From contig JAVXUO010002227.1 in assembly GCA_033065855.1 (NCBI GenBank), positions 186,001-250,000 of the forward strand: a stretch of DNA of 64,000 nucleotides. Reading direction: 5' to 3'. The number at the start of each line of letters is the position of its first letter. Position 1 is the stretch's first letter. Origin of the DNA: Escallonia rubra. Lineage: Eukaryota > Streptophyta > Magnoliopsida > Escalloniales > Escalloniaceae. A program made the position numbers and the translations under genes. The notes under the pieces were generated by a model. That model had not been told where the DNA came from. It worked only from the letters and a program-made list of their open reading frames with translations, and ran no database searches. Below are positions 1 to 64,000 of the stretch, one piece after another.

Positions 1-860
1 GGAGTTACTGTAATGGAAGAATGCTATGAGAGTGTGTGCAAGAGAGACACTGAGAAGCGTGAGATATGGATTATGGATAGAGATTTGTACATGATTTGAG
101 GATGGACTTGGTTGTGGTAGGTGTGGAGATGGGAAAGCTGTGAGGCGGTGGTTTGGCAACAGCTGCAGTTGCTTTGACGGAGGTGAGTGATTAGAGGAGA
201 AAATTAACACTAATTTTCCTTGTTTTTTCATTTTGTTTTGTGGTCATTAAACTGATACATCATCTAGAAATGCAAGCAAATTGCGCAGCCGTGACAACGA
301 TACGTGTTTTTAAGATGTCTTTTTTGTTAGTGACAAATTTGTCTTTAGTAAAAAATATTTTTCACGGTGCGGTTGCGGGTTTCTATCTCTATAGAGGGGT
401 TAAGGACCGCTTGATTTGCCTCTTCAATTCTAATGGTGCATTTTGGGTCAAGGCTATGAAGTTGCTACAAGCTTGACACTAATTGAGGGATTTTGCAGAT
501 TTAATAGCCTAGCAGGTCAAAGCTTAATGTGGCATATATGCAGGACCCACGGTAGCTATTATGGCAAAGTAAAGTTTTAGGTAAGCCTATTTAATTCTTT
601 TGGACATCCCCTTTGAGATTGTTCCTACTATGTCAGTTTGACTAAGAAGAAATGTACAAATTCTGGCATTATTTTACTGATCAAATAATCAACTAACCAA
701 TAGATTGGGAGGGTGACCCATCACCTAATATAGTTGTGTTTCACATGCTACCTATTTATTAGTTCGAGGGTGGACCTTAATTGCACATCGCTCAATACAT
801 TTTCGTGCAAGTTGCGGTAATGTCTTAAGCATGATCATATTGTTGAACCACTTTTTTTAT
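1..860. other. Intergenic, no gene seen
   Basis: AT-rich sequence with no protein frame that resembles a known family. The longest frames are short and have no ATG start. Nothing is called here. Confidence 0.5.
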
Positions 861-1095
861 GATAAAAATTTGGTGGCTCCCTAGTTATAAAAAGTTTCTT
901 ACAACTCGTTGTATAGTTATAATTAATGGTCGTTAAATATTTTAGTGACCTTTTTTTAGTAATACTTTTAGTGACATCTCTGAAAATACTTTCATTTAAT
1001 AAAAATTACTGAAAATATTTAACGACCATTAATTATCTCTATACAAGACGTTGTAGGAATTTTTCGACAACCCAGATAGTGGCCATTTTTTTTTC
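861..1095. mobile_element. MITE-like inverted repeat
   Basis: The left arm (about 866-948) and right arm (about 1011-1092) are imperfect reverse complements. The best-matched core is TAATTAATGGTCGTTAAATA on the left and its complement on the right. The interior is about 60 bp of AT-rich sequence without coding. Size and structure fit a miniature inverted-repeat element. A related, more diverged copy lies at 18937-19160. The target duplication is not clear, so the superfamily is not assigned. Confidence 0.6.
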
Positions 1096-1371
1096 TTTTT
1101 TAATAGATCAGCTTTTTGAGTAGATGATAACTTAACATGATATCATAACTTTGATTTGGTAAGGTCTTGTGTTTCATCTTTTTGCTTGCAAATTTGGTCT
1201 CCTTATGGTATAATTTGCACTCCGTTTATTTGCGCACTTGATGATGGTGCACCTTAATTTCTCTTTTCACATACAATCAAGGGTTTTCACGTGAAGGGAA
1301 GTATTAAATGATGATAATATTGTTAGACACATTCCTTAATAACTTCAATTTTAGAGCATATGATAACTTTA

Positions 1372-2796
1372 ACGTTAAATATACTTTAGTACCCCGAAAG
1401 TATCCTAAAATCTCACTTGAAGGTCCAAATGCTTATTTTTTTTAAAACATAAAATGGTCTGTAGTTTCAAATTCGCAATAAGTAAGGACTTCCGTCCAAA
1501 TTCCTAATGTTCTAGCCAAAACCTTCGGGGGCAATTTTGTCAAGCCAGCTCTGTTTTTTCAAACCCTACCATCACTACCTGCTTAGTTTTCATCACCATT
1601 TTCACCACGCTTTTCTGCCCATCATCCTTCGCCAGAAAGCACCACCTCTTCAACTTTCGATCGCCCAATATCTACCTGGAGTCCCTCACCTGGGACCCCT
1701 CCGCCGAGCACTTTGTCGTGGGCTCCCTCCGCCATCGCACCCTCCTCTTCATCTTCGACGCTGCTGTCGTTGCCACCTTTGTCTCCTCCTCCCTCCTCGG
1801 CCTCGCGCTCTACCATCCCCGTTGTTGCCTTATCGTCGTCATCCACTCCCCTCCCTCCCCTTACTATTCCTTCTTTGCCCTCGCTGCCTACAACCTCCCT
1901 TCCCGCCACCGCCTCTTCCTCACCCCCCTATACGAACCCAACGCCACCGACTCCGTCGCAGGCACCAACGACGTCGCCACCAACTTTTCTGGCAACGCCT
2001 ACGTCACCAACTCCACAAGTAACCTCATCTAGTAAGTCAACCTCGAAGGCGAAGCCACCATCCTCTCTAGATCTCCGTTTTTCACAGCTAATCCGGTGGA
2101 GCACGACATGTCGTACAACTTCTGTAGGCTCAACGAGATTGCTTACATTAGCAAGGGCTACCTCATTGTGATCCAATCGAATACCTGGAAACTTTTCAAA
2201 GTCAACGCTGACGACGAGTCAACGGGGACGGGTCTGTTAAACAAGGACTTAACTGTGGGTGACGAGATCGGTGTCAAGAGTCAGTGTGACTTTTGATTTG
2301 GGACGGGGTGGTCGGCGGTGTGAATTTTTGTTTGCTGCAATGGGGTTGGCGAGGTAGTTGGCGAGGTGACTTTTGGTTTGCGACGGGGTTTATAGAGGTG
2401 GTGATGGATCTAGGGATGTTGGGGCATTGGCGAGGTCGGAACGGGGCTGGGATGTGGAGACTACAATAGGTGACAATGGTTTCGGTCGTTTTTTTGGTGC
2501 TGTCACGGCTCCTCGCCGGTGACCAACGCCTCTGTTTTTTTCGGCCGTGGGTAGGGCTTGGGAATGGGGCTGGCTATGATTTGTAAATTAGGATTAAACT
2601 AGGGTTTTGAAAAAAATAAGGCTGGCTTGGCAAAATTGTCCCTGACGCTTTTGCCTAGAATGTTAGGAATTTGGACATAAATCTTTACTTATTGCGAATT
2701 TGAAACTACAGACCCTTTTGTATAAAAAAAAATAAACTTTTGGACCCTTAAGTGAGATTTATAGGTACTTTCAGGGTACTTACGTGTATTTAACCC
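1372..2796. mobile_element. Pack-MULE carrying an SMP-30-like gene fragment
   Basis: Two long terminal inverted repeats bound this 1.4-kb element: about 1372-1566 and the reverse complement of about 2598-2796. They match over most of about 190 bp, for example the shared core TTTCAAATTCGCAATAAGTA. Long inverted repeats enclosing a GC-richer host gene fragment are the hallmark of Pack-MULEs (non-autonomous Mutator-like elements). Flanks read ATAACTTTA and TAACCTTTC, a plausible but degenerate 9-bp target duplication. No transposase is present, so it could only have moved using one supplied from elsewhere. Confidence 0.75.
1541..2296 (+). pseudogene. SMP-30/gluconolactonase/LRE-like protein, captured fragment
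   Basis: One reading frame (the frame of position 1718) gives a hydrophobic leader (FITIFTTLFC), then FRSPNIYLESLTWDPSAEHF, VGSLRHRT, FFALAAYNL, NAYVTNSTSN, VNLEGEA, then CRLNEIAYISKGYL and LLNKDLTV. This order matches the N-terminal half of plant calcium-dependent phosphotriesterase-like beta-propeller proteins, which are secreted or vacuolar. The frame is broken by two adjacent stops (TAG TAA, 2030-2035) where the family has Trp-Lys before VNLEGEA. No ATG is found at the expected start, and the homology ends near 2280. The protein cannot be made intact. The fragment lies between the inverted repeats of a Mutator-like element, so it was probably captured from a gene elsewhere. The exact substrate of the parent family is not known to me. 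Confidence 0.8.
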
Positions 2797-2810
2797 TAAC
2801 CTTTCGGAAT

Positions 2811-3217
2811 GAGAAAAACAAATGCAATTTAACCAAGACCTAGTAGACAAACTTCTAGCTCTCTCCAAGAATTGACTTGTCTTGTTGAGATGCTTCTGAG
2901 CAATTTCAGGATATTTACGCATATTTAATCCTAACTTTAAAGCAACGCTAGCTTTTCGGAGGAGAAAAACAAATGCAATTTAACCAAGACCAAGTAGACA
3001 AACTTCTAGCTCGCTCCAAGAATTGACTTGTCTTGTTGAGATGCTTCTGAGCAATTTCAGGATATTTACGTATATTTAATCCTAACTTTAAAGCAACGCT
3101 AGCTTTTCGGAGGAGAAAAACAAATGCAATTTAACCAAGACCAAGTAGACAAACTTCTGACTCGTTCGAAGAATTGACTTGTCTTCTTGAGGTGATTCTA
3201 AGAAATTCGGGGACACA
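2811..3217. repeat. 151-bp tandem repeat, about 2.7 copies
   Basis: Units start at 2811, 2962 and 3113, each beginning GAGAAAAACAAATGCAATTT. The first two are nearly identical and the third is shorter and more diverged. Each of the first two units contains a stretch (TATTTAATCCTAAC type) resembling the outer end of the adjacent Mutator-like element (GTATTTAACCCTAAC), so the repeat appears to incorporate the terminus of that element. Confidence 0.85.
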
Positions 3218-3363
3218 ACATCAAGCCATCAAATTAGACTTGTTCAAAATTTGACATCCAATTTATCTAGAAACAGGTATGAGAATTATGTGCAAAAATT
3301 TGGTAAAAAGATCAAGACTTAAAGTGATTGATTAACCAGAAGCTAATTACTAATTAGCCCCTG

Positions 3364-4080
3364 TCATCTAACAGTAGATGCAACAGTATGAGCCCACCAT
3401 TTGAGACTATCTTTCATGTCCATTTCATCACTCAAAGCAGGAACCCTCCAATTCATCAATGGATTAACCTTCTCTCTTCTTCCCAAAACTTCCCATGCTT
3501 CAGAAAGATAAGGCCTTGGAACTAAGGATTCTTTAACAGTAATACTACCTTCTTGTTGTTGTTGATGATGATTACGATGATCTTTTTCCTCTCCTAACCT
3601 TTGCAACCCAGGAATGATTTCAACCAAGCTTGATTCTTTATCCTCTTCAGAGAACACGAAACCCAGATCCATAAACCCTTTTAGCTCTTCAAATTCAAGG
3701 TCTGATAAGCTCTTGGTCACACCTCTTTTTTTGACTAACCTTCCTTTCATACTTCCAAACCTCTTTGGCTTTCTCGATTCTTCCTGTACTGCAACTTCTT
3801 TTCCTGAAAGGATAGTCTGGAGATGTGGAGTCAATAGCACAGAATTGGGAGAGAGAGTATCAGAGCTAAAGCTTGTGAGGGCGCTAAGTTGGTCACTCTT
3901 GGACCTCATAAGGATTGATGGTAGGCTTGAAAACTTCGGCCCTGATGTGGCGTTTTCTTCAACTCCTTGATCTGGGTCTGCTTCATCAATTGCTGAATTC
4001 GAAGAAACAGATTGTTGCTTGAAGATTTCAAGATTGAACCAGCAAGCATCAAAGAGGTTTAGGATACCTTCTGGGTCCAT
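3364..4080 (-). CDS. DUF1685 family protein
   Basis: A complete, intron-free 238-residue protein of the plant-specific DUF1685 family. The N-terminus MDPEGILNLFDACWFNLEIF is typical. The domain core TKSLSDLEFEELKGFMDLGF lies near residues 120-140, followed by SLVEIIPGLQRLG. After a Gln-rich linker come RPYLSEAWEV and the C-terminal signature MDMKDSLKWWAHTVASTVR. The frame extends upstream to an ATG at 4173, but a TATA box at about 4162-4169 would place transcription start downstream of that codon, so the ATG at 4080 is chosen. The molecular function of the family is unknown; the protein is probably intracellular, with no signal peptide or membrane segment. This is the best-supported intact protein gene of the window. 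Confidence 0.9.
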   Translation of the reverse strand: MDPEGILNLFDACWFNLEIFKQQSVSSNSAIDEADPDQGVEENATSGPKFSSLPSILMRSKSDQLSALTSFSSDTLSPNSVLLTPHLQTILSGKEVAVQEESRKPKRFGSMKGRLVKKRGVTKSLSDLEFEELKGFMDLGFVFSEEDKESSLVEIIPGLQRLGEEKDHRNHHQQQQEGSITVKESLVPRPYLSEAWEVLGRREKVNPLMNWRVPALSDEMDMKDSLKWWAHTVASTVR

Positions 4081-4159
4081 AAACTGCAGCTTCTTGAGAG
4101 GACTATTGAACTTTGTGGGGTTAGAGCTGAATATGAGAGAGACTTTGCCTCTATGGGGC

Positions 4160-4171
4160 CTTATATATATC
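4160..4171 (-). promoter_or_regulatory. TATA box of the DUF1685 gene
   Basis: On the minus strand the sequence reads TATATATAAGG, about 85 bases upstream of the chosen ATG. Spacing predicts a transcription start near 4130 and a 5' leader of about 50 bases. Confidence 0.65.
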
Positions 4172-4199
4172 ACTTGGTTGACAGGACTGACCTTTATAT

Positions 4200-7002
4200 G
4201 ATGCAGAAATTACGAAAAGACTTCAGCTAGTTACTTGCACGTTTTGCATATTAATTGGTGGTTCACGGGAAGTAAAATATTACTTTCTTGACCACGAGGC
4301 TTTCATTGTCAATCTAAAGATGTTTAATTTGAAATGGAATTTGCTTTTGCCGATGCTTTTTACTTGCTAATATTAAGATCATCACAAAGACGTGTGTTCA
4401 GCAAAAGTAGGTTATTAAATATTACTAGGTTCCCGAGTTTTTGTACATGCAAAACTAGTTTCAACCTAATGTATTAATTAATGTATCTCTTGAAACGTCG
4501 TTTGATTGGCAAGTTACTGCATATTAGGTCGAAACGTAGGATATGTGTACTCCGATTTGATAGTAATTTGTCTAGAATCTATTAAGTAGTCTTTAAACAA
4601 TTTGACCTTAGTGGTCATGTTTAATTTTTGTTACTTTATAACTACATAGAGTTACGGGTATGTCCTGACTCACTAGCTGTTTGTATTGCCCGAAGAAAAC
4701 TGACCAAACTTTGTAATCTTTATTATCAATGACATTCTCCCATTATAAAAAAAAGAAAAAGAAGAAGCAGATTATTTTTAGCGACAATCAAAGTTACAAA
4801 TAATATCTAGTATTCTCACGAAAAGCAAGTTTGTTCGAGGTGATTGAGATAGCATGTGATGACGAAGATAATAAATTGATTTACTCACCCTAACTTTTCA
4901 CTACTTGAAAGTAATAAGTTTTGAGTACGACACTAAATATTTTTAAAAAAAATTTGAAAATTATACTAGTAATATTTATTGGAATACTTCATTCATATGA
5001 AGTTAGGACACCAAGTCTGCCCAAAACGAACTTAGCATGTCACATTCAGTACTCCCCATTTTTAATACCCCTTTTCAGCCGCTCCTTCAAGGAAAAAAAG
5101 GAAGAAGAAATTATTCCAAAACTAGATGCGAGTTCACTCATTGTTGTCACATTAAATTTTTGTTGTTGTTGCTAAGCGATAATTCTATTAACTAAAAAAC
5201 CGAAGTACAAGGAAAGAGCATCGAACGATTGACTTTGAAGATAACATTGGCCAACATGGTCTCAGAGAAAAATAAAAAAGAGTAACTGTAATCAGGAGAA
5301 TAAACTAAAGTAATAACACGGTGAAAATGATGCAAAATTTGTATCAAATTCAAGGGTCGGTCCAAATGAAAGGTTACGGAACTACCGTCGTAAGCATCAT
5401 CAGAGCCAACGATCGCGATACGAGAACCTCCCAAGACCGATCTACTAGATCCGAAGCTAGATGCAAACATGAGGTGGCTTTTCGTTTTGGATGTTACTCG
5501 ATGCAAACAGAAGATGCTTACTTGGGATGATAATAACAATGACGCCAATGGTGACTCCAGATCTGACTTGGTGGTGATGGATGCCATCTGCATTTGGATA
5601 GGAAGTTACATTTTGGTGGCATGACATGCCTATTACTGTACTGGATAAGAAGCTACATCACATTCCATATCATATGATGGTTTTGTTGCCTTTCATGCTC
5701 CAAATATAGGTATGTGCGATGGTTGAGCAATCACGGTTGGTTCAATAAGGAGCATTAATGTTTAAACTAATCAAAGGAATACTTTTTATTGTTTAATAAA
5801 TGAAAAAAGAATTAATCTGAACTGAAAATTGTTAGCCCTATAATTTTATTCGTTTCACACACACACACATAGATATAGTGAAAAGGGTAATTAAAGTAAT
5901 TTATTAAAAAAAACGTAAAGCAGCATCCTACTGCTTCTAATACTTGCCGTTTATTTAATCAAAGAAAAAAAGAACTACAATATAAGAAAAATGACTTATT
6001 CGGTATCTTTGGTAATATACATTCATAACACATGACAGGAGTCACAATCTTTTTAGGAGGTCCTTAAAGGAGATCACTTTTTAAATAAAATTCACAATCA
6101 GATCAAGACTACATGATCAGATAAGAGCAACTTCCCCCCTCCCCATAGAATTGCAATGGCTTCACGGAAGATCCGTTGATTTATGCCGTCTATTTATGGT
6201 TAAAGAAAAAGTAAGAATTGAAAGTGGTCCGACTTTGGAGATCGAGACATGTGTGCTATAAATGCTGTCTTTTTTTCATCTTTTCAATGTTAAGCCGTCA
6301 CCGAAGACATATACGTAAAGAGAGTGTTAAATCTGACTCCTGCAGTACGAGTTTAAAATTTTCGCTAAAGTTATTTTTTTTAAAACGTAAAACAACTGTA
6401 TTTAGCGTCAGGTTCATCTGATATATGACTTCTATGCATGTGAATGTGAATGGAACTGACTTCCGGAGAATATTACTACTAGTCTACTGCCAATGTTTGG
6501 CTTAGTACACAAAAAGATGCCCGTGACAAAATCAGGACACGGAAGGATCAAAATGAACATGTGGACTTTTCTTGAAAAATTAGAATACTATATAGTACCT
6601 TGTCCTTGTACGAAATTCTGATTCCTCTCGAGGGTCTTTACGTAAAATGCTGTACTCCGTACTCGAATATTCTGACACGGATCTTTGAATGCCGCGAGTG
6701 AGTCCGGTCAACTACGGCGCGTTGAGTCGAGTCCCACGTGCAGGTGTCAGCGGCAGTGGGTACCACGTGCGAGCCTGATGGTAAGTGCCAACTAGTTGCC
6801 ATGTCATCACACGGGCAAAGTCCGCTTGGTTACTATTTTTCTATTAATTAATTAATTACATGTCATCATCATATGGGCAAAGACTCCGTCTGGTTACTAC
6901 TTATTTTCTAACAATTAAATGGGGAGAATCTCAATAATGTACTAGTTTCTTATTCTATGCATCCCCACGAGAACACTATACTACAATGAGTCTCAATAAT
7001 GT
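4200..7002. other. Intergenic, no gene recognised
   Basis: AT-rich, with a short CA microsatellite near 5858. A 133-codon minus-strand frame (5192-5593) has an ATG but no family resemblance that I can see. Two G-box cores (CACGTG) lie at 6735-6740 and 6764-6769. Nearby a roughly 35-bp stretch is imperfectly repeated (about 6799-6843 and 6861-6911). No transcription unit can be assigned to them. Confidence 0.4.
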
Positions 7003-7010
7003 ACTACGGA

Positions 7011-8150
7011 TAGGGCTGTAAATGAACAGAGTTGTTCACGAACAGCTCGATGTTCGTTCTCTCAAAAACTCGTTCATGTTCGTTCATGTAATAAGTGAAC
7101 CGAACACGAACACAATTTTAGGGCTCGTTTATTAAACGAGCCGAGTTTGAACATAATGATGTTTGTTTATTTATGTTCGTGAACAAGAGGGCTCGTTTAT
7201 TTAACGAGCCGAACACGAGCCGAGTTCTTTTATATGTTCATTTACTATTTACGGTATATAACCTACACAAAAATATCTATGCATTGGGTAGTGTGTTTGG
7301 GACGTGGAAGCCTGTGGTCCATTCCCCTCTCTATCACCAGACGTGGGTTTCATTTCATCAGACATTTCACACCCGTGCCCCCTCTCTCATCACTCATCAC
7401 GTCGGTCATCACAGTCACACCGCCGACCAGCCCACACCCCATGCCGCCGGCCAGACCACCGCCCACACCGCCTCCTTCTCTCAGATACTCGAACAGTCAA
7501 ACACCATCTGCCCCTCCCCTCTCTCACTCTCACTCACAGATCGCGTTACCTGTCTTCACCGTCGCCATCTCCCCGTCGCTACCTGTCTTCACCGTCGCCA
7601 TCTCCCCGTCGCCGGATTCAGCCTACGGCGCCAGATTCAACTTGCGTCGCCATGTGTTCCGAGCTGCAAATCTGCACAGCCACATCGCCATGTTTCCGAG
7701 CTGCAAATCTGCAAAGCCAGGGGCCTTAAGAGCATCAACCCGTTGTATATGTCTTCCTCACCGATCGATCGGGATCTATTTTTACAATGTTTTTATTTCG
7801 CATATGTCATTTGTATCTCCTATATGTGTACTTGATTTTTCTTAATTTCTCTTTTGTAACAGATTCTTGTTTTTGATTGCTTGAACAATTTGAGATTTTG
7901 AGTAAATTAGGGATTCGATTGAGGTTGAACACGAACTCGAGCCGAGTTTTCGAACTCGAGTTCAGCTCGTATAGTAAAACGAGTTGAACGAGCCGAGCCC
8001 GAGTTTCACCTTCACCAACTCGAGTCGAGTTCGAACATGGATGGTTTGGCTCTTGACGAACTCGAGCCGAGCTCAAACATGCCAAAATTTAAACGAACCG
8101 AGTTCGAACACACCCATGTTCGGCTCGAACTCGGTTCGTATACAGCCCTA
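7011..8150. mobile_element. Non-autonomous hAT element, 1,140 bp
   Basis: The element begins TAGGGCTGTA at 7011 and ends with the complement TACAGCCCTA at 8150. It is flanked by perfect 8-bp duplications ACTACGGA (7003-7010 and 8151-8158), the target-site length of hAT transposons. Subterminal regions are packed with variants of CGAACTCGAG/CGAGCCGAG on both sides, as expected for transposase-binding repeats. The interior (about 7300-7750) is GC-richer and looks like captured plant leader or exon sequence, but encodes nothing I recognise. No transposase is present. Confidence 0.9.
7547..7612. repeat. 33-bp perfect tandem duplication
   Basis: Two consecutive copies (7547-7579, 7580-7612) beginning TACCTGTCTTCACCGTCGCC, inside the GC-rich cargo of the hAT element. 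One copy follows the other directly without divergence, so the duplication is recent. Confidence 0.85.
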
Positions 8151-8158
8151 ACTACGGA

Positions 8159-9310
8159 GAGTCTTTCTAGCTCTCGTTTGTCGCTGAATTAGAAGTTAGC
8201 AGTTGTTTTTAAAATATATTTTTAGCAACAAAAAATAAAGAGAAAAATACATCTTAATTACTTGATAAGAATGTCATAAGATTACTCATATGTACAAAGA
8301 AGCACTGCTAAATATTAACTCTTAAAAGGAAGATGAGACTTTTCCTTTTCGAAATTTAAGTAACATGGCATGTGAGAGAGAGAGAGAGAGAAGGGAAGGG
8401 AAGAAAAAAGAGAATTACTAATTTGAAGTTTCTAAAAAAACGGCAAAGTATTTTGAGTTAATTTAGTAACTGGTCATGAAACAAATCCTAAATTATGATG
8501 TCATATCAATATTAGTAGTGTTATTCACAAACAAAAACAAAATATATACAAAAAAGTTGGAGACAATTACAGTTAGTCAACAAAACTAGAACATGAGGCA
8601 ATTATTTTGAATTAAAACCATCAAATCTACTTGATTATGTGCAAGTGTATTAATACGAGTATATATATAAGGGCCAAAATTTTAGATTGAAGTGGAGATA
8701 AAAAAAAAGTATGCATGCCCTGAAAGTAAAGGCGTGAGAGAGTGGGGGGGGGAGAGAGAGAGAAAAAAATAAATTCAAATTAGATTGAATAGGTGAGAGA
8801 GAGAGAGATCCAGATCATAATTAAAAAGGTGAGTAATACCAAAATTGTTTCAAAAAAATCAAAACAAAAGAGTCCACATGGCTACTTAAAAGAGTGTTCA
8901 AGCAAACGGTGACCGTATAATTTTTTCTCATGCTTCAGCTTTACTCTCTCTCTAACACACACACACTCTAAATTTGCAAGGTGTTGGTGAATAATGCTTA
9001 ATTTAATATTTTGAGAAGAAAGTTAAAAAAATGGATCAACAAACATAATTTTTTTGAGTATACAAAATGAATACAATAACAATTGTATTCAAATGGACAG
9101 AAGTTTTGTGTTTAAAAGGGCAAAATATGTATGGACATTTTATAGCTGAGGATACGTAACTAGCTAGTGATGATTTTTTTTCTAACTGTAGTAAATGACA
9201 ACTGCAAAATCCGAATTGATACGTTAGAGTGTTCAGTTCCATATTTGCTAATGTTTGTCTACACTCATTTAGTACTAAAACTATAATTATGAATACCGTA
9301 TTTGATTGCG
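8159..9310. other. Intergenic with GA microsatellites
   Basis: AT-rich with several GA tracts (about 8374-8392, 8750-8762, 8793-8808) and a CA/CT tract near 8940-8970. No gene is seen. Confidence 0.4.
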
Positions 9311-9317
9311 TACTGTT

Positions 9318-11190
9318 TTCTTCGTGAAATGGTACGTACGGATACCGGTATCGTCTTGGTACTGTCTCAAATTTGTCATTAATAATATATATTTGTAATA
9401 TTCAATTATTGGTGAACTGATAATATATACATTTATTTTCTTACTCACAACTTCTCTATGATAAACTCTTTGTCCTATAATGCTTAAATTACCTTAGTTT
9501 TCAAATAAAATTTTTGTTTTCAAATAAGCTGTTTGTTTTCATACAGTGACATTAGAACCAAATAACTTATTCAATTGAATTACCTCCTATAAGATTATCT
9601 CCTTTTTCAACGATCTCATTTGCAAATTCTTATGTAAGAAGAAGCTATTTGTTTCATAATAATGTTTTTGAGTTCAAGAATAAGCTATTTTTGTGTGTGT
9701 GCGTACTTGTGTGTAAAACAATACATCATATAGACGAAAAATATATGATCAAAGCTTTCAAGTATGATGTAAATCAAAGTTAAGTAAAGATTGAAAACTT
9801 ATAAGAAAATATTTTGAAAATTGTAATGAATATTACGAGCAATAGGCTACAGACGCTTTGATTAGTATAATAAAACTTAGAGTATTTTTCTATTGGGATT
9901 ATTACAGCAATGTTTCTGAAGTTAGGATAAAATTACAGTCAAAGACATTAAGTTAAAAGGTATAAGTTGTGTCCTTCCATCAATAGTCCGTTAAAAAATT
10001 ATACATTTGGATGATGTCACCCAATACGTATTTTTGAAATACCAATACTACCCTTATTACAGATTTAATTTTTTTTTTCAAATTTGTATTTTTTTTCCTT
10101 TTTGATAAAGCCTATTTTCACACACACACACTCTCTCTCTCTCTCTCTCTCTCTCTACACCTGTTGCCCCCCGGTCGCCCCACCCTCCCCTTAGGTAAAC
10201 CCATTGCTCCCCCCCATCCCTACCCCCACCCTCTCTTCCCTAGAACCGAGATTGACCACTGGCGCCAAGACCACCGGTGCACCACCACCAAAGCCGCACC
10301 AAAACCACCGAATCAGCATAGACACTGGCATCATCGCAGTGCCATCGATCCCTAATACATGACCTAATACCCAAATCACCTTATCACAGCACCGCCGGCA
10401 CCCACATCAGCCACCACCGGCATCATCGCAGCGCCGTTGGTATCCTAATCCACGTCCCAAGACCCAAACCACAGCTGCCCCATCACAGCGTCGCTGGCAC
10501 CCATCTATATCGCCCGCTGGACAACCACCACATCGCCCACCGGACCATCTACCAGAATCGGGTGGTGCACCATTGTGGGAACCCAAAATCTACCATCTCT
10601 CTTCCCCTACTTCCCTTGTTCATTACAAGCACAACCCTGTCAAGACGATTTTATCATTTCTTCTTTTCCACTTTTACAAATCTGTTTCCATTTGCTTTTT
10701 GTGGTAGATAGTTAGTGATGTTGCTATGATGCAGAGGTGGTGTTGAGGTGGTTGGAATTGCAGGGGCAAGAGAAAGACTAGGAAAGAAATAAACAAATGG
10801 CATTTGAAACTCTTACGTCATGGATAATTTGGTCTTTTTGTTCCAAACCTTTATGTATTTGAGTATTCCGTTTAGTCAACGGATATAAGTATAATTTGTC
10901 CAAACTAATGGACACGCCTGTAATTTCACTCTAACATTAGGGACATTGCTGTAATTATCCATGTTCTATTTAGTTTTTATATGTTCAATATGCAAATTTT
11001 CTAACAAAACGTGTTACATTTACTTTTTTTTAAGGAACCTATCAAAACACAATATCTCGGCCGATATCACCTGTACCGGGCGGTACAACCGGTATAGAGC
11101 GAAATTTTGATCGATACAAAATGTAAGGAGTATCGTACTAGTAGAAGGCAAAAGCGGTACGTACCGGCAGGTACGAGATTGATAACTATG
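9318..11190. mobile_element. Possible decayed element with CGGTAC-rich ends
   Basis: The left part (about 9318-9372) has GGTACGTACGGATACCGGTA and the right part (about 11050-11190) is rich in CGGTACGTACCGG-type motifs ending near GAGATTGATAAC. Such GGTACC-rich ends occur on some plant hAT-like elements. A Mutator-like element lies between them. The boundaries and the pairing of the two ends are not proven. Confidence 0.3.
9895..10961. mobile_element. Mutator-like element, non-autonomous
   Basis: The ends are inverted repeats: GGGATTATTACAGCAATG at 9895 and, on the opposite strand, TGGATAATTACAGCAATG from 10961. Flanks TTTTCTATT (9886-9894) and TGTTCTATT (10962-10970) agree at 8 of 9 positions, fitting a 9-bp Mutator target duplication. 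The interior has a CT microsatellite (about 10130-10155) and a GC-rich proline/histidine-codon tract (about 10160-10560) with internal near-repeats. No recognisable captured gene and no transposase are present. The related element at 48696-49657 shares the terminal pattern. Confidence 0.75.
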
Positions 11191-13043
11191 ACTAAAGCCT
11201 CAAATCTTTTGTTGCCAATGTGCTGCGAAAAATGAGCCTCCGACAATCTTTTTCTTCATTATTTGTACCGGTGGTTTTTGTTAAGTTATTTATGGTCTAT
11301 TTTTGGATAGTTGAATTTATGAAGTGAAAGTAAGAAAGCATAAATTGATTAGTATGTTGGTTATACAAGATCTTAACTCTTGAGTTCTAAGAATATGGAT
11401 TAGGAGTGGAGGAAAAGCAATTTCGTACGTGTGCATAAGAGTACAAGAGAGATTCAAATTTGCAGAAGTTATAAAGGGATCAAGCGCATGACTCATAGTA
11501 CGAAGATTTGAAATATGGTAATTGAACATAGAATAAGAAGGGAGACTCTAATATTTGAAATTGTGATTGGTTCATGCTTTAGACTAGATGAGGCGATTGA
11601 CGTTTAGTTTTGAAAAATAATCTTCACATCATTTTCAAAGATCTGGAGTAAAACATGCGTCAAAGCTATATGATTGACTTTGGATATGTAAGGCTTGCCA
11701 ACAAAGTATAGTTGTGATTAAGGATGTCTATTATGAAGCCACTACCAGGAAAGGTTTTACATTATCTTTTGCCCTTTTTAGGGAGGAATCAGAGTGAAAG
11801 AATTAAAATTGGCCTTAAAAGATACTACTTAAGTGTACTATGGCAAGTTGGCTAGCCTTTTTTGAGGAGACCTTACCCTATTATGGAGCTGTGGACCAGT
11901 AATGTATCAGAGTATAACCTCGATGTATTAGCAATGTACCAGAGTCCGACCTATTAGAGGAGTTCGTGTCAAAGAAGTCACCAAGCCCCAAATTTTGGGA
12001 TGGATTATGACACCATGCACATACTTGCCATGAATTATGGTGGAAGCTATTCCACCTCGGCAGCGTACTAGGGAAAGTTCTAGGCCATGTGTAATCGAAG
12101 GGTCAGTGACATCTTATTAGCACTTGTTGGCTAGCCTTTTCAAGGAAATCAATGAGTCGCGGTTGGGCCCTTGACGCTACATCTTTATGACATGTATCAA
12201 AGCAGATCCTCGTGACATTAGTGTGTTGTACTAAACCGTGGGCTTAGGGGTATTAGAGATGTTCCAGCAAGGATGTCAAATCCATCGGAGGATGGATTGT
12301 CAAATAACACACTTGCTGTGTGCTAAGGTGGATGGCGATCCCATATGGATTGTGTTCAGGGAGAGGCCCTGAGTTACATTTGATACAAGGACGTTTGATA
12401 ACTTGTCCGACGTAAAAAATATAGGAGTTTGAAGTTTGTCTTATAAGACTGTGCATGTGAATTCATTACTGCCTAGACTATCTTTTATGAGCAAAACATT
12501 GCCCGGTGATGAAGTTGTCGACTTGTTGTGTTACATAACCAATTTTTTTTTTTACTTTAACTATGGACGAGCTTGCACAAAAAAAAAAAAAAAAAAAGTT
12601 GAAATGGTCTCGATATGTATGTTGCTTACGGTTAATATACATTTGATTGACAAGACTAGAGTACGACTAAACGATAATGTAAAAGTACATAAAAGTACCA
12701 TAAAATTCAAAGGCTACAAGTCAAACATTAGTAAGAAGAAGTACTTGAAATGAAAGGATATCTTCAGGTTTCTGGTTGGAAATGCAGGAGAAGAGAGAGA
12801 TGAACGAACTTACGGGCTAGAGTGAGGATCTGCTTCTCAGGGTGTTTGACCATAAGACTGTTAAGACGGGCCAAAGGGGAATCTAGTCCAAATAAGTCTG
12901 GCAATGTATGATATTTACAGTCAGGCTTGACCCAATTATAGATTGACCTAAAAAAAGACAAAAACAGAAATATAATGCATGGGGCACGACCTTATTCAGC
13001 AAAAAATTGGTGGCATATTTGGCATCATCAGTGCTGTCAATTT
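11191..13043. other. Intergenic, no gene recognised
   Basis: No protein family or RNA gene is recognised. It contains a T-run near 12543 and an A-run at about 12581-12597. Confidence 0.4.
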
Positions 13044-13055
13044 TCTTTTTCTGGA

Positions 13056-13561
13056 TTTTTTTTTTTGGTGCAACAGAAATAATATTAATAAAACAAGATT
13101 ACAACTTAGCCCCTAATATGGGCAACACCTGCTCTATCAGCTATCAACAAGGGAAGGACCACCTCCGGTGGTTGTATGAGATACACAAAAGGCTCCCCTT
13201 GTTGAGCACCTAACTTGGCAAGATAATCTGCACATCGGTTGCCTTCTCTATACACATGGTTAATCTTAGACTTTAACAAGATAGCTACAGTCTTTAATAA
13301 TGTTACTCAATGGATGAAATCTATTTTTGTTTTCCAAAATAAGATCTCTTGCAATTTGGGAATCAGTTTCAATAGTAGCATTCTCCAGTCCCATGTTCTT
13401 GATCATTAGTGCTGCTTGTAAAACTCCTTGGAGTTCTGCTTCAATAGCACTCGCAGCTGAAGTAAATCCATAGAATCCTCCTATCCACTCTCCTCCACTG
13501 TTGCGCATTAGACCTCCAAAGCCACCAGCCATGTCTTTTTTTGCACAGCCATCAACATTGA
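13056..13561 (-). mobile_element. 5'-truncated LINE insertion
   Basis: On the minus strand the insertion ends in a 12-base poly(A) tail (13056-13067 as T on the plus strand). It is bounded by identical 12-bp target duplications, TCTTTTTCTGGA at 13044-13055 and 13562-13573. It consists only of the 3' end of a plant non-LTR retrotransposon: the RNase H coding part and a short 3' UTR. Poly(A), 5' truncation and a direct repeat are the signature of target-primed reverse transcription. Confidence 0.9.
13106..13561 (-). pseudogene. LINE RNase H domain (RVT_3 type), frameshifted
   Basis: The minus strand reads KINVDGCAKKDMAGGFGGLM at the start of the RNase H fold, then AIEAELQGVLQAALMIKNMG and ETDSQIARDLI, containing the conserved acidic residues. 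After DCSYLVKV a stop occurs, but one frame over the sequence continues KINHVYREGNRCADYLAKLG to a normal end (HIRG then stop at 13106-13108). One small indel near 13265 therefore breaks the frame. The normal role of the domain is removal of RNA from the RNA-DNA hybrid during retrotransposition. This copy is inactive and lacks reverse transcriptase. Confidence 0.85.
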
Positions 13562-13573
13562 TCTTTTTCTGGA

Positions 13574-14414
13574 TGCAACTAGCTTTCTGGGTTATCATCT
13601 TCTACACCTTATTTTGTAGTGAAACATGTACCAACAATAACTAATTTTTTGCTTTCATACTAAAATAAACCGTTGAGAAGCATACAAAGGGTGTGGATGT
13701 ATCGTAAGGTTTCATTTGAAAGGTTAATACGAGCAGTTATATAAAGAACGAAAAGGTTAGCGGTTATTTCTCCTGAATTTGGTGTATTTCACGAGTGCGT
13801 ATGTATCTTTCGTTAATTTTGGAAGGTCGATCGCTCTATAAAGAGGATAAGAATCTTCTGCGGTATAGCACTTTCGTTGTCACAACTTTAATTAAAAAAT
13901 ATTGCTACTTAAAAGTGTTATGTCGCTATTGTTATAATTTATAGTGATAATATTATTTTTTATCGCTAAAATATTGTCAGAGACGCCATTCTTTGTAACA
14001 CTAGAGGATCTTGATCCCTACATAAAGGACTTGCTAAACATCTAGGTTCCCATAAATGAGGACATCTATATCAAAACACACAATACCAATTAGATAATTG
14101 TTTACATTTTATCCTTGCGTAAAGAATGCTTCATTCACTTAACTTTCAAATTTTCAATCGAGGAAGGCTTCAACGAGCCTAACTAAAAATTTCAAAAATA
14201 TGGTTCTGGGACTCTCTTTTGTATAGAAGAAGCAGTACCATAGAGAAGCAAAAAAAGGAACACCAAATTTAGATAACCAACTATAAAGAACTGATGCTAC
14301 TAAGATCGGAGAGATGCAGATATATATATGAAGAAAAAGCCACAATGTAAAGGAAACATAATACCTTGAGGCTTAGCTCTTAAGTAGGCCAATGAAGATG
14401 GAGAAAACGAATGA
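13574..14414. other. Intergenic, MITE-like remnants
   Basis: Includes a short region (about 13880-14000) with GTCGC/GCGAC-type motifs similar to small plant MITEs. No gene is seen. The right end would be the 3' part of the primary transcript of the neighbouring minus-strand microRNA. Confidence 0.35.
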
Positions 14415-14550
14415 ATATGAAGCTGAATTGCGGGGCAAATCTCCTTTGGCAGTGAAGTTACTATTCTGCCTCTGTGAAAATACATTCACATCAACAACAG
14501 TATATAGTAGCCTACTGCCAATGGAGAAATTGCCCAGTAATGCATCCATA
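14415..14550 (-). ncRNA. MIR399: microRNA399 precursor, type A, unit e
   Basis: On the minus strand a long hairpin places a mature sequence on its 3' arm (14431-14451) that starts TGCCAAAGGAGATTTG and ends CCCCG, which to my knowledge equals Arabidopsis miR399d. The opposite arm (14516-14537) reads CTGGGCAATTTCTC then CATTGGCA and pairs almost fully with it. Pairing continues beyond the duplex on both sides. In known plants miR399 is loaded into Argonaute and represses PHO2/UBC24, raising phosphate uptake and transport under starvation. A TATA box and a P1BS site lie upstream (14678-14727). This is the most canonical of the four type A copies; its paired type B hairpin is lost. Confidence 0.92.
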
Positions 14551-14677
14551 CACCTCTTTCTTCTTCCGCAAGAAACGAATCGAATCAGACCGAAGGCCAG
14601 GGTCTCCACTTTTGATCACCCTAATCTTGAACTTGGCTTACTGCCTCGATGATACACTTTGAAGGCTCAACAATGAA

Positions 14678-14727
14678 TTTATAGGTCGCGAGAGAGGTCT
14701 AGTGTTCTCCAGGCAAATAGGATATCC
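14678..14727 (-). promoter_or_regulatory. TATA box and P1BS of MIR399 type A, unit e
   Basis: The minus strand has ACCTATAAAT (TATA box, about 14678-14686) and, about 40 bases further upstream, GGATATCC (14720-14727). The latter fits GNATATNC, the PHR1 binding site. The same arrangement is kept in units a, c and d. Confidence 0.75.
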
Positions 14728-14839
14728 TGAGCACATGCTTGGTTTGTAAGTTGAAGGGAATAAGCGGTTCACTTTGATCCACATTTTATTGAGAGAAGAG
14801 GGGCACAATTTGACATGTATGGGACGTGTATTGACATAC

Positions 14840-17290
14840 AAAACTGCTATACGGCAAAAAAGATGTAGTTCATAGTTAATACGAGATATATATCTCTAAC
14901 TACAAACTTAAACATAACTAGAAATGCATGATGCACTTCTCTTTTCCCTTTTTTTGGTGCAAATGCAGAAACTTTTCTCAATCCAAATAGATTTAGCTTC
15001 AGTTGAGGGTAAAGGTTGTACTCACGGTGCTGTTAGCTTCTTCCAAAGTTCTAAAGGTAGCATTGGCTTTTTCCAGGTTTTTAAGGCAATCACTTGGGCA
15101 CATTTCTTAGGCAAATACGTAGGACTATTGAAACATACGAATTTGTGCAAATTTATGCATTTTTTGTTGAGGACCTCGGGTGTGTACTGATATTTTTCTG
15201 GACATCATGTTGAAAATTGGATGACTTCGGTTTTGCAGCTATGATCGAGCACTTTACCTAACCTGAAAAATGACTACATTAACAAATATCTACAAAAATT
15301 ACACTTACGTAGAGGAATCAATTTGAGTATGGCCATTTTTTTTTTACATTTACGTGTATTAGAATCGAGATAGTAGTTTACTTTACGAGGAAACCTGAAT
15401 TCATCGAGGCATATGCACCTTCCTATCTTCTTCTGGTTTCAAATAAAAATAAGCAATATAGATAGATCAAAATTATGCAAGCTGCAAGAAGAGACAACAT
15501 AATTAAGGAACACGTTCCATGAATTAACCTTTGATAACGATCGAGGTGGTCCTAGCAGTCCTTTGCTCCTCAAAGATACAAAATCTGACAAAAGTGCTTG
15601 AAAGAGAAGCATCTAAACTCAGTGCCCCTCCTTTACGACCCAATTGATGGATAGATAGATACAACTTGCCCGAGGAAAGAAGAAAAAGAAGGCACAATCC
15701 GGAGATCCAATAGCATGTTCTTTTCTTTGTCAACGTTTTCCTCTCTGAAATGGCTGGCTGCGTGGACAATGTAGCTGTGGAACATGCACTCTTAGAAGAC
15801 TAATTGTTTGGTCACACAATTCAGTTAATTATAGTTAACCTCTCAAATCCTCTCTCACGCCCATGCAAAATTATATGTATGTGATACAGGTAGGCATCGT
15901 GAAGGCATGTTGTGCAGTGCATATATATTTTTATTCGCCTAAGACGTCGACGGCAGTACTTTTGAGCTGCACCAAGGCGTCGCCGCTAATCTGCCACCCG
16001 TGGAGGAGTCAGCACATAGTAGATTGGATGCCATGGCGGCCACGTTGCCACGAGGGATGCTATTATATAGCTGCGGCCATGTGGGATTAATGGACTATGC
16101 GAATATAGATCCCAATCTATTTGATGACTAATCATATTATTTTTTTAAAAAGAATTGGTCTGTAACATTCTTCATATAAGAACTGTAGTGTGATTCTTCA
16201 TTTGATGACTACCCGTTTGTTTTTTTTTACTAATGTGCTATTGCATGTGTATTTTTTTCCTTTTTTTTTTGTTCATAAAGATGTGCATATTTGGATTTGA
16301 TATCCAAGTACAACTTTATTTGAATGTTAAACTTAAATTTGCTAACCAAACAATAAAGTTGAGTTATTATATATATAATCTTTAAAGTAGCATCTTTTTA
16401 ACAAATTTGGAAATATGAAAAATGAATATAACGAATTTGCTAACCAAACAAAGTTTCGCCTTGCAATTTTCCTTCCATAACACGAACAACAATAATGACC
16501 AAACATTTGAAATGGAATAGCTTAAAATCCTTTGCTACCTTAAATCTATACCATTTTTGATTGGGATTGTTAAGGGAATATAGGTCATTATTTTGGATTT
16601 CGATTTACTAGACAGTTCAAGATTAAAATTGTTCAATAAAGAAAAATAGAATTAAAAAAGTCATACCAAACTAAAATAAGCCTTTGTAAAGCAATTTATA
16701 TGCAGTAGCATATAAATAAGTAATTGACGTGGGAGCCGATATGTACAATCCCACATGGAGAAAATAACAATTGACATTTTAGCATTTGCGCTCTGTGAGC
16801 TTCTCCCCTTTTTGTAAAGTCTGAAGAAAAGAGAGAAATACACGGAGGTTTCACGTGCTCCACATAAGTGTTTTGTCTTGGTGGAGCAACTTCCTCTCAC
16901 CACCTTCTCGATCAGGGACAAAAAAACCGTCGCTAAAGCTTTTAGTTCCATCCGTAGTAGTACAAGCGCCAATTAGTTTTAGTGACTCTTTTTCTTGTCG
17001 CTGAAAATCGGAGGTGGAGGAAGCTTTTTATCAACTAGGCTTGAAGCAAAAACTTATGTTTCGTATAAGCATCTTGACGTGGCTATAATACGAACTTGAC
17101 TTTATGAATGGAAAAGGGACGTTGGAGGGAATTTGACTTTTGTGCTATAATACGAACTTGAACAGAAGAATCCTGCCATACGAATTTCTTGCAACATGAC
17201 AAAATATATGATATGTCATCTTGTGTACGTAAAAAAGCATCTAAATCTCAAAAGAGAAAAGGTGATTTGTCCTTGATCTTGAATAAGAGA
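14840..17290. other. Intergenic, no gene recognised
   Basis: AT-rich sequence without a recognised gene. A region near 16925-17020 has CCGTCGCTAAAG / TTGTCGCTGAAA motifs of small plant MITEs. By analogy with the later units, part of this stretch would be the shared interval between the type A and type B microRNA promoters, now diverged beyond recognition by eye. Confidence 0.35.
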
Positions 17291-17304
17291 CTGGTCGAGA
17301 AAGT

Positions 17305-17400
17305 TGGTACCATCAGGAATTTTCCCAGCATATGCCACTCTTCTTGGGGGTATATCCAATTGGAGTGGCGAGCAAAATAGGATTTAAAGTACTTTTTCGG
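17305..17400 (+). promoter_or_regulatory. Decayed MIR399 type B promoter, unit e
   Basis: CCCAGCATATGCCACTCTTC, followed by GTATATCC, aligns with the promoter block found upstream of all four type B hairpins (CCAGCATATGCCACTCC then GCATATCC). Two PHR1-type sites survive: GCATATGC at 17328-17335 and GTATATCC at 17350-17357. Weak similarity continues about 50 bases further. No miR399 hairpin follows, so this is the remnant of a lost fifth type B gene. It lies 2.9 kb from the type A hairpin of this unit. Confidence 0.55.
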
Positions 17401-17629
17401 TTTTATGCGAAGAATTGTACGTGGTTCTTTCACAATCGATCCATCAACGATTTCATGGAAGATGGATTTGGTCGGCTAGACGACAAACATTATAAATTTC
17501 TTTGAATAAAAAGCTAACCTAACCTACATGCGCAAAAAAGTCGCGTAATATGCATAAGGACCATTCGAAATTTTCTGTTTGGATGAAAATGTCGTATAGG
17601 AGTAGTTTCTTTCCTTTTAGGATGGTAGG

Positions 17630-17915
17630 CAGATTCGCGTACAATCCAGTTCTAGTCCAGCTCTAGTCCAGTCCCCAATTCTATTATAGTCTAATTCCCA
17701 GTTCAATTCGAGTTCCAGTCTTATTCCAGTCCCAATTCCAACCCAGTCTCCAGTCTCCAGTCTCCAGTCCAGTTCCAGCTCAGTCTGAGTCTCGGTTCCA
17801 ATCTTCATTCAGTTCCTGCAGATTAATCTCAGTCTTGGCGGTGCCAGTTTCAGTTCCAATCCCAATCCCGCCCTACTCCCAGTTGCAGTCTAGTCCCAGC
17901 CTCAGTCCAGTTGAC
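17630..17915. repeat. Degenerate CCAGT-type minisatellite
   Basis: About 280 bases composed of variants of TCCAGTTC / CCAGTCTCCAGTCC, including three adjacent TCTCCAG units near 17750-17770. A minus-strand open frame here only encodes repeated Leu/Glu/Gly-Asp-Trp motifs and is not a gene. Confidence 0.75.
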
Positions 17916-18004
17916 ATAACCACAGAAATTTCTGTTCATCCTCTCTAGCAGCAAGTAAAAATTGCATTGCCTTGATTGTCATTTAAGATATGAGGTTGTA
18001 CAAG

Positions 18005-18315
18005 GAAATCCAAAAGTTTTTGTGTGCTCTACGTGTTTCGTGGGCTGCGTGCTTGCATAATCTCTGTCTCTGATAATTTTGCATGCCTTTTTGTCTTGCA
18101 TGCTTGCGTAGCCTCTGCTTTGATAATTTTGTGTGCTTTGCCTGCTTGTGTGTCTTGAATACTTATCCCTTCAATAGTTTTTCTGGCTTATTTGTGGTGT
18201 GCCTAGCTCTCAGATGATGTGTGCTTGCATGCTTCGGTTTTGTGTGCTTATGTGCTTTGATTTCGCGTGTCTTGCGTGTTGGCATGCTTTAATTTTGCGT
18301 GCTTATGTGCTATGA
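18005..18315. repeat. Degenerate TGTGCTTGCATGCTT-type repeat
   Basis: Variants of TTTTGCGTGCTTATGTGCTT recur irregularly every 20-50 bases. It is non-coding and low in complexity. Confidence 0.6.
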
Positions 18316-18936
18316 CAATTGGAAGTTGAGTCTCCTGAGTTGTGAAGTAACTCGACCGATTGAATTAGTCTAGATTATTGCCTTCAGATTCAGCCTAAAA
18401 TTCTCTCCATATGGAAGGAGTTAGGATTAGAAAGCCTGGGTAATAACCACACGTCATGTCATTAAATGTGAAACCTCTCGTCTAAGAGCTAAACGGTTTA
18501 TGAATCCAAGCTCCAAAATAACATTACTGTGTTTGTCAATGCAGAGATGAAGATCTAACAACACGGTTTAAAAGGAATAGATATAGGAACTGATGGCTCA
18601 AAAGATCCGCGGATTATCCCCCCAAACTGGTGAATAAACTAGATTCAAGATAGAGCAAGTATGAACACTTTTCCGAAGGAAAAAAAAAAAAAAAGAATAT
18701 ATTGTTTTGGCGCTCCGTGATGGCGTTGATTCTTTAAATTGTGGATTGTAAATTCTGCAAAAGATTTTGTAACCCGCTATTTATCCAAAGTTCAAAGTTC
18801 TGGATGGAAATTTGAATTATAAGAAAACGAGCAACTATCAGAAGTTTCAGTTGAAACACTCGAACTTTCACTCGACATGGAGGACTTCGGACATGCTAGT
18901 TATGACAAGGTCAAAGCGTGGGCACTTTTGGAAAGA

Positions 18937-19160
18937 TAATTTTTTGCTACTATCCGGGTTGTAAGAAGAAGCCTATAACTTTTCATATAGCAATAATTAT
19001 TGGTCTCTAAACATGCTTAGTCACACTTTTATTAATACCTGCAGTGACAATTTCAAGAACAGTTCTTTTAGCATTACTAAATAAATGTTACTAAAAATAT
19101 AGGATGACCGGTAATTATCGATATACATGAAGTAGTAGAGGCAAAAGAACTTCTCCAAGG
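18937..19160. mobile_element. MITE-like inverted repeat, second copy
   Basis: Left arm with TATAGCAATAATTATTGGTC and right arm (reverse complement) with TATCGATAATTACCGGTC, plus looser outer matches. The pattern resembles the MITE at 861-1095 but is more diverged. Confidence 0.45.
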
Positions 19161-20750
19161 AAACTTTGACTTTAGTGGAAAGTTCTAGTAATTCCATTCA
19201 TGAGTTCCACAATATCTGAAAATTCAATTTCAAGAGTTTTTCAAAGAATTCATGATAGGGCGAAACTGGTCCTTGAAAGCCTGTTTGATAGTTACTGCTA
19301 ACGAGTCACGAACCCTTCCCAGCTCCGTCAATGGTGGAGGGAATACCAATCGAGAGAAAGCTCGTCGGTAATGAAGAAGCAATTTTTTATTTTTAAGAGC
19401 ATGTTATTATTAATTTTTTAAGCTTGTCCGAACTCTCGTTTGTGCTAATTAGTGATATTTAATCGGTAGCAGAAATTTTGCAACAATTAGCAACGGCGAC
19501 CGGAGAAGTATAAGAGGGTGTCAATAGCTGCTCTCTTTCATTAATACTGACACTAGTAAGTAAAAGTTCGACTTCCAGAATTTTGAGATCTTGTCAAGGG
19601 CAGTTCCCACAGGGAGCCATTTTTGTTACGATAGGAACAGATTTGTCGCTAGAGAGTAGCGACTGATTTCAGCAGCAGATGCATCCTTGTCAGCAACAAA
19701 TTTCAAAGATTTGCTTGTTCATTTTTTTCGTCAATATTGAAATGTGAAACATTATCCTTGATTAAAAAAAATAAAAAAATACTAATTATCGCGTAACTTG
19801 CCATCAATAACTCCAGGAAAGGTAACAAATTAAATTCCAAAATTTATATAGACATTGAGGATTAATTATTCTCGGAGCCTCCAAATGAACATCACTTTAG
19901 GTAACTACTTAAACAAAATAAAGCAATAAAGTCCTTGGGATTTTCGCATTATTTTCTCCCTCAAGGACAGAACAGTAGTTATGGTTCTACTCAAGGCTCG
20001 ACAAATGATATTCATACATACTCAAATTGCACGATTATAAGAGCATCACAAATTTTATTTGCTACATATTTGCGGTGTAAAGTATTTCAAAACCACGGGA
20101 AAAAAAAGGATTACAAGTCCATGCCTTAACAAGTTGTCTCGAAGGCTTAAACAGCGCGGTTTAGACTTGATTACTAATGATAAACGACGTGGTTCGGCCC
20201 CCCGTCATAGGTAAAATTTTAAGGTATATCAATACATTAAACGCTATTGTAAATCTCAAAATTTCGCAAACGATCAAATTCTGAAACAAGTTCTTGAAGA
20301 ACAAGGAATTTTTTTTAAAAAAGATAGATATTCTGAACTTTAGCTCATGAAAACCAACTTGGAAATTTCAACCCAAAGATTGGAAAGTTTCTGAAATTGC
20401 CTAAAACCGTGTGGTCCTCAACTTCGTACTCATTGAAAGACGTGCAATTGTAATGCTGTAAGTTGTTCATCGTCATCTATGGCGGATTGACGGAGGTACT
20501 GTTGAAGCCTAATTGTTGTCATCATTTCGGATGACAGTGGTGGAGCATCAACAATTCCAAAATGAACAGAATAGCACATCATATCCAGAAAGGCAAACAA
20601 AAGTTTGCGCAGACAAATGAGGGATAAAATCAAGAAAATTGCCTACAATATCACATATAGAGGCTATTGTTTTCCAAATTCTTCAGTGGGTACATTGCCC
20701 ATCACTCGTCCTCACGTAGATCCGCCTTTGCCTGCATTGGTTTTTTTTCT
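19160..20750. other. Intergenic, no gene recognised
   Basis: No protein or RNA gene is recognised on either strand. Confidence 0.35.
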
Positions 20751-20865
20751 TAGTTTCATGCTTCCTTGTTCTCCAAGAATTACTGTTCTCGAGCCATATA
20801 CATAGAATGAAGAACTCAGGATACTAGGATAGAGCAGCTAGCTTCTTGTCTGCAAGGGTGCATGT

Positions 20866-20897
<32 letters not shown>

Positions 20898-21337
20898 TGT
20901 TGGCAAGGTGGGCGGCGACTGGTGGCAATTAGGGCTATGGTGGCTCTTGTAGCTAGTGCACACATTAGATTTAGAGTTAGGGTCAGGTTGATGACGAGGG
21001 AAAGAGAGATGCAAGATCTCCCGTACGTTACAGACAATTAATCTCATTTACATGCATAATTTCCTTGCTAAAGGAGGAGCACACAAGATTTTTTCTGGAC
21101 TTGACATGGCTGTGCATGCAAAAAATGGTAAAGAGTATTGTCAATATTTGGAGACAAGTGAAATACTTTTGACAGAGAGTTCTGTTGGTTTGGTGTACAG
21201 CTTATAAAAGGAAAAAAAAACTACACAACTGAACATGAGCATATTACACGGTTTGTACGGGAATTCTGTTAAACCAAAGGATCAGTATTACCTGCTTGGA
21301 GTCCAATTGGAGGATGTCAAGGTGACTTATAACTGTA

Positions 21338-21452
21338 CATTCTGCATTGCAGAGCAAATCTCCTTTGGCAGTGAACTAGTATCTGCTTAATCACCTTGGA
21401 GCAGTTGAAAGGCCAACTGCCAAAGGAGTATTTGCCCAGTAATGCATCCATA
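21338..21452 (-). ncRNA. MIR399: microRNA399 precursor, type A, unit a
   Basis: Minus-strand hairpin. The 3' arm (21350-21370) starts TGCCAAAGGAGATTTG and ends CTCTG, differing from canonical miR399 at position 18 (U for C). The 5' arm (complement of 21418-21439) starts CTGGGCAAATACTCC and pairs with a single-base bulge. The minus strand is preferred because this arm is identical in units a, c and d while the opposite arm drifts, and because the TATA/P1BS promoter lies on the minus-strand upstream side. The predicted role is PHO2/UBC24 silencing. The plus strand could also fold, giving a near-miR399 sequence with one extra base. Confidence 0.85.
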
Positions 21453-21579
21453 CACCAGAACAAAGCCACCTATTTGCACTAGATCGCAGAAATTATAGTA
21501 TCGAGAGACCCCTCTTAAGGGTTTCGTGACTTCACATACCTCACCGCATTGATGAACAGTTATGATGCTCCAAATTCAC

Positions 21580-21627
21580 TTATAGGCGTCACAATGGTCC
21601 GGAATTTTCCGTGCAAATAGCATATTC
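21580..21627 (-). promoter_or_regulatory. TATA box and P1BS of MIR399 type A, unit a
   Basis: Minus strand: GCCTATAA (21580-21587), and upstream of it a P1BS match whose plus-strand reading is GCATATTC (21620-21627). Position and spacing equal those in units c, d and e. Confidence 0.7.
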
Positions 21628-23604
21628 TGGGCACATCCTCTATTCCTATGTTGGGATAGTGGTCCATTTTTGATCCACACAACTTTAACATGGACTTTGT
21701 GAACGGTTTTCCTTGACTACGACATTTCTTTTCTCTTTAATGAAGAGTACCGCACTTTTCATTGACTGATCAGCTTTAGCTCTAATGTTATTCCTCTCTT
21801 ACTCCATAGAACCCACTGTGATTCTAGCCTCGTTAGAGACAATGGGCACATTGACGCTTTGTGAGCTACTTCAAATAATACGTCAGACCAGCATTCAGTC
21901 CTCATAGTTGCTGCTAGGGTCAAGAATTATATATCCCAGAGTGGAATACTTAAAACCTCGTATTGGGTCCATAAATTGTCATTAGGGTCATTCCTGCAGC
22001 TTTCTTTAGAGCCCTAATAATTGCAATAACAAAAGTTAACAAGTAAAGCTAGTGTACATTTGTTAATGGTTTAACAACTAATAAAGTACTCTAATGGAAA
22101 GTATGCGAACTTCACTGTAAGGCGTAGATCAGTAGCTAAAGTTGTCCCAAATAGTTAACAGATGCTTGCGGAAAATATACGTGATTAATATGTCAAACCC
22201 ATGGCCATGAGTGCTAGTCTTCATGCTTTACCGAACCTTCTTGTAGCGAAAACCACTGCATACCATTTTCTCTAGAACCACTTGATGTTATTAACAAGAA
22301 CTTTAACTTCTCGAGATTTTTAAGCTCTTCAGTTCCATAATTTCTCAATGAGTCTAAGAGAGAGAAAAAGATAGGCGATCTGTAGTTCGGAAGAGGTCGA
22401 TGAACTCAAAATTAATATAGCAGGACTAAAAAAAGCATGAGAATAGAGACCAACTACCAGCTAATAACTGTAGTCGTTAATATTCCAAGGTCTTGTCATG
22501 CTCCTGACCATCGGTTATTTAAGTCACTCTACATGTCACACGGTTATGTGCAGGAATACAGATGTATAATTTCTCTTGGACAAGTATCGGAGAAATTTGA
22601 TCTTTTTATTGAACATGTTATACAAGCGCACCAAATATCAGAAATTGCAGCATCTTGAATTTATGTTTTTCATAAAACAAACAGGCCCCTTGTCTCTCTG
22701 TGTATTAAAGCATTCATTTTCTTCTTCATATTTCTCTTGCATTTCTGCACTTAACCACACAGAAAAGTAAAGGAAAACCCTGCAAAATTCTATGGTATAT
22801 TGCACACGAGCAAGTATCATGCAGTTGAAGCCACCCCTTGCTATTGTCCCTTCAGTCAAGCTTTCAACAACAGTGTAATATGGCCTTCTGCTCTTCAAAG
22901 AGACGCTACAACTTAAAGGAAAAAAGCATCTTAATTAACTCGGTGGCTCACTTTTACTTCCAATTGAACTAAAGGTAGTTTGACAGAATAATAGAAATAT
23001 GAAATTACAGGAACAGTACCTTGTAAATTTCTAGTAGCATGTTTTTCTATATTTATCTGTCACTCAGTCTCAACTCATATGGCTCATATGTATTTGTGGC
23101 TTTGCAACAAGCTCGAAGCTGCATCTCTTTCTCATCTGTTTGCGCGCTGGAACTTACGGGTTTGTGACGGAACCTTTTTACGTTAGCGTTCAAAAGGCAG
23201 AACAAGCAGAACAATTACAAGCCGCTAACGAGCACATAGTCTTACATTCGTTTGCCACGAATATTTTGATTAACTCCACTAGGTACTAATTACACCATAA
23301 CAGTATTTGATGTTTGGACATGCCAAACTGTAGACCATCCATTCCATTAGTTATTTAGGAAATGGTTGGTTAGTCTCATGATCATTACGATTTCAAATCT
23401 GTGTGGACCGTAATATCCTCGTTACATGACAATGGACAATCGGACTTTGGTTCGATCGTTAAGTAAGAATATCTAGGACATGTGGAGAAGTCCCTAGAAG
23501 TGGAGAGCAATGTCCATGGCCTTTCATAAAGGAAAGATGGTGATAGAAAAGGGCACCATGACCCCATGCATGAAAAAGGTGTAATCTCTACAGGAATAAT
23601 GCCA

Positions 23605-23670
23605 GCATATGCCACTCCATTCTTCAGCATATCCAAAATCAAGGTGCGAACCAACTAGTATATGAAGAGC
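23605..23670 (+). promoter_or_regulatory. Double P1BS and TATA of MIR399 type B, unit a
   Basis: GCATATGC (23605-23612) and GCATATCC (23627-23634), spaced 22 bases start to start, both fit GNATATNC. A TATA-like GTATATGAA follows at 23658-23666, about 80 bases before the hairpin. The block is conserved in units b, c and d. Confidence 0.75.
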
Positions 23671-23729
23671 TTCTCGCTTTCCTCTGAAGATCATTTGAGC
23701 ATGGATGTTTCCAAGAAGGCAGATGTGGG

Positions 23730-23826
23730 TTTGCGGAATAACAGGGCAGTCCTACTTTGGCAAGGGAACCATATGCACATGCATACCAGTCTTTGCCAAA
23801 GGAGAATTGCCCTGCAATTCACTCCC
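23730..23826 (+). ncRNA. MIR399: microRNA399 precursor, type B, unit a
   Basis: Plus-strand hairpin with the mature sequence on the 3' arm (23794-23814), starting TGCCAAAGGAGAATTG and ending CCCTG, a known miR399 variant with A at position 13. The 5' arm (23742-23762) reads CAGGGCAGTCCTACTT then TGGCA. The loop is about 30 bases and contains CATATGCACATGCATACC. Pairing extends outward through GGAATAA and TTCACTCC. Compared with units c and d this copy has GGG instead of GTG in the star arm, which improves pairing. It is divergent from the type A hairpin 2.4 kb to the left. Confidence 0.95.
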
Positions 23827-24639
23827 ATTGTATTTTGATGCCATGCATTTCAAGTTTCCGAAGATTGCAACTTTTAGTAATGAATTCAGGGTTGACATTA
23901 ATCGTAGTTTGCGTCATCATTCATGCTATTAACGGTCAGTCCTTAAACTATCGATAATATCTTTAATCTCAAGCTTTCCCCCTTCTTTCGCAGGTGAGCT
24001 GACTAGCAATTCTTTGAAAGGAGGCTTAGAACAAAGATGTAAAAGTCAATTACAAAGCTATTCCATGAGGGGTTGAGGCACTTTGCTATCTGAGAGGATT
24101 AGCCTTCGGTTCATTTCTTGGAACACTTCGAGGATGGCAAGTTTGTAGCAAGTTCATACTAGACCTGCACTCTTGTCGATATTACAAGATGATCTTTCTT
24201 ACAAAATGCAAAAAGTGGTTGGCACAAGAGAGGCTGTTTCTTCACTTAGGAACTGCGTTTGTAATAATTTCAATTAACCAGCCAACATAGTTTCTTTGGC
24301 AAGAGTTCTCTTCTTCGGTGGGATATCAGCCTGAAGTCCCTTAACTGCTGTATTCTTGATTTGACTCAAAGAATTCCATGCACAAAAATTTACACCCTTG
24401 CGAGGACTTTCAAGTTATTCATATCGCATTCGCTCGCTCGCCACGCACACAAAAAAATAAGAATGCATAGTACATCGATGACCTAGAGCTCTAACGAATC
24501 TCCTATTTCATCTTGCAGCACATAATCAACCATGTACTGACTGCCTGAACATCCATACACCAGCGCTAATGCTCATTAGCTCAATGCAGCCACGAACAAC
24601 CATTAATCTTTCTCTTTATATATGGAACATCCGGTGAGT

Positions 24640-25270
24640 TTTTGGCCATAGTTGACATACTTAAACCGGCCAGTAAACCCCATAAACTGACCGGTAAATC
24701 AGTTGAACTGGCTAGTGAGGGTAACTTAGACCTGTTAGCCTATTTTGGTTTTATCTCTTGGGAATGAGAGGCTCGACCAAATGGTCTCCTCTATCTTTTC
24801 CACTGCCCCAGACCTCGATAAAAAGGCCCTCTGGGGATGCTTCCAAACACAGCGAAAGTTAGGGAGAGGAAACGCTGCAGAGGCCTTGAGAGAGAAATAG
24901 AAAAAAATAATGTTTCCAATCATTTTTTCATTGCATCGTGCAGCTTGTTGAGCCTTTCAATCGATTGTTCAAAACCAACCAAGTCAAGAGGTAATTCCAT
25001 CTTCCATTCATTACGTGTTTTTAGAATAGATAGAGTTTTAGAAGCGTCTCCCATCCCCGTGACCCGATTTTGGTTTAAAAGGATAAAAGACAAAAAAAAT
25101 GAAGTAGAGTTCTAATGTAGTATTTTAGTAGCATTAAAATTCTACTAGAGTTAGACTTCTTTTTCAATTAGAATTCTAAGACAATTAGAAGTGTTAGTTG
25201 GAAGAATGCTAAGAACAATCGGCCGGAAGAAGTTGGGTTTATTTAGGTCTCGAGGAAATAAGACTGGAAT
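24640..25270. repeat. LTR-like repeat, partial copy
   Basis: Matches 37350-38040: AACCGGCCAGTAAA-type motifs, then CCAAATGGTCTCCTCTATC, CCACTGCCCCAGACCTC, a TATA-like GATAAAAAGG, a GA-rich stretch and a shared 3' part with TAGAGTTAGACTTCTTTTT. A promoter-like block inside a dispersed repeat suggests an LTR, but no coding region, primer site or paired LTR is visible. Confidence 0.5.
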
Positions 25271-25763
25271 TTAGGTCGCTTCCTATAGGGTCATTCAAGC
25301 AGTGATGGTTTTGATCCTAATAGTTAGGTTAGGTACGTAGGCCACTCGACCCCCAATCTTGAGTTCAAACCAAACTTAGGTTTAGTTTAAGTTGTTATCG
25401 TGCACCGTTTAGGTTTGTTATCGTGCACTGTTTTGTGTTTTTTGTATTTAGGATAAAAATATAAAGTCACAATAAACAAGTTAGAGATTATTAGGGCACG
25501 ACTGAGATACTTCAAAAAATTCAACTATGTATCCAGCTAACATCCATTCATCAAGACTTAGCAAGGCTTTTGTGAATTTGGTTAGAACGTAGTGATTATA
25601 AACTTACTTGTATACCATAACATGCAAAAGTATACAATATGCAGATTCTACCTATGGCAGACAAATGTAATAGGTCTCTTAGCAGACAAATTATTCTGAT
25701 CTAACATACAAACAATATCCCTTATCTCGGAAATAAGTGGTCTGCAATTACTTGGCAAACACA

Positions 25764-26640
25764 TTAAACATGCAAATAATTTTGAACTAGTATAAGATTA
25801 AGGTTCATCTTTAACAATTCATCATCAACATTATTCTTAGAAGCATTGTTGAAACTAATACTCATTAACTTGTTCTCTTTTTTGAAGTTCGTACATGCTC
25901 TTCGTATAATATCAGCAACAACAGATGCATCATGTGGATATGGAAACATTTCGAAGTCAATGATTTCTTGTGTAAAACCTAGTCTGCATCAACCCAATAA
26001 GCCGTAAGACAACAATATCTAAGAATATTAAGAGATCTCTAAACACCAGAAGTAAGACTAGCTTTACCATCAAAGTTTTTAAAATAATTACCGTTGTTCA
26101 GCGGCATTATATTATTTTAGTGCATCAGACTTAGTAGTCTTTCTATGAACATTTTTATACAAAGGTTGCACATGATTATTCATATATCTTCACCTCCGAG
26201 GATTGTTAAAGGGTTCTCGTATACAGCTACTGTCGTTCGATAAAGATAGAATCTCCATCTCCGGTTGAGGAAAAAAGAAAAATTCCATTATGAGGTGAAT
26301 GACTTCCTTGAAAGAAGTCCGAGCCGGGTTACACTTTTTACCATCGGCAAAGTTGAACATTCTTCATTGTACACAATAAGTTCTTTAAGACCGTCTCTTT
26401 GCTGTCACTGACTATAAATATATACTTACTTAAAAAAAGATAATGGTGTTTTGCTACATCAATATGACCTTGTCTAGATTTACATTGAAATTAAGATGAG
26501 AATTACCACTACCATGTGAAAAAAACTTGAAACAATATTTACATTGAGCTTTGGATACTTTATAAACCATAACCTTTGTAAAATGATCCCAACAGTTAGC
26601 TTTTATTTTTCTTTCCGTCTTTTAGACTTTATACCCAGTG
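25764..26640 (-). pseudogene. hAT transposase with BED zinc finger, decayed
   Basis: Reading the minus strand, a BED-type zinc-finger remnant (KAQCKYCFKFFSHGSGNSHLN, near 26460-26580) is followed about 500 bases later by a transposase core remnant LTAYWVDAD, a stop, then VLHKK. After a frameshift comes IDFEMFPYPHDAS with NKLMSISFNNASKNN. These resemble the start of the catalytic region of plant RICESLEEPER-like hAT transposases. Frameshifts and stops make it inactive. The element seems to run from about 25.3 to 27.3 kb; its GC-rich terminal part is at about 27120-27320. A second relic of the same family is at 55370-55760. Confidence 0.7.
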
Positions 26641-27808
26641 GTGATTGTACTAGAAGGCTTTTTGCGGTGCTCATAGTGGTTGACATTTTTAGTTACGTAA
26701 TTTTGATGGTCTTGAAGTAGACAGTTTTTTAAATGTTTCAAAGAAAAAAATACAAAACTGGTAAGATGAATAAAGTAGTAAAAGAATTACAGTGATAAAT
26801 AATATGAAATATCTTTTAAGCTAAAAGCTATCGATCAATAATTAAAAAAAGCTTGTAATTGAAAAATTGAGAAGGTTAGTAATGAATACGAACGCACAAC
26901 AAAGCTCGTAGATAAGGGACAATTGTGAATTGTAGTTGAGGTGTGAAGAATAGTGAAGAGAATGAGTCAATTTATAGTTTTTTCAAGCCCAGAAAAGATC
27001 AAAATGCTCCTAAAACTAGGTGTTTAGAGTTGTTGGAAAAGGTAAATATATAAAAATGCACAAAAAGGTTGTGTGGAATAAGCCTTTGACCTCAAAGGCT
27101 TTGAGGATTCAAATGTTTTAGTAGCCGGGGCCAAGCCGGGCTTGTGCTTGATAAGGGGCCTGGTGGTGGCGGGCTAATACAGGCTAGGCCAATTTTTTTT
27201 TTTTTGGAAACAATTTGGTCCAGCCCCGCTCTAGGCCCTTCTAGCCTGGCCTGCACTATACATGGTGTGGGTGGGGCCGACCCGGACTTTCTTTGGGCTG
27301 GCCCTTTTGACAACTCCAATTTTTCCCCTTAATTTCATGCTTCCTTGTTCTCCAAGAATGACTATTCTCCGGCTTATATACATATAATTAGGAACTTAGG
27401 ATAGATGAGCTAGCTTTTTGTCCACAAGGGAGGTGTGTGTGTGTGTGTGTGGGGGGGGGGGGGGGAGGAGAGGTATGGCAATGGGGCGGGTTGGATGCGG
27501 ATCTTATGAAATCTGTACTAGGCCCGTTAGTCCTAAAACCCCGCCCGCCCTGTCACTAGGGGTGAGCAACGAACCGTTCAAACCGAGTCGAACCGTGCAA
27601 ACTGAACTGATCGAATCCGGACCGTTAATAAGCTTGAATGGTTTGAGTTCAAAATTTCAAACTGAGGCCGATTCGGTTCACGGTTCAGAAATTCCAAACC
27701 GGCACTGAACCAAACCGAACCGAACCGCGATGGCTTATATTATCCTTAAAAAATGCTATACCTTACCTTGGTTAGCTGAATATACCCTAGTTACTCTACT
27801 ATATATAC

Positions 27809-29312
27809 TAGGGGTGAGCACGGTTCGGTTTGGTTCGGTTTAGGGGTCAAACCGTAAACCGAACCAATGGACCTCGGTTCACAAATTCTCAAACCAAACC
27901 AAACCATGACACCTCGGTTTGAACGGTTCGGTTTGAACGGTTCAATCGGTTTAAATTAAACGGTTCGGATCGGTTTGAGGTAGTTTAAACATAATATGTC
28001 AGTAATATGCATCCTTTTACATATATCTTTTCAAGCAATTCAACAAAACAACTTTCCCATGTCATAATTTTCATATATGGACTCAGATTTGGTAGGTTAC
28101 TGACGACCAACAGGTAATCAAACAACTCCTTTTCCCTGGAAAAGGCTACACAATGGCTACTCTTAAACATCTAATCTCCCTCATTATTTTAACAGCATGC
28201 AAAATGGTATTCTCTTAATTAACTGACTTTTTAACAGGGCTCAGCTGTTCAAGCTGTTCAAGTTAAGAATGTGGTGTACGAGAACATAAAAGGAACAAGT
28301 GCTTCTGATGTGGCTAACTGGCTATAAAGTTTGATTGCAGTAAGAGCTTCCCCTGTCAGGGAATTGTCTTGGAAGAAATAAACATGGTAAGACAAGGTGG
28401 TAAAGCAGCAAAAGCTGTGTGCAGCAACTTACTGTTATTGTTGCATTTTTGCGAGCATGGCTAAACAATAGACATTGATGTAAGTAATTTATTTGATACA
28501 CCGAAAACCTAAAAAACTAGAATGAAAATTAGAACTCACCTGCTCAAATTTCAGAAGCCGAAGAGAGTGCAATTGGATCCAAGAAATTGAAGAAACACGA
28601 TCTGGGCAGGAAACTTAATCTGGGCAGTGACCTTGATCTGGAATTTTGGGAATGAAATTGGAATCTGGGCAGCAACTTTAAGGCTTGATCTTCCCAAATA
28701 TTGGCCACGGCTGAGATCGCGATCGCAATCTAAGAAGAAACCCGTGGGCACTGGGCAGTGATCTTCATCCGTGGGCTTGTGTCATGAACCCAGCTGCGAT
28801 GCAGGATGAGCTCGAAGGAGAAGCCCCCCACAACAGAGCACCGACTGCGTCTGCTGCGACCGCTGATATCTTCTTCCCCTCTCTAATCAGATGATTATTC
28901 TCTATCTCATCAACAATGGCAGCTGCAGCAGTAGTGTCTCTGATCGGATGGTGCGTTGTCGAAGAGTGGAAGAGTGAACCGTGAAGTTTGAAGTCTCTGA
29001 AGTTTGAAGACTTCAGCTGCAGCAGTAAAGAATTGCGGCTGAAGTCTATGAAGTTTGAAGAATGAAAATAGATTTTTAGGGTAAGGTATATAATATATAT
29101 ATATATATATTTTTTAATTCCTATATACCCTCGGTTCGGTTCGGTTCAGTAACGGTTTGGAAATCTTGAACCGTGAACCGAACCGAACCGGCCTCGGTTC
29201 GGAAAATCTCAATCCAAACCGTTCAATCTCATCAACGGTCCGGATTCGATCGGTTCGGTTCCATCGGTTTGAGCGGTTCGGATCGGTTTCATCGGTTCAC
29301 TGCTCACCCCTA
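27809..29312. mobile_element. Inner hAT element, same family, inverted
   Basis: Begins TAGGGGTGAGCACGGTTCGG and ends TGCTCACCCCTA. Duplications ATATATAC (27801-27808) and ATATGTAC (29313-29320) agree at 7 of 8. Its left end matches the right end of the surrounding element and vice versa, so it inserted in the opposite orientation. It carries a polygalacturonase exon fragment (28238-28431). Confidence 0.88.
28238..28431 (+). pseudogene. Polygalacturonase (GH28) exon fragment
   Basis: After a splice-acceptor-like AACAG the sequence encodes SAVQAVQVKNVVYENIKGTS ASDVA, then, past an 8-bp insertion that shifts the frame, IKFDCSKSFPCQGIVLEEIN MVRQGG and KAAKAVCSN. This is the C-terminal region of plant pectin-degrading polygalacturonases, downstream of the catalytic motifs. 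Those motifs are absent, so no enzyme can result. The insertion consists of TGTGGCTA followed by ACTGGCTA (28309-28324), a near-duplication like a hAT excision footprint. The fragment sits inside a non-autonomous hAT element and was probably captured from a host gene. Confidence 0.8.
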
Positions 29313-30040
29313 ATATGTACCTTGTCCTTTTGCTCTAGTTAATAGTTTTCTCACTTCATTTACCCTAATTTATTTCATTTTCAACCTACTCTTCTTCAGC
29401 CGCCCCACTTTCAGGTTCATACATCAGCAGCCCCATCTTACTCAATACCCAAATCTGGATACGTAGAGAAACATATCTTGAAGGACCTGGGGTTGGAATT
29501 TTGGATACATAGATAAACTAGTTTCTTCCTAGATCAACTTGTTTTGCCATCCAAAGTAAGGCCTGCCGTCTGAAATCAAATTGTTGCTATCTTTCTCCTG
29601 GACCTGCCTCACCATTTCTCCTTCAAGGTTAGCTAGTTTCTGGAAATGAAAAAGCTTCAAGGTTATAGATAGTTTGGTGGAAAATCTTTACTAGCCACCC
29701 GGATTTTAAGTAGTATTCAATGAATACTACTTATATATTCACAATAGATCAGTAGGGCACTCTAGGAAGAAGACAAAGTAGTGCAATGAAGGCTATTTTC
29801 TCACCTTCCTTTGATTTGTAACTGGTTCTGTAAGCTCTTTCCTCCACTAACACTCCCTTTGGGAAAGAGGAAACGGATTTTGAAGAGGAAGGACCGACAC
29901 TAAATTGGTTTATCTTTAGAACTTATCATTGTAATGTAACTTTTACTTGTTGGCTTGATTAGTGTTTTCAATTTATCACGAAATTCAATTGTAATGTAAC
30001 TTTGGTTTAGTGGACTTTTATTTTTCTTTGAAAGAAAATA

Positions 30041-31269
30041 GGGTTAATTTTATGCTACACCCCGTACTTAGGGGTCAGTTACACCCAGCACCTTATGGTT
30101 TTAATTTTGGCACCCAGCACCAAAATTTTGAAAAATCTTGGCACCCAGCACCAGATGACGGTCAAGAGGCACTTTGACCACACGTCTGTTAATTTTTCAG
30201 GGGCAAAATAATCTTATTGCCCCTTAAAGCATACATGTCATCCAGTCAGCTACACATGGCCTAATTGGGCTCTCCACGTCACCAGCTCTGGACTTCTGGT
30301 CTCTAAACTCTCACCCACAGCATCTCCCAATCAACAATGGGTTGCTGTCTTAGCACCACGCCCCCCAAAACAAACCACCCACATTCCATCCCTTCGACCC
30401 ACCACCACCACCATTTGCCTAAATCTGGCTCCGATGGCAGAGACCCACCACCTCCACCGCCAATACTGGAGGAAGAGACCGTGAAAGAAGTCCTCTCGGA
30501 AACCCCCATCCCAAAATCACCAACATCGGTACTAGCAGACAGCACCAAACGGCCCAGAGTCCAAGAACCCAAGGTTGAATCACTGGCTCCGCCAAATTCG
30601 ATGGACGAGACCGTCTCTGAGGTCTCTGAGATCTGCAGCTTCAGCGGCAGCTTCTCGACTACAACGGTGACCGAGGTGAGGGACGACGACGACGGAGAAA
30701 TGACCCAAAGGGTCCGTAAGTCTCCCGTAAAGATCCCGAGAAAATGGCCGTACTCCGGCGAACTCCCCAGAACAACAGAGAGGGGAGCCCGGTCTCCGGT
30801 CAGAAGGTCGGCTCCATCGCCGGTCCTGGCGAGGACAGTGACAGGTCAGCGGTGGAATGCGGGGCTGGCTAATGGCATCCAGCGGGATCCCAGCGAAAGA
30901 TGAATCCAGGTAACGGTACTGTGATAGGCTCCGTCGGCTCCATCTCCCTGCGAATCGCCGATCGATATGCCCCTCGAATAAACAGTTGGGAAATTTTGTA
31001 ATTGGGGATTAATTGAGGGATATGTGGAAGGAGAGAGAGAATAAGGGCTGTTGGAGGGAAATGACGTGGACAGCCAATTGGCCATGTGTCACTAACTGGG
31101 ATGACATGTAAGCTTTAGGGGCAATAATCCCATTTTACCCCTGAAAAACTAACAGTCGTCTAGTCAACAGGCAGTTTGACCGTCATTTGGTGTTGGGTGC
31201 CAATTTTAAAACCCCAGGGTACTGGGTGTAACTGACCCCTAAGTATAGGGTGCTGGGTAAAATTAACCT
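30041..31269. mobile_element. Pack-MULE with open reading frame
   Basis: Perfect 9-bp target duplications AAGAAAATA (30032-30040 and 31270-31278) flank long inverted repeats (about 30041-30247 and 31090-31269). These begin GGGTTAATTTTA and, on the other strand, AGGTTAATTTTA, and share TACTTAGGGGTCAGTTACAC. The left repeat holds one extra internal duplication of GGCACCCAGCACCA. The interior is a GC-rich plant gene fragment with a leader and a 188-codon frame. There is no transposase. The insertion is in the middle hAT element. Confidence 0.92.
30337..30903 (+). CDS. Captured MGCC-type plant protein fragment (188 aa)
   Basis: Open from an ATG 90 bases inside the unique part of the Pack-MULE. 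It starts MGCCLSTTPP, a likely N-myristoylation and palmitoylation signal. It continues with a His run, a Pro run (PPPPPP), VKEVLSETPIPK, a Ser/Glu segment (SEVSEICSFSGSFSTTTVTE), an acidic DDDD, and a basic RKSPVKIPRKWPYSGELPR followed by RSPVRRSAPSP. This composition and order resemble the N-terminal part of a plant-specific Ser/Arg/Pro-rich family whose members begin MGCC and have no assigned function. The frame ends shortly after GLANGIQRDPSER, where relatives would continue, and ATCCAGGTAACG just downstream looks like a splice donor, so the element probably captured exon 1. Whether it is transcribed is unknown. Confidence 0.5.
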   Translation: MGCCLSTTPPKTNHPHSIPSTHHHHHLPKSGSDGRDPPPPPPILEEETVKEVLSETPIPKSPTSVLADSTKRPRVQEPKVESLAPPNSMDETVSEVSEICSFSGSFSTTTVTEVRDDDDGEMTQRVRKSPVKIPRKWPYSGELPRTTERGARSPVRRSAPSPVLARTVTGQRWNAGLANGIQRDPSER

Positions 31270-31458
31270 AAGAAAATAATGTTTAAACGATGCCCAAACC
31301 AATCCGAACCGTTAATTTGAACCGTTTAAACCGTTCAAATCGAGGTGTATTGGTTCGGTTTGGTTCAAGAATTTGTGAACCGAGGTTCATTGGTTTGGTT
31401 TGCGGTTTAGCCCCCAAAACCGAACCAAACCGAACCGTGTTCACCCCTACTTGTCACT

Positions 31459-32352
31459 GGGTCAAAAGAGTCTAATACCATTCCCAATCCTAAGCTAGTT
31501 TATAAAACCCGACCCCGCCCCGCTCTTTCCTTACTCACAACCACAGCCAAATCTTAGGGACTTGAATAGAAGAATAAGGCACAAAAATGCTTAGACAAGC
31601 CATAATTTGATGCGATTCAACGCTTGCAGGATGAAATCAAGGCTTAAACAGCCATCATGGATCTCATAAAGATAGCGTACTTATCATCAAAAGTTTCACA
31701 ACTGAAAAATTAGTGCTAAAAGAGCACCGCCGGCACATACTCACCTTAGCATCCTCCGGTCTCACTTAACAAGCTCAGCAATGAGCCAATTACCCTGAGT
31801 ACCGTCGACACCTCCACCCAATTGCAACTATGATCGACCTCGATTAAGATCTGTAGCTTGAAGCCATGGTGGAGGTGGTCGTGACAGCGACGGTGGAGGT
31901 GGTGATGATGCTGTTTGGTCAAGGTGGAGGTGGACAGTCTTTGGTCGACTATTAGGTGGTGGGTGGCCGGTTAGGTGGTGGCAAGGTGGCGGTGGTTTGT
32001 GGCCGTGGGGGACTGATCGCTGACGTTGTGGGGGAGAGAAGGCAGTGGCAACAGCAGCGGCCTTTGAGTCGCCAGAAGAAAGAGAGGCAATTATAGGGTT
32101 TTGTCAACAACTATATATATAGAATGGACGGCTGAGATTGGTTGATAAGTAATGGCTTAGGGTTAGTAACCGGGCGGGTACGAGTCGCGGGGCGGGCTGC
32201 ACAGAAAACCATATCCGACCTTAATCATAAGCGGGTTAAAAATATAAATACCATACCCGCCCCATAACCCGGTCAAAGTGAAAATAATCCGCTCCTATCG
32301 GGGCGGGGCAGGGTCGGAGATCCACCGGTTGCGAATCTAATTGCCGTCCCTA
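31459..32352. other. Remaining interior of outermost hAT element
   Basis: Contains a GGTGG-rich stretch (about 31870-32000), a leader-like stretch and the right terminal region with GGGCGGG motifs. No coding region is recognised. Confidence 0.4.
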
Positions 32353-33140
32353 GAGAGAGAGAGAGAGAGAGAGTATTTTATCCTTGTCCCTTGAGCAAGT
32401 CACATGCAGTTGAAGCCATCTTTTGTCATTGTCTTGTCCCTTGAGTTAAACCTTCAACAACAGGTAGTCTCACTCGGTGGCTCACTTTTACTTCCAGTTG
32501 AACTACAGGTAGTTTGACAGAACGATAATAATAAGAAGGTATAGGAACAAGACCTTGCATATATGTAATAGCATTTTTCTCTACTTATGTGTTATTCAGT
32601 CTCAAGTTTTATGCCTCAATTTGTATTTGTGGCTCTGTAACAAACTCGAAGCTGCATCTTTTTCTCATCTTTTTTCGCGCTGGTACTTACGGGTTTGTCA
32701 TGGAACCTTTTATGTATTAGTGTTCGAGAGGCAGAATAAGCAACAATAATTGCAGCATTAAGAAAGATGCACATAATCTTACTTTCGTTCGCCATGAATA
32801 CGTTGATTAACTCTACCAAGTACTAATTACCACTACAGTATAGTACTCGAATCTTGGACATGCCAAATCGTAGACCATTCATTCCACTAGTCATTAAGGA
32901 AATGGTTGATTAGTCTTTAGATTATTACTATTTCAAATCTGTGTGGACGTACAGTAGTATTTTTCGTAACATGATAATGGACAATCGTACTTTGGTTCAA
33001 TCATATATGTACGTATTTCTCACGAGTCACTAGAAATGGAGAGCAACCTTCATGGCCTTTCAGAAGGAAATATGGTGAGAGAAATGGAGACCATGACCCC
33101 GTGCATGAAAAAGTGTTTAATCTCTAAAGGAATTATGCCA

Positions 33141-33205
33141 GCATATGCCACTCCGTTCTTCAGCATATCCAAAATCAAGGTGCAAGCCGACTAGTACATG
33201 AAGAG
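33141..33205 (+). promoter_or_regulatory. Double P1BS of MIR399 type B, unit b
   Basis: GCATATGC (33141-33148) and GCATATCC (33163-33170), spacing identical to units a and c. The TATA-like motif of the other units reads GTACATGAA here, a weaker match. Confidence 0.7.
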
Positions 33206-33265
33206 CTTTTTGGTTTCCTCTGAAGATTATTCGAGCATGGTTGTTTGAATAAAGGCAGATGTGGG

Positions 33266-33386
33266 TTAGAGGAATAACAGTGCAGGTCCTCCTTTGGCAA
33301 GGGAACTATAAAGGCAGATGTGGGTTAGAGGAATAACAGTGCAGTCCAGTCTTTGCCAAAGGAGAATTGCCCTGCAATTTACTCCC
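33266..33386 (+). ncRNA. MIR399: microRNA399 precursor, type B, unit b (enlarged loop)
   Basis: The mature arm (33354-33374) starts TGCCAAAGGAGAATTG and ends CCCTG, identical to the other B copies. The star arm lies at 33278-33299 (CAGTGCAGGTCC then TCCTTTGGCA, one extra G). A 35-bp block (33251-33285) has been copied into the loop (33310-33344), replacing the usual CATATGCACATGC loop and lengthening it to about 54 bases. The copied block brings a second partial star arm (CAGTGCAGTCC), so alternative folds are possible. The mature sequence is intact, but processing may differ. Confidence 0.85.
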
Positions 33387-33438
33387 ATTGTAATTTTGAT
33401 GTCATGCATTTCAAGTTTATGAAGATTGCAACTTTTAG

Positions 33439-34428
33439 GCCTTTTAATATTTTTCGTTTATTGTGGTGTTTTGCACATTTAATGAGAAACTATTTACGGA
33501 AAATGCTTACCATTCCTGTAAAAGGAAGGCAAATTTTTAAGAAAATGTTTTACCAAAATAAAAAGGGGAAGTCATTTTGCCGTCACTTCTCACAATTCAG
33601 ATCTCACATCTGCCTTGTTCTTGCCCGACTCCATCACTGCCCCTGCCATGTTGCCTCTGCCACCAGTGCCCCCGCCATCTCTGCCTCCGCGACCTCTGCC
33701 TCCCCACTCTATCAGGTTTGTCTTCTCTCTCTCTTTTTCTTCTCCTATCTATTTTGCTTTTTTCTTCTTCAACTACCGCAAGAGCCTCACTTTTTGACAA
33801 ATCTGAGCATATTTGACCCTTCTAACCCAGATCATTCCTTTGTTCCTTTTTTTTTTAAATGTTTGATTCTCTCCATTTACATTCCGTTGTTTTTTTTAAT
33901 GTTTGATTCTCTCCGTTTTCGTCACATGTGCTGCTCTCTTTGGGTGAATAGAAAACTGGGTTTGCAAGGTCTATAAATATATTTTTCTGTTATCTTACAC
34001 CCAAAATGTGAATATTCATGAAGCATTCTTTCAACATTGACGAACATTTGTTATCTAATTTGCTTCGGTATGTTAAGCTGGTTATGTTATGATTGGTCGG
34101 TTATTCACTTTTTTTTTTTATAACTATTTGGGCATACATTTGATTATAGAAAATGGGTCTGCACATTTACTATCTGTATGTTAAGATGGTTATGATTACT
34201 GGGTTATTAGTGTCTTCCATTTTTTGGTTTTTTATTTTATTTTAGGCCATTCGTAGCTTGCAGTCGCGTTGCTGCGTTGATTGCTTCTCCTCAGCGAAGG
34301 AGGCAACCTAGGAAACATGAAGAAACTTAGACTATGTTTTAATATCCTTCTTTTACTTCAAATTTGTGCTTAACCAGGCCTTATCTTGTTGGATATACTC
34401 TTTTTACTGATTACACTTGATTCTTGAA
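33439..34428. other. Left part of Harbinger-like relic, CT-rich leader
   Basis: Begins abruptly at the break in unit b. It includes a CT-rich stretch (about 33600-33770) with overlapping short open frames typical of untranslated leaders. No protein family is recognised until 34429. Confidence 0.35.
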
Positions 34429-34944
34429 CAGAATTGTCCTGCCAATGAGAAACGTTTGAACAAGAAGATTGACATATATGAAGAGATAGGTTTGGTTTCC
34501 TGCAAAATCATTGCAACAGGTGGTTCTTCAGAGTCATATGGTAATCTAGAGCTAGAAGAAACACAAGTTGATTCGACACCACCGGACGGTGACATTGAAG
34601 TGGCGGCAAAAGGGAAAGAAAGTTCATCTATAGCAACATCGTCACGTGGAAAGCTAAATCGAAAAAGAAATCGTGGAGACGAGGATAGACGATATGATAA
34701 GTTAGCAGGAGAGATTGGGGAAGTTACATTAGCAATCAAGCAACTCACTAAAAATGAGCTTGTGATTAGCGATCTTTACAATGAACTGATGAAGACAGAA
34801 GGTTTTGATGAAATGTATTTGGGATCAGTTTTTGACTATTTGGTGGAAAATGAAAAGCAAGCCAAAGCGTTTATGGTGAAAAGTGGCAACCTTCGAAAAT
34901 TATGGATATCAAATTTCATGGCAAAGCATTTAGCGGGAGAGTAA
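34429..34944 (+). pseudogene. Myb/SANT-like protein of PIF/Harbinger type, C-terminal exon
   Basis: A 170-residue open exon follows a splice-acceptor-like TTGAACAG. It begins NCPANEKRLNKKIDIYEEIG, then has an acidic Ser-rich middle with a basic patch (KLNRKRNRGDEDRR). The C-terminal motif is DLYNELMKTEGFDEMYLGSV FDYLVENEKQ, AKAFMVKSGN and LRKLWISNFM. This is the C-terminal half of plant Myb/SANT-like proteins related to ORF1 of PIF/Harbinger transposons, which bind DNA and assist the transposase. The N-terminal SANT domain is not found upstream in frame, so the gene is incomplete. The exon itself has no stop, so recent decay or a retained host-like function are both possible. Confidence 0.65.
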
Positions 34945-35480
34945 TTTTGGGGTTTGTTTTAATGCACATGAACTGCTCTTGTTGGCTATATTAGCACATT
35001 TATACTTGGTTTTTTTTTTTGGCTAAGAACATGTATGTAAGTTGGACAATATTGTTGTATTGTTGTTAACATTTTTTTATGATTGTATCATGTTTATATT
35101 GTTTTCTTTCAACATTTAAATTTTAGAATAGAACCATAATAGTATTATCATTTTTCCGTGCATCACGAAAACAGTGGATAACAAAATACTTGGCAACGTT
35201 TTCAGGAGCCTAGTTTTGCAGCCTGAACCACCTACCCCATTGCTTTTGCAAGGTTACACACTTATTCATATTTTTAGAAAATAACTTTTAAAATTTGGAA
35301 CTGTGAAGATGACAATAAAGAAAATAATAACCAAAACTTGAGAAGAAAATTTGAATGCGGCGTTGATAGATATGATGTACTGATTGCTTATTATTAAGCG
35401 ATATTAGCTTATTCGTTCTTCCATAGCTACAAATAATCTATGTATCAACTTAATAGTTTCATAAAGATTATGCTTTTTTG
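34945..35480. other. Intergenic, no gene recognised
   Basis: AT-rich sequence following the Myb/SANT-like exon. No gene is seen. Confidence 0.35.
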
Positions 35481-35489
35481 TTATGCATA

Positions 35490-36530
35490 GATTAACTAGC
35501 AGTCACGGCCCTGGTCGAGTTCGAGCTCTAAATATGCAACGGCCACTTGCTGGGACCAACAATTCATGTGGTGACGATGCACAGAGTTTTAGCATCCAGC
35601 AGCTTCATCAGTAACGTCCTTATGGTGTAGCTATTATAAGTTTTGCAATTGCTTATAAATGGTTACTTTACATTAAGCATGATTTATACTTTATTTTGTA
35701 GCCTCTCGTCGAGGTCGTGGACCAATAAGTGGCGTAATTCTAAACCCTGACAAGAAATAGAAAGCTATTGCTGGTCCGACTGGCATGCTGTTGTCTACAT
35801 TGCTTAATCAGTAATATAATTATGAAACGTGATTATGGTGCACTTATTTCACTCCATCGATCATTTTTGTTAGCTTCATCGAGCGTGCAACATCTACGAA
35901 AGTCGCGATATTATTAAGGGTCGTTTTTTTCAGCCATGCGAGTACCGGAAGTAATGGGATAACGAGAAGAGAGAGAGGCGTTGTTCCACGAGTTTCTGGT
36001 ACGATAATTTTAAATTATTATTTTGAAAAATGTGTTTTATTAAGTGGATTTACTAATTGTGTTATTTTTGTTATGGTAGGAGGCCTTTGCGTTTTCATCA
36101 CTTGAGCATGAGGCTATGGAAAGAGAGGCCTTCATTGCCCACATAAGAAAAAATTATTGCCGGTGGCTTTACGATGCATGTAAACAAGTTAAGAATAAGT
36201 TGGTAGAAGGTGCAATAATGGAGGCTTGACAACATTTTAACCTTATTGGATCACTTCTGGAATATGGGCACAGATTGTTGACAGATGGATAGGAGATGTA
36301 AATTGGGATTTGAAAAGTAAGATTGGGAGCAAAACAGATCCAACCAAGATCCTACTCATAGGAGAGGGTCAGTGTCACACGATATTGTCAGATAAGATAC
36401 AGCGACGATGCTCGGATTTGGATTAGGATGAGGTGATTGCTCTGTCATACGAGAATACCCACAAGAGGAGAAAATTTGATCATCAAGCACATCCAGCAGG
36501 AGAGTTTGTTTAAGAGGTTTCAAAGAATGT
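35490..36530 (+). pseudogene. Transposon gene remnants, possibly En/Spm-type
   Basis: Several short coding islands lie in different frames. One reads SRRGRGPISGVILNPDKK (about 35700-35760). Another reads EAFAFSSLEHEAMEREAFIA then HIRKNYCRWLYDACK (about 36080-36190). A third reads WDLKSKIGSKTDPTKILLIG and, after a stop, ENTHKRRKFDHQAHPAGEFV (about 36300-36515), ending at a GTAGGT donor-like site. The pattern (RGRGP, then a charged region, then a THKRR-type motif) is reminiscent of plant transposase families annotated Ptta/En/Spm, but is too decayed to be certain. The 3' part is present again from about 54575. Confidence 0.35.
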
Positions 36531-37005
36531 TCATGTAGGTTCTATGTTAAAGTTTACCTTTGAATTTCAGATGTATTCATCGACTTATTAGCTGATCATG
36601 CATTAATTCTATATAATGCGTCTTAGTTATTTTGTGTTTCTTCTAGCTCTAGTTATTTTGCAAACGGGCTTTTGATCAAGAATCATGCTCCCCGAGTAGT
36701 AATGCAGATACAATGAAGTTGTGGTGTAATACACCTGGGGTCGTGGATAAAAAGGAAGGGTGTATGCATGGCACCAACTCCCATGCGTGTTCCGTGATGG
36801 GATCATCCTTGTGTTGTGTTGTGCACAAACATAGGCAAAACTTGCAGGAAGAGCAAACCCTGATATGATTGCCTGCCCTGCAAGGCCGTGGCAAAATTGA
36901 TGTCTGAGCATCAAGTATAAGTATTTTTAAATCTATTTGAAAGAGAGAGAGACCAATTGCAAGTCGATATTTAATTGGTTGAGTGTCAATGTATAATTAC
37001 TAAGG
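36530..37005. repeat. Dispersed repeat, also at 54600-55025
   Basis: Shares with 54600-55025 the blocks GATCATGCATTAATTCTATA, TAATACACCT, GGCACCAACT with CCATG, and GTGGCAAAATTGATGTCT. It is the likely downstream part of the neighbouring transposon gene. Minus-strand open frames exist in both copies, but I recognise no family in them. Confidence 0.5.
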
Positions 37006-37009
37006 AGTG

Positions 37010-38045
37010 TAGACACCCCATTTTTGTAGGTTTACTTTACATATATACGTGGTAGCTATTGGGCTTTATTTTTAGCTAGAATATTACTGCTATTATTGTA
37101 TTAGTCCTAGTTAAATAATAAGATTAAGTTAATTAATTAAGTTTAGTCCAGTTAGCGGTCCAATGAATCCAGTTCAGTTAACAGTCTGGTCCAGTTAGTT
37201 ACTACAATTAGTACGGACTTAATCTAGGTTAGAGTTGAGATATGATAGGAGGTTAAAGGTCTAATTTGGATGAGATTTGTTGGAAAATTCAAATTCTGAT
37301 TTATCACATGTGGTTTACATTGGATTTATACATTAATCATATCAGTTAAGGCAGGAGAACCGGCCGGTAAGTTTTTAAACCGGCCGGTAAGTTTCTGACT
37401 GTAATTAAACTGGCCAGCAAACATAACTAAATCGGCTGGTAAACCCAATTAACCGGCCAGTAAATTAGTTGAACTGGCAGGTAAGGGGAACTTAGACATT
37501 TTAGCCTATTCTGGTTTTATTTCTTGAAAACCGATACGTGTGACCAAATGGTCTCCTCTATCATTTCCACTGCCCCAGACCTCTATGAAAAGCCCCTCTG
37601 GGTTGCTCCAAAACACAGAAAGTTAGAGAGATGAGAGAGAGAGAGAGAGAAATAGTGTTTCCTATCATTTTTCCATTGCATCACGCAGCACGTCACATCT
37701 TCAATTGAATGTTCGAAACCAACCAAGTCAAGAGGTAATTTTGTGCTCCATTCCTCACCTGTTTCTAAGACTGTTTTTAGAATAGTTAGGGAGTCTTACA
37801 AGTGTCTCCCATCGTGGTGATTGATTTTGGTCTAAGAAGACCAAAAAAACATAAAAACATGAAATTAATTGATTTATGATAGTAGTAGAATTTTATAGTA
37901 GCACCAGAATTCTATTAGAGTTAGACTTCTTTTTTGACTAGAACTCTAAGACAATATTAGAAGTACGTGTTAGTCCGAAAGAATTTAAAAAACAATGAGC
38001 TAGAAGAAGTTGAGTTCATTTAGGTCTCTAGGAAATAAGATCGGA
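37010..38045. repeat. LTR-like repeat, longest copy
   Basis: Begins TGTAGACACCCCATTTTTGT and contains GTCCAGTTAG motifs, four CCGGCCGGTAA-type motifs, and a promoter-like block (CCAGACCTCTATGAAAAGCC) followed by GA repeats. Partial copies are at 24640-25270 (right half) and 55030-55335 (left half). The TG start, internal TATA-like box and dispersed partial copies suggest a solo LTR. The 3' CA end and the 5-bp duplication are not defined. Confidence 0.5.
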
Positions 38046-38462
38046 AGTTGAGTACCATTTGCCCTCATTAGTCCATTACACTTTTGAAGTCTGTCCGATT
38101 TACTTTGTATTGTCTCTGCAAGAGAAAATTCCATTTTAGTTTTTTGTTTTGTTTAATGTTCTTAGCAGTTTAAATTCTTACCGCAGGAAGGTTAATAAGG
38201 GATCGACTGCCTTTTACATGTTGATGGACTTGACATGGCTGTCCAAGCAAAAAGTGGTAATAATCATTGTCAAATATTTGGAGTTACATCAATTCTATTG
38301 GCAGAGTTTTCTCCTGTTGGTTTGGTGTACTGCATATTAAACAAAGAAACTACACAGCTAAACATGACATATTAGGGTTTGTACGTGAATTATGTTAAAC
38401 CAAAGAATCAATGTTACCTGCTTGAAGTCCAATTGGAGGATTCAAGGTGACTTATAACTGTA

Positions 38463-38585
38463 TATTCTGCATTGCAGAGCAAATCTCCTTTGGCAGTGAA
38501 CTACTATCTGCTTGTGAAGTTAATCACCTTGGAGCAGTTGAAAGGCCAACTGACAAAGGAGTAATTGCCCAGTAATGCATCCATA
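38463..38585 (-). ncRNA. MIR399: microRNA399 precursor, type A, unit c
   Basis: The minus-strand mature arm (38475-38495) is identical to unit a (starts TGCCAAAGGAGATTTG, ends CTCTG). The opposite arm (38551-38572) has changed by one base in the seed-paired part (TGACAAAGG instead of TGCCAAAGG on the plus strand), creating one mismatch in the duplex. The hairpin is otherwise complete, with a loop region of about 55 bases. The promoter with P1BS is retained. Role as for the other copies: predicted silencing of PHO2/UBC24 under phosphate starvation. Confidence 0.85.
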
Positions 38586-38709
38586 CACTAGACCAAAGCC
38601 ACCTGTTTGCTCTGGATCGCAAAATTATAGTACGAGAAACCCTTCCTAAGGATTTGGTGACTTAACATCCCTCACCGCATTGAAGAACAGCTATGATGCT
38701 CCAAATTCA

Positions 38710-38759
38710 CATATAGGGCATTACAATGGTCCAGAATTTTCCGTGCAAATAGCATATTC
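38710..38759 (-). promoter_or_regulatory. TATA-like box and P1BS of MIR399 type A, unit c
   Basis: Minus strand: CCTATATG at 38710-38717 (weaker TATA than in units d and e). The P1BS reads GCATATTC on the plus strand at 38752-38759. Confidence 0.65.
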
Positions 38760-39354
38760 TGGGCACATCCTCTATTCCTACTTTGGGATAGTGGTCCATT
38801 TTGATCCACACAACTTTAACATGGACTTTGTGACCGGTTTTCCTTGACTACGACATTTGTATTCTCTTTAGAGAAGAGTACGGCACTTCCCATAGACTGA
38901 TCAGCTTTAGCTCTAATGTTATTCCTCTGTCACTCCATAGAACCCACGGTGATTCTAGCATTTAGTCCTCATAGACGCTTGTGAACTACTTTAAGTAATA
39001 CGTCAGACCAGCATTTAGTCCTCGTAGTCGCCACTAGCCTCATAATGAATCCATAAATTGCCATTAGGGTCATTCCTGCAGCTTTCTTCGGAGCCCTAAT
39101 TGTAAAAACAAAAATTAACAAGTAAAATGTACATATTATTCAAGCTAGTGTACATTTGTTGATGGTTTTAACAACTAACAGAGTAACTAAAGGACATAAT
39201 ATGAAATCCACTGTAAGGTGAAGTAAAGTTTTCCCAGAAAATTAACTGATGCTTGCAGAAAAGCTACGTGATTAATGTGTCAAAACCATTAAGATGCTTT
39301 AGTGAACTTTCTCCGAGCAAAGCCCACTGTGTACCAGTTTTTCTGTTGAGAGAG

Positions 39355-39377
39355 AGAGAGAGAGAGTCTTTTATCAA
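39355..39377. repeat. GA microsatellite in unit c
   Basis: GA tract followed by TCTTTTATC. The same junction (GA then TATTTTATCC) occurs at 32354-32390 in unit b, where the type A half of the unit is missing. Confidence 0.7.
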
Positions 39378-40144
39378 TGTCCCTAGAGTTAAACCTTCAC
39401 AACAGTACAATATGGCCTTCTGCTCTTCAAAGAGACGCTAAAACTTAATCGAGAAAAGCATCTTAACTGGGTGGCTCACTTTTACTCCCAACTTGAACTA
39501 AAGGTGGTTTGACATAACCATAATAACAAGAAATTACAGGAACAACACCTCGCAAATATCTAATAGCATTTTTCTCTATTTATCTATCACCCAGTCTCAA
39601 AGAGACGGTAAAACTTAATCGAGAAAAGATTTGAAGCTGCATCTCTATCTCATCTGTTTTCCACTGGTACTTGCGGGTTTGTGATGGAACCTTTTTACAT
39701 ACTCTGGTGTTCAAGAGGCAGAATAAGCAACAGTAAGTGCAATATTAGGAAGAGATGTACATAATCTTACTTTCGTTCACCATGAATATTTTGATTCTCT
39801 ACTAAGTACTAATTACCACCGCACTAATTTTTGAATCTTGGACATGCCAAACCATAGACCATTCCATTAGTTATTTAGGAGATGGTTGGTTATTCTTAAG
39901 GTTGTTATGATTGCAAATCTTTGTGAGGACAGTAATATCGTCGTAACATGACAATGGAAAATCGTACTTTGCTTCGATCATAAATGTACTTATTTTCCCA
40001 ATTCAGAATATCTAGGACATGTGGAATAAGTCCCTAGAAGTGGAGAGCAATGTCCATGGCCTTTCATAAAGGAAAGATGGTGAGAGAAATGGGGACCGTG
40101 ACCCCATGCATGCAAAAGGTGAAATCTCTACAGGTATAATGCTA

Positions 40145-40205
40145 GCATATGCCACTCCATTCTTCAGCATATCCAAAATCAAGGTGCGAACCAACTAGTA
40201 TATGA
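40145..40205 (+). promoter_or_regulatory. Double P1BS and TATA of MIR399 type B, unit c
   Basis: GCATATGC (40145-40152) and GCATATCC (40167-40174) with the same 22-base spacing as in units a and b. TATA-like GTATATGAA is at about 40198-40206. Confidence 0.75.
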
Positions 40206-40269
40206 AGAGCTTTTTGGTTTCCTCTGAAGATCATTCGAGCATGGATGTTTGAAACAAGGCATATGTGGG

Positions 40270-40366
40270 TTTGAGGAATAACAGTGCAGTCCTCCTTTGG
40301 CAAGGGAACCATATGCACATGCATACCAGTCTTTGCCAAAGGAGAATTGCCCTGCAATTCACTCCC
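40270..40366 (+). ncRNA. MIR399: microRNA399 precursor, type B, unit c
   Basis: Plus-strand hairpin. The mature arm (40334-40354) starts TGCCAAAGGAGAATTG and ends CCCTG. The star arm (40282-40302) is CAGTGCAGTCCTCCTT then TGGCA, the arrangement typical of miR399 stars. Loop CATATGCACATGCATACC as in unit a. It looks like the least altered type B copy. The downstream transcript region contains a CAG-GTAAG junction (40533-40540) that may be a splice site. Confidence 0.95.
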
Positions 40367-41303
40367 ATTGTAATTTTGATGCCATGCGTTTCAAGTTTCT
40401 AGAGATTGCAACTTTTCGTATTGACTTCAGGGTAGACATTCATTGTTTGCTTCATCATTCATGTTATTAAGGGTCAGTCATTAAACTATACAAAATTATT
40501 TCATTAATCTCAAGCTTTCCCCATTCTTTTGGCAGGTAAGGTGACTAGCAATTCTTCGAAAGAAGGCTTTGAATAAAGATGTGAAAGTCTGCAAAGTTGT
40601 TCCATGAGGGATTGAGGCACTTTCCTATCCGAGAGGATTACAGACGGCCAAATCCATCCGTAAAGGTCATTTTTAACGGTAAAATTTCGTCACTAAAAGG
40701 TCTTTTTCTTTTCTTGTCGGTTCATCTCTTGGAAAACTTTGAGGATGACAAGTTTGTTGCAAGTTCAAACTAGACCTGCATTCTTATTGATATTACAACA
40801 TGATCTTTCTTACAAAATGCAAAAAGTGGTTGGCAGAAGAGAGGCTGTTTGTTTATTCTAGGAACTATCTTTGTAATAATTTCAATTAACCAGCCATTAT
40901 AGTTTCTTCGGGAAAATTTCTCCAGAAGGATATCAGCCTGAACTCCCGTTTATTTGACTCAAAGAATTTCATGCACAAAAATTACACCCTTACGAGGACT
41001 TTCAATTTATTCCAAATTCATATTCTACTTGCGCACGCGCACACAAAAATATAAGAATGCGCATTACTTCGATGACCAAGAGTTCAAACAAATCTCCTAT
41101 TCCATCTGAAACACCAAATCAACCATGTACCGAATTTCTGAACATCCGTATGCCACCGCTAAGGCTCATTAGCTCAAGGCAGCTACGAACAACCGTTAAC
41201 TCTCTTACATATGGAACATCTCTTGACAAGATTTCTGGCCATGAGATCTGATCTCCATCCGAATAAGGAAAATATCTTCCTCAAAGAAATTAATGGTGGC
41301 AGG

Positions 41304-41612
41304 CTAATTCGAGCTTGCATTGATGAGTCTAACATCAAGTTTAGCTCCCCAACCAAACTTCAGAAGTTGTACAGGTGATGGAGGTTTTAACAGGTTTGGG
41401 CTAAAGTCTAAATTTGAGCTGATAATATCATGCCACAACGGATTGGCGACACTTATATTCGCATGAAGTAATGCAGATTTTGAAAAACTTGTAGGAGTTT
41501 TTGAAATCTTGAACCCTGTATTCGCTGACGGAGCTGAAACTTTACGTGCCAACCTAACACCATTATCAGCCAGAAGTTGGGTGAACTGCGTGTTCACAAT
41601 CATTCTTATCAA
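41304..41612 (-). other. Open minus-strand frame of unknown origin, paralogous to 59495-59770
   Basis: A frame with LADNGVRLARKVSAPSANTG, FKISKTPTSFSKSALLHANI, SVANPLWHDIISSNLD. The homologous stretch of unit d encodes VGTQNFSSVSEYRVHISKTG then SLSQSALLYANVSSTNPWSH DIIS, with the frame partly kept. No family is recognised. It may be the remains of an exon carried along in the duplication. The frame has an ATG only at its far upstream end. Confidence 0.3.
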
Positions 41613-41813
41613 TCTTTAGCGACAAAAGTAGTAGTGAGCATTCATGAGCGACGTTATAATATAACTGAAGCAAGCTTTAACAGATGTGCTGTTCTAAAAG
41701 AATCGCCTGTAAGGATTTTGGGGACAAACAACTAAAACTCGTGGCATCGTAAAAGCAACAAATCACTATAGGCAAGCTTTACAATCTTTTGTCGTGAAAC
41801 TTTATGCGGCGAC

Positions 41814-43204
41814 TTGGGGAAATAGTTGGCCTCCACAACCAGTTTCTTTAAGGTACAATCGCCGATAAAGATCCTCTCAAATGAAGCTACAGTTGAATAC
41901 TTGAGGTGGATTCCCGACAGTGTTGCAAGTTCCTGATTGACGACATATTCTTTGATCAGGAGGCCCAGATGATTACATCCTTACCGCTGGTTCCTCACAA
42001 AATAAAGATCGACTGATCTGGCATTACACAAAAAGTGGCCTTTTAAGGGAGGCAAGTGGAATTTAATTTGGAGCCTTCAAACCTTAAACAATTCGTAAGG
42101 AGGGTTTGTCGAAACATCCTTCCCACTTCCTCAGATTTGCAAAGGAAACAGATTCAAGTGGTTAACGTGTGTCCGGTGTGCGCTAAAGACGGTGAAGACT
42201 TGTTCCATATCTTTCTCGCTGTTCATTTGCATGCTAGGTTTGGGCACTGTGTCCGCGGGACAATTATGAGTTTCAAGAGACGGAGTTCTCTGTTATGTAG
42301 CGTGGAAACACCTTGGCAGCAAAGTTGAACAGGAACGAGGGAGATGTCTTTTTTACTCTTTGTTAGTTTTACCTGCTACTTCGGTTGGAAGAATCTTCCT
42401 CCTACACCCCATATAGCGACAATCAATCGTTTATAAATGTTTCTAGTGACTTTTATTTAGTAACGCTAAAAAAGTGCTGCTAATAATTGTCGTTGAAAGT
42501 GTTAGAAGAAAAGTTACTAGAAACATTTAGTGACTATTAATTGTCACTGTATACAGAGTTGAAGGAAGATTTCTACGATCCGAGTAAGAGCCAAAGTTTG
42601 TTCTTTTTATTAATGAACAGGAATACAATGATCTTAAAAGGTGCGCAATGGGACACCTTAGAGCTTTTCTCGGCTGTGGACTCCCAGGAGTGTTTCAAGC
42701 AGGCCCAACAGAAAACCAACTCACACAAGCTGACAGTCCCAATCTGCCACCCGATGGCTATGTTAAGGTAAATTTCGACCTTGTGATATTTATGGAGCTT
42801 GATTCCTGGTGGATTGGAGTGGTGATCCCTTATAAGGTAGGTCTTTTTTAGCTATATGGTTAAAAAAGTACAAGAAGTTTCGGACTCAGTATCAGAGGAG
42901 GCCTCAGCAGCGCTGGAAGCCATCACTTTTGCTTTTGAGCGTCGCTTCTGGAGTATTCACCGCGAAGGAGACTCTTCAATCGTAGCTGATGCACATCGTT
43001 TTTCAATGGTTTTTGCAGTATTTTATTTTATTAGGTTCGACGAATTGGTAGGGTGGCTCATGAGCTAGCTAGGAATGCCAGGTTTTTTGATGATATGTAA
43101 CGACTTGGTTGGAGGAGGCACCATATTTGATGCCTCTCGTCTTTCATGATGTACGTACTCCAGATTTGAATTAATAATATCACAGTTTTAATCAAAGAAA
43201 AAAG
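41814..43204 (+). mobile_element. 5'-truncated LINE, unit c
   Basis: The 3' end of a plant non-LTR retrotransposon. It contains a reverse-transcriptase zinc-binding region (RRVCRNILPTSSDLQRKQIQ then VCPVCAKDGEDLFHI at 42090-42210) and an RNase H region (EASAALEAITFAFERRFWSI at about 42898-42960), and ends in ATCAAAGAAAAAAG. Flanks AAACTTTATGCGGCGAC (41797-41813) and AACTTTATATTGCGAT (43205-43220) are a diverged target duplication. Several frameshifts and a MITE insertion (42405-42560) inactivate it. Confidence 0.85.
42405..42560. mobile_element. MITE inside the LINE of unit c
   Basis: The left arm ATATAGCGACAATCAATCG and AATGTTTCTAGTGAC match the reverse complement of the right arm (GTTACTAGAAACATT and AATTGTCACTGTAT). 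It is absent from the homologous LINE in unit d, where a short deletion also occurs. Confidence 0.7.
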
Positions 43205-43479
43205 AACTTTATATTGCGATTAGAGGATCCGTGGACCAAAGAGTTTTGTGAAAACCCTATCCTTTCCAAATAGTTGACATATTTGTTTTTGGCATCGTCA
43301 CGTAGTGCCACAAGAAAAATTCTTTGTGACAAATTATTTTACAAGAATAATTATTTGTGACAAATTGTTTTGAAGGTGAATTCTTTTTTCCGCAATGCAT
43401 GAGGGGTATTCCTGGGGATTTCATTCCCTGGATACTTGTTTGAATTTAAAAAGTACTAATTGACCGGATTTTTCTTTAA

Positions 43480-44380
43480 AATGCAAAGTCGGATTTGTCT
43501 TTGTAATGCTGTTTGGAACCAATTCTTTAGGAATTTGATTCTAAAATGACAGTTGGATTTTTGTTTGGAGAACAGTGACAATAGAAAGGTAATGAATGTT
43601 TAGACAATTATATCCTCCATGTACTATGAAGAACTTGTGGCAAGTGTTTACATGTGTATTGGTGACAGCATATGGTGGCAGTGGTATGCGAGTCATACTC
43701 ACAGTGTAAGTGATGGTTTAGTGGCACTACTGGTTGAAGTGGTGAGCATGTCATGGCATGAATTGCGAGGTGGTAGGGTGATCTATAATGATGGTAATGG
43801 TGGTTGTATTATTAAGGCATCATTAGTGGTAGTATTAGTGACAATAGTGATGGTGGCATCACTTCAGCAGCGGTGAAGGTTGTGTGGCATCGCCGATAGC
43901 AGCGATGGTGGTGGTGGGGTGATCTAATGGTGGCATTGCTGGTTATGTTATTAGAGTGTCACTGTGGTAGTCTTGTTGGCAATAGTATCGTTAGTGGTGG
44001 TAGTGATGCGCATCCATGATGGCGGTGGTGGGCAATCTAGTGATGATAATGGTGGTGGTATTAGAGCGTCATTTGTGGCAGTCTCGGTGACAATAATGAT
44101 GGTGCCGCCGACAACAACAGTGGTGTAGAGGTGGCAGCAGTGAAGATGAGAGTGATAACGTTGGTGGGTCCTTTAGGCTGTAGATATTTGTAAGAAAAAT
44201 GGTAAAATAGGAAAAAACATAATTGTTTTTAGCTCAATTAAATCCAAATCCCGTAAAATTCGATCTTTTTTCATCGGTTTTTATACTATTGGAACAAATC
44301 CAGACAAATCCCACAAAATTCAATTCCTACTCCACTTTTAATATTCCAAACAACTAACAATGAGTATCTAAAATCAATTT
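43480..44380. repeat. GGT/GATGG-rich repeat with weak inverted ends, unit c
   Basis: A purine/G-rich tract built from TGGTGGTGG/AGTGATGGTG variants. Edges resembling TTGTTTGGAA..GGAATT on the left and their complement on the right hint at an element with inverted ends. It is duplicated at 61540-62610 in unit d. No real coding sequence is present. Confidence 0.45.
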
Positions 44381-44403
44381 CCATGACCTCTGTGGTTCCA
44401 AAT

Positions 44404-45150
44404 AGGATGGCAATATGGGACGCCACACTCCATCACAAGTTGCCCCATCTTTGATTTAACACACCTCTCATCGCCCCATCCCATTTAGATCTAACCTACC
44501 CCACTAAATGATTCTATACAGGTCATTGCGTTTTTGTTTTTAATCTTCTCGTTTGAATTAGTCACAGTTTTTTTACGAAAATTACTTTCTTTGTCCCGGT
44601 TGTGGTGGTGAGCGAAGGTGGCTGCCGGGATTAGATACCGAGGCGGTTATGACTGCCAAATTTTTTTGCCAATGGTGGCAGCCGGTGGTGGCAGACTAAA
44701 TATTTTTAGCGAGAAAGGGCAAGCGGCGACAGTCGCTACCAGAGTTTCCCATGCGGTAGCCGACCGCAGACAGTGGTGGCTGTCGGGATTTTTTGTTCTC
44801 GTCGTTGACACCACCACCATCACAGTCACCAATACTGCAGTCACATCTCACCACCAATAGCCCCCACTTTCTTACCATCACCAGAACCACCATCACTGAA
44901 GTTCAACCACCACCACCACTTAAGGCAACCATATACACCAAACCAGCGGTCATTGCTGTCACAAGCGTTGACACCACCATCACCAATGGTGACTCCCCAT
45001 GACCACCACCCCAATTGTCACCGCCATCATTACTACTACTTCCATCATCTGTACACCACAACCACCATTGTTGCAGCAACTACAACTTGCACCCCGTTGC
45101 CATTACATGCTACCACGAGCACATGTGGAATCACTTGCCATAATTTATGT
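44404..45150. mobile_element. hAT-like left end and CCACCA-rich tract, unit c
   Basis: Starts TAGGATGGCAATATGGGACG, resembling the TAGGGATGGCAA ends of the hAT family at 27470. No matching right end is found. The following tract is rich in CCACCATCAC; its open frames are artefacts of the repeat. The copy in unit d begins at 62634. Confidence 0.4.
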
Positions 45151-45589
45151 TAACGATAAATTTTAATATATAATTGACTATCATGTCCATAAAACTAACT
45201 CTCGAATATGAAGATAAATAATCATGTATCTAGAAAATAAAATTAACATATGAGGTTTAGAACAATAAATTATCTTACAGGTAATTTATTATGATTGATT
45301 AAATGTATATGTATTTACACAAAATATAATCATTGAAAAAAAAATATATATATAATATATAAAACCAATAATCAACTTATATGATAATTTTTGCTTTGAT
45401 AAGACAGCACAGTCAATAAAATGGCTATATAAACATAAATGAAATTTCGAAAAGAAATCACATACGTGCTCGAAAAAAAAGGGTGCAATTAAATCAAATT
45501 ATTCTTAATTACTACATTTGAGAACATTTCAAACCTTTAATATGCAAATATATGAAATGTCATCAGATTATATTTTCAATGTGAAATAA

Positions 45590-45860
45590 AATTATAAAAA
45601 ATTATAAGTGTCTCTAAAGGTCTAAAATATTATCTTGAATAGGGTCCTTATTTCTTGATAAATTAATTTTCGTATCAATCAGCTTTATATATTTAACTAG
45701 TTAACGAACTAACATATTATGACTTAATTTTAACTATTATACCCTTAAAACCACTCTATAATATGAACATAAAAACTCATATATCTACAAAATGAAAATA
45801 ACATCTTGGACTTAGAAGAGAGAAGAAAATGATGTTACAATTGAGATTGAAACAATAAAA
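45590..45860. repeat. AT-rich repeat, partner at 52180-52450
   Basis: Shares GGGTCCTTATTTCTTGATAA, ATTAATTTTC, AACATATTATGACTTA and AAATGATGTTA in the same order with 52180-52450. The copies are direct and 6.6 kb apart. They could be LTR remnants or members of a dispersed repeat; the interval shows no retroelement coding. Confidence 0.6.
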
Positions 45861-45909
45861 GCAATTTAACAATTTATTCATATTTATTGTACTTTAATAT
45901 ATGCTGATT

Positions 45910-45911
<2 letters not shown>

Positions 45912-45966
<55 letters not shown>
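45912..45966. repeat. AT microsatellite
   Basis: An uninterrupted AT dinucleotide tract of about 54 bases. Confidence 0.95.
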
Positions 45967-45970
<4 letters not shown>

Positions 45971-46627
45971 CTATGTATATATATGGGCTTAAATGACTAA
46001 TCTTTCTTTCCTTAAAGTACCCTTTTCTAATTGATATTTTCCTAAAAGATTAAGAGTGAGTAAGAGTGTTTTCGACTTATAACATTTTTTTCCATTAAAT
46101 ATCCTTTCTAAATTAGAGTTTTATTTAAAAATGAGGGTGTTTTGAATTTCTCATAGGAAATCAAGCGTCTTTCCTTAAAATATCATTATTGGGATATATG
46201 TTTTTGTTAGAGTTAGGGATTGTTTTGACTTTTGATTAAAAACTTTTCTTTTCATTAAATACCTATTTTTAATAAGTGTATTAAAAAATAAGGGTATTTT
46301 TTTTTACTTTTCATACAATATTAAGTCTCTTTCGTTAAATTATCTTTATTAAAATATATGCTTTTATCAGAGTAAATGGATGTTTTGACTTAAACTACGA
46401 TAGAGTTACTACATTTTCTCCAGCATATTCGATTAAAGAAGACAACTTGTATAGAAACATAGTTTCTAAGCTAAATTCAATATTTTGTCAGAAATTCAAT
46501 CCTTTATAATTTTGTATTTCATATGTCTATGTTGATGTATATGCTACATATATGAATTATTTTGCATGTATATAGATTTCAATACAAATATATTAGTACA
46601 CTAAAACTGTCGTAAACCTGAAGTTTG

Positions 46628-47044
46628 ATTCTAGATACTTAATACGGACATATTGATATAAGGAAGATATCATAAAACTAGAGTTTTTTAGGATTTTCTA
46701 AATACATGTGTAATCCTGACTGAGGTTAAATGGCTAATTCTTTTTTTTTCCTTAAGATGTCCTTTTTAAACTGAAATCTTCACTTGAAACTTTTTTCCCC
46801 ATCAAATACTTATTTTGAATTAGAGTGTTTTTTTATTCTAGATACTTAATACAGACATATTGATATAAGGAAGATATCATAAAACTAGAGTTTTTTAGGA
46901 TTTTCTAAATACATGTGTAATCCTGATCGAGGCCAAATGACTAATTCTTTTATTTTTTCCCTTAAGATGTCCTTTTTAAACTGAAATCTTCATTTGAAAC
47001 TTTTTTTTCCCATCAAATACTCATTTTGAATTAGAGTGTTTTTA
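46628..47044. repeat. 207-bp tandem duplication
   Basis: Two adjacent copies starting ATTCTAGATACTTAATAC at 46628 and 46835, over 90 percent alike by eye. AT-rich and non-coding. Confidence 0.85.
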
Positions 47045-48695
47045 AAAAATAAGAGTGTATTTGGCTTCTCTTAGGACATCAAGCATCTTTCCTTAGAATA
47101 TTTTTATAGGAATATATGCTTTATTTAGAGTTAAGGGTTCTTTTGACTTTTAGTTAAAAAAAAAAAACTTACGAAAACCTATAAAACCACCCTTGAACTC
47201 ATGCGTGTTTTTTTATTACCGAAAAAATTTCTATCATAACCTACTGTTTCCATTCATGTTAAAGCTAAACTATCTCAAGCTACTACATCTTCTCCATCAA
47301 TGTCAATTAATGAAAGCAACTTGTAGAGAACAATGCTTTCTATAGCCTTAAAAAATATAAACATAATCTACTTCAACTAAATTGAATATTTTATCAGAAA
47401 CTGAATCCTTTTACAATTTTGTATTTCAGATTTGTATGCTACAAATTTTAATTATTATGCATGTATATATATTTCAATGTAAACATTTTCGTACATTGAA
47501 ACTATCATAAAATTGAAGTTTAATTCTATATTTCAATTACAGACATATTGGTGTAAGAAAACTATAGTAAAACTAGAGTTTCTTTAGAAAATTTTTAAAT
47601 ACATAAAAATTGATTTTATCATACAATTTTGTTCCTAATTATAATTTGAGTTCATGGCAAGTACATAATCTTATATTCGTATTAGAGTTATTGGAATACC
47701 CTTATTTCATGACAACATATCATTCATATGGTTATTATTTTTCTATGATGCATTGTATCCCGATGTATCATATATTTACATGATAACATGTTTTATATGG
47801 CTATTATCTTCACATATTTCACTCTTATAAAATGATAGGATTAGATCAAATCCAATAAATAAAGACTCCAATTTATTTTGGCTCAAATGATTAATGACTA
47901 CTCTCAAGTTTTTATATGCAAGGGATTAAATAACTAAATTTTTTTTCTTGAAAATATTCTTTTAAGTTAAAAAATTCTCTAAATATTTTGACTTTTTAGA
48001 AGGTGAGGCTAAATTACTACTCTTTTGGCTAACTTCAAACATTTTGACGCTAAAGAGGTTCATTAATACATTTTTAGTGACAAAAAACTATTAATATAAC
48101 CAAAACGGGTAAGGATCTTACCCCAGCGTACAAAATAATCTCAAGCGATTAAAATGGCTATAGATTTTTTCATTAAAAATACCCTTTTAGAAATAAAAGG
48201 TTTACTAAACTTAAGTGTACTTTTAATTTTAAGAAGGTGAGCCTAAATTACAATATTTTTGGTTAATCATAAACAATTTGTTATTAAAGAGGTTAAAATT
48301 TCACTAATGCATCTTTAAGTGACAAAAATGTGGGAGTGGATCTAGCCCAATCGTATAAATATGATGTTAAGTCTCTATTCACCTTTAAAGAAAACCTTAT
48401 CAAAACATAACCTTAAAACTTATCAACATCAAAATCGATAAAATGAGCACCTCAATTGTCCGAACTTCGTAGAGAACCGTTCCTAAGTCCAGGTATTATC
48501 ATGTTTTTTTTCTATAAATTAAGGTGCACCAGCTATTGCCTCTATTAACTTTTGCATATAACTGCAAATTTAAATTTATTGACATATGACAAAGCCAAAA
48601 TATCTACAAGTTCGACCATGCCTTCTTTTTTCAACTTTTATGATAAATTTATGTGTTAATTTGTGTTTGGTAAAACAATGGATTTTTATAATTTT

Positions 48696-49657
48696 GGGAC
48701 TCATATCCTTGAAGTTAGGGTGAAATTACAGTCAATGATATTATATTTTAAAAGGAAAAGCCGTATTGATCTGTTAAAAAATATATTTTTTTTGCTTATG
48801 TCGATACGTACATTTTAAATGTTGATACTCCCTTCATTTTTGTGTCTACAAGGTATATATAATAAAAAAAAATTACAAATCCTAAATTTTCAAATTAGGG
48901 TTTTAACCCAAATTCTCCCCCCATCCCATCACCGCACCTTCCTCGGCAAGCAATCAACGTGAAAGTCGGCAAACTGGCTCAACCTCACTAGCCACATCAT
49001 CCCAGCACTGGCGAACGCTGGTGGTGGAAGGCTACTCTGGTGGTAGTTAATGGCGGCAGCTGTCGTGGTGTTATGTAATAGTTTTACACAAACAAAAAAT
49101 TTCATACATCTTTTTCCAAATTTTAAACCCCAAATTCAAATTTTTATTTATGTTTATTTGGTTTGTTGAATTGTGATGGTTTGTTGTAAGTGAGTAGAAT
49201 GAGAAAACTTTGACAATTGATTGGGGTGAGAAGGCTGAAGAAACGTGAAAAAGGTAAAGAACACAATGATGGTGGGATGTGATTGTGACTGTGGTTGTGG
49301 GCCGGTTGGGGGGGGGGGGGGAAGGTCGTGTTTGTGTGTGGGGGTATGTATGCATATTGTCTATGTGTGTGGATGGGTGCACGCATGTGTGTGGATGCAT
49401 GTATATGTTGTCTTCGTGTGTGATGGAGCTCCAGAAGTCTAAATGGATGATGGTGGTTGTAGTGGTGGGGTTGTATGGGTGAGATGAAGGGATGGAGAAT
49501 GACATTTGAAAATTTACATTCCTAAGTGACGGGCATTTTGATCTTTACATGCTTTTAGTATTTTCGTTCGGTCAACGGACATAAGTGTTATTTTTTTCAA
49601 TTAATGGGCATACTTGTAATTTTACCCTAACCCTAAGGTCATAGATGTAATTAACCC
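48696..49657. mobile_element. Mutator-like element, 962 bp
   Basis: Flanked by perfect 9-bp duplications TATAATTTT (48687-48695 and 49658-49666). The left end starts GGGACTCATATCCTTGAAG and the right end (complement) GGGTTAATTACATCTATGAC. Both then continue with TTAGGGT(G/A)AAATTACA. The same terminal pattern is seen at 9895-10961, so the two are family members. The interior holds a GC-rich segment (48918-49030) and a G/T-rich segment (49260-49420). No transposase or recognisable captured gene is present. Confidence 0.88.
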
Positions 49658-49666
49658 TATAATTTT

Positions 49667-51468
49667 CTTAACTCTCAAAACCTTATGTCATAGGTAATAT
49701 GTTTTTTTTCTTTTTATTTTAAAGATACATATCTTTATTTAATGAATGATCTGGGTTACAAATTATTCTTGATGAACTTTTGTTGAATTTGTAATTATAT
49801 CAAAACTGTAATGCGTATATATAAATATAGGATGAAAAACGTAGGTTTGTGAATATTATTGAAGTTACTTAGTGCATTACCACTATTTGATATCAACTTC
49901 ACACATACATTTTGTAGTATGGATTTCAAAATGACACACACAGACACATATGTATATAGACTTTTTAGATGAGTAGGTAAAGTCTGTGTTAAAAATAAAA
50001 ATCTTAAGGCATATATATATGCTAAATTACATCTACAATTAAATTAATAGCCTTATTTTACTACTACGATGAACAAGGTCACGCTAGATAAATTTAAAAG
50101 AGAGCTTTAGAGTACACTATCAAGAGAAACTTAGACTACACTATAGATTTTTTAATTGAAAATTTTAAAAAAGAAAGTATAATTAAGATTAAGCGTCATT
50201 TTAGACAAATTGTACTCAAACATTGGAACTTAAAAATAGAAAAAGTGGAAAAATACTTGCTTTGTACTTTAATCTTAAAATAAGAGATATATGAAACTTA
50301 TACTCTCTTCGTTCCAAATTATTTGATCATATTTGACGCACGTTTATATATTTAAGATATAAGTCTTATTTAATGAGTTTCTCATTCTATCCCAAGAGAG
50401 AGAGGGGCAGGACGAAATTGATTCAGTGGAGAAAAATGGGTTGGTGAACGACTAAATGTGGAGAGAGAAATAGAATAAAAAAATGTCTGCAGATGGTAAA
50501 GAGCTACAAAATCTTCTTTAATTTGAAAACTGATCAATTTTTTTAGGACAGTCCAAAAAACATTTATCAATTTTTTTTAAACTGAGAGAGTTATAGAATA
50601 GATCATTACCAAAAGCAAATAAACTGCAGAGGATATTTTGACCCTCAATAATCATCGCTACAAGAAATGGCCATAACTGGGTAGAAAGAAACATGATAGG
50701 TAATGAATGATACTGAAAATCATAAGTGATGATATTTTGAACTTTAGTAGTGATGTTGCAGAAAAAAGTGCCAAAACTCTAAAAGTGAATGATAGAAAAA
50801 CTTTGGGAGGATTATTGAAAGTTAAGGCTACTAAATTTGTTACTTAAGCAGTTCAGTTTCTCCGTGTCCTGATAGATCTCTTGAGTTTGATTGATTCTTG
50901 GTTTTAAAGATGCAATATTTAAGATCCTACTCATTTCATCTTACAAACGTTGTTATATATTTATCAATAATAATTTCTTCATGTTAGACACTTTATTTTC
51001 GACAATCCTTTTCGGGTTGATTAATTATTGAACTTTCGTAATACAACTTAATTATAATTCAGACTTCTTCTCAATTTCACTTTCTAAACATACATATGCC
51101 ATCAAAACATAATACATAACAATAGACAACTCCAATATAAACACTTGATATTAATTATCTCTAAAAAAATTCTTCACTTTTATCGTTGTATAGTCAAACT
51201 TGTAGTGTTTAATGAGAGTTAAATATTTGTGGGAGATGTTTGAGATTAATTGTAATGTCAGTGTTCCTTGGATAACAAGATATAATATGGAGCAGTTAGA
51301 ATTCTGTTTAGCGGCAACTTAATGTCACGAAAGAATTAAGTATGATAAATAGTGAAAAAATTTGATTTGCAGTTAACAACTGATTTGTTATTATCGTTTA
51401 ATTATAATAGTCATATTGATTAAAATTTAATTATTTTTTAGCCAAGATTTACAATATTCTTATTTTAA

Positions 51469-51518
<50 letters not shown>

Positions 51519-52180
51519 ATTGAAAACATAATCTAATGACATCATATTTTTCCATCTTCAAGATTTAAAATGTTCTCCAATATAGTAATTAAGAATATTT
51601 TTATTTAATGCACCTTTTTTCTTCTAATACATATGTATTTCTTTTCAAAATCTCATTTATGCTTATATATAGCTACTTTGTTGATCACACGGTCTTATAA
51701 AACCAAAAAATTGTCCTATCATTTAATTAACTATTTTATATATTACATAGACAATTTTCTTGCAATGATCATGTTATGTCTGAATACAAATAGATTTACT
51801 AAAATATTGTAAATTTAAATTAACTGTAGCACAAAATTTTTGTTCTAAATATCATATGCTATTTTTATATTCTAGATACACATGATTTCTTATCTTCTTA
51901 TGAAAGAGTTAGTTTTAAGAACATGATAGTCAAAATTAAATCCTTAAAAATTAGCATATTTAGAGTTTTAGAAGCAAAATTAAATGAACTTAAAAATAGT
52001 GATCCAAAATAATATTTGTATACCTTTAGATACACTAACATATTTAGTATACAACTTTAAATCCTTTTTCAATTATCAGATGTATGAATAAGATAAGCTT
52101 TGCCGTTATTGCGATTTTAGTTAATAATTATACGGTCATTTGATAGTTGTGAGGTCTCACCTAAATAAATTACGTCAAAA
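49667..52180. other. AT-rich intergenic region
   Basis: No gene is recognised. It contains an AT microsatellite at about 51475-51512. Confidence 0.4.
51475..51512. repeat. AT microsatellite
   Basis: About 38 bases of alternating AT. Confidence 0.9.
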
Positions 52181-52439
52181 TTTTTATTGACATTATAAGT
52201 GTTTGTAAGGGTCTCAAATATTTTCTTGAATGGGGTCCTTATTTCTTGATAAATTAATTTTCATATCAATAAGCTTTATATAATTAAAAAACTAATTCTA
52301 AGCATTCTGAAACTCTAACATATTATGACTTATAACATTAACAACTGTATCCTTAAAACATTCTCTAATATAAATATAGATATTTATATATTTAAAAAAT
52401 GAAAATAACGTTAAGAGAGAAAAAATGATGTTATAATTG

Positions 52440-52730
52440 GAATTGAGCCTAATTAGAGCATATCACAGTTCACCGTAATTGGGTCTAATCAGGGTTTGTC
52501 AACGATTTATAAGGACAATCAGGGTTTAATTAGATTAATCAGCGGTAAGGGTTAATTAGAGATTAAATTAACATTAAATTAGGGTTAATCAATGTTAGTT
52601 AGGCTAATTAGGACTAATCAGAGTTAGTTGGGTATAATTAGGATTAATTAGTGTAAACTAGAGTTTGATTAAGAATTAATTAGGGTTAATCAGTTTTAGT
52701 TAGGGTTAATAACTTTTTAATTAGGCCGCA
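52440..52730. repeat. Degenerate TTAGGGTTAATCA minisatellite
   Basis: About 20 irregular variants of GGGTTAATTAG / GGGTTAATCAG follow one another. The unit resembles but is not the plant telomere repeat (TTTAGGG), and the phase is irregular. Confidence 0.7.
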
Positions 52731-52734
52731 TACG

Positions 52735-53589
52735 TGGCCTCCTCGGTACGATTGCACGTGTCATGATAGGAGCGCCCCACCACACGTTGCATCTCCACAG
52801 ACGCAGACACCGACTGTGGAGCGTTTGTCGTTACACGAGGACGAGATCCGTCGTATTGCTACAGAAGTTTATAGGATGATCACGGCGCATAATCAGGTAC
52901 AATCAATATATACGTTTAGTAAACACTACATTTGATTGCTATCGATATTAATGCGTATGTGCCTTTACATGCAATGCACTGTTGTTGGACATGCCGAGCC
53001 AGATCCGGATCACAGTGCCCCCTAGACGAGGACAATCAGCAGGATCCAGATCCAGGACTTGTCGACCCCTGATTAGCTCTTCCTCTCCTAGCTATTTGTA
53101 TCCCGCTCCCGTGGTGCCCCGCCCCTTTCCCCCCCTCCCCGCGTACTCCCCTCCTCTCCTTTTCTCTATTGTAACCCGCTTATATATATATTAAATAATT
53201 GCTGATGGATAAGTAATTATTTAACCCTAATATTAAAAAAGTAAAATAAAATTTAAAATTAGTTTGACTTTTAGCGACGGATTTTATTCCGTAGCTAAAA
53301 TTCTTACTTTTTCTGTAAATAAATGACTTTTAGTGACGGCAACTCCGTCCTTAAAAGGTTTAAACGACAGCTTTTAGCAACGGACATTCCATCTCTAATA
53401 GTCATCATTTTCTGAATAATTTTTGGCGACAAATTGTTCAGTCGCTAAATATTTTACGTAAAAAATTATTTTCGAAAAAAGAAAATAAATTTAAATATGA
53501 AAAATATATTTAGGGACGGATTTGACGACTGATGTAGGACTTTTAGCGACGGAACTGTCCGTCGCTAAAAGTCATTTCTCTTGTAGTAT
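52735..53589. mobile_element. CACTA (En/Spm) element, 3' end with exon remnant
   Basis: The right end reads, on the complement, TACTACAAGAGAAATGAC then TTTTAGCGACGGA. CACTACAAGA-type termini with subterminal TTTTAGCGACGG repeats are typical of plant CACTA elements; here the first base is T rather than C. Several direct and inverted copies of TTTTAGCGACGG lie in 53270-53575. Further left a short exon remnant reads APPHVASPQTQTPTVERLSL HEDEIRRIATEVYRMITAHN before a splice-donor-like CAGGTACAA (52897), possibly the C-terminal end of a transposon protein. The left terminus is not found in the window. Confidence 0.55.
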
Positions 53590-54063
53590 TCCCTATTTTT
53601 TCCCTCCCAGCCTCCCTTCTTCTTTCTAACCTGTCTCCTCTCTTCTTTCCCTATTCCTTCTTCCTCCCTACAATTGTTTGTCCCTTTTTTCCTCTCCACC
53701 CGACACATACAACACACACATAATACCCACAATCACACACACACACACACGCACGCACGCGCACACACACACACACGCATGCGCTCACACACACAGACAC
53801 CCCCTATCCTCAAAAACTGTCATGGTGACACACCTCATGCTTACACACCCAGCACATACACAACATACACTATCACACAAACACATACGCATACACACCC
53901 CATCCCCACCCCCACCCCCACGTACACAACAACCACTGCCACCCACCCACACACTGTCGTAACACCTGCACATAACACATACAACACACTGTCGTGACAA
54001 TCTGCAAATTATATTTTGTGTTGTGCTTATGCGGGTGGGGGTACATATCACATCAGTTTTTTG

Positions 54064-54094
<31 letters not shown>

Positions 54095-54430
54095 GACAGT
54101 GGGTATTGTATGGGTGTAAATGTGTGTAATAATGTGCGCGTGTGTGCGCCCGAGACAGTGTGTGTTGCGTGCGTGTGTGTGCGCACGCTTGTGTATGTGA
54201 CAGTTATGTTGTGTGTTTGGGGGTGGGGGATGCATATGTGACAGTGGGTGTTGTGTTTATGTGACAGTGGGTGTTGTGTGCTTTATGGTTGGTGGTGGAG
54301 CTGTGGCATCGCTGTGGTGGTGGTTGGTAGTGTGTTGGACTTGGGAGAAGAAGAAAGACGAAGGAGAATATATGGGGATTAGAAGAAAGAATTAAGAAGA
54401 AGGAATAAGAAAAGAAGCAACTAGGGAAAT
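53590..54430. repeat. CA-rich / TG-rich foldback tract
   Basis: The left half is pyrimidine-rich (53590-53700) then CACACA-rich (53705-53995). The right half is the mirror complement, TGTGTG-rich (54060-54300) then purine-rich GAAGAA (54340-54420). The two halves can pair loosely across the centre near 54005. Many long frames exist here in all phases, which is expected of dinucleotide repeats and not evidence of genes. Confidence 0.7.
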
Positions 54431-54574
54431 GACAGTTTTACCTCTAAATTAACAAACTTGGATTGACATATGCTAATAGAATGACTTGATTGAAATGAAT
54501 TTGATGTCTAGTGCCCAAAGTTGAATATGCCTAATATTACAGTGGTCAACCGAATAGTTAACTAAAATTTTAAA

Positions 54575-55029
54575 TATCAAGCACATCTAGTAGAAAGCTT
54601 GTTTTAGAGGTTTCATTGGATGTTCATGTGAGTTCTCTTTTAAAGTTTGTCTTTGAATTTTTGATGTGTTCATTGACATATTAGTTGATCATACATTAAT
54701 TCTTTATATTGCATCTTAATTGTTTTATAGGCTACAATTCCTGATCGTGTTGTCGTCTAAGTGTGCTTCTGATCACGAATCAGACTCCTCGAGTATTAAT
54801 TAAAGGCAATAAAGTTTGTGGTGTAATACACCTATGGGCCGCGAATAAGAAGAAATGGCTTATACGTGACACCAACTTGCATGCATGTTCCATGATGGGA
54901 TTATCCTCATCCTCTACTACACACAAACATAGACCGAACTTGTGGGAAGAGTTTGACCTAATATGGTTGCCCGCCCTACAAAAGCCGTGGCAAAATGGAT
55001 GTCTAAGCATCAAGTACAAGTATGTCCAT
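54575..55029. repeat. Dispersed repeat, copy of 36480-37005
   Basis: Matches the segment downstream of the transposon gene remnant at 35.5-36.5 kb, starting ATCAAGCACATCTAGTAGAA. It is followed, as there, by the LTR-like repeat. Confidence 0.55.
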
Positions 55030-55335
55030 ATTCACCCCAATTTTTGTAGGTTTATTTTACATATTTACTTGGTAGTTATTGGGCTTATTTTTAGCTAGAA
55101 TTTAATTGTTATTTTTGTATGAGGCCTAGTAATAGATAATAATTTTAATCTAACTAATTGAGTCCAGTTCAATTATCGGTCCAGTAAATCTAGTCTAGTT
55201 AGTAGTTTGGTCCAGTTAATTATTACAGTTATTCTAGACTTAACCCAAGTTAGAGTCTAGATAGGATATGCGGTTAAAGGTCTGATTTGGATGAGATTTA
55301 TTAAAAAAAAATCAAAGTCTGACTTTACCATATTG
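55030..55335. repeat. LTR-like repeat, left part only
   Basis: Matches 37015-37310 (TTTTTGTAGGTTTA, GGTCCAGT motifs, GGTTAAAGGTCTGATTTGGA), then stops where a decayed hAT element begins. Confidence 0.5.
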
Positions 55336-55369
55336 GGAGATCTCCAAACAACATAATTATGATTAATTT

Positions 55370-55760
55370 TACCATCAAAGTTTTCAAAATATTTAATTAA
55401 CAGTTGTATAGTGGCATTGTATTGTTTTAATGCATCAGACTTAGTAGTCTTTCTATGAACCTTTTATACAAAGGTTGCATATGATTCTTTATTGGGCACA
55501 ATAAGTTCGGCAAAACTGTCTCTTTGCTATCACTGGTTATAAATACATAATTTGTTGTCAAAAGATAATGGTGTTTGACTACATCAATATGGCCTTGTTA
55601 AGATGCATATTGGAAGAAATTCCTGCTAAGATGTAAACTATCACTACCATGCGGAAACAACTTGAAACAATATTTACATTAAGCTTTGGATACTTCATCA
55701 ACCATAACCTTTGTAAAATGATCCCAACATTTACTTTTCAGTTTTATATCCGTCCTTTGG
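55370..55760 (-). pseudogene. hAT transposase BED zinc-finger remnant
   Basis: The minus strand has KCWDHFTKVMVDEVSKA, a stop, CKYCFKLFPHGSD and, further on, QGHIDVVKHHYLLTTNYVFI and SDSKETVLPNLL. This corresponds to the zinc-finger part of the relic at 25764-26640, of which the catalytic part is missing here. The containing element probably runs to about 56660, just before unit d. Confidence 0.6.
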
Positions 55761-57152
55761 CCTTCTGGCGGACTTTAGATAATATTGCTTGGTCCATCCT
55801 CTCCACGACCACTGATCGAGTTAAGAGTGTACATAGCAGTATTAGTGTTGCCTGCTGAACTGGATGCTTGATTGAAGTGTTGTTGATCTTGTGAAGGTGT
55901 AGATTGAAAATCAGGAATATTTTGGTTAAATGCCAAGGAACTTTAGGTGTCTATACCAGTAATTTGGTTAAATGTCAAGGAACTTTAGGTGTATATACCA
56001 GTGGTGATTACTCTTGAAGGTTTTTTTTTTTAATGTGGTGCTCGTCATGGTGGACGTTTTTTAATGTGTGATTTTGATGGTCTTGGAGTAGACATACTTT
56101 TTATAATATTTGAATGAAAAAATTACAAAACTGGTAAGAATAATTAAATAGTAAAAGAACTAATCTAATAAAGAATAGTTTTAGAGCTAAAAGTTATCAA
56201 CTAACAATTAAAGAAAGCTTATGATTAGTTGAGAGGGTTAGTAACGAATAAGAATGCACAAGAAATCTTGTAGATAAGAGAGAGTTGTGAATTATAGTTG
56301 AGGTGTGAAGAATGTAAAGAGCATGAGTCAATTTATAGATTTTTCTAGTCGCAAAAGACCAAAATATCCCTAAAATAGCTGTTTATCGTTATTGGGAAGT
56401 GTAAATATGTAAAAGTGTATAAAAAAGCGGTGTAGAATAAGTTTGTACAAAAGTACTCTTCAAACCGGCTATTATATAGCGGTTGGAAGGGTGAAAATGT
56501 CATTCATTTCTACAAAGATGGCCGTTTTGGGGGAAGGGTGAAATTCAAAATTTAAATGTTTTATCGAGCCCGGCCATGCTAGGCTTGGGCTTGATAATGG
56601 GCTGGGCCATGGCGTGCCTAAACGAGCCGGGCTCTTCTTTGTGAAAATGTTTCGTCCGCGGCCCCCGGGGGGCGGGGGGTAGGAGGAGGAGGAGGGGGAG
56701 AGAGGGAGGTGGCAAAGTGTGCGGTGAGTTGCGGCAATTAGGGTTGTGGTGGCTCTGGTAGCTATTGCACACATTAGAGTTAGGTTAGGGTCAGGTTGAG
56801 GACAAAAGGAAAGAGAGAAGCAAGATCTCAGGTAGGTTGCTGACATTTAATTTCATTAACATCAATAATTTCCTTGCTAAAGGAAGAGAGCACCAGGATT
56901 GAAGTTGCCATAGAACACAAAGAAAAAGGCATAATGTGCTTGTGGGAGCGAACGTGAGGATTCTTGAACATCAATTAGCATCAGGATTATTATTTGCCCT
57001 CATTAGAGTGTTTGGTGTACTGCATATTAAACAAAGAAACTACACAGCTGAACATGAGCATATTAGGGTGTGTACGTGAATTATGTCAAACAAAGGATCA
57101 ATGTTACCTGCTTGGAGTCCAATTGGAGGATATCAAGGTGACTTATAACTGT

Positions 57153-57275
57153 ATATCTGCAATGCAGAGCAAATCTCCTTTGGCAGTGAACTACTATCTG
57201 CTTGTGAAGTTAATCACCTTGGAGCAGTTGAAAGGCCAACAGACAAAGGAGATTTGGTCAGTAATGCATCCATAC
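57153..57275 (-). ncRNA. MIR399: microRNA399 precursor, type A, unit d (eroding star arm)
   Basis: The minus-strand mature arm (57165-57185) is unchanged (starts TGCCAAAGGAGATTTG, ends CTCTG). The opposite arm (57241-57261) reads AGACAAAGGAGATTTGGTCA on the plus strand, with several mismatches to the mature arm where units a and c have fewer or one. The fold should be weaker, so this copy may be losing processing. The TATA box and P1BS upstream are nevertheless the best preserved among the duplicated A copies. Confidence 0.78.
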
Positions 57276-57400
57276 ACTAGACCAAAGCTACCTGTTTGCT
57301 CCAGATCGCAGAATTATAATATCGAGAAACCCTTCCTAAGGATTTGGGGACCTAACATCCCTCATCGCATTGATGAACAGTTATGATGCTCCAAACTCAT

Positions 57401-57448
57401 TTATAGGCGTCACAATGGTCCGGAATTTTCCGTGCAAATAGGATATCC
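57401..57448 (-). promoter_or_regulatory. TATA box and P1BS of MIR399 type A, unit d
   Basis: Minus strand: GCCTATAAATG (TATA, ending at 57408) and palindromic GGATATCC (57441-57448), as in unit e. Confidence 0.75.
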
Positions 57449-58324
57449 TGGGCACATCCTCTATTCCGAAGTTTAGACAGTGGTCCATTCTGATCCACAG
57501 AACTTCAACGTGAAATTTGTGAACGGTTTTCCTTGACTACGACAATTCTGTTCTCTTTTATCGTTGTCCCTTGAGCAAGTATCATGCATATGCATTTGAA
57601 ACCATCTTTTATCGTTGTCCCGAGAGTTAAACCTTCAACAACAGTATAATATGGCCTTCTGATCTTCAAAGAGACGCTAAAACTTAATGGAGAAAAGCAT
57701 CTTAACTTGGTGGCTCACTTTTACTTCCAAATGAACTAAAGGTAGTTTGACAGAACCAGAATAATTGGAAATTACAGGAACATCACCTCGCAAATATTTA
57801 ATAGCAGTTTTCTGTATTTATCTATCACTCAGTCTCAAGTTTTATGCGTTGTGTATTTGTGGATTTGTGTGACAAACTCGAAGCTGCATCTCTTTCTTAG
57901 GGGTTTGTAATGGAACCTTTTACATACTCTAGTGTTCAAGAGGCAGAATAAGCAACAGTAATTGCAGTATTAAGAAAGACGTACATAATCTTAACATCGT
58001 TCATGAATTAACTCTACTATAAGTACTACTTAACACCACACTAATATTTGAATCTTGGACATGCTGAACCATAGACCATTATCTCATTAGTTGTATAGGA
58101 TATGGTTGGTTAATCTTAAGATTATTACGATTTCAATCTGTGTGGTAATATCCATATTCAATCATATATGCATGTACTTTTTCCCAAGTCACAATATCTT
58201 GGACATGCGGAAAGGTCACTAGAAGTGGAGAGCAATGTCCATCGCCTTTCATAAAGGAAAAATGGTGAGAGAAATGGGGACCCCATGCATGAAAAAGGGT
58301 GTAATCTCTATTGGAATTATGCCA

Positions 58325-58390
58325 GCTTATGCCACTCCATTCTTCAGCATATCCAAAATCAAGGTGCGAACCAACGAATATATGAAGAAC
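58325..58390 (+). promoter_or_regulatory. Single P1BS and TATA of MIR399 type B, unit d
   Basis: Only GCATATCC (58347-58354) fits GNATATNC. The first site of the pair is mutated to GCTTATGC (58325-58332). TATA-like ATATATGAA follows at about 58378-58386. Confidence 0.7.
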
Positions 58391-58449
58391 TTTTTGGTTT
58401 CCTCTGAAGATCATTCGAGCATGGATGTTTGAAAGAAGGCATATATGGG

Positions 58450-58546
58450 TTTGAGGAATAACAGTGCAGTCCTTCTTTGGCAAGGGAACCACATGCACAT
58501 GCATACCAGTCTTTGCCAAAGGAGAATTGCCCTGCAATTCACTCCC
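58450..58546 (+). ncRNA. MIR399: microRNA399 precursor, type B, unit d
   Basis: The mature arm (58514-58534) starts TGCCAAAGGAGAATTG and ends CCCTG. The star arm (58462-58482) is CAGTGCAGTCCTTCTT then TGGCA, one base different from unit c and still paired by G-U. Loop CACATGCACATGCATACC. The hairpin is intact although one upstream P1BS is lost. The splice-like junction downstream has lost its AG (58711-58717, GCGGGTAAG). Confidence 0.94.
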
Positions 58547-59916
58547 ATAGTAATTTTGATGCCATGCATTTCAAGTTTCTGAAGATTGCAACTTTCACTA
58601 TTGACTTCAGGGTTGACATTCATTGTTTGCTTCGTCATTCATGTTATTAAAGGTCAGTCATTAAACTATACGAGATTGTATCATCAATCTCAAGCTTTCC
58701 TCATTCTTTGGCGGGTAAGTTGACTAGCAATTCTTTGAAAGAAGGCTTAGCATAAAGATGTCAAAGTTAATTGCAAAGTTTCCATGAGGGATTGAGGCAT
58801 TTTGCTACCCGAGAGGTTCATTACTTGGAAAACCTCAAGGATGACAAGTTCGTAGCAAGTTCATACTAGACCTGCATTCTTATCGGTATTACAAGATGAT
58901 CTTTCTTACAAAATGCAAAAAGCGGTTTGCAGAAGAGAGGCTGTTTGTTCACTAAGGATCTATCATTGTAGTAATTCCAATTAACCAGCCACGATAGTTT
59001 ATTTGGGAAAAGTTCTCTTTTCCGGTTGGATATCAGCCTGAACTCCCTTAATTGCTGTTTTCTTGATCTGACTCGAAGAATTTCATCCACAAAATTTTAC
59101 ACCCTTATGAGAACTTTCAACTTATTCCAAATTCATATTGTACATGCGCAAGCGCTCACACGAAGATAAGAATGCATATTACTTCGATAACCCAGAGCTC
59201 TAATAAATCTTCTGTTCCATCTGCAACACCAAACAACCCACCGCTAATGCTCATTAGCTCAAGGCAGCCACAAACAACCATTAACTATCTCTTAAATATG
59301 GAACATCTCTTGACAAGGTTTTTGGCCATGATATCTGATCTCAGTCCGAATAAGGAAAATCTCTTCGTCAAAGGAACAAATGGTGGAAGGCTAATTCGAG
59401 CTTGGATTGATGAATCTGACATCAAGTTTAGCTCTCCAACCAAACTTCAAAAGGTGTACAGGTGATGGATGTTTTAACAGGTTCAGGCTTAAGTCTAGAC
59501 TGCATTATAGCTAATAATATCATGCGACCATGGATTGGTGCTACTTACGTTCGCGTAAAGTAATGCAGATTGCGAAAGACTTGTAGGAGGGCCAGTTTTT
59601 GATATGTGAACCCTATATTCACTGACAGAACTGAAATTTTGCGTGCCAACCAAACACCATAGCACCGAGAAGTTGGGTGTACTGCGTGTGCACAACCATT
59701 CCTGGACAATCTTCAGCGACAAAAGTGGTATTAAGCATTCACGAGCCACGTTATAATATAACTGAAGCAAGCTCTACACAAATGCGTGTGCTGTTAAAAA
59801 AGAATCCCTTATGAGGATTTTAGGGACAAACAACTAAAACTTGTTGCGTTGTAAAAGCGACAAATCACTATAGGCAAGTTTTACAATCTTTTGTCGTTAA
59901 ACTTTATGTAGCGATT

Positions 59917-60396
59917 TTGGGAGATTGCTGGCTTCCACAACCAGTTTCTTTTAAGGTACAATCGCTAATAAAGATCCTCTCAAGTGAAGCTACAGTTTAT
60001 TGTGATGGATTCCCGACAGTGGTGAAAGGACCTGATAGCGAGATATTCTTTGATCAGGAGGCCCAGATGATTACATCATTTCCGCTGGGTTCCTTACAAA
60101 ATGAAGTCCGACTGATCTGGCATTACACAAAAAGTGGCCACTTTTTAGTTAGTAGTGCCTATCGACTAGTTATGGAGAGGGGAGTGGAACCTGCTAGTGT
60201 TGTAGTTGGGACTAGGCAGAGCACGCATACGGGTGACAAGTGGAATTTCGGTTTAAACCTTCGACTCTTGAACAAATTTATAATCTCTGTTTGGAGATTT
60301 TGTCTCAACATCCTTCCCACTTCTTCAAATTTGCAAAAGAAACAGATTCAAGTGGATGACGTGTTTTCGTTGTGCGCTAAAGATGGTGAAGACTAG
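59917..60396 (+). pseudogene. LINE ORF2 zinc-binding region (zf-RVT)
   Basis: A 159-codon frame: LIWHYTKSGHFLVSSAYRLV near the middle, then VWRFCLNILPTSSNLQKKQI and QVDDVFSLCAKDGED. These are the conserved blocks of the reverse-transcriptase zinc-binding domain of plant LINEs. It ends at a TAG where relatives continue to LFH; the downstream part continues in another frame (60356-60559). Confidence 0.75.
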
Positions 60397-60824
60397 TTCC
60401 ATATACTTTCGTCGCTTTTTATTTGCATGCCATGGTTTGGACACATTTATGAGTTTCAAGATATGGAATCATCTGTTTTGTGGTGTGGAAACACGTGGTA
60501 GCAAGGTTGAACAGGGCAAAGGGAGAAGTCTTCTTCTACTCTCTGTTGGTACTTATTGAAGAACAGGAATACGTACAATGATCTTTAAAGGTGCGCAATG
60601 GGACACCTTAGAGCTCTTCCCGGCTGCTGTCGACCACCTGGAGCGTCTCAAGCAGGCCCAGCAGACACAAGCTGACAGTCCCAATCTGCTGGCGCCCTCC
60701 ACCCGATGGCTATTTTAAGGTAAATTTTGACGCGAGATAAGGCAGGATTTTGACGTGAGATATTTACTGAGTTTGAATCCTAGGGGATTGGTGTGGTGAT
60801 CCGAAATAAGGCAGGTTTTTTCGT

Positions 60825-61153
60825 TTGCCTATGTTCAAAAAGGTACAAGAAATTTCGGACCCAGCATTAGCAGAGGCCTCAGCAGCGCTAGAAGCCATCA
60901 CTTTTGCATTTGAATGTGGTTTCTGGAGCATACACCTTAAAGGAGACTCATCAACTGTTATGGCTAGCTGCTTTACAATTGACGGACGTCAACCTTACTT
61001 CAGAGCTGATGCATGTACATCATTTTTCAAGGGTTTTTTTGCAGTATTGTTTTTGAATTGGTGCGATAAACGGGTAGGGTGGCTCATGAGCTAGCGAGGA
61101 ATGCCAAGTTTATTGATGACGTAATGGTTTGGTTGGAGGAGGCACCACATTGA
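60825..61153 (+). pseudogene. LINE RNase H end, frameshifted
   Basis: EASAALEAITFAFECGFWSI then LKGDSST in one frame. After a shift comes VAHELARNAKFIDDVMVWLE EAPH and a stop at 61151-61153. These are the last two conserved blocks of RVT_3-type RNase H. The region around the second acidic site is partly deleted, so it is inactive. Confidence 0.75.
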
Positions 61154-61539
61154 ATAAAATCGTTGTTTTCATCAAAGAAAAAAGAAACTTTATGTAGAGA
61201 CTATAGAGGATCCATGGACCAAATAGTTTTCTGAAATTCCTTTCTTTTCGAAACAGTTCACTTTAGGCCCATTTGTGAAAATCATTCGAAGTCCCAACCA
61301 TTGTGGTTTCGCCACTACAGGCAGGACATATTTGTTACTGCCATCATCATTTATTTAGCACATGAATAACTATTTGTAACATATTTTTTCGAGGTGAAAA
61401 TCTTTCTTATGCAATGCATGAGGGGTATTCCTATGGATTTGAAATGCTGGATACTTGTTTGGAATATAACAGGTAGTAATCGACCGGATTTGTCTTTAAA
61501 ACGCAAAGTTGAATTTGTCTGTCTCATGTTGTTTGAAAG

Positions 61540-62610
61540 CAATTCCTTAAGGAATTAGATTTTGAGAGTGAGAATTGGATTTGTATTTCGATTGAATTTT
61601 TTTTTGTTAAGAACAAACGAGGATTTATATCAAAGAATCCTTATTTTTGTGTTTCGAGAATAGAGAAAATAAGTTATGGGAAGTGGTCTCATTTGTAATG
61701 GTGACGACGCATGGTGGCAGTAGTGTGCAAGGTATAGTAACAGTGCAAGTGATGGTGTTGCGGCACTGGTGGTACAAGTAGTGAGCGTGTCGTGGTATGA
61801 ATTGTGAGGTGGTAGGGTGATCTGTAGTGATAATAATGGTGGTTTTAGGGCATGCTTAGTGGTAGTGTCGATGACAATAGTGATTGTGGCGTGGCTTCAG
61901 CAATGGTGAAGATGGCGTGGCATCGGCGATAACAGTGATGGCAGTAGCGGGGCGGTCTAATGGTGGTTCTGGTGGTTGTCATTAGGGCATCACTAACAGT
62001 AGTTTTGGTGGCAACAATGTCATTAGTGGTGGTTGTGATAGTGTTACATCAATGGTGGTAGTGGTGGGCGGTCTAGTGATGGGAATGGTGGTGGTATTAG
62101 AGCGTCGCCAGTTTGGGTGACAGTAGTGATGGGTGCTGACAACAGAGATGGTAGTGAGAACAATGGCATCGAGGCAGCAGTGGTGGTCGCGGTCTAGCGG
62201 TAGTCAATTAACATACTATATTGGTAGATGTGGTGACTATGGAGGTGTTGGTCGCAATAGTGTGGTGGAGGTGATTGTATGGCGATGGGCCTAGTATGGT
62301 GGTGGTGATGGGTGGAGCAGTCTAGTCGTTGTGGGTGTGATAGTAACAGTGATGTTGGGGTAATAGTGCTAGCGGTGATAATGAAAGTGGTGTGACAGCA
62401 TTGAAGATGGCGGTGATAATGTTGGTATAGCTTCATAGATTCTAGATATTTATTAGAAAAGGGTAAACTAGAAAAAGTAATTGCCTTTAGTTCAAATAAA
62501 TTCAAATCTAATTAAATCCGACCATTTTTCAGCGACTTTCATGCTATAGAAACAAATCTAGTCAAATCCAACAAAATACAATTCCTACTACATTTTTAAT
62601 ATTCCAAAGA
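61540..62610. repeat. GGT-rich repeat, unit d
   Basis: Copy of 43480-44380. G-rich TGGTGG variants with edges GTTTGAAAGCAATTCC and the complement of AATTCCTACTACATTTTTAA. The minus-strand frame at 62194-62505 only encodes His/Ser/Pro repeats. Confidence 0.45.
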
Positions 62611-62633
62611 ACAAAAAAAGATATGGTTCTAAA

Positions 62634-62993
62634 TAGGGATGGCAATATGGGGCATCCGTCCCACCCCATCCTAAGTTGCCCGGCCCATCGCCATATTGCC
62701 CCCTCTTTGGTTTAACACACCCTTCACCGTGGCCATCCAATATAGATCCAGCCTGCCCTATTAACCAATTCTATATGGATCGACGCGTTTAATTCCTATT
62801 TTTTTCGTTTAAAATAGTCACACTTTTTTAATAAAAACTATTTTCTTATTGAGGTGGCGGTGGTGGGCGAAGGTCGCTGCTGGAGTTAGACGGCGGTGGC
62901 TGGGACAGCAGGCTGGTGCTGGCAGTGGCTGCTGAAACTTTCTGGTGGCATGTAGTGACTACCAATTGGCGGCTTGTGCGTGTGCGTGCGTGC

Positions 62994-63050
<57 letters not shown>

Positions 63051-63730
63051 TAAATGGGTTAAGTTTTTTAAATTATATTTGGGTTATGCCGAGGATGGGG
63101 AAAATATGCAACTAGGCCCATCTGATTAGATCCCCCAGGTTGTATTTACTTTAACAAGAGATAGTAATTCAATATGTTTACTATGTAAACCCATGAACCC
63201 ACAAATCGTCACCACATCCACTCCCATTACTATTATTGTCGCTGTCATCGTCACCGTCACCGTCACTGCCATGCCACGCTACCACACCACTACCACCGCT
63301 ACCATTGTTGCCATTATTGCCACCACCACAGTCACTAGTACTTCTATCACATCTCACCACCCACCAAATCCTCACTACAGCCACAATAACCACCACCCGA
63401 GCTACCATAACTACCACCACACAAGGCCACCATATACACCATACTACCCGTCATTAATTAATTGTTGCCACAACCATCGCTGCCACCATCACCAGTAGTG
63501 CCCGTCATTAATTAATTGCTGCCACAACCATCGCTGCCATCATCACCAGTAGTGACTCCTCATGACCACCACCCACATTGTCACCACCACCTTCACCACC
63601 ACTTCCATCATCAGTACATCACAACCACCATCGTCGCCGAACTACAACTTGCACCCTACTGCCACAACATGCTGCCACGAGCACATGTAGAATCACTTGC
63701 CATAATTTATTTTAGCCGTAAGGCTAATAA
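62634..63730. mobile_element. hAT-like left end and CCACCA-rich tract, unit d
   Basis: Begins TAGGGATGGCAATATGGGGC. Includes a GT then GA microsatellite (about 62988-63047) and a CCACCATCAC-rich tract with a local duplication of CCGTCATTAATTAATTG (near 63447 and 63502). No right terminus is seen. Confidence 0.4.
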
Positions 63731-64000
63731 TAATTAATGGCCACAGAAAGTATTAGCATTCCCTTTTCTTTAGGGTGACGCAAAATCTACATATTATTAT
63801 TATTATTATTATTTTTACCTAATTTACACTTCTTTGCCACCAAATAATTAGAAGTAACAATAAGGCATTTTCAACAACAAAAGGTGTGAATTTAGTAAAA
63901 AGGGTGTGGATGTAGCACCACCTTTAACACAGAGGAATTCTATAAGTTGAATTCCCTTTTTTCTAAGCAAGAAAATGGAAAGTTTCAAACCCATTCCTTT
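63731..64000. other. Intergenic edge
   Basis: AT-rich with a short ATT microsatellite (about 63790-63812). Nothing else is seen. Confidence 0.4.

Follow-up and report, generated by a model that had tools for sequence, protein, structure and literature searches.

The MIR399 family, its clustering and both isoforms described below are already known. According to the published sections cited here, the family has 6 members in Arabidopsis and 11 in rice (PMC10931670), and nine in grapevine, spread over four chromosomes with a, d, e, f and h on chromosome 10 (PMC2831844, PMC10931670). Closely spaced MIR399 copies are described in Arabidopsis and rice (PMC2358906, PMC2812943), but the cited portion of PMC2358906 counts miR399 among the clustered families in one place and omits it from the list of four that it gives elsewhere. 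In Arabidopsis, poplar and rice only four opposite-strand clusters of 1 kb or less were counted, all families taken together (cited section of PMC2812943). Among open-access titles and the opening lines of abstracts, we found no report of a head-to-head MIR399 array; PMC5383695, which names both MIR399 and 'head-to-head', concerns the origin of hairpins in the part cited. The Arabidopsis target gene PHO2 carries five miR399 sites in its 5' UTR (cited section of PMC2268993).

We analysed a 64,000-nt stretch of the Escallonia rubra genome, hereafter the window, in which a sequence-only reading had proposed eight MIR399 precursors arisen by local duplication. All eight mature sequences lie exactly where they had been placed and on the correct strands, four minus (14431, 21350, 38475, 57165) and four plus (23794, 33354, 40334, 58514). 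The cluster continues beyond the window, so the count of eight is an edge effect: one 65.7-kb array holds 12 hairpins, and three weaker MIR399-like loci occur elsewhere in the 566-Mb genome, compared with nine genes on four chromosomes in grapevine. Escallonia resembles Arabidopsis and rice in having closely spaced copies, in agreement with the earlier remark that MIR399 clusters are known in plants, and resembles grapevine in having several MIR399 genes on one chromosome. The mature sequence of the B genes is identical to vvi-miR399a/h, and that of A2, A4 and A5 departs from vvi-miR399d only in the last two letters (cited sections of PMC2831844, PMC10931670).

The repeating unit is a head-to-head (divergent) pair in which the A-type gene is read from the minus strand and its B-type partner from the plus strand. 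The gap between partners is 2282 nt in A2/B2, 1689 nt in A4/B4 and 1180 nt in A5/B5, and to the right of the window it is 4498 nt in C6/B6 and 4653 nt in C7/B7, giving a spacing of 1.2-2.3 kb in the window and 1.2-4.7 kb with the pairs to its right. The locus differs from the opposite-strand clusters of other species in that the divergent pair repeats and its spacing is wider. The units keep the same order and orientation and have common flanks, as in a tandem duplicated array. The likeness is weak for unit 1, where only the hairpin and promoter patches match, and units 6 and 7 resemble the window units at hairpins only. Units 6 and 7 also contain a decayed mature-like sequence between the C gene and the B gene, so that C/B pairs may not strictly equal the unit of the window. 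Taken together, we conclude, with a probability of roughly 85%, that the locus is an array of apparently functional MIR399 genes built up by local duplication, and that the copied unit is the divergent pair.

Table 1. Positions of MIR399 hairpins, promoter motifs and duplication features in the window (z, energy z-score of the fold against 200 shuffles).
Feature	Positions	Strand	Evidence
MIR399 hairpin A1, mature 14431-14451, TTTGCCCCG isoform	14421..14547	-	Rfam 80.4 bits; z -5.6
P1BS GGATATCC of A1, 180 nt upstream	14720..14727	-	motif
Relict B-type promoter, P1BS at 17328 and 17350	17314..17403	+	blastn to B promoters
MIR399 hairpin A2, mature 21350-21370, TTTGCTCTG isoform	21340..21449	-	Rfam 77.3 bits; z -4.5
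P1BS GAATATGC of A2, 178 nt upstream	21620..21627	-	motif
P1BS pair of B2, 127 and 105 nt upstream	23605..23634	+	motif
MIR399 hairpin B2, mature 23794-23814, AATTGCCCTG isoform	23732..23824	+	Rfam 59.2 bits; z -4.5
Unit 3, left flank; its pieces are homologous to sequence left of A4, A5 and A2	24655..27489	.	
Repeat-rich stretch, interleaved inverted repeats, where the unit 3 A gene is expected	27557..31452	.	
P1BS pair of B3, 127 and 105 nt upstream	33141..33170	+	motif
MIR399 hairpin B3	33268..33384	+	Rfam 64.6 bits; z -1.3
MIR399 hairpin A4	38465..38582	-	Rfam 65.2 bits; z -2.9
P1BS of A4, 177 nt upstream	38752..38759	-	motif
P1BS pair of B4, 127 and 105 nt upstream	40145..40174	+	motif
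MIR399 hairpin B4	40272..40364	+	Rfam 64.4 bits; z -4.7
MIR399 hairpin A5, diverged star arm	57155..57271	-	43.5 bits; z -2.3
P1BS GGATATCC of A5, 177 nt upstream	57441..57448	-	motif
P1BS of B5, 105 nt upstream	58347..58354	+	motif
MIR399 hairpin B5	58452..58544	+	Rfam 61.0 bits; z -4.6

A 19-nt mature pattern allowing up to three mismatches matched the window 11 times against 0.02 expected; three of these matches are the hairpins' own star arms, picked up on the opposite strand, and a MIR399 family mature sequence is present in all eight hairpins. Plant miRNA criteria call for a duplex with few mismatches, and here the miRNA lies on the 3' arm. Folding gave the anticipated stem-loop in eight of eight cases: the mature sequence lies on the 3' arm and pairs with the 5' arm, no more than three of its positions 1-19 stay unpaired, and the asymmetry never exceeds 1. 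Seven hairpins exceed the 57-bit cut-off of Rfam model RF00445 (80.4 to 59.2 bits), and A5 falls under it (E 1e-6). Fold energies of B3 and A5 only weakly outdo those of shuffled sequences, 20/200 and 4/200 shuffles, respectively, being equally low. The loop of B3 is enlarged by a 59-bp tandem duplication at 33249-33363 (TRF), and A5 has three of mature positions 1-19 unpaired. To the right of the window, C6, C7, B6 and B7 fold with z of -3.3 to -6.5. We consider the window precursors credible MIR399 genes, with an RNA output predicted from sequence and modelled folds.

P1BS is the motif for PHR1 control. It occurs within 500 nt upstream of all 12 array hairpins, compared with a frequency of 0.146 at a random position, although the array copies are related and their 12 occurrences are therefore not 12 independent events. 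The distance to the hairpin, 97-180 nt overall, is class-specific: 177-180 nt for A, 97-98 nt for C, 105 nt for B2-B5 with a second site at 127 nt in three of the four, and 100 and 125 nt for B6/B7. The partner site in B5, at 58325, reads GCTTATGC and now falls outside the motif. A TATA-like motif stands between P1BS and hairpin in 9/12 cases (in A1, CTATAAA 137 nt upstream). P1BS was not found within 600 nt of two of the three dispersed MIR399-like loci. These motifs agree with PHR1 control of the array genes, with binding predicted from the motif. The gathering of one-family hairpins at one locus might also suggest a polycistronic cluster, in which several hairpins are cut from one transcript, for which the cited section on rice miR395 offers a precedent (PMC2773440). 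However, the two genes of a pair are on opposite strands and separated by 1.2-4.7 kb, and every hairpin is preceded by a P1BS of its own, most also by a TATA-like motif, so the layout lacks the one strand, short spacing and one promoter of such a cluster. We consider a polycistron highly improbable.

Homologous flanks and copy alignments support the proposed origin by local duplication. The proposal that all copies have flanks in common held for A2/A4/A5 and B2-B5 (0.5-1.9 kb, 77-91% alike) but failed for the 14431 copy: the likeness of A1 to the others is confined to the 131-nt hairpin (73-78%) and a short patch of promoter. In phylogenetic trees A1 forms a long branch and the order of B2-B5 is unsettled, so the trees cannot fully test unit-wise duplication; one fork, with modest support (80/81), joins A1 to the B genes. 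Duplicates of this kind could also arise as an assembly artefact or from haplotype copies placed end to end, a reading favoured by units 6 and 7, which lie outside the window and whose main block of 3.8 kb is 93% alike. However, the remaining blocks of that pair are 77-93% alike. In the window, the main blocks of the units agree at 77-91% and the insertions differ between units; the sequence belongs to a single 442,872-bp contig, and the window is free of N. Either origin is therefore very hard to credit.

The sequence-only reading had also stated that the mature arm is intact in every copy. This is true of the eight window hairpins, but unit 3 no longer has its A gene and one B-type promoter in the window lacks a hairpin. 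Unit 3 retains its left flank, with 24655-25272 homologous to 37421-38049, 26025-27082 to 55330-56441 in three pieces, and 27320-27489 to 20741-20915. The repeat-rich stretch at the expected position of the gene contains inverted repeats (27557-27723/29312-29131 and 27809-27995/31449-31276), has the ends AGGGGTGAGCA... and ...TTCACCCCTA, and is bordered by CTGTCACT and, one base on, TTGTCACT, which are 7/8 alike and perhaps represent a target duplication; the stretch may resemble hAT elements. The relict promoter has its P1BS sites 22 nt apart, as in B2-B4, and blastn aligned it to B promoters at 85-88% over 33-34 nt (E 1e-4 to 7e-4) and at 71% over about 90 nt (E 0.002-0.009). Downstream of it, no mature-like match with up to six mismatches was found between 14516 and 21350, nor any Rfam match. 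A hidden hairpin there was rejected, as the sole star-like match in 17300-20700, at 20513, has eight mismatches and is not credible. Outside the window, C6 and C7 have a changed mature position 9, and two mature-like sequences (C1947:254308 and 264637) keep only half a stem, with positions 1-14 paired except 3 and fold z of -0.6 and -1.0. Separately, Pfam gave five matches among 20 of the 65 listed reading frames: four were reverse-transcriptase-type fragments, one of them under the curated cut-off, and the fifth was a DUF1685.

Such decay raises the possibility that the copies are redundant and drifting without a dosage role, the mature sequence being invariant through common ancestry and too little time. 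The loss of the unit 3 A gene, the promoter without a hairpin, the diverged A5 star arm and, outside the window, the half-stem remnants and changed position 9 favour redundancy. So does the finding that the invariant mature run of the three A copies compared was matched in 796/5000 shuffles and is not significant. The B copies speak against it: although B2-B5 are only 83-87% alike, their longest invariant run, 34 nt, covers the mature sequence and was reached by 0/5000 column shuffles, and the second longest is a 28-nt P1BS block. Gene conversion does not explain this invariance and is unlikely among B2-B5, because their star arms and flanks differ. Between units 6 and 7 gene conversion is likely: two identical runs, of 318 and 258 nt, are longer than any seen in 2000 shuffles (at most 182), and more runs cover the B promoter and hairpin; B6/B7 identity thus says little about selection. 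Purifying selection on the mature arm of the B copies is supported by the alignment, and we consider redundancy alone rather doubtful. The earlier proposal of selection for dosage is separated by none of these tests from mere redundancy, or from a specialisation of isoforms or tissues.

A PHO2 gene was located in the same genome. Its five miR399 sites occupy C3174:238415-238875 and lie upstream of a reading frame with three UBE2O-type domains, with a UQ_con exon further on; the frame is assigned to PHO2 by its domains and by resemblance. Four sites pair with A1 at positions 1-19, and the first has extra letters between two pairing blocks. By simple ad hoc scoring, A1 fits the four standard sites best (penalty 1-1.5), followed by A2/A4/A5 (2.0) and B (2.5). 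We had assumed that Arabidopsis PHO2 sites are of the GAGCAAAT type, the expected partner of the A-type TTTGCTC isoform. Matching that isoform to such a site was dropped for PHO2, because the four standard sites are GGGCAAAT and fit A1 best. An IPS1-like mimic candidate has its motif at C2312:184978 and is preceded by a P1BS at a distance of 297 nt and a TATA motif at 274 nt; in the window, two patterns for targets and mimics matched only complements or star arms of the hairpins. With P1BS in the array, a five-site PHO2 and this candidate, we saw no difference in kind between Escallonia and the PHR1-miR399-PHO2-IPS1 module; the one departure noted is the extra letters in the first site. An isoform division of labour, with A-, B- and C-type matures pairing differently with PHO2 sites or other targets, is suggested by class-specific letters at position 13 (T, A or C) and position 18 (C or T) and by the altered base at position 9 of C6/C7, which pairs within the stem. 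The penalties differ little on PHO2 itself, however, and we consider this explanation unlikely.

For the array of divergent pairs, we propose that under phosphate starvation PHR1-type factors would bind each P1BS, that each gene would be transcribed singly, and that DCL1-type processing would yield miR399. The miR399 would silence PHO2 through the five sites, and the mimic would buffer that action. New pairs would arise through local duplication, and insertions, deletions and stem loss would degrade them, with purifying selection holding the mature arm of surviving copies. More tentatively, the A/B pair may be an ancient unit, duplicated and kept as a pair, and the locus the main starvation-responsive miR399 source, its copy number and isoform mix tuned by the birth and death of pairs while promoter element and mature arm are conserved. 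The presence of both isoforms on one grapevine chromosome fits an old origin.

The repeated divergent-pair layout bears on how copies of a phosphate-starvation signal arise, persist and decay. Paralogue comparison, without outside data, indicates two constrained parts, the mature arm and the P1BS block. The copies range over intact genes, an enlarged loop, a weakened star arm, a half stem and a promoter left with no hairpin, a natural series that, if the array is the main source of miR399, could test which parts matter. In that case, one locus would set the strength of the long-distance phosphate signal.

All eight mature miR399 sequences agreed exactly in position and strand with the sequence-only reading, which had proposed eight MIR399 precursors arising by local duplication. 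The mature pattern matched 11 times in the window against 0.02 expected, and the three surplus matches were star arms (opposite the mature arm) on the opposite strand. Genes on the minus strand are here called A and those on the plus strand B, each with the number of its unit. The Rfam MIR399 model placed 7 of the 8 hairpins above its cut-off of 57 bits, with A5 scoring 43.5; A2 was matched on both strands because its stem is nearly symmetrical. Folding put the mature sequence on the 3' arm in every case, but B3 (z = -1.3; 20 of 200 dinucleotide shuffles equally low) and A5 (z = -2.3; 4 of 200) were weak. The B3 precursor contains a 59-bp tandem duplication, by which part of its 5' arm is repeated within the loop. 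The B3 stem forms despite the duplication, with an energy barely under those of the shuffles.

Local duplication was borne out by self-comparison of the window, in which the A/B pairs sit within repeated blocks. A2/B2, A4/B4 and A5/B5 stand back to back, with gaps of 2282, 1689 and 1180 nt, respectively. Unit 3 retains left-flank pieces and its B gene, and the expected place of its A gene is occupied by a repeat-rich stretch and by unmatched sequence up to ~32.35 kb. An open frame within that stretch, with no Pfam match, is possibly a captured gene. Unit 1 retains its A gene, and 2.8 kb past the A1 hairpin lies a B-type promoter with both P1BS motifs at the customary 22-nt spacing; we looked for a hairpin behind this promoter and found none. 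On this reading the window would hold five units, unit 1 being supported by short matches only, with ten genes expected and eight present. Three reverse-transcriptase-type fragments lie in the flank common to units 4 and 5, so their insertion probably preceded the split of these units. We scanned 20 of the 65 frames, and DUF1685 was the sole ordinary protein family recognised in them.

Coordinates of the MIR399 array and associated features (window numbering unless a contig is named; C1947 is the array contig in genome numbering)
Feature	Location	Remark
Window	C1947:186001-250000	
Whole array	C1947:200421-266146	12 hairpins
DUF1685 protein frame	3367-4209	minus strand
Reverse-transcriptase-type fragments (Pfam zf-RVT, RVT_3)	13269-13601; 42047-42325; 59824-60393; 60810-61091	last three in flank of units 4 and 5; 59824 below Pfam cut-off
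A1 gene	14431	minus strand
B-type promoter, unit 1	17314-17403	
Left-flank pieces, unit 3	24655-27489	
Repeat-rich stretch, unit 3	27557-31452	interleaved inverted repeats
Open frame	30307-30900	198 residues, contains start MGCC
Tandem duplication in B3	33249-33363	
A5 hairpin	57155-57271	
C6 and C7 hairpins	C1947:251126-251242; 261282-261398	
Mature-like sequences, units 6 and 7	C1947:254308; 264637	TGCCAAAGGAGATTTTCTC
miR399 target sites	C3174:238415-238875	first site at 238415
IPS1-pattern match	C2312:184978	GGGCAACTTCAATCCTTTGGCA

We searched the genome (566,129,122 bases in 3222 contigs) and found that the array continues past the window with two further pairs, C6/B6 and C7/B7, likewise divergent, with gaps of 4498 and 4653 nt. 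Units 6 and 7 are 93% identical along 3.8 kb, and 11 of the 12 array hairpins exceed the Rfam cut-off. Each of these units also contains, between its C and B genes, a mature-like sequence that has half a stem only and no Rfam match; the two are perhaps decayed A genes. With up to one mismatch allowed, the mature pattern matched 21 places genome-wide: 14 in the array, four PHO2 target sites and three dispersed loci. The dispersed loci, on contigs C2365, C2322 and C2064, fall below the Rfam cut-off (44.9, 36.1 and 32.1 bits) and have clear stems (z = -4.9, -6.5 and -3.8); only that on C2365 has a P1BS within 600 nt upstream. Because the Rfam genome search scored 45 of 24,950 candidates, diverged MIR399 members may have escaped it.

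The P1BS motif, GNATATNC, the PHR1 site, occurred 25 times in the window compared with 14.75 expected, a count reached by 1 of 100 shuffles. It lies within 500 nt upstream of 12/12 array hairpins, against 0.146 for a random position, and a TATA-like motif intervenes in 9/12 (with the motifs used, none in B3, B6 or B7); the copies being related, these counts represent a few independent observations rather than twelve. Each class has its own constant P1BS-to-hairpin distance. In A it is 177-180 nt and in B2-B5 105 nt, three of the latter four carrying an additional P1BS at 127 nt; C6/C7 have 97-98 nt, and B6/B7 have 100 and 125 nt.

Selection for dosage had also been proposed, and the B class supports selection because its longest invariant run exceeds the shuffles. 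B2-B5 are 83-87% identical pairwise, and this run, covering the mature arm, spans 34 columns, a length reached by 0 of 5000 shuffles that treat columns as independent; the second longest, 28 columns, covers a P1BS block. In contrast, the longest run of A2/A4/A5, 31 columns that likewise cover the mature sequence, was not unusual (796 of 5000 shuffles). Dosage is one among several possible reasons for copy retention.

Five miR399 target sites, four of them complement matches of the mature pattern, lie upstream of a frame of 503 residues that contains UBE2O-type domains (best E 1.4e-41); a ubiquitin-conjugating exon comes farther along. From this domain content and a presumed resemblance we take the gene to be PHO2/UBC24. 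Four of the sites pair with the A1 isoform over positions 1-19; in the first of the five, additional letters separate the two pairing blocks, which makes it look rather like a mimic. In the C6 and C7 mature sequences position 9 is changed to A, a base that pairs within the stem but mismatches the PHO2 sites and adjoins the expected cleavage position; these two genes may act weakly on PHO2, or on another target. A 19-nt pattern that we modelled on the IPS1 motif matched the genome exactly once, with a P1BS 297 nt and a TATA 274 nt upstream; this place is a candidate IPS1/At4-like target mimic. At up to two mismatches there were 135 places and 35 for the reversed control, so only the exact match carries much weight.

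Arabidopsis PHO2 has the same number of sites, five, in its 5'UTR (PMC2268993). MIR399 clusters have already been published (PMC2358906, PMC2812943). According to PMC2831844 and PMC10931670, grape has five members on chromosome 10 and both main isoforms, that of A2/A4/A5 except for the last two letters; the latter source gives family sizes of 11 in rice, 6 in Arabidopsis, 2 in tomato, 6 in sweet orange and 9 in grape. What the Escallonia array contributes is its layout, a repeating divergent pair with a P1BS for each gene, and that the birth and death of MIR399 copies are visible in it.
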